NCBI GenBank assembly: GCA_021463195.1
Contig: JAJTXZ010000040.1
Span: forward strand, 1 to 42,452
Length of the DNA: 42,452 bases
Direction of reading: 5' to 3'
DNA from: Anaerolineae bacterium
GTDB taxonomy: Bacteria > Chloroflexota > Anaerolineae > UBA4142 > SHND01
The translations under genes and the position numbers were made by a program. Below the pieces are notes generated by a model that was given only the letters and a program-made list of their open reading frames with translations, had not been told where the DNA came from and did no database searches. Below are positions 1 through 42,452 of the stretch, in pieces. Numbering within the stretch: the stretch's first letter is position 1; each line of letters starts with the position of its first letter.

Positions 1-101
1 AGTTGATAACGCCGGTGGCGTTGGAGAACGGATCGCGGTTTGCGATTCGGGAAGGCGGACGCACGGTCGGCGCGGGCGTGATTACCAATGTGATTAGTTG
101 A
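1..101 (+). CDS. tuf: Elongation factor Tu, C-terminal end (partial)
   Basis: The reading frame from base 3 to the TGA at 99-101 gives [19 protein letters not shown] and then [13 protein letters not shown]. This is the very conserved last strand pair of domain 3 of EF-Tu, the GTPase that delivers aminoacyl-tRNA to the ribosome. The rest of the gene lies upstream of the window. The position directly before rpmG-secE-nusG matches the usual bacterial tuf-secE-nusG order. The identity is secure despite the short fragment. Confidence 0.93.
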
Positions 102-188
102 GCGCCAATTTAGTTTGCCTCACTCGATTCGCTTGAATTAGAATTCTGCGCGCCGCAGAAAGATAAAGTAAGCAAGTAAACGGGCAGC

Positions 189-223
189 CAAGTAAACAGG
201 CACATTAGTGACCTGTTTACTTG
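189..223. repeat. 12-bp perfect inverted repeat between tuf and rpmG
   Basis: CAAGTAAACAGG at 189-200 is the exact reverse complement of CCTGTTTACTTG at 212-223, with an 11-nt loop. No T-run follows, so it is not a standard intrinsic terminator. A partial direct copy of the left arm (CAAGTAAACGGG) lies just upstream near 173-184. It may be a processing or termination hairpin of the tuf transcript, or one of the word-built palindromes seen elsewhere in the window. Confidence 0.7.
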
Positions 224-255
224 TGTACAAGTATACCTGATTACGTGAAACAAGA

Positions 256-420
256 ATGGCTAAAAAAGAAAATCGCCTCGTCGTGACCATGGCGTGCAAT
301 GATTGCAAGCGTCGCGACTATACTACGCAAAAAAATAAAAAGAATACAACCGCGCGTTTGGAATTGAAAAAATACTGCCGGTTCTGCCGCAAGCATACCG
401 TGCATCGCGAGACCAAGTAA
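256..420 (+). CDS. rpmG: 50S ribosomal protein L33
   Basis: A 54-residue basic protein of the large ribosomal subunit that is too short for most ORF cut-offs. The start at 256 reads [20 protein letters not shown], and the protein has two CxxC pairs (CNDC and CRFC), so it is the zinc-binding 'C+' form of L33. It ends HTVHRETK. It sits between tuf and secE, the usual location, and secE begins one base after its stop codon, so the two are probably translationally coupled. Confidence 0.95.
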
Positions 421-421
421 T

Positions 422-652
422 ATGGCAGACAAAAAGCAGGCGCGCTTGACCCAAGAGGTCCAGCCGGAAAATCGGTTCGTCCAATTTTACCGCGAGACCG
501 CCGCCGAATTGCGCAAGGTGGTTTGGCCCACGCGCGATGAAGCGGTTCGGCTTACTATAATTGTGGTCGCCGTAGTGATTGCGATGAGTATCTTTCTCGG
601 CGCAATTGATTATGCGTTGACGCAAATTATGCGAATTATTTTGGTGCGCTAG
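422..652 (+). CDS. secE: Preprotein translocase subunit SecE
   Basis: A 76-residue single-span SecE of the SecYEG protein-export channel. The soluble amphipathic part (FYRETAAELRKVVWPTRDEA) carries the diagnostic 'ELRKVVWPTR' motif, followed by one transmembrane helix at about residues 43-65. The length is typical of the short bacterial form. It starts one base after rpmG and nusG begins two bases after its stop, so rpmG-secE-nusG is one tight operon. The ribosome binding site would have to lie inside rpmG and is weak. Confidence 0.95.
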   Translation: MADKKQARLTQEVQPENRFVQFYRETAAELRKVVWPTRDEAVRLTIIVVAVVIAMSIFLGAIDYALTQIMRIILVR

Positions 653-654
653 CA

Positions 655-1581
655 ATGAACGAGTTTGAGCAAAACGCGCCCGATACCGCGGAAACGATTG
701 ATGCCGCAGTGGAGGAACAGAATCCGACGACAGAAGATTTGACTGGCGCCACCGAATCTGCGCTTGATATTACCATGGGGGATATGGAGACAGATTTGCC
801 CGCGGCGGCAAGCGCTGAGGTCGCGCCCGCGGCAGAGATCGAAATCCCGTGGGGCGACATGACCGCTGAAGCGGAAACAAAAGCCGAAGCGGAAAAAGAT
901 AACGATGCGATGGCGGACAGCGCGCAGGACGAACCTGTCGCAGCCGACGATGCTTCGCAAGAGTCAGAGCCAGAGCCGGACGCGCCCGTCAAACGCGTTT
1001 GGTACGTCGTGCATTGTTATTCGGGTTACGAAAACAAGGTCAAAAAGGGTTTAGAGCAGCGCATCAATTCACTGAGCTTGCAAAATTCTATTTTTCGCGT
1101 CGTCGTGCCGATTGAGCGCGAAGTGGAAATTCGCGAAGGACAGCGCAAAAATATCGAACGCCGCGTATTTCCGGGCTATATTTTGGTCGAGATGATGGAA
1201 TTGGTGGACCGGGAAACTTTGACGGCGGACGCAACCGAAGCGCAGAAAAAACTAGCTGCCCAGTCGGATGAAGTGTGGTATGCGGTTCGCAACACGCCCG
1301 GCGTTACAGGGTTTGTGAGTTCCGGCGACCAGCAGCGTCCGGTGCCATTGCGCCAAGATGAAGTGGACAAGATTCTCAAGCGCATGGAGAGCGAAGAGCC
1401 CAAAGTGCATGTATCGTTCCGCGTGGGCCAAGCCGTGAATATCATTGACGGCCCCTTTGCCGAATTCAAAGGCAACGTGGAAGCGGTGGATATGCTCAAA
1501 GGCAAAGTGCGCGTGCTTGTTTCATTCTTTGGGCGCGAAACTCCCGTAGAGTTAGATTTACTTCAAGTAGAGAAAGTATAG
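655..1581 (+). CDS. nusG: Transcription termination/antitermination protein NusG with acidic N-terminal extension
   Basis: NusG links RNA polymerase with ribosomes and Rho. The core starts near residue 113 (VKRVWYVVHCYSGYENKVKK, the NGN domain), and a KOW domain lies at about 255-308 (VGQAVNIIDGPFAEFKGNV). At 308 residues it is far longer than the roughly 180-residue E. coli protein. The extra 112 residues are a low-complexity stretch rich in Asp, Glu and Ala, presumably disordered. A loop of about 20 residues inside the NGN domain (LTADATEAQKKLAAQSDEVW) is also longer than usual. ATG 655 is the first start after secE. The stop region merges with a heptamer-word palindrome. Confidence 0.95.
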   Translation: MNEFEQNAPDTAETIDAAVEEQNPTTEDLTGATESALDITMGDMETDLPAAASAEVAPAAEIEIPWGDMTAEAETKAEAEKDNDAMADSAQDEPVAADDASQESEPEPDAPVKRVWYVVHCYSGYENKVKKGLEQRINSLSLQNSIFRVVVPIEREVEIREGQRKNIERRVFPGYILVEMMELVDRETLTADATEAQKKLAAQSDEVWYAVRNTPGVTGFVSSGDQQRPVPLRQDEVDKILKRMESEEPKVHVSFRVGQAVNIIDGPFAEFKGNVEAVDMLKGKVRVLVSFFGRETPVELDLLQVEKV

Positions 1582-1661
1582 TGATTAGTTATTAGTTATT
1601 AGTCATTCGTCAGGCTTGATGTATTTACTAATAACTAATCGTTAATGACTAGTAACTAGTT
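1582..1661. repeat. Heptamer-word palindrome, nusG-rplK gap
   Basis: The left arm is four consecutive 7-mers (TGATTAG, TTATTAG, TTATTAG, TCATTCG) at 1582-1609. After a short spacer, five 7-mers of the complementary family (ACTAATA, ACTAATC, GTTAATG, ACTAGTA, ACTAGTT) fill 1627-1661 and run directly into the rplK ATG at 1662. The element takes up the whole gap, so rplK has no recognisable Shine-Dalgarno sequence. Confidence 0.85.
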
Positions 1662-2087
1662 ATGGCGAAAAAAGTCAAAGCATTGGTCAAACTCGCAATT
1701 CCGGCTGGCAAAGCCACGCCCGCGCCGCCGGTCGGCACCGCGCTTGGGCCGCACGGCATCAACATTATGCAGTTTACCAAAGAATACAACGCGCGCACTG
1801 CCAAAGACGCTGGCACGATCGTGCCGGTTTTGATTACGATTTATCAAGACCGTTCGTTTACGTTTGAATTGAAATCGCCGCCCGCGGGCGAATTATTGAA
1901 AAAAGCCGCCGGCGTGGAAAAGGGTTCGGGTGTGCCGAATCGTAACAAAGTCGGCGTTGTCTCACGCAAGCAAGTGCGCGAAATCGCCGAAAAGAAAATG
2001 AAAGACCTCAACGCGGTGGACGTCGAAGGCGCAATGAAAATGATTGAAGGCACCGCGAAAAATATGGGGATTGAAGTTAAAGATTAG
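1662..2087 (+). CDS. rplK: 50S ribosomal protein L11
   Basis: A 141-residue L11, part of the GTPase-associated centre of the large subunit. The N-terminal sequence [20 protein letters not shown] and the following [17 protein letters not shown] carry the Pro-rich hinge region that binds thiostrepton and 23S rRNA. The C-terminal RNA-binding half ends MGIEVKD. The length is normal. The last codons (AAA GAT TAG) overlap the first heptamer word of the next palindrome (AGATTAG), so the stop codon belongs to the repeat. The start codon abuts the previous palindrome with no visible ribosome binding site. Confidence 0.97.
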
Positions 2088-2148
2088 AGACTGGAAACTA
2101 GAGCGAGTTGAGCGGATAATTCTCCAGTCTCTAGGACTCTAATCTCCG
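2081..2148. repeat. Heptamer-word palindrome, rplK-rplA gap
   Basis: Four words (AGATTAG, AGACTGG, AAACTAG, AGCGAGT) at 2081-2108 face four complementary-family words (TCTCCAG, TCTCTAG, GACTCTA, ATCTCCG) at 2121-2148, so both arms are 28 bp. The first word contains the TAG stop of rplK. No T-tract follows. Confidence 0.8.
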
Positions 2149-2195
2149 AATAGTGGAAGCGCGACAACGCGCGCCAATTACCACAAGGAGCAAGC

Positions 2196-2921
2196 ATGGG
2201 ACACGGCAAGAAATATCAAGAAGCGGTAAAATTGGTCGAGCTGGACAAGGAATATTCGCCCGCGGAAGCGGTGGCGCTCGCCAAGAAAAGCGCGTATGGC
2301 AAATTTAATCAAACGGTCGAAGCGCATTTCAAGACCGGGTTGGATGTCAAACAGGCGGACCAACAAGTGCGCGGTGTAGTGCTTTTGCCGAACGGCACGG
2401 GCAAGACGGTGCGTATTCTCGTTTTTGCGGAGGGCGAAGCGGCGCGCGTGGCGCAAGAAGCCGGCGCGGATATTGTGGGCGGCGATGATTTAATCAAGCG
2501 TATTCAAGAAGGTTGGATGGAGTTTGATCTCGCCATCGCCATGTCCGACATGATGGGCAAAGTCGGTAAAAGCGGTTTGGGCAAGACGCTGGGACCGCGC
2601 GGTTTGATGCCCAGCCCTAAAGCGGGAACGATTTTGCAGCAGCCCGCGCAGCTGCCGCAACTAATTAACGAGAGTCGTTTGGGGCGCGTCGAATTCAAAA
2701 CCGACAAGACCGGCGGCATTCACAGCATCATTGGCAAAACCAGTTTTACCGAACAACAACTGGTCGAAAATTTCGCGGCGTTGATGGATGCGCTCAACAA
2801 AGCGAAACCTGCCGGCGCCAAGGGCGTCTATTTAAAGAAAATTTCGTTGGCGTCCACAATGGGCCCCGGCGTGCGCGTGGATGTCAATGCCGCGCAAAAT
2901 CTGAAACCGCAGACGACATAA
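2196..2921 (+). CDS. rplA: 50S ribosomal protein L1
   Basis: A 241-residue L1, the protein of the mobile L1 stalk near the E site and, in many bacteria, a translational repressor of its own mRNA. Recognisable segments are GHGKKYQEAVKLVE at the N-terminus, the VLLPNGTGKTVRILVFAEG region of domain I, LGKTLGPRGLMPSPKAGT (L1 signature) and the C-terminal TMGPGVRVDVNA. The start is supported by a good AAGGAG Shine-Dalgarno at 2185-2190, six bases before ATG 2196. The length is as expected. Confidence 0.97.
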   Translation: MGHGKKYQEAVKLVELDKEYSPAEAVALAKKSAYGKFNQTVEAHFKTGLDVKQADQQVRGVVLLPNGTGKTVRILVFAEGEAARVAQEAGADIVGGDDLIKRIQEGWMEFDLAIAMSDMMGKVGKSGLGKTLGPRGLMPSPKAGTILQQPAQLPQLINESRLGRVEFKTDKTGGIHSIIGKTSFTEQQLVENFAALMDALNKAKPAGAKGVYLKKISLASTMGPGVRVDVNAAQNLKPQTT

Positions 2922-2926
2922 TGGAT

Positions 2927-2954
2927 TTGCCTTTCGGCGCGTTTGGCATACAAT
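2927..2954 (+). promoter_or_regulatory. Candidate sigma-70 promoter of rplJL
   Basis: TTGCCT at 2927-2932, a 16-nt spacer and TACAAT at 2949-2954 resemble a housekeeping promoter. It starts just after the rplA stop and would initiate transcription just before the L10 leader structure. The match is by eye only. Confidence 0.4.
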
Positions 2955-2969
2955 AGCGTCGTTTGCGCG

Positions 2970-3135
2970 TGAAACGAAAATTAAATACGCCACAGATAGC
3001 CGGTCGTTCGCGCATTGCGCGAACATAAACGCACCTGCCGAGGCAAAAAACAATTTCATTACGCGCGCGCGCGATTGAAGATTGCATCTCTTGCTTGGGC
3101 GGCTGTCTGTAGCCAAAAAGCAAGAGATTTTTTTA
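2970..3135 (+). promoter_or_regulatory. L10 (rplJ) leader: ribosomal protein autoregulatory RNA with terminator
   Basis: The gap upstream of rplJ holds the conserved CCTGCCGAGGCAAAA block (about 3033-3047) of the bacterial L10 leader, the mRNA site bound by the L10(L12)4 complex. It is followed by a perfect 11-bp hairpin (ATCTCTTGCTT at 3086-3096 with its complement at 3118-3128) and a T-run at 3128-3134. The design implies feedback by premature termination. The 5' boundary is approximate. Confidence 0.8.
3086..3134 (+). terminator. Intrinsic terminator/attenuator in the rplJ leader
   Basis: An 11-bp perfect stem, with an inner GGCT/AGCC extension, ends in TTTTTTT at 3128-3134. It lies about 50 nt before the rplJ start, so it works as an attenuator rather than as the end of rplA. 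Confidence 0.85.
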
Positions 3136-3186
3136 TTGACGTGGAAAACCGCTTTGGCTTCGCCAAAGGTTGAGGAGGTGAGCAAG

Positions 3187-3714
3187 TTGTCAGTTACACG
3201 TGAACGCAAAGCTGATTTGGTCGCGCAGTTGACTCGAGAATTGCAAGAGGCGCAAGCCGTTATTATCACCGGCTATCGCACTTTGAAAGTGTCCGATTTG
3301 CAAGGCATCCGCAATGAATTGCGCGGAATGAAGGCAGGATATCATGTCGCTAAAAATACGTTGCTTGAACTCGCGCTAAAAGACGCGGGGCTGCCAGTGC
3401 CGACTGATCTGTTGGATGGTCCGACGGCGGTGGCATTTCTGCACGATGACCTTTCTGGTCCGGCGAAAAAGCTGACCGCGTTTTTCAAAGAAAAAGAATT
3501 GCCAATCAAAGGCGCTATTGTCGGGCAAAATATTTATGATGCCCAAGGCGTTGAAAATTTGGCGAAACTGCCGACGCGCGCAGAGCTATACGGACAATTT
3601 TTGGGTTCGCTGCAAGGTCCTGCCGCGAGTTTGGTGGGCGTCTTGAACGGCGTGTTGGCGCAGTTGGTCTATACGCTGCAAGCCAAAGTCGAGCAGTCCG
3701 AAGCGCAAGCATAA
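3187..3714 (+). CDS. rplJ: 50S ribosomal protein L10
   Basis: L10 anchors the L7/L12 dimers to form the ribosomal stalk. The sequence SVTRERKADLVAQLTRELQE, the GYRTLKVSDLQGIRNELR segment and LYGQFLGSLQGPAASLVGVLN are typical. The frame is open further upstream into the attenuator, but a strong Shine-Dalgarno (AGGAGGTG, 3173-3180) lies six bases before TTG 3187. This makes TTG the best start and gives 175 residues, the usual size. GTG 3178 would overlap the Shine-Dalgarno. The C-terminal helix that binds L7/L12 ends QAKVEQSEAQA. Confidence 0.95.
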   Translation: MSVTRERKADLVAQLTRELQEAQAVIITGYRTLKVSDLQGIRNELRGMKAGYHVAKNTLLELALKDAGLPVPTDLLDGPTAVAFLHDDLSGPAKKLTAFFKEKELPIKGAIVGQNIYDAQGVENLAKLPTRAELYGQFLGSLQGPAASLVGVLNGVLAQLVYTLQAKVEQSEAQA

Positions 3715-3721
3715 GTTTCAG

Positions 3722-3792
3722 TTAGAATTTTGATTTTTGATTTTCGATTGCAGCGCGTTTGGCGAAATTGAAAATCAGAAATCACAAATCAA
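3722..3792. repeat. Heptamer-word palindrome, rplJ-rplL gap
   Basis: This is the cleanest example in the window. Four words (TTAGAAT, TTTGATT, TTTGATT, TTCGATT) fill 3722-3749. A 15-nt GC-rich spacer follows at 3750-3764. Four complementary words (AAATTGA, AAATCAG, AAATCAC, AAATCAA) fill 3765-3792. Both arms are exactly 28 bp. The element ends six bases before the rplL Shine-Dalgarno. Confidence 0.9.
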
Positions 3793-3809
3793 AAAACAAG
3801 GAAAAAAAT

Positions 3810-4214
3810 ATGGCTTCCGATAAAGTGCAAGCAATTATTGATTCGCTCGATAACTTGAGCGTACTCGAAGTGGCAGAGCTTTCCAAAGCGCTGCAAGAAC
3901 ATTGGGGTGTCAGCGCCGCCGCGCCCGTCGCAGTTGCCGCGATGCCCGGCGCAGGCGCCGCTGCGGCAGGCGCCGCCGCCGCGCCTGCCGCCGAAGAGCA
4001 GACCGAGTTCGATGTCATCTTGAAAGACGCGGGCTCGCAAAAAATTCCGGTCATCAAAGTCGTGCGCGAACTCGTCGCGGGTCTTGGTTTGAAAGAAGCC
4101 AAAGAACTCGTCGAAAGCGCGCCGCAAGCGGTGAAAAAGAGCGTCTCTAAAGAAGAAGCCGCCGAAGCCAAAAAGAAATTGGAAGAAGTCGGCGCCAGCG
4201 TCGAAGTCAAGTAA
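3810..4214 (+). CDS. rplL: 50S ribosomal protein L7/L12
   Basis: A 134-residue stalk protein that recruits translational GTPases. The N-terminal dimerisation domain ([20 protein letters not shown]) is followed by a long Ala/Gly/Pro hinge at about residues 36-68. The C-terminal factor-binding domain has [20 protein letters not shown] and [15 protein letters not shown]. The frame is open to an upstream ATG at 3759, but that start would be inside the palindrome. ATG 3810, with AAGGA at 3798-3802, gives the family-standard N-terminus. Confidence 0.97.
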
Positions 4215-4279
4215 GAGACCAGAGATTAGAGCTTGGAGAGAATCAGCGCGTCAATCTTTGCGCGTTGATTCCTCCAAGC
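4214..4279. repeat. Word tract plus GC-rich stem-loop after rplL
   Basis: Four words (AGAGACC, AGAGATT, AGAGCTT, GGAGAGA) at 4214-4241 run into a long stem. GCTTGGAG at 4231-4238 pairs with CTCCAAGC ending at 4279, and AATCAGCGCG pairs with CGCGTTGATT. No T-run follows. It probably marks the 3' end of the rplJL message. Confidence 0.7.
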
Positions 4280-4297
4280 GCCAGATGCGCAAGAAAG

Positions 4298-4325
4298 TTG
4301 ACGCGCGTGCGCAAATGAATACAAT
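4298..4325 (+). promoter_or_regulatory. Sigma-70-type promoter of the tRNA-Ala genes
   Basis: TTGACG at 4298-4303, a 16-nt spacer and TACAAT at 4320-4325 lie 11 nt before the 5' end of the first tRNA. This is a near-consensus promoter at the right distance for a stable RNA. Confidence 0.7.
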
Positions 4326-4336
4326 TAAATCGTTTT

Positions 4337-4409
4337 GGGGCTGTAGCTCATTTGGGAGAGCGCTGCAATCGCACTGCAGAGGTAGTGGGTTCAAATCCCA
4401 TCAGCTCCA
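4337..4409 (+). tRNA. tRNA-Ala (anticodon CGC)
   Basis: A complete 73-nt cloverleaf. The acceptor stem GGGGCTG/CAGCTCC contains the G3:U70 pair that is the alanine identity element. The D-arm, a CTGCA/TGCAG anticodon stem with loop ATCGCAC (anticodon CGC at 4370-4372), and the T-arm with loop TTCAAAT are all present. The discriminator is A and no CCA is encoded. It reads GCG, a codon used very heavily in this window. Confidence 0.95.
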
Positions 4410-4413
4410 CTAT

Positions 4414-4480
4414 TCTTTATTTTAGATTTTTGATTGCGATACAGCGCGCAAGTCTAAAAGCTCGTCAAAAAGCTAAAATA
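4414..4480. repeat. AT-rich word palindrome between the two tRNA genes
   Basis: Degenerate 7-mers (TCTTTAT, TTTAGAT, TTTTGAT) at 4414-4434 face TCTAAAA, AAAAAGC and TAAAATA words at 4453-4480 across a GC-rich spacer. It has the same design as the rplJ-rplL element but is less regular. Confidence 0.5.
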
Positions 4481-4486
4481 TTTTAT

Positions 4487-4562
4487 GGGGCTATAGCTCA
4501 ATTGGGAGAGCGCTACACTGGCAGTGTAGAGGTCGTCGGTTCGAGCCCGATTAGCTCCACCA
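4487..4562 (+). tRNA. tRNA-Ala (anticodon GGC)
   Basis: The acceptor stem GGGGCTA/TAGCTCC again has G3:U70. The anticodon stem CTACA/TGTAG encloses loop CTGGCAG, with anticodon GGC at 4520-4522. The T-loop is TTCGAGC. The discriminator A at 4559 is followed by C-C-A at 4560-4562, so CCA is encoded or matches by chance. It reads GCC/GCU. It is probably cotranscribed with the first tRNA-Ala. Confidence 0.95.
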
Positions 4563-4564
4563 CA

Positions 4565-4645
4565 GATTTATGATTGTGGATTTGTGATTTCTGATTTTAG
4601 AAACACAAACCCGCAGCGTAAATCGTAAATCAAAAATACAAAACG
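4565..4645. repeat. AT-rich heptamer-word palindrome before the leucine T-box
   Basis: Five words (GATTTAT, GATTGTG, GATTTGT, GATTTCT, GATTTTA) at 4565-4599 are followed by a spacer and then GTAAATC, GTAAATC, AAAAATA and CAAAACG at 4618-4645. Confidence 0.75.
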
Positions 4646-4768
4646 CTTTGACCGGGAGCAGTAGGTCATCTCCGCAGCGAGTTGGGAAAGACAAGGTGCA
4701 AGCCCAACACGACGCGCCAACGGAGAGCGCATAGACCGAACTCGCCCGCGAGCTGCAATCTTGAAATC

Positions 4769-4796
4769 TGGTTGGAGACTGGAGACTAGAGATTGA
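4769..4796. repeat. Heptamer tract inside the T-box leader
   Basis: Four 7-mers (TGGTTGG, AGACTGG, AGACTAG, AGATTGA) make a 28-bp tract between T-box stem I and the antiterminator. They are the same word family as in the rplK-rplA and argG-argH gaps. Confidence 0.8.
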
Positions 4797-4830
4797 CGTT
4801 AACCTCGCACGTTACGCGAATCGAGTGAAG

Positions 4831-4870
4831 TGATTCGGGGATTCGGTGATTCGGTGATTGGATTATTCCG
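4831..4870. repeat. Octamer tract inside the T-box leader
   Basis: Five 8-mers (TGATTCGG, GGATTCGG, TGATTCGG, TGATTGGA, TTATTCCG) are in tandem just before the T-box core. They have the same A/G-rich word character as the 7-mers but a period of 8. Confidence 0.75.
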
Positions 4871-4924
4871 TCGCTTGTCACCAGCCACTTTCGCTTAAAC
4901 TGGGTGGTACCGCGGAGATTCATG

Positions 4925-4959
4925 AACCTTCGTCCCAATTTGGGATGGAGGTTTTTTTT
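4925..4959 (+). terminator. T-box terminator of leuS
   Basis: AACC..TCCCAA pairs with TTGGGA..GGTT, followed by an eight-T run at 4952-4959. The 5' half overlaps the region that would form the antiterminator with the T-box core. Confidence 0.85.
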
Positions 4960-5040
4960 ATCTCTCGCCTCTGTACAATATTGGACGCAAATGACACATT
5001 CGTTGTGGTTCAATAAAACGGCGACGGAATTTTTTATTGG

Positions 5041-5070
5041 ACGCGGATGAACGCGGATAAACGCGGAGAA
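5041..5070 (+). repeat. Decamer tandem repeat (ACGCGGATGA) x3
   Basis: ACGCGGATGA, ACGCGGATAA and ACGCGGAGAA are three in-phase 10-mers in the gap between the T-box terminator and leuS. Related CGGATAA/CGGATGA words occur near 26010-26160. Confidence 0.75.
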
Positions 5071-5146
5071 AAAACAATAATCGGATTGTTTTGCATTGCG
5101 GAACAATGAAATTCAAAAATTGGAAATTTTGAACGGAGCATGAATC

Positions 5147-7813
5147 ATGGAAACGCAAGTAACTATCCCACCATCGCACGAACGCACTAGCGCGCCAAAA
5201 TACGTCCCCCAAGACTTTGAAGCGGGTTGGATGCAAAAATGGGAAGCGGACGAATTGTACAAAACCGCGCCGGCGGATGAACGTCCCAAAGCGTACATCT
5301 TGGATTTCTTTCCGTATCCATCGGGTGATGGTTTGAGCGTGGGACATTGCCGCAATTATGTGCCGACAGATGTGCTGTCGCGTTACTTTCGCATGAAGGG
5401 CTATAACGTTTTGCATCCGATGGGTTGGGACGCGTTCGGCTTGCCGGCGGAGAACGCGGCAATCAAAATGAAAACGAATCCCGCGAAATTGATCGCGCAA
5501 TATTCCGCGAATTACAAACGTCAATTTCGTTTGATTGGGATTTCGTTCGATTGGTCGCGCGAAATCAATTCGTCCACGCCCGAATACTATCGCTGGACGC
5601 AGTGGATTTTTTTGAAACTGTATCACGCGTGGTATGACTCGCGCGAAAATCGCGCGCGCTCCATTTCGACATTGGAAACCGAATTGAGCGCCAACGGCAC
5701 GCAAAACATTCCGAACGCGCGCGTAGAAATTTCGGCGGACGCATGGAACGCGTTCAACAAAAAACAGCGCAGCGAATTTTTATCCAATTTTCGTTTGGCG
5801 TACCGCAAGCCATCGGTGGTGAATTGGGACCCGGTTGACAAGACGGTATTGGCGAATGAAGAGGTGGTTGACGGGCGCGGCTGGCGCAGCGGCGCGTTGG
5901 TCGAGAAAAAAGTTTTGCAGCAGTGGTTCTTTCGCATCACCGAGTACAGCGAACGCTTGATCAATGATTTGGACGCGATTGATTGGCCCGAACATATCAA
6001 GTTGATGCAAAGAAATTGGATTGGCAAAAGCGTCGGCGCGGAAGTAGATTTTCAAACCGATGCGGGCGCGCTGCGAATTTTCACGACGCGTCCCGATACG
6101 TTGTGGGGCGCGACGTTCATGGTGTTGGCGCCCGAACATCCCTACGTCGAAAAATTGGCGACGGCTGACCACAAAGCGCGCGTGAATCAATACGTTAAAG
6201 AGGCAAAGGCAAAAACCGAAGTTGAACGCGCGGAGGAAGGTAAAGACAAAACGGGCGTGTTCACGGGCGCATACGCGACGAATCCCGTGAACGGCGAGAA
6301 AATTCCGATTTGGGTCGCGGACTATGTGATGATGAGTTATGGCACGGGCGCGATTATGGCGGTGCCCGCGCATGACCAACGCGATTTTGAATTTGCGCGC
6401 AAATTTCATTTGCCGATACGCGTGGTGATTCAACCCGAAGGGGAATCGTTGAATGCGGATGAAATGGAACGCGCGTTTCCGCACGATGGCGTGATGGTCA
6501 ATTCGGGAATTTTTGACGGAACGAGCGCGGATGTCGCGGTGGAAAACGTAACGCGTTGGTTGGAAGAAAAAAGCATCGGCGCGAAACGCGTCAATTACAA
6601 ATTTCGCGATTGGGGCATCAGCCGCCAGCGTTATTGGGGCACGCCGATTCCGATTGTTCACACGGACGATGGCGAAGTCGCAATGGCTGAAAATAATTTG
6701 CCGATCGAATTGCCGAATGTGGATTCGTACGAACCCACCGCGACAGGCGAATCGCCGTTGGCAAACATTCCCGAATTTGTGAATGTGACATTGCCCGACG
6801 GAACGCGCGGGCGACGCGAGACGGACACGATGGGAACGTTCGCGTGTTCGTCGTGGTACTTTATGCGTTTCACTGACCCGCGCAATGACCAAGAGCCATT
6901 TCAAACAAAAGAGGTGAACTATTGGCTGCCCGTTGACACCTACGTCGGCGGCGCGGAACACGCGGTCATGCACTTGCTGTACGCGCGTTTTTGGACCAAA
7001 GTATTGTACGACTTGGGCATTGTCTCGTTCATCGAACCATTTCAACGCTTGCGGAATCAAGGCATGATTTTGTCGCCGCAGATGAAAGACGGCAAGTACG
7101 AAAAAATGTCAAAGTCCAAAGGCAATGTCATCACGCCCGACGAAATGGTGGAACAATTTGGCGCGGACGCGCTGCGCGCGTACGAAATGTTCATCAGCGA
7201 TTTCACCGTCGCGACGCCGTGGCAAACGGACGGCTTGGCAGGCACGCATCGTTGGCTGACGCGCGTGTGGAATTTGTTCTTGGAACCCGCGCGTGAAAAT
7301 TTGCCGCAAGCGAATGAGGAACAAATCAAATTGCTGCGCCGCGCGCTGCATCAAACCTTGCGCAAAGTCGAAGGTGACATCAATGCTTTCGCCTTCAACA
7401 CCGTCATTTCGTCTTTGATGACGTTGACGAATGTGTTGGTAAAAGCCAAAGATTCGGCAACCTATCCCGACGCGGTGTGGGGCGAAGCGATGAAGACGCT
7501 GCTGTTGATGTTGGCGCCGATTGCGCCGTTCATGGCAGAAGAAATCTGGACGCGCTCGGGGAACGCGTACAGCGTGCATCAACAAAAATATCCCGTGTAC
7601 GACGCGGACGCGGCAAAAGAGGAAACGTTCACGTTAATCGTTCAAGTCAACGGCAAAGTGCGCGGCAAAATCGAATTGCCTGTTGGCGTGAGCGAAGAGG
7701 GCGCGAAAGAAAAAGCGTTCGATGACGCGAATGTGAAAAAGTGGGTGGAAGGGAAAACGATTGCGAGCGTAGTGTACGTGCCGGGGCGATTGATGAATGT
7801 GGTAGTAAAGTGA
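5147..7813 (+). CDS. leuS: Leucyl-tRNA synthetase
   Basis: A class I synthetase of 888 residues that charges tRNA-Leu with leucine. YPSGDGLSVGHCRNY contains the HIGH-type signature (SVGH, residues 64-67), and KMSKSKGN at 653-660 is the KMSKS loop. The editing (CP1) domain includes TTRPDTLWGATFMVLAPEHP and MSYGTGAIMAVPAHD. ATG 5147 is preceded by GGAGC. An extra segment of about 45 residues (about 166-212) sits in the ZN-1 region before LAYRKPSVVNWDPVDKTVLA, and the zinc cysteines usual there are absent. Expression is controlled by the upstream leucine T-box. Confidence 0.97.
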   Translation: METQVTIPPSHERTSAPKYVPQDFEAGWMQKWEADELYKTAPADERPKAYILDFFPYPSGDGLSVGHCRNYVPTDVLSRYFRMKGYNVLHPMGWDAFGLPAENAAIKMKTNPAKLIAQYSANYKRQFRLIGISFDWSREINSSTPEYYRWTQWIFLKLYHAWYDSRENRARSISTLETELSANGTQNIPNARVEISADAWNAFNKKQRSEFLSNFRLAYRKPSVVNWDPVDKTVLANEEVVDGRGWRSGALVEKKVLQQWFFRITEYSERLINDLDAIDWPEHIKLMQRNWIGKSVGAEVDFQTDAGALRIFTTRPDTLWGATFMVLAPEHPYVEKLATADHKARVNQYVKEAKAKTEVERAEEGKDKTGVFTGAYATNPVNGEKIPIWVADYVMMSYGTGAIMAVPAHDQRDFEFARKFHLPIRVVIQPEGESLNADEMERAFPHDGVMVNSGIFDGTSADVAVENVTRWLEEKSIGAKRVNYKFRDWGISRQRYWGTPIPIVHTDDGEVAMAENNLPIELPNVDSYEPTATGESPLANIPEFVNVTLPDGTRGRRETDTMGTFACSSWYFMRFTDPRNDQEPFQTKEVNYWLPVDTYVGGAEHAVMHLLYARFWTKVLYDLGIVSFIEPFQRLRNQGMILSPQMKDGKYEKMSKSKGNVITPDEMVEQFGADALRAYEMFISDFTVATPWQTDGLAGTHRWLTRVWNLFLEPARENLPQANEEQIKLLRRALHQTLRKVEGDINAFAFNTVISSLMTLTNVLVKAKDSATYPDAVWGEAMKTLLLMLAPIAPFMAEEIWTRSGNAYSVHQQKYPVYDADAAKEETFTLIVQVNGKVRGKIELPVGVSEEGAKEKAFDDANVKKWVEGKTIASVVYVPGRLMNVVVK

Positions 7814-7817
7814 AAAT

Positions 7818-7855
7818 AAAAAAATCCGATGCGAATCCTCGCAACGGATTTTTTA
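7818..7855. terminator. Bidirectional terminator between leuS and the HEPN gene
   Basis: An A-run (7818-7824), the stem TCCG-TGCGA/TCGCA-CGGA with a four-base loop, and a T-run (7849-7854) give an intrinsic terminator on either strand. The minus-strand HEPN stop codon (7853-7855) lies at its edge. Confidence 0.85.
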
Positions 7856-8239
7856 TTTGATACCAAGAAATTTTCGCGCAAATTTGCGTACTGCTTTGGC
7901 TGTCTCAAGCGCCTCTCTTGCTTGTTCAATACTGGGAGCGTTGCCGGGATAACGTGTGACGACTGCAAACTTGGTCAATGCATCGAGGGCGTCCTCATCT
8001 ATGGGAACAAATACTCCCGCTTTCTCGCAGAGATTTAGTAGTGTCAGGAGGTCATGAATCTTTGGAAAACCGCGTTTGCGTTCAACTAAAAGAGCTTTGA
8101 GATATTTTTCAGCGCTTTGTTGTGAATGGAAACATGAGATTGCGGTAAGTGGCTTTTTGCGACGCAGGGTGGAATGCGCAACCGCAAAATCCTCTTCCGC
8201 CTTGGTTCCCCAATCAAGCGGATTTTGTGGGACGCTCAT
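7853..8239 (-). CDS. HEPN domain protein (putative toxin/RNase of a HEPN-MNT pair)
   Basis: 128 residues from ATG 8239 (MSVPQNPLDWGTKAEEDFAV). The pattern FHSQQSAEKYLKALLVERK followed by RGFPKIHDLLTLL is the HEPN four-helix fold with an R-x5-H motif, the catalytic signature of HEPN RNases. The tyrosine that is AMPylated in HepT (RX4HXY) is replaced by Leu in HDL. The start overlaps the end of the upstream MNT gene by 26 bp, so the two are co-translated. The likely role is toxin or substrate-recruiting partner of the nucleotidyltransferase. A longer open frame to 8335 exists but overlaps MNT heavily. Confidence 0.85.
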   Translation of the reverse strand: MSVPQNPLDWGTKAEEDFAVAHSTLRRKKPLTAISCFHSQQSAEKYLKALLVERKRGFPKIHDLLTLLNLCEKAGVFVPIDEDALDALTKFAVVTRYPGNAPSIEQAREALETAKAVRKFARKFLGIK

Positions 8240-8690
8240 ATAACACTTTACCCTGAGAGACAATTTCGTCAATAAAAAAGTCACCGCGCCGAATCGAGCG
8301 CGAGATCTCTTGCGGTGTCTTGACGAGAATATCAACTGCGAATGGTCTGGGGCGTATGAGACGCGAAACTTTCAAGTAGCGTTCGATTTCAGGTTCTTTG
8401 GTCGGCATCACCACCAACAAATCTACATCGCTGTCGGGCGTGGGATTGCCATAGGCGTACGAGCCGAACAAAATAATTTTTTCGGGATGCAGCGTTTCCG
8501 CGATGCGTTTCACCGCGCGCGGCAATGTTTTGCTCACGGGTTCGTCGGAACCAATCGGCGTGATGTCGGGAATTTTCCAGCGCGGCGCGCGATAACTTGC
8601 GCGGCGTTCACGTGTGCGACGCGGCGAAACGCGCGGTTTTCCACTAACCGCGCGTTTTTTGTTTTTTGCCTTGACTGCGAAAGCTGTCAT
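8214..8690 (-). CDS. MNT-type nucleotidyltransferase (antitoxin partner of HEPN)
   Basis: 158 residues. The minimal nucleotidyltransferase motif is ILFGSYAYGNPTPDSDVDLLV (G-S-x3-G-x5-SDxD), with the two metal-binding aspartates and a third Asp in FAVDILV. MNT proteins of HEPN-MNT modules neutralise the partner by AMPylation. About 60 N-terminal residues are basic and Arg/Lys-rich, longer than the minimal family, and may be disordered or the start may be misplaced, although no other ATG is in frame. It is upstream of and overlaps the HEPN gene. Confidence 0.85.
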   Translation of the reverse strand: MTAFAVKAKNKKRAVSGKPRVSPRRTRERRASYRAPRWKIPDITPIGSDEPVSKTLPRAVKRIAETLHPEKIILFGSYAYGNPTPDSDVDLLVVMPTKEPEIERYLKVSRLIRPRPFAVDILVKTPQEISRSIRRGDFFIDEIVSQGKVLYERPTKSA

Positions 8691-8734
8691 GATTTTGGAT
8701 TTTATGCGCTCGGATGCCGATTCGCAAATTGTTC

Positions 8735-9199
8735 TTATTCATTGAGCGTCAGCGCTAGTTCGTACTCTTGTTCCGTTGTTCCGCTGGCGAGAATGTACAC
8801 GATGAGGTACTGTCCCGCGCCATTCGTATAAACGGTGTACGCGGCGGAATACACGCTCCGCCAACCCAGCGCCGTCAATTTTTCGAAATACCAACTCCGT
8901 ATTCCTTCGGGTTTGTTTCCTGTGGGGAGGCGAAAAACCAATTCGGCGTGCGCGCCTTTCCATTTAAAATTACGCGCCAGCGCAGCTTCTTGTTCCGCTA
9001 TAAAATTTACGGAAGAGGCGCTCGCTGCATATTCGCCAGAGGCAAGGGGCAGCGAGCCGGGATAAACAGGGATTTGGTCAAGCGTCACGCGCGGCGCGTT
9101 GGCGCAGCCGCCAAAGCCGAACGCGAGCCAGAGACCCAGCGCGCCCACGCGCGCGCAGAGCTCAAGTAGAGATTGCATCTCGCGCTCGATTCTATCCAT
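8735..9199 (-). CDS. Small lipoprotein of unknown function
   Basis: About 154 residues from ATG 9199. The N-terminal segment LCARVGALGLWLAFGFGGC is a hydrophobic signal ending in a lipobox-like FGGC, suggesting a membrane-anchored lipoprotein. The mature part includes a segment about lowering or matching a 'VYPGSL' stretch and SWYFEKLTALGWRSVYSAAY, and no motif that I can assign to a function. The frame is open upstream to 9355, but that would overlap the divergent gene. ATG 9178 is an alternative start. It is divergent from the 2-TM gene at 9277. Confidence 0.6.
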   Translation of the reverse strand: MDRIEREMQSLLELCARVGALGLWLAFGFGGCANAPRVTLDQIPVYPGSLPLASGEYAASASSVNFIAEQEAALARNFKWKGAHAELVFRLPTGNKPEGIRSWYFEKLTALGWRSVYSAAYTVYTNGAGQYLIVYILASGTTEQEYELALTLNE

Positions 9200-9276
9200 C
9201 GCGCCGCGCGTGTCAACCGCGCGCAAAATTCCGATGCTGCAATATAATGTTGCCATTCTAACGGGGAACGTCACAA

Positions 9277-9636
9277 ATGTTTGAACAGAAAACTCAACCT
9301 CTCGCTTCTTCCGCCGTATTTCGCGCGCGCCTCTTGCGCTTTTTTCTCGCCGCATTCGCCATGACGGCTCTTTGGCTCGCCGTCGGGGTGACAGGGTATA
9401 GATTCATTGCGGGGCTTGAATGGTTGGATGCTTTTTACAATTCAGCCATGATTGTGAGCGCAATGGGACCCGTTTTTAAAATGCACACCCCCGCCCAAAA
9501 AATTTTCGAGGCGCTGTATGCGCTGTTCTCGGGATTGATTTTTACCTTTGCGGTGAGCATCGCGTTCGTGCCGATCATTCACCGCCTTTTCCATCTCTTT
9601 CATCTGGAGCAAGGCACAGAAACAGATGACGCATAG
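9277..9636 (+). CDS. Two-helix membrane protein resembling an ion-channel pore module
   Basis: 119 residues. TM1 is at about 20-45 (LRFFLAAFAMTALWLAVGVTG) and TM2 at about 80-103 (ALYALFSGLIFTFAVSIAFVP). Between them is a short re-entrant-like stretch, LDAFYNSAMIVSAMGPVFK. The TM-loop-TM layout resembles small potassium-channel pore domains, but the filter position reads SAMGPV instead of TVGYGD, so conduction cannot be claimed. It ends HRLFHLFHLEQG. A TATAAT at 9243-9248 may be its -10 element. Function unknown. Confidence 0.6.
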   Translation: MFEQKTQPLASSAVFRARLLRFFLAAFAMTALWLAVGVTGYRFIAGLEWLDAFYNSAMIVSAMGPVFKMHTPAQKIFEALYALFSGLIFTFAVSIAFVPIIHRLFHLFHLEQGTETDDA

Positions 9637-9729
9637 CAAAGCGCAAATCAAATTTCACGTTTCTCGGCATTAGAGAACGCCTCTTACGCGTCACGGATTA
9701 CTGCGATGGATTACGAACGCCACTGACTC

Positions 9730-10713
9730 ATGCTTGCATTAATCGCCGCCTTGCTCCTCTCCTTTGTCCCGATGTGGTTCTATGCCTACATCGCGTATTG
9801 GCTCGACCGTTTCGAGCGCGAACCAAAAAAATTACTCGTCGTTGTTTTTTTGTGGGGCGCGTTGTTTGCGACGATTACGGCGGCGATTGCTGAAGTGATT
9901 TTTAGCGCGGGTGTAACGGCTGTGACGAAAAACGAATCGTTTGCGGAAATTGCCAATGCCGCGTTCTTTGCGCCGTTCATTGAAGAATCGCTCAAGGGCA
10001 TTGCCATTTTGGTCGTCGCGTTTGTATTTCGCAACGAGTTCGATTCGGTATTGGATGGAATTGTGTACGCGGGAATCGTCGCGCTTGGTTTCGCCGCCAC
10101 CGAAGATTTCTTTTATTTATTCAGCGCGTACGATGAAAGTGGCTGGGGCGCAATGTTTGCGTTGTTTTTTGTGCGCGTGATTTTGACGGGTTGGAATCAT
10201 GCCATGTTCACCGCGTTCATCGGCATCGGCATCGCGCTCGCGCGTTTGAATAAAAATGTGGCGGTGAAAATTCTCGCGCCGTTCGGCGGTTGGCTCATCG
10301 CCGCGCTTTTGCACGGTTTGTACAACGGACTGCTTTCGACGGCGAATGCGTTTGCGCTTGTTGCGTTTTGTTTGAGTTGGAGCGGTTGGGCGCTACTGTT
10401 GGCGATTATTGTGTGGGCGATTCGACGCGAACGCGCGCGAGCAAAAAAATATCTGTATGATGAAGTAGAACGCGGCGTGATTTCCCCCGCGCACTATCGC
10501 ATTGCTACCTCTGCGCTGGCGCCGACGTTCACGCGCCTCGGCGCGCTCGGTTCGGGAAATTTCCGCGCGACGCGGCGTTTTTATCAAGTGTGCGGCGAAC
10601 TCGCGCAGAAAAAAGAGCAGTTGGAAAAATTTGGCGAGGAACGCGGTAACGCGGCGGCAATTGAAACGCTGCGCGCAGAATTGGCAAAATTGACGCTGAT
10701 GGCGCGCGCCTGA
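9730..10713 (+). CDS. PrsW-family intramembrane metalloprotease-like protein
   Basis: 327 residues with about eight membrane segments. The family motifs occur in order: FAPFIEESLKGIAI (EExxK), GIVYAGIVALGFAATED (second acidic pair), WNHAMFTAFIGIGIALAR and ALLHGLYNGLL (HxxxN). These are the putative metal ligands of PrsW/CPBP-like membrane proteases, which in Bacillus cleave an anti-sigma factor. A charged C-terminal coiled region of about 90 residues (from ARAKKYLYDEVERG) faces the cytoplasm. No sigma/anti-sigma pair is nearby, so its substrate is unknown. Confidence 0.85.
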   Translation: MLALIAALLLSFVPMWFYAYIAYWLDRFEREPKKLLVVVFLWGALFATITAAIAEVIFSAGVTAVTKNESFAEIANAAFFAPFIEESLKGIAILVVAFVFRNEFDSVLDGIVYAGIVALGFAATEDFFYLFSAYDESGWGAMFALFFVRVILTGWNHAMFTAFIGIGIALARLNKNVAVKILAPFGGWLIAALLHGLYNGLLSTANAFALVAFCLSWSGWALLLAIIVWAIRRERARAKKYLYDEVERGVISPAHYRIATSALAPTFTRLGALGSGNFRATRRFYQVCGELAQKKEQLEKFGEERGNAAAIETLRAELAKLTLMARA

Positions 10714-10843
10714 TTCACAAAGGACCAAGCGCGTGAAAGAGTTTCTTGCGCCATTGGCGTCTTGTGCGGGACGGCGGCTTGGCGCAAGTTGACAGTTCCG
10801 CCGCTTGAAATGGCAGCGCGTTCCTGTTTTCATCCAAAGCGAA

Positions 10844-13570
10844 ATGAAAAATTACATCTATACGTTTGCTCAAGTTTCGCGTGACGACATTCCGCGCGTC
10901 GGCGGCAAAGGCGCGAATCTCGGCGAAATGACGCGCGCAGGCTTGCCCGTGCCGCCCGGTTTCTGTGTCAGCGCGGACGCGTATCGCGAATTTACGCGCG
11001 GCGCCGACGAAACCATCGCGCAAATTTTGCAAGAAACGCGCATGGACAACGCGAACGATGTAGAAATAAAAACCGCGCGTTTGCGCGAATTGCTCATCGC
11101 GCAGCCGATGCCGCAGAATATCGCGCGGCAGATTCTCGACGCGCACGCGGAATTGCAAATGCAAGTGTATGGGAATAAAGCGGCGTCGTCCGTCGTCCGT
11201 CGTCCGTCGTCCGCGTTCCCCGTCGCTGTTCGCTCTTCCGCCACTGCCGAAGATTTGCCCGACGCGTCGTTTGCGGGGCAACAAGATACCTATTTGAACA
11301 TTCGCGATGATGAACAATTGCTCGAACACGTGAAACGCTGTTGGGCGTCGTTGTGGACGGCGCGCGCGGTGACGTATCGCCACAAACAAGGTTACGCGCA
11401 TGAATCGGTCGCGCTTGCGGTGGTCGTCCAAGCGATGATTGAAAGCGAGGTCGCGGGCATCTTGTTCACCGCGAATCCGGTCAACAACCGTCGCGACGAA
11501 ATGGTTCTCAACGCGAGTTGGGGCTTGGGCGAAGCGATTGTTTCGGGACTCGTCACGCCGGATACGTGGATTGTGAAACAAAGCGGCGAAATTCTTGAAC
11601 GCGAAATCGCGAACAAGGAAATTGCGATTGAATACGCGGCGGAAGGCGGCACCCGCGAAATTGCCGTGCCGCGCGAAAAATCTGAAATTGCCTGCTTGAA
11701 CGACGACAAAATTTTCGCGCTCGTTCAAATCGGCGCGCGCGTCCAAGAACATTACGCGCGTCCAATGGATATTGAATGGGCATACGCGCGCGAAAAATTT
11801 TACATGTTACAGGCGCGTCCGATAACGACCTTGCAGACCGCAGCCGACAGCTTACAGACAATAGAAAAATTCCAGTCTCCAGTCTCCACTCTCCAATCTC
11901 TCCCCGGCGAATACAACCGCTCGATGTTTATCGAAATTTTTCCCGACCCGTTATCGCCCGCGTTTCTTTCGGTCATCGCGCCGTTGTTTGAATCCATGCT
12001 TGCGTTCACCTTTGAAACGTTGGGTTTCAAGCCGCCCCAAGATATTCCCGCGATTGGAATTTTTTACAATCAACCCTATTTCCATCGTGAATATATTGAA
12101 AAAGCGCTCGCGCCTCTTTCGCCGCCGACGCGCGCGGCGATGACGCTGCAAATTACCAACCCGTTTGGCAAACATGAGCGTAAACTGCCGACCGAAGCGT
12201 CGCGCGCGTTTTTCAAAATGATGGCGCGGTTGCTCGGCTTTATGCGCGCGTTTCCAAAACAACTGCCGGGGTTGCTCGCCGAATATCGCGCGGCGATTGA
12301 AACTTTAAAGCGCGCGCCGATTGAAAAAATGTCGGACCGCGAAATTCTCGCGCGCATCCGCGACCTGTTATTTGTTCATGCGAGCAAGTTGCTCAATTAT
12401 GATTTCTTGATGATCGCGCTCATCGGCATCACGTATCAGATGCTTGGTTCGGTGTTGGAACGCTATTACGGCGACGACACGGAACAGATTCGCGCCAAAC
12501 TCGTCAGCGGTGTCACGGGCAATGTGACGATGGAGACGAACAAGCAGATTTGGAATTTGGCGCAAAAAGCAAAACAAAGCGTCAACGTATCCGAAATTTT
12601 GCGCGGGGCGAATGACGCGAATGCGCGCGCTCAACTCGAGGCAACTGACGACGGACGCGAATTTCTTGCCGCGCTCGACGCCTTTCTGGTTGAATACGGT
12701 CATCGTGAAATTCGCATGGACATTTTATATCCGACGTGGGGCGAAGACCCCGCGCCCGTTCTGCGCTTTTTACGCAGCTATTTCGACGCGGATGATAAAG
12801 CGAGCCCGTTCGCGCAAGAAAAACGACTCGCGCAAGAACGCGTGCAGTTGGCGCGCGCGGTCAGCGCTCGAACGCAACGCGATTTGATTGGACGCATCGC
12901 CATCGCGCCGTTGTTTCATTGGGTCTTGGAAAACACGCAGCGGCATACGCGCGAACGCGATACAATGCACTTTGAATTGACGCGTTTGTTTCCGCCGGTT
13001 CGGCGCGGTTTGTTGGAGCTCGCCGCGCGCTGGCAAAATATTTTGGACGCGCCCGACGATATTTTCTTTTTTTCGCTCGCTGAATTGGAACAGCTGGCAG
13101 AGCTGCCGCAACCGTACCGCGAATTGATACAGCGGCGTCGCGCGGAATTTCAAGCCAACGCGGCGCGTCCACCCCCCCCCATTGTGCGTGATGGGGTCGG
13201 CATGGCTGAGCGCGCCGAGCGCGTCGAAAGCGTCGCAGGCCAATGGCGCGGCGTCGCAGGTAGCCCGGGCGTGGCGACGGGCATCGTGCGCGTGGTGCGC
13301 GGACCGCACGAATTTGAAAAATTGCAGCGCGGCGAAATTCTGGTCGCGCCGTTGACGAATCCGGTGTGGACGCCGTTATTCGCGCTGGCGGGCGGCATCG
13401 TGACGCAGGTTGGCGGCATTCTTTCGCATGGCGCGATTGTGGCGCGCGAGTACGGCATTCCCGCCGTGATGGCAATTCACGACGCGACGAATTTATTTCA
13501 AGATGGGCAGCGCGTGACGGTGGATGGAAATAAAGGCATCGTGTACGCCGAAACGCAAACAAAGCGCTGA
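10844..13570 (+). CDS. PEP-synthase/rifampin-phosphotransferase-like dikinase
   Basis: 908 residues from ATG 10844 (MKNYIYTFAQVSRDDIPRVG). The N-terminal ATP-grasp domain has GGKGANLGEM, PVAVRSSATAEDLPDASFAG and QARPITTL. A central region of about 450 residues (SMFIEIFPDPLSPAFLS...) lacks the PEP/pyruvate TIM barrel. The phosphohistidine domain is at the very C-terminus, with GGILSHGAIVAREYGIPAV and the catalytic His at about 862. This order (ATP domain, substrate domain, His domain) is that of rifampin phosphotransferases, not of true PEP synthase, which ends in a TIM barrel. The substrate is unknown. Three tandem 7-mer tracts and a C9 run lie in the coding sequence. Confidence 0.85.
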   Translation: MKNYIYTFAQVSRDDIPRVGGKGANLGEMTRAGLPVPPGFCVSADAYREFTRGADETIAQILQETRMDNANDVEIKTARLRELLIAQPMPQNIARQILDAHAELQMQVYGNKAASSVVRRPSSAFPVAVRSSATAEDLPDASFAGQQDTYLNIRDDEQLLEHVKRCWASLWTARAVTYRHKQGYAHESVALAVVVQAMIESEVAGILFTANPVNNRRDEMVLNASWGLGEAIVSGLVTPDTWIVKQSGEILEREIANKEIAIEYAAEGGTREIAVPREKSEIACLNDDKIFALVQIGARVQEHYARPMDIEWAYAREKFYMLQARPITTLQTAADSLQTIEKFQSPVSTLQSLPGEYNRSMFIEIFPDPLSPAFLSVIAPLFESMLAFTFETLGFKPPQDIPAIGIFYNQPYFHREYIEKALAPLSPPTRAAMTLQITNPFGKHERKLPTEASRAFFKMMARLLGFMRAFPKQLPGLLAEYRAAIETLKRAPIEKMSDREILARIRDLLFVHASKLLNYDFLMIALIGITYQMLGSVLERYYGDDTEQIRAKLVSGVTGNVTMETNKQIWNLAQKAKQSVNVSEILRGANDANARAQLEATDDGREFLAALDAFLVEYGHREIRMDILYPTWGEDPAPVLRFLRSYFDADDKASPFAQEKRLAQERVQLARAVSARTQRDLIGRIAIAPLFHWVLENTQRHTRERDTMHFELTRLFPPVRRGLLELAARWQNILDAPDDIFFFSLAELEQLAELPQPYRELIQRRRAEFQANAARPPPPIVRDGVGMAERAERVESVAGQWRGVAGSPGVATGIVRVVRGPHEFEKLQRGEILVAPLTNPVWTPLFALAGGIVTQVGGILSHGAIVAREYGIPAVMAIHDATNLFQDGQRVTVDGNKGIVYAETQTKR
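11185..11212 (+). repeat. Perfect heptamer repeat (GTCGTCC) x4 inside the dikinase gene
   Basis: Four exact tandem copies of GTCGTCC, 28 bp. It encodes SSVVRRPSS just before the conserved PVAVRSSATAEDLP segment. Confidence 0.97.
11834..11900 (+). repeat. Two 4x7-bp word tracts in the dikinase interdomain linker
   Basis: CAGACCG, CAGCCGA, CAGCTTA and CAGACAA fill 11834-11861. CAGTCTC, CAGTCTC, CACTCTC and CAATCTC fill 11873-11900. Each tract is 28 bp. Together they encode a linker rich in LQT/LQS after PITTL. The second tract uses the same words as the intergenic palindromes. Confidence 0.9.
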
Positions 13571-13700
13571 GGTTAATATCTTTGTCAATATGGCGGAGCC
13601 GCCTTTCAAACTTTCGAAATCGAACGAACCTATTTTGTCGCGCGCGATCAAGTTTGAAACCTATTGCCAAAAAAATCGCGCGATTTAAAGGATTTCGACA

Positions 13701-14840
13701 ATGACAGCAATCGTTACGATGGCGCTGGCTTGGGGCGAGCGCGTGGTCTGGCGACGTGTGGGCGGAATTTCGTTAACGTCGTGGTCGTTTGTGGCGGCGT
13801 GGTTATGCGCCTTTCTCGGTTTGATGTGGGATGGCGCATGGCACGCGTCATGGGGCAGAGACACTTTTTTTATTCCGCCGCACGATTTGATGTACGGAGC
13901 GATTACGCTCGCGTTCATTATGGCGACAGGCGTTTTGGTCACATCGTCGCGCCGTCCGCGCAATCCTGAATTTGTCCGCATCGGATTTTTGCAAGCGCCG
14001 CTCGGCATTTGGATTCTCTTGGGCGGACTGATGGTCATGTTTGCGTCGGCGGCGTATGATGATTGGTGGCACACGCATATCGGACATATCGAAGGCGACC
14101 CGGTGCTGTGGAGTCCGCCCCATTTTTTGGGTTTGCTCGGCGCGGTGGCGGCATTGAACGGCGGATTGCTGTTTATGCTGCGCGAAATCGTCGTGCCGCA
14201 GCGCGCGGACGGCAAACCGGTCTGGTTTTGGGAAGCGTTGGACGCGCCGAATTTCGCGCTCGCGCTCATGTTCGCTTCATTCACTTTTTTGTTGTCGGCG
14301 CTTTCGCTCGACCGTTTTATCATTTACGACAAGCTGCGTTTTGACGGTTCGGTCTATCCATTACTGGCAATGTTATTTGGCCCTGGCGCATTGGCGCTTG
14401 GTCAGCGTATTACAAATCGCGCTGGCACGGCGACGTTTTCGATTTTGCTCGGATTTTTTCTCGCGGGCAGCATGGCATTACTGCTCAAAGGCGTTTTCGG
14501 TTATCCCAAAGCGGCGAGTCTGCCGATTATGGGATTGTTCAGCGCGCTGCTCCTCGATCTCGCGTTCAAACATTTCGGACACGGTTACAAATGGCTGCTG
14601 TTTATGGGGCCTGCGTTCGTGCTTGTGTTTTATGTGACGGAATATCTATGGGCGTGGTATCTCACACGCTATCCTTGGTGGCCCCTCGAGAAAACGCTCC
14701 TGCTGATTCCATTCGGCATCTTGATTGGCACAACGAGTCTGCTCGGCGGCGCGTGGGTGGCAGAACGTTTTGCGCGCGCGGGCTGGGTGAAATATTACAC
14801 AGCGCGCGCGCAAAATAAAAACGCGCGTTGGTCTCTCTGA
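13701..14840 (+). CDS. Polytopic membrane protein with duplicated WH...PPH motif
   Basis: 379 residues and about nine or ten membrane helices. The start has AAAGGA at 13687-13692. I do not recognise the family. Two related motifs occur in extra-membrane loops, WDGAWHASWGRDTFFIPPHD (about 48-67) and DDWWHTHIGHIEG followed by WSPPHFLGLLG (about 116-140). The shared pattern is D-x2-WH-x3-G-x(n)-PPH, so an ancient internal duplication and a His-based metal or haem site are plausible. The C-terminal half (FGYPKAASLPIMG, HFGHGYKWLLFMG) is ordinary transmembrane sequence. Neighbours give no clear functional clue. Confidence 0.75.
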   Translation: MTAIVTMALAWGERVVWRRVGGISLTSWSFVAAWLCAFLGLMWDGAWHASWGRDTFFIPPHDLMYGAITLAFIMATGVLVTSSRRPRNPEFVRIGFLQAPLGIWILLGGLMVMFASAAYDDWWHTHIGHIEGDPVLWSPPHFLGLLGAVAALNGGLLFMLREIVVPQRADGKPVWFWEALDAPNFALALMFASFTFLLSALSLDRFIIYDKLRFDGSVYPLLAMLFGPGALALGQRITNRAGTATFSILLGFFLAGSMALLLKGVFGYPKAASLPIMGLFSALLLDLAFKHFGHGYKWLLFMGPAFVLVFYVTEYLWAWYLTRYPWWPLEKTLLLIPFGILIGTTSLLGGAWVAERFARAGWVKYYTARAQNKNARWSL

Positions 14841-14856
14841 AATATTATGTTACAAT
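14828..14856 (+). promoter_or_regulatory. Candidate promoter of the SGPxGL-domain gene
   Basis: TTGGTC at 14828-14833, a 17-nt spacer and TACAAT at 14851-14856 overlap the end of the preceding gene. A start there would leave a leader of about 60 nt before the GGAGG-led GTG at 14924. Confidence 0.5.
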
Positions 14857-14923
14857 CGGTCGCGTTTTGGCGGCGCCAAAAAAAAGACGCGTCGCGATTT
14901 TTTTTAACGGAGGAAATTTTCGC

Positions 14924-15499
14924 GTGAGCACACTGGCAAATTATACACAAGCTGAAATCGAAAAAATGATGGTCGCGCCAATGTTGGTTTCCATGTACAT
15001 CATGGGCGCTTCGGTTTCGGGCCCCATCGGTTTGGTCAAGGAAATGATGGCGGGCGTCGAAACGGCGATTACAATGGGCAAAACGGCTGAACCCGGCTCG
15101 CTGCTGCACGATTTATTTTCGGAAGAGAACATGAAAGCGCAGCAAGACAAGATGCAGCAAGGGACCAAAGAAAGCACGCAAGGCGCGCAGAGTATGGACG
15201 AAGCGCAAGCGAAAATGCTCGCCGATTTGCAAGCGGCGGTGGGCATTGTGGCGGCAAAAGGTTCGCCCGAAGAATTGGCGACCTATAAACAATTATTGAC
15301 GCAGGGCGCCACGAATGTAGCGAACGCGGCTAAAGAAGGCGGCTTTATGGGTATCGGCGGCGTCGTTGTGAATGACGCCGAAAAGAAAGCGCTCGCCGAA
15401 CTTGTCGCGGCGCTCGATAATCCAACGGCGCCCGCGCCCGCCGAATCCGCAAGCGCCGCGCCCGCCGAGCCCGCAAACGACGCGTCCGCGGCAAATTAA
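14924..15499 (+). CDS. Conserved small protein with an 'SGPxGL' domain (function unknown)
   Basis: 191 residues from GTG 14924, which follows GGAGG at 14909-14913; the frame is also open upstream to 14828. The sequence MVAPMLVSMYIMGASVSGPIG and the later EGGFMGIGGVVVNDAEKKALAEL match the C-terminal part of the protein at 35951-36949, so the two are paralogous domains. The C-terminus is low-complexity Ala/Pro (residues about 168-191). There is no signal peptide. It has no function that I can assign, and is probably a cytoplasmic helical protein. Confidence 0.7.
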   Translation: MSTLANYTQAEIEKMMVAPMLVSMYIMGASVSGPIGLVKEMMAGVETAITMGKTAEPGSLLHDLFSEENMKAQQDKMQQGTKESTQGAQSMDEAQAKMLADLQAAVGIVAAKGSPEELATYKQLLTQGATNVANAAKEGGFMGIGGVVVNDAEKKALAELVAALDNPTAPAPAESASAAPAEPANDASAAN

Positions 15500-15526
15500 T
15501 TGTCGCGCGATTTTTTCGGCTATCGC

Positions 15527-15557
15527 TCGTACGGCAAATTTCAAATTTGCCCTACTA
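15527..15557. repeat. Dispersed palindrome (GTACGGCAAATTT family), copy 1
   Basis: GTACGGCAAATTT at 15529-15541 faces CAAATTTGCC ending at 15551. A matching palindrome lies at 40128-40154. The two copies suggest a dispersed short repeat. Confidence 0.7.
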
Positions 15558-15598
15558 TGGCGTACCATCAGTTCTAATTCATTTTCTTGACAGCAAGT

Positions 15599-15642
15599 CC
15601 GGGATGGCGTGTCAACTCTACGCGTCCCGGCTATTTTTTTTT
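15599..15642 (+). terminator. Intrinsic terminator after the SGPxGL-domain gene
   Basis: CCGGGA (15599-15604) pairs with TCCCGG (15625-15630), with an inner GCGT/ACGC stem, followed by CTATTTTTTTT. Confidence 0.85.
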
Positions 15643-15694
15643 CGCGCGCGGCGTGGTAACGCGACGCAGCGTTGGACGTATAGCGATTGGAGAG

Positions 15695-15768
15695 CCGCGA
15701 ATCTGCGTGGATGAATGCGCTCGCAGCGCATCCCTCCGTTGCGCGCGCAGATTCGCGGTTTTTATTTT
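15695..15768 (+). terminator. Strong terminator-like hairpin just before the alpha/beta-hydrolase gene
   Basis: A 13-bp stem (CCGCGAATCTGCG at 15695-15707, complement 15746-15758) with an inner GGATGAATGCGC/GCGCATCC stem is followed by TTTTTATTTTTC. It ends about 14 nt before ATG 15782, so it is either an attenuator of that gene or a second terminator. Confidence 0.8.
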
Positions 15769-15781
15769 TCACGCCAAGCAG

Positions 15782-17791
15782 ATGAAACTCTTTTTCTCGC
15801 TCGTTAGTCTTTTGGTCGGATTGATTTTTTTGGCGCCAGCCGTCGCGGCGCCGCGCGCGCAAACGCGCGGCGCCGCGTTTGAAAATGCGCCGTGCGCCGT
15901 CTTTGATATTGCGGACGATGAATTTGAATGCGGCTATGTCAGCGTGCCGGAATTTCACAGCCAACCCGACGGCAAACAAATCAAACTCGCCGTCGCGATT
16001 TTGCCTTCTGACGCGTCGGATGCGCGCGACGCGTTTGTGGTGGCGCAGGGTGGCCCCGGCGGCAGCACGCTAGATACGTTCGCGAAATTTTTTGGCGACG
16101 ATTATTTTCCCGCGCTGAAAACGCTGCGCGCCGAACGCGATATTGTATTGTATGACCAGCGCGGCACGCTCTATGCGCAGCCCAGTTTAAAGTGTCCCGA
16201 AGAATTGGCTTTGACGCTGCAAACGATTGACCAACTGATTGCGCCGGATGAAATGTTGCGGCGCGAGGAACAAGCCGCGCTCGCCTGCCGCGCGCGGTTA
16301 TTGCAAGAGGGCGTGAATCTCGCCGCGTACAACAGTATTGAAAACGCGTTAGACGTAGAAGATTTGCGGCGCGCGTTGGGTTACGAGAAATTCGATTTTT
16401 ACGGTATCTCGTACGGCACGCTGCTCGCGCTTCATGCCATGCGCGAAACGCCTGACACATTTCGCAGCGTCATTCTCGACGCGGTGGTGCCCGCGCAAAT
16501 CAATCCCAATTCCAATGTGCCGCAAACGATGAATCGCGCCTTTGAGGAATTGTTCGCGCGGTGCGCGCAGGACGCGGCTTGCGCGCGCGCGTTTCCAAAT
16601 CTGAAACAAAAATTTTACGCGACGGTGGACGCGCTCAATCAACGGCCCGCGCGCGTCAACATCGCCGACGATGACACCGGCAAAACCTTCGACGCCGTGT
16701 TGGACGGCGATACGTACATGAATTTGTTATTTCAGCTCATTTACACTTCGGAAGCGCTTCCTACGCTGCCGAAAATGATTGACGATGCGCGCGGCGGACG
16801 TTTTGATTTGCTGCGCGTGTATTGGCCCCTCATCGCCTTTGATCGTGTATTCACGAGCGGAATGTACTATTCCGTCATGTGCGCCGAAGACGCGGATTTT
16901 ACAGTGAATGATCTCGCGCTCGACGGCGTGGACGCGCGCATCGCCGCCGCGCAAAAACGCGACCTCGCGGCGTTCTTGCGTTTGTGCGAAAAATGGGACG
17001 TGCCGCAGTTGGGCGCGCGCGCCGATGAGCCGGTGCGCGCCAATATTCCCACGCTCGTATTGTCGGGCGCGTTTGACCCGATTACGCCGCCAACTTATGG
17101 GCAGGCGGCGGCGGATACTATTGCGCCGAGTTATGTCTTTGTCTTTCCCGCGTACGCGCATGGCGCGCTGACAAGCGGTAATTGTCCGAATAAAATGATT
17201 GCGGAATTTACGCGCGCGCCGTCACACGCGCCGGACGCGCAGTGTATTCAGACGGACGCGACGCGCGTCAACTTTTTGACGCCCGCGACGCAGCTCTTGA
17301 AACCCGAGATTGGCGCTTTGAATTACGCGCTGCTGCAAGGTAAAATTCAAGCGTTCGTCGTTCCGCTCTTGGCGACTTGCGCGTTATTGACCGTATTTTT
17401 AATCGGACCGCTGCTGTGGTGGCGGACGCGACGCGCGGCATCCGCGTCTCATTGGCTCGCGCGGCTTGCGCCGTGGTTCGCCGCGTTTGCGGGCGCGGCG
17501 AGCGCGTTGTTTTTCTTGGCGTGGTTGATTGCGTTGGTCATTCTGGCGCTGCGAAATGAAAACGTGATTGGTTTGGCGCTGGGCGCGCCGAACGCGTTGG
17601 CGCCTCTGTTCGCGCTGCCGTTACTGGTTGCGGTGAGCGCGCTGGCGTTGAGCTTTGGCGTGGGCGCGGGCTGGGCGCGCGGAAATTGGACGCGCGCGCA
17701 GCGCGTATATTATTCCAGCTTGGCTGTCGCCGCGTTGAGCATGACTGCATGGTTCGCATGGCACGGCTTGTTGTTTGCGTTTGTGAATTGA
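15782..17791 (+). CDS. Secreted/membrane alpha/beta hydrolase (TAP/proline-iminopeptidase-like)
   Basis: 669 residues from ATG 15782. Signal peptide [20 protein letters not shown]. The fold motifs are [11 protein letters not shown] (oxyanion hole, about 87-95), [14 protein letters not shown], and [12 protein letters not shown] with nucleophile Ser210. [15 protein letters not shown] (Asp) and [10 protein letters not shown] (His) complete the triad. This is the pattern of peptidase family S33 TAP-like exported aminopeptidases. Unusually, about 130 C-terminal residues add four membrane helices ([19 protein letters not shown] onward), so the catalytic domain is probably anchored on the outer face. 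The frame is open to 15587 but that part lies inside the terminator. Confidence 0.85.
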
Positions 17792-17867
17792 TGCGCGGCG
17801 CCAAAGCGTTTCTCGCACGCGACGTAAGAGCTCTGCCGCGCGATTCACTCATACGCGGAGGTTTCGC

Positions 17868-18263
17868 ATGAGTGAAAAAATTATCAAGAGCGACGCGGAA
17901 TGGCGCGCGCAGTTGACGCCGGAACAATATCGCGTCACGCGTCAACATGGCACCGAGCGTCCCTGGAGCGGCGAATATAACGCGACCAAGACGCCGGGGA
18001 CATATGTTTGTGTTTGCTGCGGCAATCCGCTTTTTTCTTCCGACACCAAGTTTGAAGCCGGCTGCGGCTGGCCATCGTTCTTTGCGCCGTTGGATAACCA
18101 AGCGATTGACGAAAGGCGCGATGATTCGTTTGGCATGACGCGTGTGGAAACGCGCTGCGCGCAGTGCGACGCCCATCTCGGTCACGTGTTCGAGGATGGC
18201 CCCGAGCCGACCGGTTTGCGTTACTGCATGAATTCCGCGGCGTTGAATCTGGTCCCCAAGTAA
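17868..18263 (+). CDS. msrB: Peptide methionine sulfoxide reductase MsrB
   Basis: 131 residues. It reduces methionine-R-sulfoxide in proteins. The two zinc CxxC pairs are CVCCG and CAQCD. The catalytic Cys is in [11 protein letters not shown], preceded by [25 protein letters not shown] is the other conserved block and supplies an additional Cys. The start is supported by GGAGG about ten bases before ATG 17868. The gene is 76 nt after the hydrolase and appears to be a stand-alone MsrB without an MsrA domain. Confidence 0.95.
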
Positions 18264-18325
18264 AACGTCCACCCAAAGCGGAATAAGGTATAATCGGTTC
18301 TGTCGCGACTGCGACACGAATCACG

Positions 18326-19570
18326 ATGCTAGATTCCGGTTTTATCGCTCCACGTTTTGACGGTTACAATTTTGCCGACCTTCCCGCGACGGTTCTATAT
18401 TGGTTGACGGGCGCGGGCGCGCCCGCGCTCGCGCCTGCTGTGTTGGGCGAGTACGCGCGCCAATACGATACCGTGATTTTATTTTTCATTGACGGTTTCG
18501 GTTGGGAATTTTTTCAACAACGCGCGGACGATTCGGCTTTTATAAAGCGGCTGCGCCAAGAGGGCCGCGTTTCCAAAATCACCAGTCAATTTCCTTCAAC
18601 CACCGCCGCGCATGTGACGTGCATTCACACCGGCTTGCCCGTCGCGATGAGCGGCATCTATGAATGGCAATATTACGAGCCGAAACTCGACGCGGTGATT
18701 GCGCCGTTGATGTATTCGTATGCCGGCTCTAGACAGCGCGATGAATTGAAAAGCGTAAATATCGAGCCGGCAGAACTCTTTCCCGCCGCGACGTTGTACA
18801 ACGCGCTCGCGGCGCGCGGCGTGTCAAGTTTTTCATTTGGCAGCCGCGATTTTACGCCTTCGACCTTTTCCAATATCGTGACGCGCGGCGCCACGATGCG
18901 CGCTTTTACCACGCTGACCGAAGCGTTGGTTAATCTCACGCAGCAAGCCGAACACGCCGTTACCCCGACTTATATTTTTTTCTATTACAGCAATATTGAT
19001 ACCATGTGTCATTGGTACGGCCCGGCGTCGCGCCAAACTCAAGCCGAGTTGGATATGTTTTTGTTCGCGATGGACAAATGGTTTTTGCCCAAGCTGCGCG
19101 CGGCTAACCGACGCGTTTTATTCGCGCTGACCGCCGACCACGGTCACATGGCGGTAACGCCCCAGAATACGTTTTATCTCAATGTCGGTCGTCACGCGCG
19201 CGACCTCGCGCCGATGCTGCGCGTCAACGCGCGCGGCGAGCTCTTGCCGCCGGGCGGTTCGCCGCGCGATGTATTTTTGTACGTGCGCAACGAATATTTG
19301 GATGATGCGCGCGCGTTGTTGAAAAACGCGCTCGCGGGCTACGCGGATGTCGTCAAGACGGACGATTTGTTGAACGCGGGTTATTTTGGACGCGTGCCTG
19401 CGGGCGCGGAATTATTAGGGCGACTCGGCGAGCTGACCATTCTGCCGTATGCCAATAACTGCGTGTGGTGGTTTCAGGACGAAAAATTCGAGCAAAGACT
19501 TTATGGACATCACGGCGGCTTGACGCCGACCGAGATGGAAATTCCGCTGGCGTTAATGGAGTTGGCATGA
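18326..19570 (+). CDS. Type I phosphodiesterase/nucleotide pyrophosphatase-like (alkaline phosphatase superfamily)
   Basis: 414 residues. The alkaline-phosphatase-superfamily metal and nucleophile motifs occur in order: FFIDGFGWEF (first Asp), FPSTTAAHVTCIHTG (Thr nucleophile region), YYSNIDTMCHWYGP (Asp/His), TADHGHMAV (Asp-His) and YGHHGGLTPTEMEIPLA (His). There is no signal peptide, so it is probably cytoplasmic. Likely a hydrolase of nucleotide or phospho-diester bonds; the substrate is unknown. A TATAAT at 18289-18294 is a possible -10 element. The stop overlaps the next start (ATGA at 19567-19570), so the downstream thioesterase is coupled. Confidence 0.88.
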   Translation: MLDSGFIAPRFDGYNFADLPATVLYWLTGAGAPALAPAVLGEYARQYDTVILFFIDGFGWEFFQQRADDSAFIKRLRQEGRVSKITSQFPSTTAAHVTCIHTGLPVAMSGIYEWQYYEPKLDAVIAPLMYSYAGSRQRDELKSVNIEPAELFPAATLYNALAARGVSSFSFGSRDFTPSTFSNIVTRGATMRAFTTLTEALVNLTQQAEHAVTPTYIFFYYSNIDTMCHWYGPASRQTQAELDMFLFAMDKWFLPKLRAANRRVLFALTADHGHMAVTPQNTFYLNVGRHARDLAPMLRVNARGELLPPGGSPRDVFLYVRNEYLDDARALLKNALAGYADVVKTDDLLNAGYFGRVPAGAELLGRLGELTILPYANNCVWWFQDEKFEQRLYGHHGGLTPTEMEIPLALMELA

Positions 19571-19980
19571 AATATTATTTTCCCATTCAGGTGCGGTTTG
19601 CCGACACGGACCTGCAAGGGCATGTTTTTTTTGGAACGTATTTGACGTACTTTGACGAAGCGGCGAGCGGACTATTGCGCGCGTTGGGATATTCGTATCC
19701 GGAATTGCGCGCGCGTAATTTGGATATCGTTTACGCGCGCGCGGAATGCGATTATATCGCCGCCGCGCAATTTGAAGATTTGTTGCATGTCTATGCGCGC
19801 GTCGCGCGCATCGGAACGACGAGCATGACGTTTGAATGCGCGGCGCAGCGCGCGACGGATCAGATGTTGGTTGCGCGCGGTAAAATCGTGTGTGTGCTGC
19901 GCGACGCGACCACGCACGCCAAAATGGCTGTGCCGGCAGAGCTGCGTCGCGCGGTCCAAGAATTTGAAACGGGAGCGTAA
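19567..19980 (+). CDS. YbgC/4-hydroxybenzoyl-CoA thioesterase-like hotdog protein
   Basis: 137 residues starting at the ATG of an ATGA overlap. QVRFADTDLQGHVFFGTYLT and YFDEAASGLLRALGY form the hotdog-fold active site, with the catalytic Asp in DTDLQGH. It would hydrolyse acyl-CoA or acyl-ACP thioesters. It sits in a chain of tightly spaced genes: phosphodiesterase, thioesterase, DUF1330-like protein, nuclease-like protein. Confidence 0.88.
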   Translation: MKYYFPIQVRFADTDLQGHVFFGTYLTYFDEAASGLLRALGYSYPELRARNLDIVYARAECDYIAAAQFEDLLHVYARVARIGTTSMTFECAAQRATDQMLVARGKIVCVLRDATTHAKMAVPAELRRAVQEFETGA

Positions 19981-19984
19981 AAAA

Positions 19985-20275
19985 GTGGCTGCGTATGTGG
20001 TGACTCAAATTCAGGTGCGCGACGCGACGGCATACGAAGAATATAAAAAAGGCGTGCCGGCAACGCTCGCGTTGTATGACGGCAAATTTCTCGCGCGCGG
20101 CGGCAGATTGGAAACGCTCGAAGGCGATTGGAAACCCGAGCGTTTTGTGATTTTGGAATTTCCGAGCATCGAACGCGCGCAAGCGTGGCACCGTTCGCCG
20201 GAATATCAGGCGATTGTTGGCATTCGATATGATAACGCCACGTCGCAAATGATTGTGGTGGAAGGCGCCGGTTGA
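19985..20275 (+). CDS. DUF1330-like ferredoxin-fold protein
   Basis: 96 residues from GTG 19985, led by GGGAGC inside the end of the thioesterase gene. AAYVVTQIQVRDATAYEEYK, FLARGGRLETLEGDW and WHRSPEYQAIVGIRYDNATS are typical of the DUF1330 dimeric alpha/beta-barrel family. Function unknown; members resemble small monooxygenases. The stop overlaps the next gene's TTG (TTGA). Confidence 0.85.
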   Translation: MAAYVVTQIQVRDATAYEEYKKGVPATLALYDGKFLARGGRLETLEGDWKPERFVILEFPSIERAQAWHRSPEYQAIVGIRYDNATSQMIVVEGAG

Positions 20276-21066
20276 AACACAAAGCAAAAAGCGAAAAGTT
20301 AAAAGCGAAAAGCGGAAAACGCGAGACCGTCTACCCTCAACTTTCAACCTCGCCCACCCTATCGCGCACGATTGGGGTCCTGCAAGAACGCTCGCTCCAC
20401 GCCGCGTTGAAAAAATGGTACGCGCGGCGCGGCGACAAAATCGAAACGCCGCTCGAGGGCTATCACATTGACCTTGTGCGCGGCGATTTGTTGATTGAAA
20501 TTCAGACGCGCAATTTTTTCGCGCTGAAAAAAAAACTCTCCAAACTCCTTGAGACGCATCGCTTGCGACTCGTGCATCCCATCGCTCAAGAAAAATGGCT
20601 CGTGCGCGTCGCGGCGGATGGCGTCACGGAAATTTCGCGGCGGCGCTCGCCCAAGCGCGGCACGTTCCATGATATTTTCGATGAACTCGTCGCGATTCCC
20701 ACGCTGCTCGCGCATCCCAATTTTTCGCTTGACATTTTGCTGATTCACGCACAAGAAATTCGCCGCGTGCGCGCCGCGCACGAAAAGCCCGCCAAGCGCA
20801 CGCGCTTTCCGCGCGATTGGGACCGCCACGACCATCAACTTTTGCAAGTGGTTGATTCGCGTTTGATTGAATCGCTCGCCGACCTCCGCGCGTTTCTGCC
20901 AAATAATCTGCCCGCGCAATTCACCAACCGCGAATTGGCGCGCGCATTGGGCGGACCTTATGCGCGCGCGCAGAGTATGACGTACGTGCTGCGCCAAATT
21001 GGGATTTTGGAAAGAGTAGGGAAGCGGGGGCGCGCGATTTTGTATGCGGTTATTGCCGCAGATTGA
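20272..21066 (+). CDS. Putative PD-(D/E)XK-fold nuclease-like protein with winged helix
   Basis: 264 residues; the TTG at 20272 overlaps the DUF1330 stop. Residues 3-20 are a Lys-rich tail encoded by a 7-mer tract. The central part LEGYHIDLVRGDLLIEIQTR has a D-x(n)-E-x-Q pattern, followed by FFALKKKLSKLL, suggestive of a restriction-like nuclease fold. A C-terminal region, FTNRELARALGGPYARAQSM and YVLRQIGILERVGKRGRA, looks like a winged-helix DNA-binding domain. The assignment is by motif only and moderate. A role in DNA repair or defence is conceivable; there is no partner methylase. Confidence 0.6.
   Translation: MKHKAKSEKLKAKSGKRETVYPQLSTSPTLSRTIGVLQERSLHAALKKWYARRGDKIETPLEGYHIDLVRGDLLIEIQTRNFFALKKKLSKLLETHRLRLVHPIAQEKWLVRVAADGVTEISRRRSPKRGTFHDIFDELVAIPTLLAHPNFSLDILLIHAQEIRRVRAAHEKPAKRTRFPRDWDRHDHQLLQVVDSRLIESLADLRAFLPNNLPAQFTNRELARALGGPYARAQSMTYVLRQIGILERVGKRGRAILYAVIAAD
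20286..20320 (+). repeat. Heptamer tract inside the nuclease-like gene
   Basis: AAAAAGC, GAAAAGT, TAAAAGC, GAAAAGC and GGAAAAC are five 7-mers coding for a Lys/Ser/Ala tail. The words match those of the argG-lysX gap (AAAGCTA, CTTTTAG). Confidence 0.85.
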
Positions 21067-21090
21067 TTTATCAGCCAGTTGAGATACAAT
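21063..21090 (+). promoter_or_regulatory. Candidate promoter upstream of the tiny gene
   Basis: TTGATT at 21063-21068, a 16-nt spacer and TACAAT at 21085-21090, just after the preceding gene ends. Confidence 0.45.
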
Positions 21091-21209
21091 TTCGCGGGAG
21101 CAACGCACGATTGACCAAGTAGGTGGCAGCGGCTTGATACGCCAACGCGAATTGCGGACGCGAGGCAAGCCAAGTCACAACGCCATCGTCGCATCGCGTT
21201 CTCGTTCGT

Positions 21210-21431
21210 TTGAATGCTGCAATCATCGAAATGGCGCGTCGGTATGTTGCGGCTGCCGCGCGTTGCAAAGCGATAGGCAAAGGCGGGCGCGACGAAAAAC
21301 GCCAACTCGCGCATGACGCATTGATGTACGCGCTAATGCGCAGACATTCCGAAATCAATCCGAACGATTATGCTGCGCGACAGCAAGCGAATGAACTCGC
21401 GTTCAAGATTGTGCGCTGGCATGGACGATGA
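21210..21431 (+). CDS. Small uncharacterised protein (73 aa)
   Basis: 73 residues from TTG 21210 (MNAAIIEMARRYVAAAARCK), with ATG 21231 as an alternative start. It is predicted to be mostly helical and basic, with no motif I can name. In its favour, it lies between a promoter-like site and an intrinsic terminator that follows its stop by four bases. Against it, no clear Shine-Dalgarno is visible. Confidence 0.45.
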   Translation: MNAAIIEMARRYVAAAARCKAIGKGGRDEKRQLAHDALMYALMRRHSEINPNDYAARQQANELAFKIVRWHGR

Positions 21432-21435
21432 ATTG

Positions 21436-21467
21436 AACAGAGCGACTAAAGCCGCTCTGTTTTATTT
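21436..21467 (+). terminator. Intrinsic terminator between the tiny gene and dinB
   Basis: AACAGAGCG (21436-21444) pairs with CGCTCTGTT (21453-21461), followed by TTTATTTG. It ends about ten nt before the dinB ATG at 21478. Confidence 0.85.
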
Positions 21468-21477
21468 GTGATTACGC

Positions 21478-22536
21478 ATGACGCGCCAAATCCTTCATCT
21501 CGATCTCGACGCGTTTTACGCCACCGTCGAAATGTTGTTGAATCCCGCGCTGCGCGGCAAGCCGCTCATTGTCGCGATGGGCGATGTGAACACGCGCGGC
21601 GTGGTCGCCACCGCGTCATACGAGGCGCGCAAATTCGGCGTTCACAGCGCGATGGGTTTGCGCGAGGCGAAACGTTTGTGTCCGCAAGCCATCATCGTTC
21701 CCGCGCGCCACGCAATTTATTCAGAACATTCTCAACGCGTGATGAATCTTTTGCGCGAAATGACGCCATTGGTGGAACAAGTTTCGATTGACGAAGCGTA
21801 CTTGGAAATCGAAGCGGCGCGCGATGGCGTTGCGGCGGCGCGCGAAATTCAACACAGGATTCATGACGAATTAAAATTGTCTTGCACCATCGCCGTCGCG
21901 TCCAACAAACTCGTTTCCAAAATCGCGTGCAACACCGTAAAGCCGCGCGGCTTGCTCGTGATTCCACACGGCGACGAAGAAAAATTTCTCGCGCCCTTGC
22001 CTGTTGGAAAAATTCCCGGCGCGGGAAATGTGACGCGCGCGAAATTGAAAGCCAAATGGAACGTGGAAACGATTGCGGATTTGGCGCGCGTGAACGCGGA
22101 CGAATTGCGCGCGCAGTTTGGCAAGCACGGCGCGTATTTGGCGGACGCGGCGCGCGGCGTGGACGATTCGCCGATTGTGACCGACCGCGCGACGAAAAGC
22201 ATTAGTCAGGAAAATACATTTGACCGCGATGTGCGGACGCGCGATGTGTTGGAAAAATTTCTGGACGAAATGGGCGCGGGCGTCGCGCGCGAATTGGCGA
22301 ACGAAGAATTAAAGGCGCGGACGATTGTTTTGAAATTGCGCTATGAAGATTTCACCACTATCACGCGCCAAGTCACATTACGCGCGCCGACAGCGGACGA
22401 AACCATCATTCGTAAACACGCGCGCGAGTTGTTGCGGCAGCATTGGGATTCGCAGCGCGCGGTGCGTTTGCTCGGCGTGGGCGCGCACAATTTGGTGGAA
22501 CGCGATGCGACGTGGCAGCTCGAATTAGCGTTGTAA
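21478..22536 (+). CDS. dinB: DNA polymerase IV (Y-family translesion polymerase)
   Basis: 352 residues. The palm motif ILHLDLDAFYATVEMLLNP carries the first catalytic Asp, and QVSIDEAYLEI carries the Asp-Glu pair. TASYEARKFGVHSAMGLREA is the finger segment. The little-finger domain (ISQENTFDRDVRTRDVLEKF) is present, so the enzyme is full-length. It copies damaged DNA with low fidelity. It starts only ten nt after a terminator, so its promoter must overlap that hairpin or expression depends on readthrough. No LexA box was evident by eye. Confidence 0.95.
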   Translation: MTRQILHLDLDAFYATVEMLLNPALRGKPLIVAMGDVNTRGVVATASYEARKFGVHSAMGLREAKRLCPQAIIVPARHAIYSEHSQRVMNLLREMTPLVEQVSIDEAYLEIEAARDGVAAAREIQHRIHDELKLSCTIAVASNKLVSKIACNTVKPRGLLVIPHGDEEKFLAPLPVGKIPGAGNVTRAKLKAKWNVETIADLARVNADELRAQFGKHGAYLADAARGVDDSPIVTDRATKSISQENTFDRDVRTRDVLEKFLDEMGAGVARELANEELKARTIVLKLRYEDFTTITRQVTLRAPTADETIIRKHARELLRQHWDSQRAVRLLGVGAHNLVERDATWQLELAL

Positions 22537-22777
22537 TATCAGAGCCGCGCGGGCAGTCTTGCGCGAGCGGCGGCATCGCGACAAAGAAATCTTGTTTGGC
22601 GCGCGCCTGCCGCGTCACTGCGTAACTGCGCGCAATCTGTTGGTCGCCGTGGCGACTTGTAGCGCGCCCAAAGCTCGAGATTTTTCGCCGATTTTTTTGT
22701 ATCGGTTTACCCCCTTTTCAAACCTCCGCGTTTGTTGTATGCTTTTCCCATCGTTCCAACCCAATACCGCCAACTCG

Positions 22778-25099
22778 ATGGAAAATGATTCCCCCTCCTC
22801 TGCCCCGCGCGGCGACACAAATATCGCCAACATTGGCGCGGGCGCGCGAGTCAAACAATTCGCACAGGGTAGTAACATCACCCAAATCGAAGGGTACACC
22901 GCCGAACAAGTTCAAACGCTGCTCGCCGAAATTCGCGCGTCGTTCCAACCCAAACCGTTCGATGGACGTTCCCCGTATGTGGGTCTCGCCTCATTTCAAG
23001 AACAAGACGCCGACCGTTTTTTTGGACGCGAAAAATTAACGCAAGAACTTGTCGCGCGCATCGAAACGGCGCGCTTGCTCGTGATTGCCGGACCTTCGGG
23101 CAGCGGCAAATCGTCACTCGCGCGCGCGGGCTTGCTCCACGCGTTGCGAAACGGCGCGCGCGCGGGCAGTGAAAATTGGTTGTACGAAATTCTCACGCCC
23201 GGACGACATCCGCTTCAACAACTCGCCCGCGTCGTTTCCGCCCTCGCCAAAAGCACGAACGCGGGCGATGAAATTCAACAACGCGGGCGCGACGACGCGA
23301 CGCTATTGCATCGCTGGGCGGACATTGCGCTCGGCGACCAAAAAACGCGCCGCGCGATTTTGCTCGTTGACCAATTTGAAGAGAGTTTCACGCAAGCGGA
23401 CCAAACCGAACGCGCGGCATTTTTCAATCAATTGCTCTACGCCGCCACAATCGAAAACGGACGCGTCACTCTTGTCGTTTGCACGCGTTCCGACTTTATC
23501 GGCAACTGGGCAGCGTATCCGAATCTGAACGCGCAACTCGCGCACGGCGTCAATCAAGTTCCGCCGATGCAGCCGGACGAATTGGTGAGCGCGATTGCGC
23601 GTCCCGCGCTCCAGGTTGGTTTGCAAATTGACCCCGCGCTCGTCAAACAAATTTTGGACGACATGCGCGCCGCGCCCGGCGCGTTGCCGTTGATGCAATT
23701 CGCGCTCGACGATTTGTTCCAATACGAAAAAAGTCAAGGCGGCGTCATTGCGCTCACGCTTGAAGATTATTTGAAACGCGGCGGATTGGAAAAAGCATTG
23801 ACGCGCCACGCCGACGCGGAATTTGCGAAACTGGGCACGGACGAACAAAACATCGCGCGCGCGATTTTCACGCGCTTGATTGAACCCGGACCCGGCAATG
23901 TGGACACGCGGCGCACGGCGCGTTTGCAAGAAATCGTTTCTGCCGACGCGAACGCCGCCCAAGTGAAACCGGTGATTGCGAAACTCGCGGACGCGCGGCT
24001 CGTGACGACGGACCAAAAGGATGCGGACGAAACTGTCACGCTCGCGCACGAACGCTTGATTGACGCGTGGGGCTGGCTGCGGAAATTGGTGGACGAGAAC
24101 CGCGATGCGATTGCGCTGCAAAATCAAATCAATGATGATGCAAAAGAATGGGAACAGCACAGACGCGATGCAAGTTATCTGTACGTCGGCGCGCGTCTGG
24201 CGACGGCGCAAGAGGAAGTGGAGAAAAAGAAAATTGCGTTGAGCGCGGTAGGGCAGGAGTTTGTGCAAGCGGGTACAACTGCGCGGCAAGCCGTCCGTCA
24301 AGCGCGTCAACGCCAGCGGAGACTTGTTTCTCTTGCTGGATTTGCTTTTGTTATTTTGCTTGTCAATATCGCGTATGAGCCAATTCGACGAGAGTTTCTA
24401 CGACAACAAGCTCTCGTGCTCAAGCCAATTCCGATCTCCGATTCAAAAGTAGTTCTGGGCGATGCAAGAAGTGATGGAAACAGGGCAGACTATTTGCCCC
24501 TTGGTTCACAACTTGTGAAATCATTTTCTATTGAACCATTAGAAGTAACTAATGCACGCTACTTGCTCTGCATCGAAGCATTGGCGTGTTCGGCACCAAT
24601 CGCGTTCAAATCCTCATACTCAGATAGCAAGTATGCGAATTATCCTGTTGTCAATGTTTCAGCAATCCAAGCAAGTCAATTTTGCGAATGGTTGGGGCGT
24701 CGTTTGCCTACGGAGCGTGAATGGGAACGCGCCGCTCGCGGCACTGCCGCATTTCCTTGGCCCTGGGGTATAGAAACACCGGTCCCTACTCGAAGCAATC
24801 TATATTACCGAGGATTACCAGCTCCATTAGTGCAACGTGTAGGTAGTTATCCCGACGACAAATCATCTGAATCCGTATTTGATTTGGCTGGCAATGTTTC
24901 GGAATGGACACGCTCATCGTTTGATTTAGAACAACCTGATTGGTCAGAAAATGATGAGAAATTACCGCCCACTCTCACAATAAAAGGAGGTGATGTAAAA
25001 ACGCGACCAGAACACATGGGGAATACAATTGCGTATCGTTTGGAAAGAAAGCCCCTTTCGTTCGATGAGACAGTTGGTTTTCGTTGTGTAGCACATTGA
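22778..25099 (+). CDS. nSTAND NTPase fused to an FGE-like (formylglycine-generating-enzyme-like) domain
   Basis: 773 residues from ATG 22778; the frame is open to 22559 but lacks a better start. Residues 12-38 (GDTNIANIGAGARVKQFAQG...) are a short repetitive N-terminal element seen in other STAND proteins. The NTPase has SPYVGLASFQEQDADRFFGRE, Walker A GPSGSGKSS (105-113) and Walker B RRAILLVDQFEESF (191-204). A TM helix is at about 516-533. Residues 556-773 resemble an FGE/sulfatase-modifying domain (NVSAIQASQFCEWLGRRLPT, VFDLAGNVSEWT, VGFRCVAH), but the RGGSW core reads IKGGDV and the catalytic cysteines are missing. The base composition turns AT-richer near 24320. A signalling/conflict-type role is inferred. 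Confidence 0.85.
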   Translation: MENDSPSSAPRGDTNIANIGAGARVKQFAQGSNITQIEGYTAEQVQTLLAEIRASFQPKPFDGRSPYVGLASFQEQDADRFFGREKLTQELVARIETARLLVIAGPSGSGKSSLARAGLLHALRNGARAGSENWLYEILTPGRHPLQQLARVVSALAKSTNAGDEIQQRGRDDATLLHRWADIALGDQKTRRAILLVDQFEESFTQADQTERAAFFNQLLYAATIENGRVTLVVCTRSDFIGNWAAYPNLNAQLAHGVNQVPPMQPDELVSAIARPALQVGLQIDPALVKQILDDMRAAPGALPLMQFALDDLFQYEKSQGGVIALTLEDYLKRGGLEKALTRHADAEFAKLGTDEQNIARAIFTRLIEPGPGNVDTRRTARLQEIVSADANAAQVKPVIAKLADARLVTTDQKDADETVTLAHERLIDAWGWLRKLVDENRDAIALQNQINDDAKEWEQHRRDASYLYVGARLATAQEEVEKKKIALSAVGQEFVQAGTTARQAVRQARQRQRRLVSLAGFAFVILLVNIAYEPIRREFLRQQALVLKPIPISDSKVVLGDARSDGNRADYLPLGSQLVKSFSIEPLEVTNARYLLCIEALACSAPIAFKSSYSDSKYANYPVVNVSAIQASQFCEWLGRRLPTEREWERAARGTAAFPWPWGIETPVPTRSNLYYRGLPAPLVQRVGSYPDDKSSESVFDLAGNVSEWTRSSFDLEQPDWSENDEKLPPTLTIKGGDVKTRPEHMGNTIAYRLERKPLSFDETVGFRCVAH

Positions 25100-25134
25100 C
25101 GGGGGCCCAAATTCATGATTGATGGAGGAAACCG

Positions 25135-25770
25135 ATGGCACGCAAAGTGACAGGCACAAAAATCACCCAAAAATTTGGAGAGATCAAATCAAATCGTTCC
25201 ACCACATTTTCTATACTTCCTGATTCAAATGGCAATGTTCTCAAGATTCAACTGACAGCCACAGACGAGCAACAGCTACGGAGATTCATCCAATACCAAG
25301 TACGTCAAAACAGAAAGGGTATTGGCGTACAATTTTGGGTCATAAAGCGCAGCAGAAGAGTACCAGTTGCAACAATCTCTTACAAGTGTTTGGATATATC
25401 CAACAAGCAAATCGATTGGAAAGGGTTGAGCATATCCCTACAAAAATCAGGGTACCGTTATAAAGGCATTGGGAATATCAAGATGCCATGGGAAGTTTTG
25501 CAGAATGAATTCCTTGATTTCCCACTCGACAATGAGGACATCATCGACGTTGAATTTTCAGTAACAGCCGGTGCAATCAAGCTTCAACTATACGAATTCA
25601 CCGACCTGACGAGAAGTTTAAGCAAGCTATGTGCCGAAAAAGAGATTACTCCGATTGATGGGACGGTAAAAATTGTCGGAGAAAAAAGGCACATTGGGAA
25701 CTGGAACATACGAATAATCGGGCTCAAATCCAAAAATCAGGGCACTTTCCGATCAACTATGATGTGGTGA
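25135..25770 (+). CDS. Unrecognised protein downstream of the STAND gene
   Basis: 211 residues from ATG 25135, with a good GGAGG at 25124-25128. It lies 35 nt after the STAND stop on the same strand, so the two are probably one operon. The sequence is Lys/Ile/Gln-rich and beta-rich (TFSILPDSNGNVLKIQLTAT, VEFSVTAGAIKLQLYEF) with no signal peptide or membrane segment. I cannot assign a family. Its codons are AT-rich, unlike the GCG-rich genes around it, which suggests recent transfer together with the STAND C-terminus. Confidence 0.75.
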   Translation: MARKVTGTKITQKFGEIKSNRSTTFSILPDSNGNVLKIQLTATDEQQLRRFIQYQVRQNRKGIGVQFWVIKRSRRVPVATISYKCLDISNKQIDWKGLSISLQKSGYRYKGIGNIKMPWEVLQNEFLDFPLDNEDIIDVEFSVTAGAIKLQLYEFTDLTRSLSKLCAEKEITPIDGTVKIVGEKRHIGNWNIRIIGLKSKNQGTFRSTMMW

Positions 25771-25940
25771 TTTCAAGTTGCCGCTTTCAGAGCGAGTAAT
25801 CATGGAATGTATTCGAGCTCTGCATTGTGGAACACGACAACACCCGTACAAATTTTGATTTTCGGCACTGCTTTAGCAAGAAAATCTACTCCGGCAAGAA
25901 GCAACGCTCAGCGGTCATGACGTTCGAGCGTTGCTTCTTC

Positions 25941-25997
25941 TCACCCCGTATTCCGCAACCCCGCCGCAATCCCATTGATCGTCACCACCATCGCGTC
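25941..25997 (-). pseudogene. Duplicated 57-bp remnant of the ppc 3' end
   Basis: Bases 25941-25997 are identical to 26194-26250, the last 18 codons plus stop of ppc. The copy begins exactly at the stop codon (TCA on this strand) and lies 253 bp away from the functional end. Confidence 0.92.
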
Positions 25998-26189
25998 GCG
26001 GCGAGCGGACAACGGATAATGAAAGCGGATGAACGGATGCGCGTATCCTATCCGTTCATCCGCTTTTCCATCCGTTGGCAGTCGCTCTCATCATCGCGTC
26101 GCGGTCAGCGGTCAACGGATAATAAAAACGGATAAACGAATGCGCGCGTTCTATCCGTTTATCCGCTCTTTTATCCGTTGGCAGTTCTC
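25988..26189. repeat. Two tandem ~100-bp palindromic units next to ppc
   Basis: Unit 1 (about 25988-26087) and unit 2 (about 26088-26189) share CATCGCGTCGCGG at the start, CAACGGATAAT, GCGC and ATCCGTTGGCAG at the end. Within each, CGGATAA/CGGATGA words face ATCCGTT/ATCCGCT words, giving a palindrome. The units are similar but not identical. Confidence 0.8.
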
Positions 26190-26193
26190 CCCC

Positions 26194-28977
26194 TCACCCC
26201 GTATTCCGCAACCCCGCCGCAATCCCATTGATCGTCACCACCATCGCGTCCATCAATTCCGCGTGTCCTTTGGCATCATTTTTCTCCAACGCGCGCAATC
26301 GTCGCATCAATTCGATTTGAATAAAATTTAACGGGTCCACGTACGGATTCCGCAAATGAATCGCGCGCTGCAACACGGGTTCATTGTCGAGAATGTCATT
26401 TTGTTCCGTCAATCTTAAAATCCACGCGCGCGTGCGGTCGAATTCCGCGCGGATATCGCCAAAAATTTCCGCGCGCAGATTTTCATCTTGCACCAATTCC
26501 GCGTATTGCGCGGCGATGCCCATGTCCGCTTTACCCAACGCGTTTTGCGCGTTCTGCAGCATCGTATTGAAAAATTGCCACTCGCGCGTCATCGCGCGCA
26601 AAATTTCGATTTTTGAATTTGCCCCCGGCAAAGCGGCAGAATCTCCGGCGACGGCGTCGAACGCCGCGCCCAAACCGTACCAGCCCGGCAAATTAAAGCG
26701 CGACTGCATCCAACTAAACACCCATGGAATCGCGCGCAGCGTTTGCACCGAGCGCGTTGGCTTGCGGCGCGCGGGACGCGAACCGATACGCAGTTGTTCG
26801 ATTTCTTGAATCGGCGTCGCCTGTTCCCAAAATTCGATAAAGCGCGGTTTCTCGTACACCAGCGCGCGATACGCGGCTAAACCCGCATCCGACAATGCCT
26901 GCATCATCGCGCGCCAATCCGCGCGTAAATCCTCCGGCGGCGTCATGCTCGCGCGCAACACCGCATAAATAATTTGTTCCAAATGCCGATGCGCGAGCTG
27001 CGGATTACTATAGCGCGCGGCAAGCACTTCGCCCTGCTCTGTCATCCGAAAACGGCCGTCGAGCGTGCCGGGCGGTTCCGCCAAAATCGCGCGCCAGGGC
27101 GGTCCGCCGCCGCGCGCCACACTGCCGCCGCGTCCATGAAACAGAGTCAGTTCCACGCCGTGCGCGCGACACGTTTCCGCGAGCGCGGTTTTGGCTTGAT
27201 ACAATGCCCAATTTGCCGCGATCAAGCCGCTCTCCTTGTTGCTGTCCGAATAGCCGACCATCACCTGAAGTTTCATGCCGCGCGCTCGCAAATGTCGAGC
27301 GTACGCGGCATTAGCGAACAATTCCCGCAAAATCGGCGCGGCGGCTTGTAGAGCTTGCATCGTTTCAAACAATGGCACAATGTCGAGTTGGTCGGCGATG
27401 CCCGCCCAATGCGCCAAAAACAAAACCGCCAACACATCGCTCGCCGCCTGCGCCATCGAAATCACAAAACCGCCAAGCGGCGCCGCGCCATAATTTTCAT
27501 GCACGCGCGCCAACATTTGAAATAACGCGATGGTTTCATTGGTTTCATCGCTCAAACCGCCGCCTTGGCGCAAAACTTGCGGCGGCTGCTGAATCAAATA
27601 CGTCAACAAGCGCGCCTGCTCCGCGCGCGTCATTTGCGCCAAATGCGGCGTCACGCGATGCGCGTACAACAACGCGTCCACATCCGCGAGCAAACGTGAC
27701 GCCTCTTGCCGTAAATCTAAATGCGCCGTGTGAAAACCAAACACCGCGACCTGTTCGCGCAAGGTTCGTAAATCCGCCGCCGCAATCACCTGTCCGCGGT
27801 CGGCGCTCAAGCTGTCGTCCAACATTCGCAAAGCCGCGTCAAATTGCGCGGCGTCGCGTAGCGCGGGCAGCGCTGTCTCATTTTTGCCGAGCAAACGTTC
27901 CGTCATTTTATCGCGCGTCGTCGCGTCGAGCTCATGCGCGATGCTTTCCAATTTCAAGCGGTAGCTTTCCAGCGGATAGCGTTCGCGCAACAATGCCAAA
28001 TGCGCGTGCGGGTGTTCCAAATCTTTTTGCAGCGACGCCTGCAATGCTTCTGAAACGCGCGCGCGTTGTCTGGACACGCTAAGGTCGCGCGCCAAGGCGC
28101 GCGTCGCCGCGCGATAATTTTCCACTGCGAGGCCGCGCTGGAGCCGCAACGCTTCCGCCGTTACCGCCGTCGTTACAAATGGATTGCCGTCGCGGTCGCC
28201 GCCAATCCACGAACCGAACGAAATAAAATGCGCGGGCAGCGCGAGATCGGGATACGTCGCCGCGAGCGCCTCGCGCAAATCCGCGTGCAAGCGCGGCGCA
28301 ATCGTCCACAAGGTGGACTCGAAAAAGAACAGACCGGTGCGCGCTTCGTCGGTGGCTTCCGGACGCGTGCTGCGCGAACGGTCGGTCAGCCACAGCGCAT
28401 GAATTTCCGCGCGCAATTTATTTACGTGCGCCGCGCGTTCGCGCGGCGCGAGGTCGGCGCGGTCCAATTCGTACAGCGACGCTGCCATCCGCTCAAGTTT
28501 GGAGAGAATCGTGCGCCGTTTCGCTTCGGTCGGATGCGCGGTAAAAACGAGCTCGACGCGCAAGCGCGCCAGCAGCGCCGCGACGCGTTCCGCCGAAATA
28601 TTTTCCGCGCGAAATTCTTGCAGCGCGCGCGCGATGGATTCATCGCGTGAAGCGTCCGCCAGCGCGCGTTCGCGCGCGCGCAAGACGCGCACGCGCTGCT
28701 GTTCTTCCGCCAAATTCACCAAATCGAAATAAGCCGTGAACGCGAGCGCAATCAATTCGAGCGTGGCGACATCGTGTTGGCTGATTTGCGCGGCGAGCGC
28801 GCGCGCCGCGTCCGCGTCGCCGCCGCGGCGCGCTTTAGCTAGCGCGCGCACGCGTTCCTCTGTCGCAAACAACTGGTCGCCCTCTAAATCGCGCAGCGTC
28901 GCGCCCAATATGCCGCCAAGTAAATGAATGTCGCGCGAAAGCGGCGACGGTTCGGTTTCGCTCAAAGTTCTAGTCAT
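26194..28977 (-). CDS. ppc: Phosphoenolpyruvate carboxylase
   Basis: 927 residues; it converts PEP and bicarbonate to oxaloacetate (anaplerosis). Catalytic motifs: VFTAHPTEAKRRTILSKLER (His138 region), FHGRGGSVARGGGP (PEP-binding loop) and RNPYVDPLNFIQIELMRRLR near the end. The C-terminus (VVTINGIAAGLRNTG) is the usual allosteric-site end, intact. The start MTRTLSETEPSPLSRD fits the family. It is divergent from the LCP gene across 53 bp. A copy of its last 57 bp lies downstream (25941-25997). Confidence 0.97.
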   Translation of the reverse strand: MTRTLSETEPSPLSRDIHLLGGILGATLRDLEGDQLFATEERVRALAKARRGGDADAARALAAQISQHDVATLELIALAFTAYFDLVNLAEEQQRVRVLRARERALADASRDESIARALQEFRAENISAERVAALLARLRVELVFTAHPTEAKRRTILSKLERMAASLYELDRADLAPRERAAHVNKLRAEIHALWLTDRSRSTRPEATDEARTGLFFFESTLWTIAPRLHADLREALAATYPDLALPAHFISFGSWIGGDRDGNPFVTTAVTAEALRLQRGLAVENYRAATRALARDLSVSRQRARVSEALQASLQKDLEHPHAHLALLRERYPLESYRLKLESIAHELDATTRDKMTERLLGKNETALPALRDAAQFDAALRMLDDSLSADRGQVIAAADLRTLREQVAVFGFHTAHLDLRQEASRLLADVDALLYAHRVTPHLAQMTRAEQARLLTYLIQQPPQVLRQGGGLSDETNETIALFQMLARVHENYGAAPLGGFVISMAQAASDVLAVLFLAHWAGIADQLDIVPLFETMQALQAAAPILRELFANAAYARHLRARGMKLQVMVGYSDSNKESGLIAANWALYQAKTALAETCRAHGVELTLFHGRGGSVARGGGPPWRAILAEPPGTLDGRFRMTEQGEVLAARYSNPQLAHRHLEQIIYAVLRASMTPPEDLRADWRAMMQALSDAGLAAYRALVYEKPRFIEFWEQATPIQEIEQLRIGSRPARRKPTRSVQTLRAIPWVFSWMQSRFNLPGWYGLGAAFDAVAGDSAALPGANSKIEILRAMTREWQFFNTMLQNAQNALGKADMGIAAQYAELVQDENLRAEIFGDIRAEFDRTRAWILRLTEQNDILDNEPVLQRAIHLRNPYVDPLNFIQIELMRRLRALEKNDAKGHAELMDAMVVTINGIAAGLRNTG

Positions 28978-29030
28978 TTCGCGAATCTCGAACGCGCGCG
29001 CGCTATGCGTCGCGCGCGAGTTCGAGTATT

Positions 29031-30182
29031 ATGGGATTTGTGGCAAAGCGTAAACAACGCGCGGCGCGGCGTCCGGTTTCGACCAATGTGTGTGGCGCAA
29101 GTCGGCTTTCAATTCTGATTCTTGCGCTGCTCGCGCTCGCGCTCTTGAGCGGCGCGTTCGGTTTTTATTTTCAAGCGCAAACGCAAGACTTGGCGCGCCA
29201 AATCTTGGCGCAGGCGCCTTTTGACCTGCCTACCGCCGAGCCGCCTACGCCCCGATATTCGTTCGTGCCGCCGGAAGAGAGCGAAGATGTCAATCTGCTC
29301 AAGCAGCCGACTATTTCAGCGCGCGCCGTCGCCACCGCGCCGCCCGCGCTGGGCAAACTCGATCGCACGCTAAATGTGTTGTTGCTCGGCAGTGACCAAC
29401 GTCCGGGCGAACCGGTGTGGCGCACCGATGTTATCATGATTGCGTTTCTGGATGCCGAAAACGGGCGCGCCGCCATCTTGAGTTTGCCGCGCGATTTATA
29501 TGTGAATATTCCCACGCGCGGTTGGGATCGCATTAACATTGCCGATTTCTGGGGTGAGTATACCAAATATCCGGGCGGCGGGCCCGGCTTGATTGCCCAA
29601 GTCATCGCGGACAATTTTGGGGTTCGCATTGACAAGTATGCGCGCGTGAATTTTGACGGCTTTACTAAAATTGTGGATACGCTTGGCGGGATTGACGTGA
29701 ATGTGCCATGCGCGCTCGAAGATGATTTTATTGACGCGAGTTCGCCGACGGGCTTTCGCCATTTTGCGGTGAACGCGGGTTTGCAGCGCATGAATGGCGC
29801 GACGGCGTTGATGTTTGCGCGACAGCGTCACAACACGGGCGATGTTTCGCGCGCGCAGCGACAGCAGCGCGTCCTGTTTGCGCTCCGCGACAAAATATTG
29901 TCGCCCGACGTTGTGCCGAAAATTCCGCAGTTGTATAACCAATTTCAAACAATGGTGACGACCGATTTTGGTCCATTGGATGTGCCGCGTCTCGCGCAAA
30001 TCGGCGAAAAGATTAAACCGGAGAATATCCGGGGCCGCGTGATTGACGAAACGATGTGGTATTTTTGGACGACGCCCGACGGCAAATCGGTTTTGGTGTT
30101 TGATAAAAATAAAGTGCGCGCGGCGGTGGACGATTTATTTAACGCGCCGCCGATCGAGGAAAGCAAAGTGGTGTGTCAATGA
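29031..30182 (+). CDS. LytR-CpsA-Psr (LCP) family cell-wall protein
   Basis: 383 residues. A basic N-terminus and one TM (SILILALLALALLSGAFGF) place the rest outside. The LCP domain has LNVLLLGSDQRPGEPVWRTD, AILSLPRDLYVNIP and RQRHNTGDVSRAQRQQRV, where the Arg and Asp residues bind the polyprenyl pyrophosphate of LCP ligases. Such enzymes attach glycopolymers to the wall or, in Chloroflexota, possibly to S-layer or membrane glycans. The 3' end overlaps the convergent azlD by seven bases. Confidence 0.93.
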   Translation: MGFVAKRKQRAARRPVSTNVCGASRLSILILALLALALLSGAFGFYFQAQTQDLARQILAQAPFDLPTAEPPTPRYSFVPPEESEDVNLLKQPTISARAVATAPPALGKLDRTLNVLLLGSDQRPGEPVWRTDVIMIAFLDAENGRAAILSLPRDLYVNIPTRGWDRINIADFWGEYTKYPGGGPGLIAQVIADNFGVRIDKYARVNFDGFTKIVDTLGGIDVNVPCALEDDFIDASSPTGFRHFAVNAGLQRMNGATALMFARQRHNTGDVSRAQRQQRVLFALRDKILSPDVVPKIPQLYNQFQTMVTTDFGPLDVPRLAQIGEKIKPENIRGRVIDETMWYFWTTPDGKSVLVFDKNKVRAAVDDLFNAPPIEESKVVCQ

Positions 30183-30505
30183 ACAAAAAAATGCAAGCCC
30201 CATAATATCAGCATCCCCACCACAATCGTCGCCAGCACATTTTTTGTGCGCCACGCGACGAATCCCGCGACGATGCCCGCGAGCAGCCGCGCATTGAACG
30301 GCGATAAATTGACGCCGCCATTCTGAATCAGAATTTCGGGCAGCGTAAACGCGGACAATACCGCGACCGGCACAAATGTCAACGCGCGCGTGAACCATGC
30401 GGGCATTGTCATGCGCCCATGAATGGCGATGAACGAAAAGCGAATTAAAAAAGTGGCGATGCCGCATGCAATAATCGTGAGCCACAACTCGAGTGAGGAT
30501 TCCAT
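30176..30505 (-). CDS. azlD: AzlD-like branched-chain amino acid exporter subunit
   Basis: 109 residues, four membrane helices (WLTIIACGIATFLIRFSFIA, AVLSAFTLPEIL and others), the pattern of AzlD. It forms a two-subunit branched-chain amino acid exporter with AzlC encoded upstream on the same strand. The 94-bp gap between them holds a word-built palindrome. It overlaps the LCP gene by 7 bp at its 3' end. Confidence 0.88.
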   Translation of the reverse strand: MESSLELWLTIIACGIATFLIRFSFIAIHGRMTMPAWFTRALTFVPVAVLSAFTLPEILIQNGGVNLSPFNARLLAGIVAGFVAWRTKNVLATIVVGMLILWGLHFFVH

Positions 30506-30580
30506 GGATTTGGGATACAGATGTCATAGATTTAGAGCGCTGTTTATCTGTGTAATCTATGCAAGCTGTGTCCAAAAAAT
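30506..30580. repeat. Heptamer-word palindrome, azlC-azlD gap
   Basis: GGATTTG, GGATACA, GATGTCA and TAGATTT fill 30506-30533 (28 bp) right next to the azlD start. TAATCTA, TGCAAGC, TGTGTCC and A-rich bases follow at 30553-30580 as the other arm. Confidence 0.75.
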
Positions 30581-30599
30581 TAAATTGTGATGTATTGTG

Positions 30600-31289
30600 T
30601 CAGGTCTTGTTCGCGCGCATTTCCAACGTCAACCCAAGCGCGATCGCCGCCATCGCCGCGACGATATAGCCGAGTTTGTAGGGCAAGCCAAACGCGATGA
30701 CGCCGCCGACAGCGGCAGCTAGCGCGCACGCTATGAATGCGCGCGTTCGCAGCATCGGTATCACCAGCCCGATGAACGTCAGCGGCAGCACGAAATCTAG
30801 CGCCCATTCGGACGGCGTTTGCGCGCCGATAAAAATTCCGAGCGCCGTGCTTAGCTGCCAGAAAATCCACAATGTGCTTTCCGCGCCAAACAAGAACCAA
30901 TGGCGATTGGGTCCGTCAGTTTGTTTTTGCAAATGCGCGATGGCGACTGCGTACGCTTCATCGGTCAATAAATACGCGAGCAGCATTTTCCATCCGACCG
31001 ATAATTTTTCGAGATACGGCGCCAGCGACGCGCTATACAACGCGTGCCGCAAATTCACCGCGAACACCGTCAGAACCAAAATGAGCGCGGGTGTTCCTGC
31101 CACAATCAAGGGCGCGGCGATGAATTGCGACGCGCCGCCAAAAATCACTAGCGACATGGCTTGGGCGAGCGAAGCGGGCAAGCCGAGCTGCGCCGCGAGC
31201 GCGCCATAAATAAAACCGAACGGCGCCACGCCGACAATTAACGGCAATTCCGCGCGCACACCGGCAAAGAATTCGGACCGAGGTGTCAT
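30600..31289 (-). CDS. azlC: AzlC-like branched-chain amino acid exporter subunit
   Basis: 229 residues. FFAGVRAELPLIVGVAPFGFIYG and VIFGGASQFIAAPLIVAGTP are the AzlC motifs, with about seven membrane helices. It partners AzlD in exporting branched-chain amino acids. The gene follows argH on the same strand with about 92 bp between them, so a link to the amino-acid operon is likely but not proven. Confidence 0.92.
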   Translation of the reverse strand: MTPRSEFFAGVRAELPLIVGVAPFGFIYGALAAQLGLPASLAQAMSLVIFGGASQFIAAPLIVAGTPALILVLTVFAVNLRHALYSASLAPYLEKLSVGWKMLLAYLLTDEAYAVAIAHLQKQTDGPNRHWFLFGAESTLWIFWQLSTALGIFIGAQTPSEWALDFVLPLTFIGLVIPMLRTRAFIACALAAAVGGVIAFGLPYKLGYIVAAMAAIALGLTLEMRANKT

Positions 31290-31299
31290 GGGCTTGAAA

Positions 31300-31360
31300 A
31301 CGCGAATCTACGCGAATCGAAACGAATTATTTTTTCGTAAAGATTCGCGTAGATTCGCGT
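31300..31360. repeat. 19-bp perfect palindrome between azlC and argH
   Basis: ACGCGAATCTACGCGAATC at 31300-31318 is the exact reverse complement of 31342-31360. The arms are decamer words (ACGCGAATCT, ACGCGAATCG). Read on the minus strand the hairpin is followed by TTTTC, so it may terminate argH transcripts. Confidence 0.85.
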
Positions 31361-31381
31361 TGAAATTGCTTTCAATAAATT

Positions 31382-32749
31382 TTACTCGACGCTACGCAAC
31401 GAACCTTTTGCTAACTCTAATTGCTCGCGCACTGCGCCGGTTCCGCCGAACACAGCGCGCGCTTGGACTGACGCGTCAAAATCAAAAACGGCATAAACGT
31501 CAGCGTCGAATTTTTCCGATGCCGCGCGAAAATCATCCAGCGACAACGCGGACAATTTCACCCCGCGCGTTTCCGCCAACTTTACCAAACCGCCGACGCT
31601 GTGATGCGCTTGACGAAACGGCACGCCGCGTCGCACGAGATATTCCGCGAGGTCTGTCGCCAACATGCTTTCGTCCAACGCCGCGCGCATTTTGTCCGCG
31701 TTCACGCGCAGCGTTTGAATCACGCCCGTCACAATCGGCAGCGTCATTGCGAGCGTGTCCGCCGCGTCGAATAATGGTTCTTTGTCTTCTTGCAAATCTT
31801 TATTGTACGTCGAGGGCAGACCTTTTAGCGTAATCAAGAGAGACTGGAGATTGGCGATTACGCGCCCCGTTTTGCCGCGCGCGAGTTCCAAGGCGTCGGG
31901 ATTTTTTTTCTGCGGCATCAGCGACGAGCCGGTCGTGTACGCGTCATCCAGTTCGATAAAACCAAATTCGGGCGCGGAATAATAAATCAAATCTTCGGCG
32001 AGCCGCGACAAATGAATTTGCGACAGCGCCGCGGCGAATAAAAATTCCGCGATAAAGTCGCGGTCGCTCACCGCGTCGAGCGAATTTTCGCTAATACGGT
32101 CAAAACCGAGTTCGCGCGCGAGAAACGCGCGGTCAATCGAAAATGGATTGCCCGCGAGCGCGCCCGCGCCGAGCGGTAACACACTCGCGCGTTTCTTTGC
32201 ATCGGCAAAACGTTCGCGGTCGCGTTGCAGCATCCAAAAAAAAGATAACAAGTAATGCGCGAACGAAATCGGCTGCGCGCGGCGCACGTGCGTATAGCCG
32301 GGGAAAAGAGTGTCGAGCTGTTGTGCGGCGGAATGGCAGAGAGAGGATTGGAGATTGGAGATTAGAGACTGCATCTGCGTACAAGCATCAATCACATAGA
32401 GCCGCGTATCCGTTGCCACTTGGTCATTGCGCGAACGGCCGGTGTGAAGTTTGTGCGCGGGTTCGCCGACGAGTTCAAACAAGCGGCGTTCGACGGCGGT
32501 GTGAATGTCTTCGTCGTTTGGCGTCGCGACAAACGCGCCGCGCGCAAATTCATCGCGCACGAGGCATAAGCCGCGTGCGATTTCATTCGCTTCGCGCTCG
32601 GAAATAATTTGCGCGCGCGCCAACGCGTTCGCATACGCGAGACTGCCGCGAATGTCCGCGTCGTACATGCGCCAATCGAAATGAAACGAATTGTTGAACC
32701 GCGCGAATAATTCGTCCGGTGGTTTATCGAAACGTCCGCCCCAAAGCAT
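31382..32749 (-). CDS. argH: Argininosuccinate lyase
   Basis: 455 residues; it splits argininosuccinate into arginine and fumarate. The family signature GSSLMPQKKNPDALELARGK is intact, as are HTGRSRNDQVATDTRLYV and FPGYTHVRRAQP. The fold is ordinary, and two helical segments (MQSLISNLQSSL and NLQSLLITLKGL) are encoded by the same 7-mer words as the intergenic palindromes, at 32347-32374 and about 31836-31858. By memory of E. coli ArgH the first of these has no length change. It is the last arg gene of the lysW-lysX-argG-argH run. Confidence 0.97.
   Translation of the reverse strand: MLWGGRFDKPPDELFARFNNSFHFDWRMYDADIRGSLAYANALARAQIISEREANEIARGLCLVRDEFARGAFVATPNDEDIHTAVERRLFELVGEPAHKLHTGRSRNDQVATDTRLYVIDACTQMQSLISNLQSSLCHSAAQQLDTLFPGYTHVRRAQPISFAHYLLSFFWMLQRDRERFADAKKRASVLPLGAGALAGNPFSIDRAFLARELGFDRISENSLDAVSDRDFIAEFLFAAALSQIHLSRLAEDLIYYSAPEFGFIELDDAYTTGSSLMPQKKNPDALELARGKTGRVIANLQSLLITLKGLPSTYNKDLQEDKEPLFDAADTLAMTLPIVTGVIQTLRVNADKMRAALDESMLATDLAEYLVRRGVPFRQAHHSVGGLVKLAETRGVKLSALSLDDFRAASEKFDADVYAVFDFDASVQARAVFGGTGAVREQLELAKGSLRSVE
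32347..32374. repeat. Heptamer tract inside argH
   Basis: ATTGGAG, ATTGGAG, ATTAGAG and ACTGCAT, four words of the AGATTGG/AGACTAG family, lie in-frame in the argH coding sequence. Confidence 0.85.
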
Positions 32750-32758
32750 CGCAAGCAG

Positions 32759-32867
32759 TAACTAGAGACTAGAGATTGGAGATTTCTCGCTCCGCTCGAA
32801 ATGACATTCGGCTAGTCTCCAATCTCCAAGCTCTAATCTTGAATCTCTAATCTCCGAATTCTAATTT
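32759..32867. repeat. Long heptamer-word palindrome, argG-argH gap
   Basis: The left arm is four words (TAACTAG, AGACTAG, AGATTGG, AGATTTC) at 32759-32786. The spacer contains a copy of the GTCATTTCGAGCGGAG word on the minus strand. The right arm is eight words from CTAGTCT to CTAATTT at 32812-32867, the last three extending into argG. Confidence 0.85.
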
Positions 32868-34079
32868 TCCCAAAATCCCTTGATTCACCATCGCGCGCAC
32901 GGTCAGCGGCAAGCCAAAGAGATTGATAAAACCGTCAGCGTGGCGCTGATTAAAAATTTCGTCGCGCATGAACGTGACGACGGATTCTTGATAGAGCGAG
33001 TACGGCGATTTGCGTCCGGCGGTGATAATGTTGCCTTTGTACAATTTCAATTTCACTGTCCCCGTTGTGCGTTCCTGTGTTTTGCTCACGAACGCGTCGA
33101 GGGCTTCGCGCAGCGGGGTGAACCACAAACCGTAATACACGAGCTCGCCGTATTTTTGCGCGAGCAAATCTTTATAGTGCATCGTTTCGCGGTCGAGCGT
33201 TAATGCTTCCAATTCGCGATGCGCCCAATACAACAGCGCGCCGCCGGGTGTTTCGTACACGCCGCGCGATTTCATGCCGACGAGACGATTCTCCACCAAG
33301 TCCACGCGCCCGATGCCGTTCGCCGCGCCAACCGCGTTAAGTTTTTCGATAATTTGCACGGGTTCCAACGCTTCGCCATCTATCGCCACCGGCGTGCCTT
33401 GCCGAAATTCAATTTCGACATAGATCGGTTTGTCCGGCGCGTTTTCGGGCGACACCGAAAGCTGGAACATGTCTTCAACGGGTTCGTTCCACGGGTCTTC
33501 GAGTTCGCCGCCTTCGTGCGACAGGTGCCACAAGTTGCCATCGCGCGAATAAATTTTCTTGCTTGTTTGCGAAACGGAAACATTGTGCGCGGCGGCGTAC
33601 GCGAGCGCGTCGTCGCGTCCTTTGATGCTCCACTCGCGCCATGGCGCGATGATTTTCATTTGCGGCGCGAATGCTTTGTACGTCAATTCAAAACGCACTT
33701 GATCGTTGCCCTTGCCGGTGGCGCCGTGCGCCACCGCGTCCGCGTTTTCGGCGAGCGCGATTTCGATTTGATGTTTCGCGATGAGGGGCCGCGCGAACGA
33801 TGTGCCGAGTAGATATTTCTCTTCGTATTGCGCGCCCGCGCGCAGCGTGGGGAAAATATATTGCGTCACAAATTCGTGTTTCAAATCTTGAACGATGCAT
33901 TTGGACGCGCCGCTCGCCACCGCTTTTTTCGCTACCGCGTCCATATCGTCGCCCTGTCCGATGTCGGCAGTGTAGCAAACCACTTCGCAGCCGTAATTTT
34001 CCACGAGCCACGGGACGATAACGCTGGTGTCCAATCCGCCGGAATAGGCGAGGACGACTTTATGCACATTAGAGTTCAT
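32847..34079 (-). CDS. argG: Argininosuccinate synthase
   Basis: 410 residues; it joins citrulline and aspartate with ATP. The ATP-binding motif [19 protein letters not shown] lies at residues 7-25, and the signature [18 protein letters not shown] follows. The final residues (KLEFGD and the TAG stop) are encoded by words of the adjacent palindrome, as is the stop codon. The start at 34079 follows the heptamer palindrome of the lysX gap. Function in arginine biosynthesis is clear, downstream of the LysW-dependent genes. Confidence 0.97.
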
Positions 34080-34081
34080 GG

Positions 34082-34158
34082 AAAGTAAAAAGTTTCAAGC
34101 TAAAAGCTAAAAGTTTTGCACTCGCTTGCACTTTTAGCTTTTAGCTTTTTACTTGGCA
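34082..34158. repeat. Heptamer-word palindrome, argG-lysX gap
   Basis: AAAGTAA, AAAGTTT, CAAGCTA, AAAGCTA and AAAGTTT fill 34082-34116. CTTTTAG, CTTTTAG, CTTTTTA and CTTGGCA fill 34131-34158. The end overlaps the last codons and TAA stop of lysX. Confidence 0.88.
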
Positions 34159-35042
34159 GCTTGGATTAGATAATCAATAATTTTGTTTGGAATATCCGCG
34201 CCCGTCGCGGTTTCACTGCCGCGAAATTCGGGGGTGGGATTGATTTCGTTGATGAGATAACCGCGCGTTTCATCTTCAATCACATCAATCGCGAGAAAGC
34301 CGCCGCCCACTGCGTTCGCCGCGTCGCGCGCGATTTTTTCCAAGGCGCGGTCAACGGGACACGGCGTCGAGCTGGCGCCGCGCGCGGTGTTCGTGACCCA
34401 ATGGTCGGACGAACGATAAATCGCGGAAACGATTTCAGCGCCGAGCATGATGATGCGGATGTCGCGCCCCGGTTTTTTGATATATTCTTGGAGATAAAAA
34501 ATTTCGTGCAGAAAATGGCCCAGCGTCGCTTTGTGTTCGAGCAGCGCCTCGGCGGCTTCGCGGTCATTTACTTTGGACACTAATCTGCCCCACGAACCGA
34601 TGATCGGTTTTAAAACGACGGGATAGCCCATCGCTTCAATCGCCGCGAGCGCGGCTTCGGGCGTGAACGCGATTTCGGTGCGCGGCGAGGGAACATTGTG
34701 CTTTGACAACGCGGCGGTGGTTAATAATTTATCGCCGCATGTCGCCACCACGTCCGCGCGATTCACCGTTTTGATGCCCCACGAATTGAGAATTTGCAGC
34801 GCGTACAAGCCGCGCGTAAATTCCATCGCGCGGTCCAAGACCACATCGTACTGTTGAAACTTTTCGGGACGCGTAAATTTGACGCCGTGATATTTTTCAG
34901 GCGCGCCGTCGTATTGCGGCGTGAGATTGAACACGATTTCGCGATCGTCAATCAAATCGTGCGCAAGGTCGCGGCGTTGCAGCGCTTCGATGATTTGTTT
35001 TTCTTCAAAGCGGACGCGCGAATAGATGAGACCGATTTTCAT
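34149..35042 (-). CDS. lysX: LysX/ArgX-type ATP-grasp ligase (amino acid to LysW carrier)
   Basis: 297 residues of the ATP-grasp/RimK superfamily. GYPVVLKPIIGSWGRLVSKV binds ATP, and FLAIDVIEDETRGYLINEINPTPEF carries the metal-binding Asp/Glu/Asn. These proteins ligate glutamate (ArgX) or alpha-aminoadipate (LysX) to the C-terminal glutamate of LysW. A LysW gene lies next to it and argG-argH follow, so an ArgX role (glutamate, ornithine/arginine synthesis) is my inference. The motif that separates LysX from ArgX was not tested. No SD is visible because a word palindrome abuts the start. Confidence 0.88.
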   Translation of the reverse strand: MKIGLIYSRVRFEEKQIIEALQRRDLAHDLIDDREIVFNLTPQYDGAPEKYHGVKFTRPEKFQQYDVVLDRAMEFTRGLYALQILNSWGIKTVNRADVVATCGDKLLTTAALSKHNVPSPRTEIAFTPEAALAAIEAMGYPVVLKPIIGSWGRLVSKVNDREAAEALLEHKATLGHFLHEIFYLQEYIKKPGRDIRIIMLGAEIVSAIYRSSDHWVTNTARGASSTPCPVDRALEKIARDAANAVGGGFLAIDVIEDETRGYLINEINPTPEFRGSETATGADIPNKIIDYLIQAAK

Positions 35043-35043
35043 A

Positions 35044-35125
35044 GAAAAGTGGAATGTGGAAATCGGAAAGCGGAATGTGAATCCAACGATTCAATCCACA
35101 CTCCGCTTTCTACTTTCGGAATTCG
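35044..35125. repeat. Heptamer-word palindrome, lysX-lysW gap
   Basis: GAAAAGT, GGAATGT, GGAAATC, GGAAAGC and GGAATGT fill 35044-35078, one base upstream (minus-strand sense) of the lysX ATG. Complementary words with TTCGGAA- and CCGCTTT-like sequence follow to about 35125. Confidence 0.8.
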
Positions 35126-35127
35126 GT

Positions 35128-35319
35128 TTATTCTCCCCAATCTTCTTCTTCTTGCGGCGCGAGGTCGAGGGTAAGTGGATTGATGCCGGTGATTTCCAGT
35201 TCCGCGCCGCAATCGGAACAGGTGACGATTTCGCCTTTGAGCGTGTTGCCATTCAGCGCAAGCGCGCCCGCGCATTCGGGGCATTCGGCGGTGATTTTGG
35301 CGCTGAGTTGAGCGATCAT
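35128..35319 (-). CDS. lysW: LysW/ArgW amino-group carrier protein
   Basis: 63 residues. CPECAG and CSDCGAELEITG are two zinc-knuckle-type CxxC pairs. The acidic tail ends in EDWGE, the conserved C-terminus whose last Glu is the attachment point for the amino acid. In Thermus and in archaea this carrier protects and carries the substrate in lysine or arginine synthesis. Strong Shine-Dalgarno (GGAGG, complement at 35326-35334). It heads the lysW-lysX-argG-argH run. A leader with a terminator lies upstream. Confidence 0.93.
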   Translation of the reverse strand: MIAQLSAKITAECPECAGALALNGNTLKGEIVTCSDCGAELEITGINPLTLDLAPQEEEDWGE

Positions 35320-35600
35320 TTTTTACCCTCCTCCGAGGGTCAAGGCATCGGGTCAACACGCACAGACGCTTGGCGTCCGAGCGTTTGCAGCTGCGTTGCT
35401 GCATGGCTAGAATCAGAACCTGATTCTGTACCGATTTGGACAAACGCGCGTGATATTGACGCGATGCAAAATTGGGTAATTGGGTTGCATTGTCGCGCAG
35501 CGACAATGCAAAAAAAACCAGCCCTGCGCATATATGCAACAAGGGCTGGCGTCATGCCACAATCTATCGTTGACTGTTCTGCATGAGGAACGCGCTAACG
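35320..35600 (-). promoter_or_regulatory. 5' leader of the lysW operon with two hairpins (putative attenuator)
   Basis: On the minus strand, a terminator (CCAGCCCT...AGGGCTGG plus eight T, 35510-35549) is followed by a perfect 11-bp hairpin (TGCATTGTCGC, 35486-35510). About 165 nt then run to lysW. The neighbour on the other side (35951) is divergent, so this terminator has no other gene to end. I saw no T-box core. The ligand or mechanism is unknown. Confidence 0.6.
35510..35549 (-). terminator. Terminator-like hairpin in the lysW leader
   Basis: The stem CCAGCCCT/AGGGCTGG (35518-35525 and 35542-35549) is followed, on the minus strand, by T8 (complement of A 35510-35517). Confidence 0.8.
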
Positions 35601-35940
35601 TCGCCAGCCCGCGCTACGCGGGCGACGCGGCAAACGGAAGCGGAACTCAACCGCAACGAACATGGTCAACATTATGCGTGCTTTATATCACAAGCGCGCG
35701 AGACTGTCAAATTAAAAGGGCGCCCAATTTGAGAAGCGATTCATTTTGGGAGCGAGTCGGCCAAGCGATTAGAAATCGCGGCAACGAGAACCCAAGTCTG
35801 CCGTCGCAGAATGACGGAAACGTCCGCAGGGACGTTTCGCGTGTTTGTTGGCGCGAATTGGATTCGCCCGCAAACGTCGAATGCCAGTCAGTTTGCATTT
35901 CGCGCCCAAGTACGATACGTTTGGGTTCCTATCTTTTTCA
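35601..35940. other. Gene-free stretch upstream of the DUF937-like gene
   Basis: The frame of the following gene is open back to 35480, but no start with a ribosome binding site is seen before 35951. Small inverted repeats occur at about 35818-35839 (GAAACGTCC / GGACGTTTC). Otherwise nothing definite. Confidence 0.5.
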
Positions 35941-35950
35941 AGGAATAAAC

Positions 35951-36949
35951 ATGACAACCATACTCGAAACGTACGCGCAACAACTGAATGCGCGTCAAAT
36001 GGAACAGCTGGCAAGATGGCTCGATGTTAGAGCGGACACACTGCAAAAAGGGCTGGATGTTTCCGGCGCGCTGCTGCTCGGCGCGGCAGCTCAACACAGC
36101 AAAACGCCGGACGGTGCGGCGGATTTGCTGGCGTCATTGAATAAAGACAAGGATTTGCGCGCAGAGGCGTTGCGCGCGATCGAGGCGGGTCACGGCTATC
36201 CGATTTTGGATTTTCTGTTTGGCGTCGGTTATCCCACCGTAACCGCGTGGGTGCGCGATACGGCGGGTGTGGATGTTGCGCCGTTTCTCGCGTCCGCCGT
36301 TGTGCTGTTTATGCGCGCGTTGGAAACGATTGTGAATCAAGAAAAATTTGACGCGGCGGGTTTGGCTGCGTATTTGCAAGACGCGCAAAACGCGTTCGCG
36401 CGCGCTCAGCCGCAACTGGCGAGTCAACTGAATGCGGCGTTGGATTTGGGTCAAAATGTCGAAGAACGCGCGGAGCGCTTGATGCTGCGCTTTACGCCGG
36501 AAGAATGGATGGCACTCGCGCGCTTGCCGTCCATCGCCGCGTCGGCGGTCATGATGACGGATTTGAGCGGTCCGGTCGGTTTGAATCAGGAATACGCCGC
36601 GTTATTGGCGGCGTTGGAACGCGCGGCAGCCGCGAATGAACCTGATTCGCTGGTGAGTTTGGTCGCGCGCACGTTTAACGAACCGTCGCAAATTGACGCG
36701 TTGGGCGTAACGCAAGCGAACGCGCAGATGATGCTGCGCGACGCGTGTTTGGAGGTCGTCGCGCTTTTAAACGCGAAAGCTACGCACAATGAAACGCACA
36801 ATTATAAAACGATGGTGATGAATGTGGCGCGCGCGGTCGCGCACGCGGCGTTGGATGGCGGTACATTTGGTATCGGGCGTAAATCTGTCAGCGCGGAAGA
36901 ACAGCGCGCGCTCGATTTGCTCGCCGCCGCGTTAGCGTACGACGCATAG
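35951..36949 (+). CDS. DUF937-like protein with C-terminal SGPxGL domain
   Basis: 332 residues from ATG 35951, led by AAGGA at 35940-35944. The N-terminal region (LNARQMEQLARWLDVRADTL, then DVSGALLLGAAAQHSK) resembles DUF937, and the C-terminal part (SAVMMTDLSGPVGLNQEYAA, then GGTFGIGRKSVSAEEQRAL) matches the small protein at 14924. Both therefore share a domain. There is no signal peptide and the protein is largely helical. Function unknown. It is divergent from the lysW operon. Confidence 0.75.
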   Translation: MTTILETYAQQLNARQMEQLARWLDVRADTLQKGLDVSGALLLGAAAQHSKTPDGAADLLASLNKDKDLRAEALRAIEAGHGYPILDFLFGVGYPTVTAWVRDTAGVDVAPFLASAVVLFMRALETIVNQEKFDAAGLAAYLQDAQNAFARAQPQLASQLNAALDLGQNVEERAERLMLRFTPEEWMALARLPSIAASAVMMTDLSGPVGLNQEYAALLAALERAAAANEPDSLVSLVARTFNEPSQIDALGVTQANAQMMLRDACLEVVALLNAKATHNETHNYKTMVMNVARAVAHAALDGGTFGIGRKSVSAEEQRALDLLAAALAYDA

Positions 36950-36968
36950 TCGAACGCGATGTCCGATG

Positions 36969-37024
36969 ACGGCATGCGGCGTGAAATAGTTTTATTTGAT
37001 TTCGCGCCGCATGCCGTTTTTTTA
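36969..37024 (+). terminator. Terminator after the DUF937-like gene
   Basis: A 13-bp stem (ACGGCATGCGGCG 36969-36981, complement 37005-37017) is followed by TTTTTTTATTT. It overlaps the end of the convergent gene at 37022. Confidence 0.88.
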
Positions 37025-38896
37025 TTTGCAAACGATTGTGATGGAATCCACCGCGAGTTGCGCGGGCGCGTCGGCGGGGTCAAAACGCAGCTGCGCGACA
37101 ATATCGTCGCGCGGAATGGGCAAAACGATTTCATAATCGCGCAACAGGCCGTCCGCGATAATGTCAAAACTGGCAACGCGCGCGGGACTAAAATCCGCCA
37201 TGTCACGCGTGCGCCAATAGATTTCGCCCTTGAGCGGCGACTGCGACGCGCGCGCGCGCATTTTGATTTGAATGGCGCCGAGCTGCGCGCCGCGCACATT
37301 CACCAATGGACTGCCGAGTATCGGGTCGCTGCCCGTCGTGTCCAACCGCCACGCGCCCGCGTCAATTTTTGAATTCGCTATTTCATTCCATGCGCTCCAG
37401 CCCTGCGCGTCCGCGTCAAAGTTCCACACGATTTCGCGCGCGTCGTCAGCGCATGTTAAATTTTGACGCAGCTGGTTTTCCAAATCCACGCGTTCGGTAA
37501 GCGCGCGCGCGTCGTATTCAAAGAGAAAGGCGCGTTCGGGATTTTGCATAAACGGCGGGAACGCGTCGGCAGTGGTGGCGCGCAGCGTCGGATTGTTGTA
37601 CGTCAGCGCGATGGCGTATTGAATATTCAACGGGTCGCTGAAAACGGGGGCGCGGCGCGCGCGCGCTGGCAAGCCGACAAAGACTAGATTTGCGTCATCG
37701 GGCAGAGTCGGTTGTAACGTTTTCACTTGCGCCAAAATATTTTGCGCCAAGTAGCTCGCGTTGCGCCAGTTTTCGTTGAGCCGGTATAACGCAGCGGTAT
37801 AAATCAAAATCAATACAGTCGCGGCTGCCGCGCCGAACGCGCGCGAATATTTCCAACGCGGTAGCGGGTCGGTCAAGATGCCCGCGAGCGCAAGCGCAAG
37901 CCCGATGGACGGCGCATAAAAATAACGTTCCTGCGGCGGAAACGCGAGCGCGACGAGCAGCGGAATGGGCATCCACAATAATCCAAACAATACGTGTCGC
38001 CGTTTGCGATAAGCGATGAGCCAAAGCAGATACAACGCGTTGACGCCGAGCGTTTGCGACAACACAATATCGGTGAAAAACGGGTCCGCCGCATACTGCG
38101 TATAGCCCGACCAGAAGAATAAAATACTCGCCGCCGCATCGAACGACGGCGTTCCCCCCCCCCCGCCGAATAGTATTACGCGCAAGCTCGCATACGCGCC
38201 CAGAATCGCCCAGAACGGCGCTTGACGTTTCGCAAGGGTCTTGAATCCGTCCGCGCGATGATAAATCAAATCATAGACCACCAGCAGCAGCGGCAATATG
38301 AGCGCGGTTTCGACGGCCAAGAGCGCGAGCGCGAAACTGACGTAACCGCTCACACGCGCGGCGCGCGCCGGCAGGCGCGTATAAAAAATCAACGTGAGCG
38401 TCATCAAGAGGGCGGCAAGTTGATGTCCGCGCGAAGGAATATCCGCGACGGCTTCGGGATGAATCGAGAAGACGGCAAAAAAAATTCCCGCGAGCGCGGC
38501 AGTCAATTTTGCTTTGCTCAAACGCCACGCGAGCAGCGTGACCGCGAAACTCGTCAGGACATGCAGCAACAGATTGGTGAGATGATAGCCGAGCGGCTGT
38601 AAATGCCAAGCGAAATAATCGAGCCACAAGGTCCAATCGCGCACAACGCGAATGACGGCGCGCTGCGTGACGGGCGCGCGGAAACCCCACTTCCACGCGA
38701 GCGGTAACCATTCGCCGCTCTGCGCCGCCGCGTTGGCGTCGAAATGCCGAATCCCGACCTGCACGAAATCTTCTTGCAAAAATTGTTTCTGAAAAATCGG
38801 CGCATAACCGATGGCGATAAGAATGACGATGACGGCGCAGGTGGCGGCGAGCCAATATTCGTCAATAAATAGTTTGAACGGATGGATTGATTTCAT
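37022..38896 (-). CDS. Large polytopic membrane protein (GT-C glycosyltransferase-like)
   Basis: 624 residues. About eleven membrane helices lie in the first 400 residues, with a soluble beta-rich C-terminal domain of about 200 residues (IVWNFDADAQGWSAWNEI...). Early loops contain FLQEDFVQVGIRHFDANA (acidic pair in the first loop), WHLQPLGYHLTNLLLHV and SIHPEAVADIPSRGHQLA. This layout matches GT-C mannosyltransferase/TMTC-type proteins, with the D/E pair as the candidate catalytic site. The C-terminal domain is a carbohydrate-binding-like fold by pattern. A poly-C run of 11 bases (38154-38164) encodes GGGGG. Confidence 0.7.
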   Translation of the reverse strand: MKSIHPFKLFIDEYWLAATCAVIVILIAIGYAPIFQKQFLQEDFVQVGIRHFDANAAAQSGEWLPLAWKWGFRAPVTQRAVIRVVRDWTLWLDYFAWHLQPLGYHLTNLLLHVLTSFAVTLLAWRLSKAKLTAALAGIFFAVFSIHPEAVADIPSRGHQLAALLMTLTLIFYTRLPARAARVSGYVSFALALLAVETALILPLLLVVYDLIYHRADGFKTLAKRQAPFWAILGAYASLRVILFGGGGGTPSFDAAASILFFWSGYTQYAADPFFTDIVLSQTLGVNALYLLWLIAYRKRRHVLFGLLWMPIPLLVALAFPPQERYFYAPSIGLALALAGILTDPLPRWKYSRAFGAAAATVLILIYTAALYRLNENWRNASYLAQNILAQVKTLQPTLPDDANLVFVGLPARARRAPVFSDPLNIQYAIALTYNNPTLRATTADAFPPFMQNPERAFLFEYDARALTERVDLENQLRQNLTCADDAREIVWNFDADAQGWSAWNEIANSKIDAGAWRLDTTGSDPILGSPLVNVRGAQLGAIQIKMRARASQSPLKGEIYWRTRDMADFSPARVASFDIIADGLLRDYEIVLPIPRDDIVAQLRFDPADAPAQLAVDSITIVCK

Positions 38897-38981
38897 GAAT
38901 TAGAATGTCCGCGTCAAGCGGCGGTCAATCATAACGTGAAATGAAATAGGTGGGAAATGGGCAAACGGTCGCGCGTTCAAG

Positions 38982-39015
38982 AAAAAACCCTGCGTGACAT
39001 TACACTCGCAGGGTT
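38982..39015 (-). terminator. Terminator of the chagasin/DUF333 gene
   Basis: The stem AACCCTGCG/CGCAGGGTT (38986-38994 and 39007-39015) has T6 on the minus strand (38982-38987). It lies about 40 bp after the gene's stop. Confidence 0.85.
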
Positions 39016-39053
39016 CGCTCTTGCAATCTCGTCGGACAGCGGGAACACGACGC

Positions 39054-40088
39054 TTATTCCACCGTTACGTTTATCGAAAATTGGTCGCGCGGTGTCGGCG
39101 TGACGTTGGTTTCCCACGGGCGCAGATAAACGAGCGTTAGGGTCGTTGTTCCCTTGCTCAATGCTTTGAATTGAAACGTTTCCGCGCCGCTCGCGCCGGG
39201 CATGGGCGTTTGATTGCCGAATGAAAATTGCGGCTCGCCGAGTTGGAGCAAAATCTTTTCATCGTTTTGCGTCACATGCCACGTATAGCCCGTGCTGGGA
39301 TTGCTGTTGAGCGTAAGGTTCAACACATCGCCCGGCTTGAGCGTCACCTTGGCGCCATTGTCTTGAAAAGTCAGATCCTTGTCTATATCGCCGGGCGCGG
39401 CTTGATTCGCGCTCGCGCCGCCTACAAACACGTTTGGCGGTATAGCCGGTTGATAACGCACAACTTTGCCCAAGTCTGCGCCGCGCACGACGCCGTTCGC
39501 TTTGTACGTCAGCCCCCACGCATCAATCATCGAACCGTCGGGGAACATGCACATATCCACCACCTGAAAATTGGTTGCGCTATCCGACGCTTCTGTGACC
39601 CAACCGCCGCCCGCGGCATTATTCTCGCCGCCCCAAATCGCGGTGCCGCCCAATTTTTGACAATACAGCGTCGAAGGATTCGCGCCTGTAAACGGCGGCA
39701 GCGCGACCGGTTCAAGATACGCGAGGACGGCGAGCGTGGGTTGGTCCGCATACAGCGTATCGAGCGCGATCGAAATCTGCGATTGAAAACCGCTGCTGTC
39801 GGGTTCCGCCAAGAACGCGCAAAAATAACGAAAGCCCGCGAGACGCAGCCATTGGGCTTGGGACGCGTTCGTGTTGTAGGTCGGAAAGCGCTGCGTGACC
39901 TCGCCGCCTTTGGCGAGACAATACGCGCCCGCTTGATCTGCGCTGTTGTCCGGCGGCGGTCCGGCGGTAGGTGTAACAGTCGTTTGCGCGTTCGGTTGCG
40001 CTTGCGCTGTCATTGCGCGCGTCAGAATAGTCAAACCCAAGACGCCAATTAAAAGCGCGAGGATGAAAATTCGCAATCGCTGTTTCAT
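39054..40088 (-). CDS. Secreted DUF333 plus chagasin-like (I42) protein
   Basis: 344 residues from ATG 40088; AAGGAG precedes it by seven bases, and the frame is open to 40112. Signal peptide RIFILALLIGVLGLTIL. A region with paired motifs YCLAKGGEVTQRFP and YCQKLGG, then FQVVDMCMFPDGSMIDAWGL, resembles DUF333. The last ~110 residues are chagasin-like: NPSTGYTWHV (BC loop) and a final YLRPWET loop. Chagasins inhibit papain-like cysteine proteases. The fusion with DUF333 and secretion suggest an inhibitor acting outside the cell. Confidence 0.8.
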   Translation of the reverse strand: MKQRLRIFILALLIGVLGLTILTRAMTAQAQPNAQTTVTPTAGPPPDNSADQAGAYCLAKGGEVTQRFPTYNTNASQAQWLRLAGFRYFCAFLAEPDSSGFQSQISIALDTLYADQPTLAVLAYLEPVALPPFTGANPSTLYCQKLGGTAIWGGENNAAGGGWVTEASDSATNFQVVDMCMFPDGSMIDAWGLTYKANGVVRGADLGKVVRYQPAIPPNVFVGGASANQAAPGDIDKDLTFQDNGAKVTLKPGDVLNLTLNSNPSTGYTWHVTQNDEKILLQLGEPQFSFGNQTPMPGASGAETFQFKALSKGTTTLTLVYLRPWETNVTPTPRDQFSINVTVE

Positions 40089-40127
40089 GGAAAAACTCCT
40101 TGCGTTATTCAATCATGTTACGCAAGG

Positions 40128-40154
40128 GTACGGCAAATTTGAAATTTGCCGTAC
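40128..40154. repeat. Dispersed palindrome (GTACGGCAAATTT family), copy 2
   Basis: GTACGGCAAATTT at 40128-40140 faces GAAATTTGCCGTAC at 40141-40154. The same element occurs at 15529-15551. Confidence 0.75.
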
Positions 40155-40269
40155 ATGTGTCCGCAATTTTTTAGACGGGGTGCGTAACGTGAGTTATTCA
40201 ATCACATTTTCGCGGAAAATAAAAGCGCGTTCGCGCAAGACAGTCCGAAATACAAATGCGCTTGTTTTA

Positions 40270-41361
40270 TCACTGCGGCTCGCCGAACCATTTTTCGACG
40301 AGCGTCTCATATCTGCCATCTTGGCGCAGCGCCAATAGTTCGGTGTTGATGCTTTCGCGCAGCGGGCTGCCAATCGGCAAAGCGATGCCATATTCTTCGG
40401 GTTGAAAGATGGGGCCCACAACGTCAAAGGTGCCCTTGCCGCGCGTATGCACAAAATACTGCAAGATAGGCGCATCAAACACAATCGCTTGAATTTTGCC
40501 GGCGCGCAAGAGGTCATACAACTCGTCCAACGTATTCGCTTCGGTGAACGCGATGGATTCCTCGTCGAGATAACGCGCCGCGGTGCTGCCGCGAATTGTG
40601 CCAATCGCTTTGCCCGGTAAATCGCTGGGACCCTCGATTTCACTGGTCAGTTGTTGGACGGTAAGAAGCGAAGCCATCGAAGCCGTAAATTGCGCGACGA
40701 GGAGAACGCCCAACACGATCCAAAAAATGGCGAGCACTCGTTTTAGCGTAGAGGAAGGCGTGCCTGTGCCGTACGTGGCTGAAGTCAACGTCAGCACCGC
40801 CCACCATACCGCCTCCCAAACGCCGCGTAGATATTCGCGCGGGATGTCGGGGTTGCTGTCCCGTTCGACGAGCCAAATGATGTGCGCTATCACCACGGTA
40901 ACGAGCAAACCGATGGCAAGAATTTGAAAAAGGAGCGGCGAAAAAATTGTTTTCGCCAGAGTCTGCAAATCGCCGTGTTCTTGCTTTGGCACGACAATTT
41001 GCAGTCCCGCTTGAAAATGCGGATGCGAAAAATCAATCCGCGTTTCGCGTTCGGGCGTCATACTGATAGCGGAAATCGCCGCGTCCACCTCACCCGCCTC
41101 GACCGCGTTTAACAACGCATCAATCGTTTCAAACTCTACCCATTCAAAATTGAATCGCAAATCTTGCGCGAGGGTATCCCACAATTCGATACTAAAGCCC
41201 GTCAACGCGCCATCTTTTTCCATTACAAACGGCGCAAAACGAATCGTCCCAATCCGCAAGCGCGCGGACGATTGCGCTGTCGGCGTAGGATTTTGCGCGT
41301 GCAGCGGCGCAGCCGCAAATAGCGCAAGAACAACCGCAAGTATAATTAGAACTTTCTTCAT
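40270..41361 (-). CDS. Prokaryotic ionotropic glutamate receptor (GluR0-like ligand-gated channel)
   Basis: 363 residues from ATG 41361; the frame is open to 41418. Signal peptide MKKVLIILAVVLALFAAAPL. The periplasmic-binding-like domain (RLRIGTIRFAPFVMEKDGAL, and TPERETRIDFSHPHF for the ligand carboxylate Arg) is split by a channel insert: TM at about 144-166, pore loop 182-202 (WWAVLTLTSATYGTGTPSST), TM 207-230 (then FTASMASLLTVQQLT). This is the iGluR/GluR0 architecture. The filter reads TYGTG, not the TVGYGD of K+ channels, so ion selectivity is uncertain. The binding domain resumes to the C-terminus (PLRESINTELLALRQDGRYE). Confidence 0.88.
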   Translation of the reverse strand: MKKVLIILAVVLALFAAAPLHAQNPTPTAQSSARLRIGTIRFAPFVMEKDGALTGFSIELWDTLAQDLRFNFEWVEFETIDALLNAVEAGEVDAAISAISMTPERETRIDFSHPHFQAGLQIVVPKQEHGDLQTLAKTIFSPLLFQILAIGLLVTVVIAHIIWLVERDSNPDIPREYLRGVWEAVWWAVLTLTSATYGTGTPSSTLKRVLAIFWIVLGVLLVAQFTASMASLLTVQQLTSEIEGPSDLPGKAIGTIRGSTAARYLDEESIAFTEANTLDELYDLLRAGKIQAIVFDAPILQYFVHTRGKGTFDVVGPIFQPEEYGIALPIGSPLRESINTELLALRQDGRYETLVEKWFGEPQ

Positions 41362-41385
41362 AGGCGATGTATTCAAGCACATTTT

Positions 41386-41424
41386 CGAAAAAAAACAAAA
41401 GAGGCAATGTGTTTGCATCGCCTC
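41386..41424 (-). terminator. Terminator after the DUF937/YidB-like gene
   Basis: The stem GAGGCAATG / CATCGCCTC (41401-41409 and 41416-41424) is followed on the minus strand by a T-rich run (complement 41388-41400). It is 26 bp downstream of that gene's stop. Confidence 0.85.
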
Positions 41425-41449
41425 TCGAAAATCGCGCGAAACGCGCCTT

Positions 41450-42241
41450 TTATTTCATCATTCCGGTCAACATACTCATGTCGGGCAGCGTCATGCCGTT
41501 AAAATCTTTTTTGCCCGAGATCCCGGCGCTCAAAGCGCCCATCGCCATTTCCAACCCTTGCGACGCTTGTGTTTCGGACAAGCCGGTTTTGTTCGCGAGC
41601 TCGCTCGTCAAACCCATAGATTGCAAAGAACCCGCGTCAATGCCGCCGCCTGAATTGATTTTGCCCAACACCTGGTCGGCATTCGTTCCGCCCGACATTG
41701 GCGCGCTGCCTTGCCCACCCGATTTCGCTTTTAGCATTTCCGCGATCTTTGCCAAGGCAAAGGCAACTACCATTGCGCCGACTTCTTTGGGCAAACCGAG
41801 TTTCGAGGTGATGCCGTCCGCCATGGGCGTAATCATTTGTCCGAGCGGTGAATTGGCATCGAGGTTCAAATTGCCGTTCATGATGCCACCCAACATGTCG
41901 GTCATTTGTCCCATGTCCAACTTACCCGACGCGCCGGTGAGCGCGCCCAGCGCGCCTGACATTGCGTCGCCGGCGCCACTCGCCGCGTCTTTGGCGACAC
42001 CCGTTGCGCTCGATGCCGCGCCCTTTGTTAAATTTGTCGCGTCGGTGGCTGCGCTTTTGGTCGCGTTCGCCGCGCTGGATGCCGTATCTTTGACCGTGTT
42101 TGTCGCGCTGGTTGCCGCTTTGTTGGCGCTGTCAGTAATTTGTTTTGCCGCCGATGATGCGCCGCCGCGTCGCATAAAAAAGAATGCGACGACGATGAGG
42201 ATAAGAATGACCAACACGATTAACCATAGGGTACTATCCAT
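41450..42241 (-). CDS. Membrane-anchored DUF937/YidB-like protein with Ala/Thr repeat
   Basis: 263 residues; the start is supported by AAGGAG 9-14 bases upstream. An N-terminal TM (LWLIVLVILILIVVAFFFM) is followed by a low-complexity Ala/Ser/Thr/Asp region at about 30-95 (repeating SAANATKSAATDATNLTKGA), similar to LEA-type amphipathic stretches. The C-terminal domain (LGLPKEVGAMVVAFALAKIA, then GLTSELANKTGLSETQASQG) resembles DUF937/YidB. Function unknown; possibly an envelope-associated stress protein. It is followed by a terminator and then the iGluR gene, same strand. Confidence 0.75.
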   Translation of the reverse strand: MDSTLWLIVLVILILIVVAFFFMRRGGASSAAKQITDSANKAATSATNTVKDTASSAANATKSAATDATNLTKGAASSATGVAKDAASGAGDAMSGALGALTGASGKLDMGQMTDMLGGIMNGNLNLDANSPLGQMITPMADGITSKLGLPKEVGAMVVAFALAKIAEMLKAKSGGQGSAPMSGGTNADQVLGKINSGGGIDAGSLQSMGLTSELANKTGLSETQASQGLEMAMGALSAGISGKKDFNGMTLPDMSMLTGMMK

Positions 42242-42381
42242 TCGCTTTGCTCCTTGATGCTGTTATCTCGCGCGAGATTGCGCGGAAAAATAAAACTAAT
42301 CTTTGCAGTATACAGCTAATCGCGCTTTTTGGCGCGTCGTGTCGGACGATAGACTAGGGCTGGCACAAAGTCGCGCAAACT

Positions 42382-42452
42382 GTCATTTCGAGCGGAGGCG
42401 AGAAATCTCGACCTTGCGCGTCAAACGAGATTTCTCATTGCATTCGAAATGA
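42382..42452. repeat. Dispersed palindrome of the GTCATTTCGAGCGGAG word
   Basis: GTCATTTCGAG...CGAGAAATCTCG is followed by CGAGATTTCTC...CGAAATGA, so the arms are complementary, running to the window end. The minus-strand form of the same word is in the argG-argH spacer (about 32782-32807). Confidence 0.8.

Follow-up and report, generated by a model that had tools for sequence, protein, structure and literature searches.

The window, a stretch of 42,452 nucleotides from an Anaerolineae bacterium, raises the question of what the palindromes of tandem short words between its genes are, and what keeps their two arms alike. A sequence-only reading of the window had listed ten 28-base heptad tracts as palindromes. 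Scored as lag-7 matches out of 21, five of the listed 28-mers are good period-7 tracts (1582, 18; 3722, 18; 3765, 16; 32759, 15; 34131, 16) and two are moderate (4214 and 4769, 14 each). The period is ragged at 2081 (11) and 2121 (9), and the tract at 30506 (9) has no heptad periodicity; by eye it resembles a palindrome of a 9-10-nt word. Palindromic arms were confirmed for several of the tracts, but the listed items are of unlike kinds: 2081 and 2121 are the two arms of one palindrome, as are 3722 and 3765, no heptad partner was found for the tract at 4214, and that at 4769 lies inside a T-box leader.

The nusG-rplK element starts on the nusG stop codon, with a left (5') arm of the words TGATTAG/TTATTAG (1579-1603) and a right arm at 1627-1651 (inverted repeat, loop 23, lag 7). 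In the rplK-rplA element the left arm (2081-2103; AGATTAG, AGACTGG, AAACTAG) has a ragged period and overlaps the rplK stop codon (2085-2087); the right arm is at 2122-2146, and the core inverted repeat TAGAGACTGGA (2085-2095 / 2123-2133) is below the length needed for the period test of the detector. The left arm of the rplJ-rplL element (3722-3749, word TTTGATT) lies 7 nt past the rplJ stop codon and is matched at 3766-3793 (inverted repeat score 31, loop 16, lag 7). Past the rplL stop codon stands a lone heptad array (4214-4241); a search for its heptad partner arm found none, and the hairpin at 4231 is of a different kind. Upstream of leuS (LeuRS coding region 5147-7813), a T-box leader was located on the plus strand at 4639-4940 (RF00230, E 2e-18), with 82.7 bits against a gathering threshold of 93; at the gathering threshold, Rfam reports two tRNAs only in the window. 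According to the cmscan alignment the leader contains two word arrays, partly at insertion positions: the heptad array AGACTGG/AGACTAG (4769-4796), about the first third of which is in an insertion, and an 8-nt array of GTGATTCG (4830-4859, 3.8 copies by TRF), mostly in an insertion. Between the minus-strand genes argG and argH, an arm of AGACTAG/AGATTGG (32766-32784) forms an inverted repeat with 32821-32839 (loop 36, lag 7; TRF 32816-32855, period 7). The arm AAGCTAAAAGCTAAAAGT (34097-34114) belongs to a perfect 18-bp inverted repeat (loop 15, lag 7) whose second arm (34130-34147) ends 1 nt from the adjoining gene. An extra element at 35066-35110, with the arm GAAAGCGGAATGTGAAT (35066-35082) and a second arm at 35094-35110 (loop 11, lag 7), carries GGAATGT, a word already named in the sequence-only reading. 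In the window, 5 of the 21 co-directional gaps of 50-400 nt qualify (inverted repeat score at least 22, best lag 7-9). A true copied hairpin family, CGGATTTCCAGACCCYAAGGGTTT, is also found in the same genome and looks quite unlike the word palindromes.

Genes were called with an in-house hexamer scorer, not a standard annotator, and the genomes are mostly drafts of many contigs. Because loci L066-L085 were picked for the GATT pattern, and L168-L185 for TAGTC or GATT arrays, they lend no support to claims of density. L066-L085 are included in the sets of 181-187 elements (position, consensus, folding, stops, polarity, unit number) and in the unit-shuffle, period-agreement, inverted-versus-direct, partner-letter and spacer-identity sets, and are left out of the detector gap counts, the half-complementarity test and the orthologous-gap comparison.

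The expected excess of period 7 over shuffled intergenic DNA is real: the window and 20 stretches picked by contig number alone hold 21 strict intergenic tracts, where 10 dinucleotide shuffles average 0.1. Each of 17 further lags gave 0-11 intergenic tracts, with the maximum of 11 at lag 14, which is twice 7; the coding DNA, with 4.4 times the length, has 14 strict tracts at lag 7. Genome-wide, GATTNNNGATTNNNGATT occurs 369 times and its reversed control 6 times. Tandem 7-nt intergenic units are therefore far above chance, as in heptameric SSRs and in STRRs, the heptanucleotide tandem repeats of cyanobacteria. Base-level autocorrelation of intergenic DNA has no clear peak at lag 7 (0.269, similar to lags 4, 5, 6 and 13), since the elements make up little of that DNA. 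Nearly all elements of the window's own genome have period 7, but across the order, unlike in STRRs, lengths of 8 and 9 are common. Among 614 gaps of the order the periods of the two halves were 7-7 in 87, 8-8 in 29, 9-9 in 13 and 10-10 in 4, so that a grammar specifically of seven bases, as first proposed, has to be given up. Some elements with lags of 5 and 10 were seen as well, and were excluded from the 7-9 counts. Arms most often have three or four units; 'very often exactly four' is correct as the mode (about four units per arm in 69 of 181 elements, three in 55, range 2-14). The description as shared grammar with unshared sequence also stands, with words varying by gap and species while the arms match; nothing beyond the grammar is common to the sequences of all 187 elements. 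The palindromes occur throughout the order of the window, and their distribution in other families of the class is patchy. A plasmid search with the low-complexity filter on found no similar arrays, and ribosomal-protein stretches from 31 loci not labelled Chloroflexota had elements in 0 of 63 co-directional gaps (gene calls self-trained per stretch).

Arm matching was measured without selecting for it in 399 co-directional gaps of 60-160 nt. A gap's own left and right halves are complementary (score at least 20) in 45% of these, versus 3% when the right half came from a different gap in that genome and 5% when the halves were compared in direct orientation. Where both halves hold a tract of 7-9 nt, the periods agree in 129 of 137 gaps (69 expected). 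At word positions that differ between similar elements of two genomes, the partner arm has the letter of its own element 333 times, that of the other 61 times and neither 104 times, the element pairs not being independent. In orthologous gaps the word, and even the word length, switches between species with the arms still matched; the arms do co-vary, as had been supposed, at the level of the word and in comparisons between species. Inside each of two genome families, orthologous gaps resemble one another more than other gaps do (p 4e-6 and 0.006); between the two families they do not (p 0.63). Tracts of 7-9 nt confined to a single half (88 in the left, 45 in the right) are about as frequent as tracts in both (137); they may be due in part to offset or threshold and in part be real, since some long arrays have no partner arm.

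The arms agree in their word and show no one-to-one match of units. When the units in one arm are shuffled, the palindrome score does not fall (30.5 versus 30.95, p 0.25), whereas that of simulated fold-back copies does, and likeness among units is higher inside one arm (0.776) than from arm to arm (0.725, p 2e-6). The unit-order statistic has a mean percentile of 0.71 among detected elements and 0.47 in the unselected test; as the detector biases arm comparisons among the elements it detects, reliance was placed on unselected tests. These results speak against the earlier suggestion of one process making a tract together with its inverted copy, and the neighbouring units of TAGTCNNN and GCCAAANNT arrays are not copies of each other either. 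The idea that adjacent gaps carry orthogonal words against cross-pairing was rejected, a word being shared by 10 of 133 adjacent elements (9.8 expected).

Elements start at a median of 2 nt from the upstream stop codon, and within 15 nt in 160 of 181. They are present in 176 of 638 co-directional gaps, 3 of 41 convergent and 3 of 39 divergent ones (p 3e-5); in the random stretches alone the preference for co-directional gaps is not significant (23/213 versus 2/45, p 0.27). Ribosomal-protein operon stretches of the relatives are richer in elements than random stretches (144/385 versus 19/112, p 3e-5). For the own genome the S10 stretch is quoted alone (4/19 versus 4/101, p 0.02), as the excess of 9/40 includes the window, which was itself chosen by the finding. 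Intrinsic terminators, with a stem followed by a run of T, are a poor description, since a T5 run near the end of the right arm was seen in 8 of 181 elements.

The reading tentatively preferred, at somewhat less than an even chance, is that the elements are transcribed intercistronic stem-loops of polycistronic mRNAs, with both arms built from one repeated 7-, 8- or 9-nt word. Any unit of one arm would pair with any unit of the other, and for this reason the stem would withstand units being gained or lost and spacers changing freely; the word may drift or be replaced provided that both arms follow. In the 7-nt families slippage would add and homogenise units, and in the clearest 8- and 9-nt families the core would be held and the spacer left free. 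The transcribed and folded stem, at a 3' end, would separate, process or stabilise segments of operon mRNA, by analogy with the stem-loops of selective RNA processing and stabilisation (SRPS) operons. Arm matching, the position at stop codons, the co-directional preference, the ribosomal-protein enrichment and word switching at orthologous gaps support this reading, and it seems that pairing is preserved as the sequence changes freely. The reading is weakened by the insensitivity to unit order, the frequent one-half tracts, and the lack of any sign of base-level tuning of the mRNA or of a preference for the sense fold. The predicted fold has z < -2 in 99% of 181 elements, as expected for any palindrome, and the sense fold is not more stable than the antisense one (78 versus 103 elements). 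Sense-strand mismatches are A.C in 265 cases and G.U in 149, opposite to the prediction from RNA-stem selection; from arm base composition alone a G.U:A.C ratio of 0.49 is expected and 0.56 was observed, a lean to G.U that is slight at most. Tuning as sense-strand RNA was thus rejected, the test being against it, or neutral with composition allowed for. A plain stem also leaves unexplained the common core of all units, the near-random spacers round a fixed core, and the single polarity of the words.

The outcome of the G.U test agrees with a neutral by-product of replication, a possible but doubtful account by which the arms are made, and kept even, by short tandem duplications from slippage together with hairpin-templated strand switching, and elements pile up after stop codons only because DNA there is free to change. 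One-half tracts, long one-arm arrays and the greater likeness of units within arms fit it as well. In the 7-nt families neighbouring units share their spacer much more often than chance predicts (GATTNNN 0.316 versus 0.068, CAGTNNN 0.379 versus 0.075), a slippage-like homogenisation, and the loosely defined TAGTNNNN set of 59 arrays likewise exceeds its chance value (0.098 versus 0.033). The best-defined 8- and 9-nt families, TAGTCNNN and GCCAAANNT, have a fixed core and a near-random spacer and are not accounted for by slippage, because their neighbour identity shows no excess (0.049 versus 0.040 and 0.05 versus 0.09, respectively). The neutral account is further opposed by arms that are not register copies, by the enrichment round ribosomal-protein operons, by the few elements in convergent gaps, which have two stop codons each, and by the recurrence of the same cores with fixed polarity across genera and families, TAGTCNNN also in other families of the class.

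A fixed core with a free spacer is what site selection would leave if one or more word-specific proteins recognised cores pitched at 7-9 nt in inverted arrays, on DNA or on the RNA of a stem. The recurrence of cores and polarity across genomes fits such binding, and CspB on heptamer repeats, one protein per heptamer, is discussed in the consulted part of PMC4679880. It is nevertheless decidedly unlikely, as many unrelated words per genome, and differing words and lengths at one gap, would need many putative readers. That a putative core-specific agent (a reader protein or a writer enzyme), and not slippage or base-pair selection, holds the fixed cores in the intercistronic DNA of Anaerolineae at exact 7-, 8- or 9-nt pitch, in inverted arrays of one polarity with free spacers, so that these are a new class of element, and that the heptad arrays of cyanobacteria, xanthomonads and Beggiatoaceae are outcrops of the same system, is considered unlikely.

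Dispersed intergenic palindromes with recurring words, which could reflect common descent, also recall mobile elements that spread by copying, such as REP/RAYT or miniature inverted repeats, and Y1_Tnp (PF01797) matches 33 of 40 relatives. This origin is very unlikely: only the grammar is common to all elements, the likeness of orthologous gaps within and not across families is a pattern of vertical descent, and the real copied hairpin family of the genome looks different. Within the order Y1_Tnp, which is broader than RAYT, matches 16 of 19 relatives and none of the drafts G007, G011 and G017; G011 (94% complete) still has many elements, so that a RAYT association may not be required in every genome. 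Scarcely credible is the proposal of three-frame stop cassettes, in which stop-bearing words of a period indivisible by three close all frames past the gene end. On visual inspection the left CAGT arm differs from the right one such that the sense strand keeps TRA in both, and sense stops exceed antisense ones (792 versus 674, p 0.02). Shuffled elements, however, have 775 +/- 19 stops and close three frames in 42%, versus 48% observed, which comes close to refuting the proposal; moreover, GCCAAANNT-like words are stop-free in the core, and 9 is divisible by three.

Paired palindromic heptad arms had been taken to be undescribed. Published cases exist, however: paired 7-nt repeats form stem P6b in the trnL intron of Nostoc, and the GGGANTN repeats of Xanthomonas form inverted pairs. 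The consulted sections on the Nostoc/Calothrix trnL(UAA) P6b (PMC4476775) describe a stem of 7-nt words, Class I TDNGATT and Class II NNTGAGT, in which the word class was swapped as a unit, repeatedly from II to I; Class I resembles the GATTNNN family. Here too both arms come from one motif: inverted likeness exceeds direct likeness in 118 of 122 gaps with same-period tracts in both halves (88 of period 7), and word arrays also stand inside a structured RNA leader, the T-box. P6b as described there is one intron stem with two words, whereas the elements counted here sit between called protein genes, outside trnL group I introns, in many intercistronic gaps with many words of 7-9 nt. For the Xanthomonas heptamers, the sections consulted (PMC4692102) give 70 and 75 inverted pairs in two species, mostly of four units, intergenic, mostly co-directional and nearer the upstream gene, as here, with repeats of the prominent length at different genes in the two species. 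That word is a single G-rich one studied as a quadruplex former, and those sections hold neither 8-/9-nt families nor word switching; among the 187 elements here, most consensus words lack a GGG tract.

Cyanobacterial STRRs and GGGGA(C/T)T of Nostoc are likewise intergenic tandem heptads, but STRRs are described as tandem repeats, and GGGGA(C/T)T in Nostoc PCC 7120 has few inverted pairs. A Nostoc plasmid stretch held three heptad palindromes in 26 gaps, and a Trichormus plasmid A stretch none in 17. TAACTGA, a rotation of the reverse complement of the CAGTTAT words found here, forms intergenic heptad arrays in Beggiatoaceae, cyanobacteria and Bacteroidetes that, in the portion of PMC4679880 used, are direct and mostly just upstream of start codons, with one inverted case in 170 sets. 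REP/BIME sequences are short multi-copy extragenic palindromes too, but are conserved and copied, whereas grammar alone is conserved here. A large vocabulary of 7-9-nt words, interchangeable in intercistronic spacers, did not come up in the literature search. With these elements, oddities known separately (STRRs, P6b stems, quadruplex-like heptads, TAACTGA repeats) become instances of a single pattern that can be tested, in which arrays of one word, with a pitch of 7-9, are paired past stop codons inside operons. Since simple slippage fails to explain the arrays with a fixed core and a free spacer, these raise the question of mechanism directly. Should the stems work on operon mRNA, a conserved function would be kept with wholly replaceable sequence, and would evade methods based on conserved motifs or aligned covariation. 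By their position in co-directional gaps of presumably co-transcribed genes, the elements resemble SRPS, stem-loops right after genes within operons, those for ribosomal proteins included (PMC8219983); SRPS are a functional class with RNA evidence, for which the consulted text mentions no tandem-word grammar, whereas the present elements are known from their sequence.

An inverted-repeat search of the window located period-7 palindromes, each arm a run of one short word, at 1579-1651, 3722-3793, 32766-32839, 34097-34147 and 35066-35110; a shorter inverted repeat at 2085-2133 begins on the rplK stop codon. The genes adjoining the window elements are nusG, rplK, rplA, rplJ, rplL, leuS, argH, argG and that of a LysX/RimK-like ligase. 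The sequence-only reading had listed ten intergenic 28-mers as heptad arms; seven of them show 14-18 of 21 lag-7 matches, but those at 2081, 2121 and 30506 reach only 9-11 of 21. Period 7 is in excess over shuffled sequence (21 strict intergenic tracts versus 0.1, in the window and in stretches picked regardless of repeats). The GAGACTGG/GAGATTGG vocabulary recurs in heptad arrays contained in called coding sequences at 11867-11902 and 32343-32373. A direct repeat of 103 bp (1.9 copies) lies at 25989-26185, inside a large convergent gap.

Measured from the last base of the upstream stop codon, the distance to the start of the element has a median of 2 nt (at most 15 nt in 160 of 181), and the element ends a median of 19 nt ahead of the next start. 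Of the 181 elements, 146 have a purine-rich 5' arm. Elements were found in 176/638 co-directional, 3/41 convergent and 3/39 divergent gaps; in random stretches alone the co-directional preference (23/213 versus 2/45) was not significant. Intrinsic terminators were considered as a candidate and rejected, because the right arm ends at a T run in just 8 of 181 elements.

The palindromic element extends beyond its own genome (assembly GCA_021463195.1), in which the GATTNNNGATTNNNGATT pattern occurs 369 times versus 6 for the reversed control. A search of 19 relatives from the same order found the pattern in every one (23 to 1047 matches each); the reversed control had 13-71 matches in the genomes G001, G003, G015, G016 and G018, and 0-8 in the remaining 14. 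Of 40 further genomes of the class that were searched, most have the pattern only rarely. TAGTCNNN arrays, too, reach into other families of this class. Density was counted with one detector throughout (inverted-repeat score of at least 22, best lag 7-9) as the share of co-directional gaps of 50-400 nt with a 7-9-nt palindrome, sampling the rplA and S10-operon neighbourhoods of relatives and random stretches from four of them (G001, G008, G009, G018). Palindromes are present in 48/122 gaps around ribosomal-protein genes in the same genus, in 96/263 such gaps in another family and in 19/112 gaps of the random stretches; the window has 5/21, the S10 stretch of the same genome 4/19 and the rest of that genome's sample 4/101. 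The enrichment near ribosomal-protein genes gives p 3e-5 in the relatives and p 0.02 in the genome's own S10 stretch. The same detector found none in 28 co-directional gaps of three outgroup genomes of the class, and none in letter-shuffled gaps. A set of 18 further stretches, selected because they carry TAGTC or GATT arrays, yielded 21 palindromes (co-directional 19/87, convergent 1/13, divergent 1/14 gaps), with best lags of 8 (13), 7 (6), 10 (1) and 6 (1); no palindrome was detected in the stretches so selected from the genomes G037, G040 and G075. Palindromes built from words of 9-10 nt (ACAGGATTN and CACTGAAACA, for example), seen at 12502, 17245 and 17279 of the fetched stretches L127, L132 and L143, respectively, suggest that the word-length range extends to ten.

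Tests without selection on palindromes agree with the detector-based picture. Complementary halves (score at least 20) occur in 45% of 399 co-directional gaps of 60-160 nt; the share falls to 3% once the right half is exchanged for that of a different gap in the genome concerned. The tandem periods in 415 gaps form a sharp spectrum of 7 (94), 8 (38), 9 (16), and 6 and 10 (2 each), with 74 at lag 14, the double of 7, and 0-4 at each remaining lag from 3 to 15. Where both halves hold a 7-9-nt tract, the period is identical in 129 of 137 gaps (69 expected). A tract of this kind was seen in a single half of 133 of 614 gaps (88 left, 45 right), which counts against a uniform two-arm picture. Separately, the stretch L067 holds at 12780-13050 a long G-rich array with a GATTGG core at mixed 7- and 8-nt spacings, for which a partner arm was not evident.

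The words change while the arms stay matched. Across the 12 genomes with a detected element in the nusG-rplK gap, 7-nt words (TTATTAG, CAGTGAC, TTATTCG and AATTAGG-like), the 8-nt words TAGTCNNN and CAATCNGG and the 9-nt word GCCAAANNT are found, and the arms are alike in every genome, a likeness that the detector requires. In 122 gaps chosen solely for same-period tracts in both halves, similar elements differing at a word position had a partner arm with their own letter in 333 cases, the other's in 61 and neither in 104; the pairs overlap, and the p of 2e-46 is not to be taken literally. Within each of two genome families, orthologous elements resemble one another more than other elements do (p 4e-6 and 0.006); across the two families no greater likeness was found (p 0.63). 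Words common to several elements tend toward one polarity: at period 7, pairs matching at 6 or more of 7 positions amount to 5.1% in the same and 1.2% in the opposite polarity (shuffled 2.2%).

The arms are matched at word level only. Permutation of the right-arm units left the palindrome score unaffected (30.5 versus 30.95, mean percentile 0.47, p 0.25), and unit likeness is 0.776 within an arm versus 0.725 between arms. The sequence-only reading had proposed a single process producing a tract together with its inverted copy; because of this word-level matching it fails in that form, unit permutation being harmless and simulated fold-back copies (77 gaps, 20-25% mutation) differing, with mean percentiles of 0.87 and 0.81. 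Within the 7-nt families, identical neighbouring spacers lie far above chance (GATTNNN 0.316 versus 0.068; CAGTNNN 0.379 versus 0.075), which is a slippage signature. The well-defined TAGTCNNN and GCCAAANNT families have a fixed core and a free spacer, with neighbour identities not in excess of chance (0.049 versus 0.040 in 22 arrays and 0.05 versus 0.09 in 12 arrays, respectively); likewise no excess was found for TAGTTNNN (10 arrays) and CCAATGNN (6 arrays). A looser TAGTNNNN set of 59 arrays from mixed families is above chance (0.098 versus 0.033). A near-identical hairpin family with 24-nt arms (CGGATTTCCAGACCCYAAGGGTTT; L106:2801, L109:2033, L123:16950, L124:4363 and L125:3962, own genome) is apparently a copied repeat, unlike the word palindromes.

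Sense-strand mismatches are more often A.C (265) than G.U (149), about as arm composition predicts, and no base-level selection for an RNA stem was seen in them; nor are sense folds more stable than antisense folds. Base-pair tuning was thus not seen, and so the reading of the elements as stem-loops draws on position, word-level co-variation and published analogues, from which it is tentatively the best explanation, at a little under even chances.

Among the papers listed by full-text searches, in a library largely without subscription journals, none described palindromes of many different 7-9-nt words in the gaps of operons. Among the analogues, PMC4692102 describes Xanthomonas GGGANTN heptamers, mostly of four units, with 70 and 75 inverted pairs, closer to the upstream gene. 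Further comparisons are TAACTGA heptad direct repeats (PMC4679880) and SRPS stem-loops after genes in operons (PMC8219983). According to PMC4476775, the P6b stem of the Nostoc trnL intron always has either TDNGATT or NNTGAGT as its basis, and NNTGAGT has repeatedly given way to TDNGATT. The window has a T-box leader at 4639-4940, upstream of leuS (82.7 bits, below the Rfam gathering score of 93). Two word arrays, one heptad and one 8-nt, lie within this leader, partly or mostly at insertion positions, and are a parallel to the Nostoc P6b stem.

Follow-up and report, generated by a model that had tools for sequence, protein, structure and literature searches.

Does the C-terminal sensor of a STAND NTPase travel together with the small gene that follows it, and what might such a pair do? 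This question is raised by a locus on contig JAJTXZ010000040.1 (assembly GCA_021463195.1) of an Anaerolineae bacterium, which was analysed over its full 42,452 nucleotides (the window). With moderate confidence, we favor an NLR-like STAND receptor that is anchored in the membrane and whose recognition end forms, together with a dedicated small partner protein, a portable cassette of two genes.

Architecture of the nSTAND1-TM-FGE receptor

The first gene of the pair combines an nSTAND1 NTPase (PF20703, E 3e-112 by profile search) with an FGE-sulfatase domain at residues 571–771 (PF03781, E 7e-30 by profile search). By reading, the Walker A (GPSGSGKSS) and Walker B (AILLVDQFEE) motifs of the NTPase are both intact, and the arginine-rich run RQARQRQRR directly precedes the predicted transmembrane (TM) helix LVSLAGFAFVILLVNIAY. 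The coordinates of these and the other features of the locus are collected in Table 1.

A preliminary description of this DNA had proposed that the FGE-like domain lacks its catalytic cysteines and may be a recognition domain. Alignment to true FGEs bears out the first point: the domain has KGGDVKTRPEHMGNT where true FGEs have RGGSYLCHDSYCNRY, and the active-site Cys pair (GGSxxCxxxxC region) is gone. The structural cysteines are kept. Because the catalytic cysteines are missing, ligand binding appears more likely than catalysis, which supports a role in recognition.

No Pfam or NCBIfam domain was found in residues 1–65. The N-terminal motif of the STAND protein, NIANIGAGARVKQFAQGSNI, may act as an adaptor: the genome also encodes a CHAT-TCAD2 protein that matches it (49% over 49 aa, E 6e-10, a single sequence match). 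The CHAT-TCAD2 protein and the TM protein that follows it (L008, G000:C116:15694-18822) both contain a motif of the NIANIGAGA type found in the STAND N-terminus.

Table 1. Features of the receptor–partner locus, in window coordinates
Feature	Position	Strand	Basis or remark
nSTAND1-TM-FGE gene, 773 aa	22778..25099	+	domain search
N-terminal short motif GDTNIANIGAGARVKQFAQGSNITQIE	22811..22891	+	also in CHAT-TCAD2 protein L008, same genome
nSTAND1 NTPase	22973..24172	+	residues 66–465; same locus of two congeners ~80% DNA-identical
Replaced block (sensor–partner cassette)	24257..25937	+	GC 0.45; homology to congeners at the locus absent
Predicted TM helix LVSLAGFAFVILLVNIAY	24323..24376	+	by reading; position conserved in alignment
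FGE/C-type-lectin-fold domain without catalytic Cys pair, structural Cys kept	24488..25090	+	profile search and alignment
Ribosome-binding site GGAGGA, 5 nt before partner start	25124..25129	+	by reading
Partner gene, 211 aa, new family	25135..25770	+	relatives L070:2262-2885, L085:2804-3541 (−), L086:2876-3631 (−)
Terminator-like hairpin with perfect arms of 14 bp; closes the cassette	25896..25939	+	z −5.9
ppc (PEP carboxylase)	26194..28977	−	marks the right side of the locus in congeners

A composition break at the TM helix

The receptor gene changes composition at its TM helix: GC is 0.58 before it and 0.46 after it, and GC3 0.63 and 0.34 (with the GC3 split placed at residue 512). In a sliding-window profile, GC falls at about position 24300 and recovers at about 25900, remaining at 0.52 and above afterwards. 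Taken by part, GC is 0.55–0.60 in the NTPase half, 0.46 in the tail and 0.42 in the partner gene. The resulting 1.67-kb block is the lowest-GC stretch in the window (0.450); the next lowest elsewhere reaches 0.483, and the rest has a mean of 0.547 (sd 0.026). The break that had been read from the letters in the preliminary description, with an NTPase half resembling its neighbors and an AT-richer FGE half and next gene from the TM helix onward, is therefore present in GC and GC3 as well as in the sliding window.

FGE domains are not GC-poor as such, since 13 others in this genome have GC values of 0.46–0.60 and GC3 values of 0.38–0.66. Besides that of the receptor, an AT-rich FGE domain of the same genome was seen at L037 (G000:C100:61796-62296; GC 0.46, GC3 0.38).

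Replacement of the sensor end at a fixed site

In congeners, the locus is bounded by a tRNA cluster (Gly and Met in all, Pro in two) and by ppc. In the window, tRNAs are absent at this locus and the left neighbor is a dinB-type gene. Two congeners, G003 and G005, carry a STAND gene here, and their NTPase halves share about 80% DNA identity with the window up to positions 24256–24264. This homology break coincides with the composition break, and similarity to both congeners resumes only at 25919–25938, at the end of ppc. In G005 (L050), the orthologous NTPase half (77% protein identity) bears a WD40 tail, with nothing before ppc and the partner absent. In G003 (L049), the NTPase half is 80% identical and runs into a different FGE tail, accompanied by a lipoprotein gene (159 aa). 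G003 and G005 resemble each other more closely in their NTPase halves (87% identity) than either resembles the window (80 and 77%, respectively), though their tails differ. Because homology ends at the GC break, and because the closest NTPase halves, those of G003 and G005, carry different tails, the comparison indicates that the tail is replaced at a fixed place. The exchange of C-terminal sensors suggested earlier for this protein thus gains support.

The site also holds other contents. A second contig of G003 (L057) encodes a 1224-aa HEAT protein, an HTH-like gene and an HNH gene in place of STAND, and the ppc ends of the two G003 contigs are 96% identical; G004 (L058) has only the tRNAs and an HNH gene, with no STAND gene. 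The tRNA-Met to ppc site looks like a hotspot.

Two side observations concern the same region. The two contigs L057 (G003:C442) and L049 (G003:C230) present the tRNA-Met to ppc locus as two alleles in one assembly with wholly different contents. In the window, about 58 bp of the ppc 3′ end is duplicated (25938–25997 and 26184–26242), and two palindromic REP/MITE-like copies of the GGATAA...TTATCCG type lie between the duplicated ends.

The partner gene

The partner gene starts 35 bp after the receptor stop codon. Given this short gap, the GGAGGA before its start and the strong hairpin after it, receptor and partner are likely to form an operon. A sigma-70 promoter scan gave matches at chance level only.

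The impression that the partner belongs to no recognizable family was upheld, with no Pfam, NCBIfam, PADLOC or PHROG family above cut-off. A toxin–antitoxin reading of the pair found no known toxin or antitoxin family for the partner in these four collections. A Pfam hint to CBM_20 (17 bits, below cut-off) was rejected; the homologue in G402, described below, gives EF-Tu D3 instead, and both hints are regarded as noise because homologous partners give different weak matches. Profile searches of the PDB yielded nothing credible, and AlphaFold on the partner alone gave no usable model (pLDDT 34). Sequence searches of genome contigs, viral contigs, plasmids and phages returned no match. The partner is unique in the genus, and a direct search of several hundred further genomes produced one match, in G402. 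By reading, it has no signal peptide and is thus probably cytoplasmic. As the FGE domain is probably extracytoplasmic, direct contact between the two is not obvious, a point that the preliminary description did not raise.

Linkage of tail and partner in other genomes

The partner sequence alone led to G402 (E 5e-21), which belongs to another family. In this genome, an nSTAND1-TM-FGE gene ends 34 bp before the partner. Identity between the window and G402 is 25% for the NTPase halves, 46% for the tails and 28% for the partners, and composition breaks at the same junction (GC 0.636 to 0.455, with 0.423 in the partner). In a search of 396 genomes of the class using the tail only, four matched at E below 1e-60, namely the window's genome and G402, both of which are in the search model by construction, and G686 and G613; all four have the partner. 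In G686 and G613, which were found via the tail alone, a small gene lies 67–87 bp downstream of the tail, and its products score above all 500 shuffles against the G402 partner (z 5.5 and 7.5). The window partner is linked to these two only through G402, its direct comparison with them being not significant (z 1.7–1.9). Profile comparison of the two partner pairs gave P 0.006 and an HH probability of 6%.

A phylogeny of 34 FGE domains unites the four tails (support 100/100) and leaves the FGE tail of G003 and all others sampled outside. In plasmids, only distant FGE domains were found, with at most 34% identity among the matches listed. Since the same tail clade and a related partner stand behind differing NTPase bodies, the TM-FGE tail and its partner are, judged by sequence comparison, a conserved, portable, AT-rich cassette of which four instances are known. 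Composition and alignments further show that the cassette is foreign in composition, absent from the same locus of congeners and separate in history from the NTPase body. A joint transfer of the two genes had been proposed, with the absence of any other genome carrying both as the counter-evidence; G402 has both, G686 and G613 add two more, and the partner relatives behind the same tail clade in these three genomes support the proposal.

As a separate observation, two nSTAND genes with nearly the same NTPase half stand in tandem at the G686 locus (L085; G686:C148, reverse complement 383-6890). One has a WD40-like tail and the other the FGE tail and partner, and GC falls at the junction of the first one too.

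Relation to known systems

Counter-invader systems that combine a STAND NTPase, nSTAND1 included, with an FGS (FGE) domain have been known since 2021 (PMC8195603); DGR-diversified nSTAND1/NACHT-CLec sensors of multicellular bacteria followed in 2024 (PMC10907252). Two features of the STAND-FGS systems of the former report, a STAND NTPase of NACHT, MNS or nSTAND1 type and a C-terminal FGS/FGE domain, are both found here. In those systems the nSTAND1 NTPase is likewise joined to a C-terminal FGE/FGS domain, for which binding of invader molecules was proposed, and an N-terminal adaptor leads to effectors in trans (PMC8195603); in contrast, the present protein has no named EAD and has a TM helix between NTPase and FGE domain. 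The DGR-diversified sensors share the nSTAND1-FGE architecture, some with periplasmic FGE domains (PMC10907252), whereas the present gene is not a DGR target and its diversity appears to arise through exchange of the whole cassette. Avs and bacterial NACHT defense proteins are similar in their tripartite plan with a variable C-terminal sensor (PMC10907252) but differ in that the present protein lacks an N-terminal effector domain and a TPR sensor and has a TM helix and a partner. The PADLOC matches of the STAND protein consisted of weak P-loop matches, with no Avs family model among them. Catalytic FGE (SUMF1/FGE) belongs to the same fold family (PF03781 match above) and differs in its catalytic Cys pair, which is missing here.

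The earlier suggestion of an undescribed two-gene module therefore holds in part. STAND-FGE (FGS) systems, including nSTAND1, are known from both reports. For a conserved partner family linked to the tail, or for exchange of tail plus partner, no mention was found in the searched passages of the literature, PMC8195603 and PMC10907252 among them, or in the libraries.

The same genome contains a complete DGR at G000:C109 (L071:6227-11402), comprising a NACHT-FGE target with variable repeat, a template repeat and a reverse transcriptase. Its repeats are 84% identical over 123 bp, with differences mostly at template A positions.

Proposed mechanism and alternatives

We propose that the cassette consists of the TM helix, a non-catalytic FGE (C-type-lectin-fold) ligand-binding domain and the small partner protein, and that it would be exchanged by recombination in flanking homology, provided by NTPase sequence on the left and the ppc end on the right. 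Because an arginine run precedes the single TM helix (positive-inside rule, N-in), the NTPase is predicted to face the cytoplasm and the FGE domain the outside; the conserved structural cysteines agree with this. Ligand binding would lead to oligomerization of the NTPase, whereupon the N-terminal motif could recruit an effector with the same motif. No effector gene lies inside the receptor–partner operon. As the N-terminal motif recurs in the CHAT-TCAD2 protein, the latter is the best effector candidate, which may be engaged by like-to-like motif contact, as judged from one sequence match. Amyloid signaling motifs and EADs act by such contact in other STAND systems, according to PMC8086366, PMC8195603 and PMC10907252. 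The partner may work in the cytoplasm as a co-factor for this tail clade only, be it as a co-sensor, an adaptor or an inhibitor.

A stronger form of this proposal, to which we give roughly an even chance, is that the TM-FGE tail and partner are an autonomous two-gene cassette moving as a unit among unrelated STAND bodies, with repeated exchange at the fixed tRNA-Met to ppc site and a partner of a new family that is an obligatory, tail-specific co-sensor or inhibitor.

We infer a role in defense for receptor and partner. The same architecture could instead serve a membrane signaling or envelope-sensing receptor with a regulatory partner, which we consider unlikely: the STAND gene is the sole defense gene seen among its neighbors, PADLOC families gave no good match and the locus adjoins metabolic genes, but replacement of the recognition part, rare and patchy spread, AT-rich foreign composition and the alternative contents of the tRNA–ppc site are typical of conflict systems. 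It is less probable again that the tail alone was exchanged and that the partner is an unrelated AT-rich passenger of the same DNA. The partner is indeed rare, fast-evolving and without a family, and the neighboring gene in G003 encodes a different protein at the same locus; against this, three other genomes, two of them identified without use of the partner, have a partner relative directly 3′ of a tail from this clade, on NTPase bodies that differ. G402 already weakens the passenger reading.

Slightly more doubtful still is an origin of the break without transfer, through a mutational or amino-acid bias local to FGE tails or through frequent gene conversion raising the GC of the NTPase half. 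Among related STAND genes, too, some have a WD40 tail slightly poorer in GC3 than the NTPase half before it, but GC3 drops by 0.23–0.42 at the junction in all four cassette carriers, as against −0.01 to 0.17 in relatives with other tails. Most other FGE domains of the genome have normal GC, the NTPase half is level with the neighboring genes and the tail below them, and DNA homology to congeners stops at the break. Finally, the reading of the FGE end as an antigen receptor hypermutated by reverse transcription was rejected as very improbable, since, although the genome has one DGR with its own NACHT-FGE target and nSTAND1-FGE proteins are diversified by DGRs elsewhere (PMC10907252), its only reverse transcriptase lies on another contig and nothing in the window matches the template-repeat region of the DGR.

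On the favored reading, a receptor with an exchangeable sensor–partner cassette, one locus with natural controls presents a STAND sensor end and a second gene exchanged together, and supplies a new partner protein family along with a defined tail clade. Should sensing require the partner, models of STAND-FGE systems built on a single protein would be incomplete, and the receptor–partner pair would offer a direct route to what FGE-type sensors recognize. Repeated cassette exchange at a fixed site, if true, would be a way for bacteria to renew immune specificity without a retroelement.
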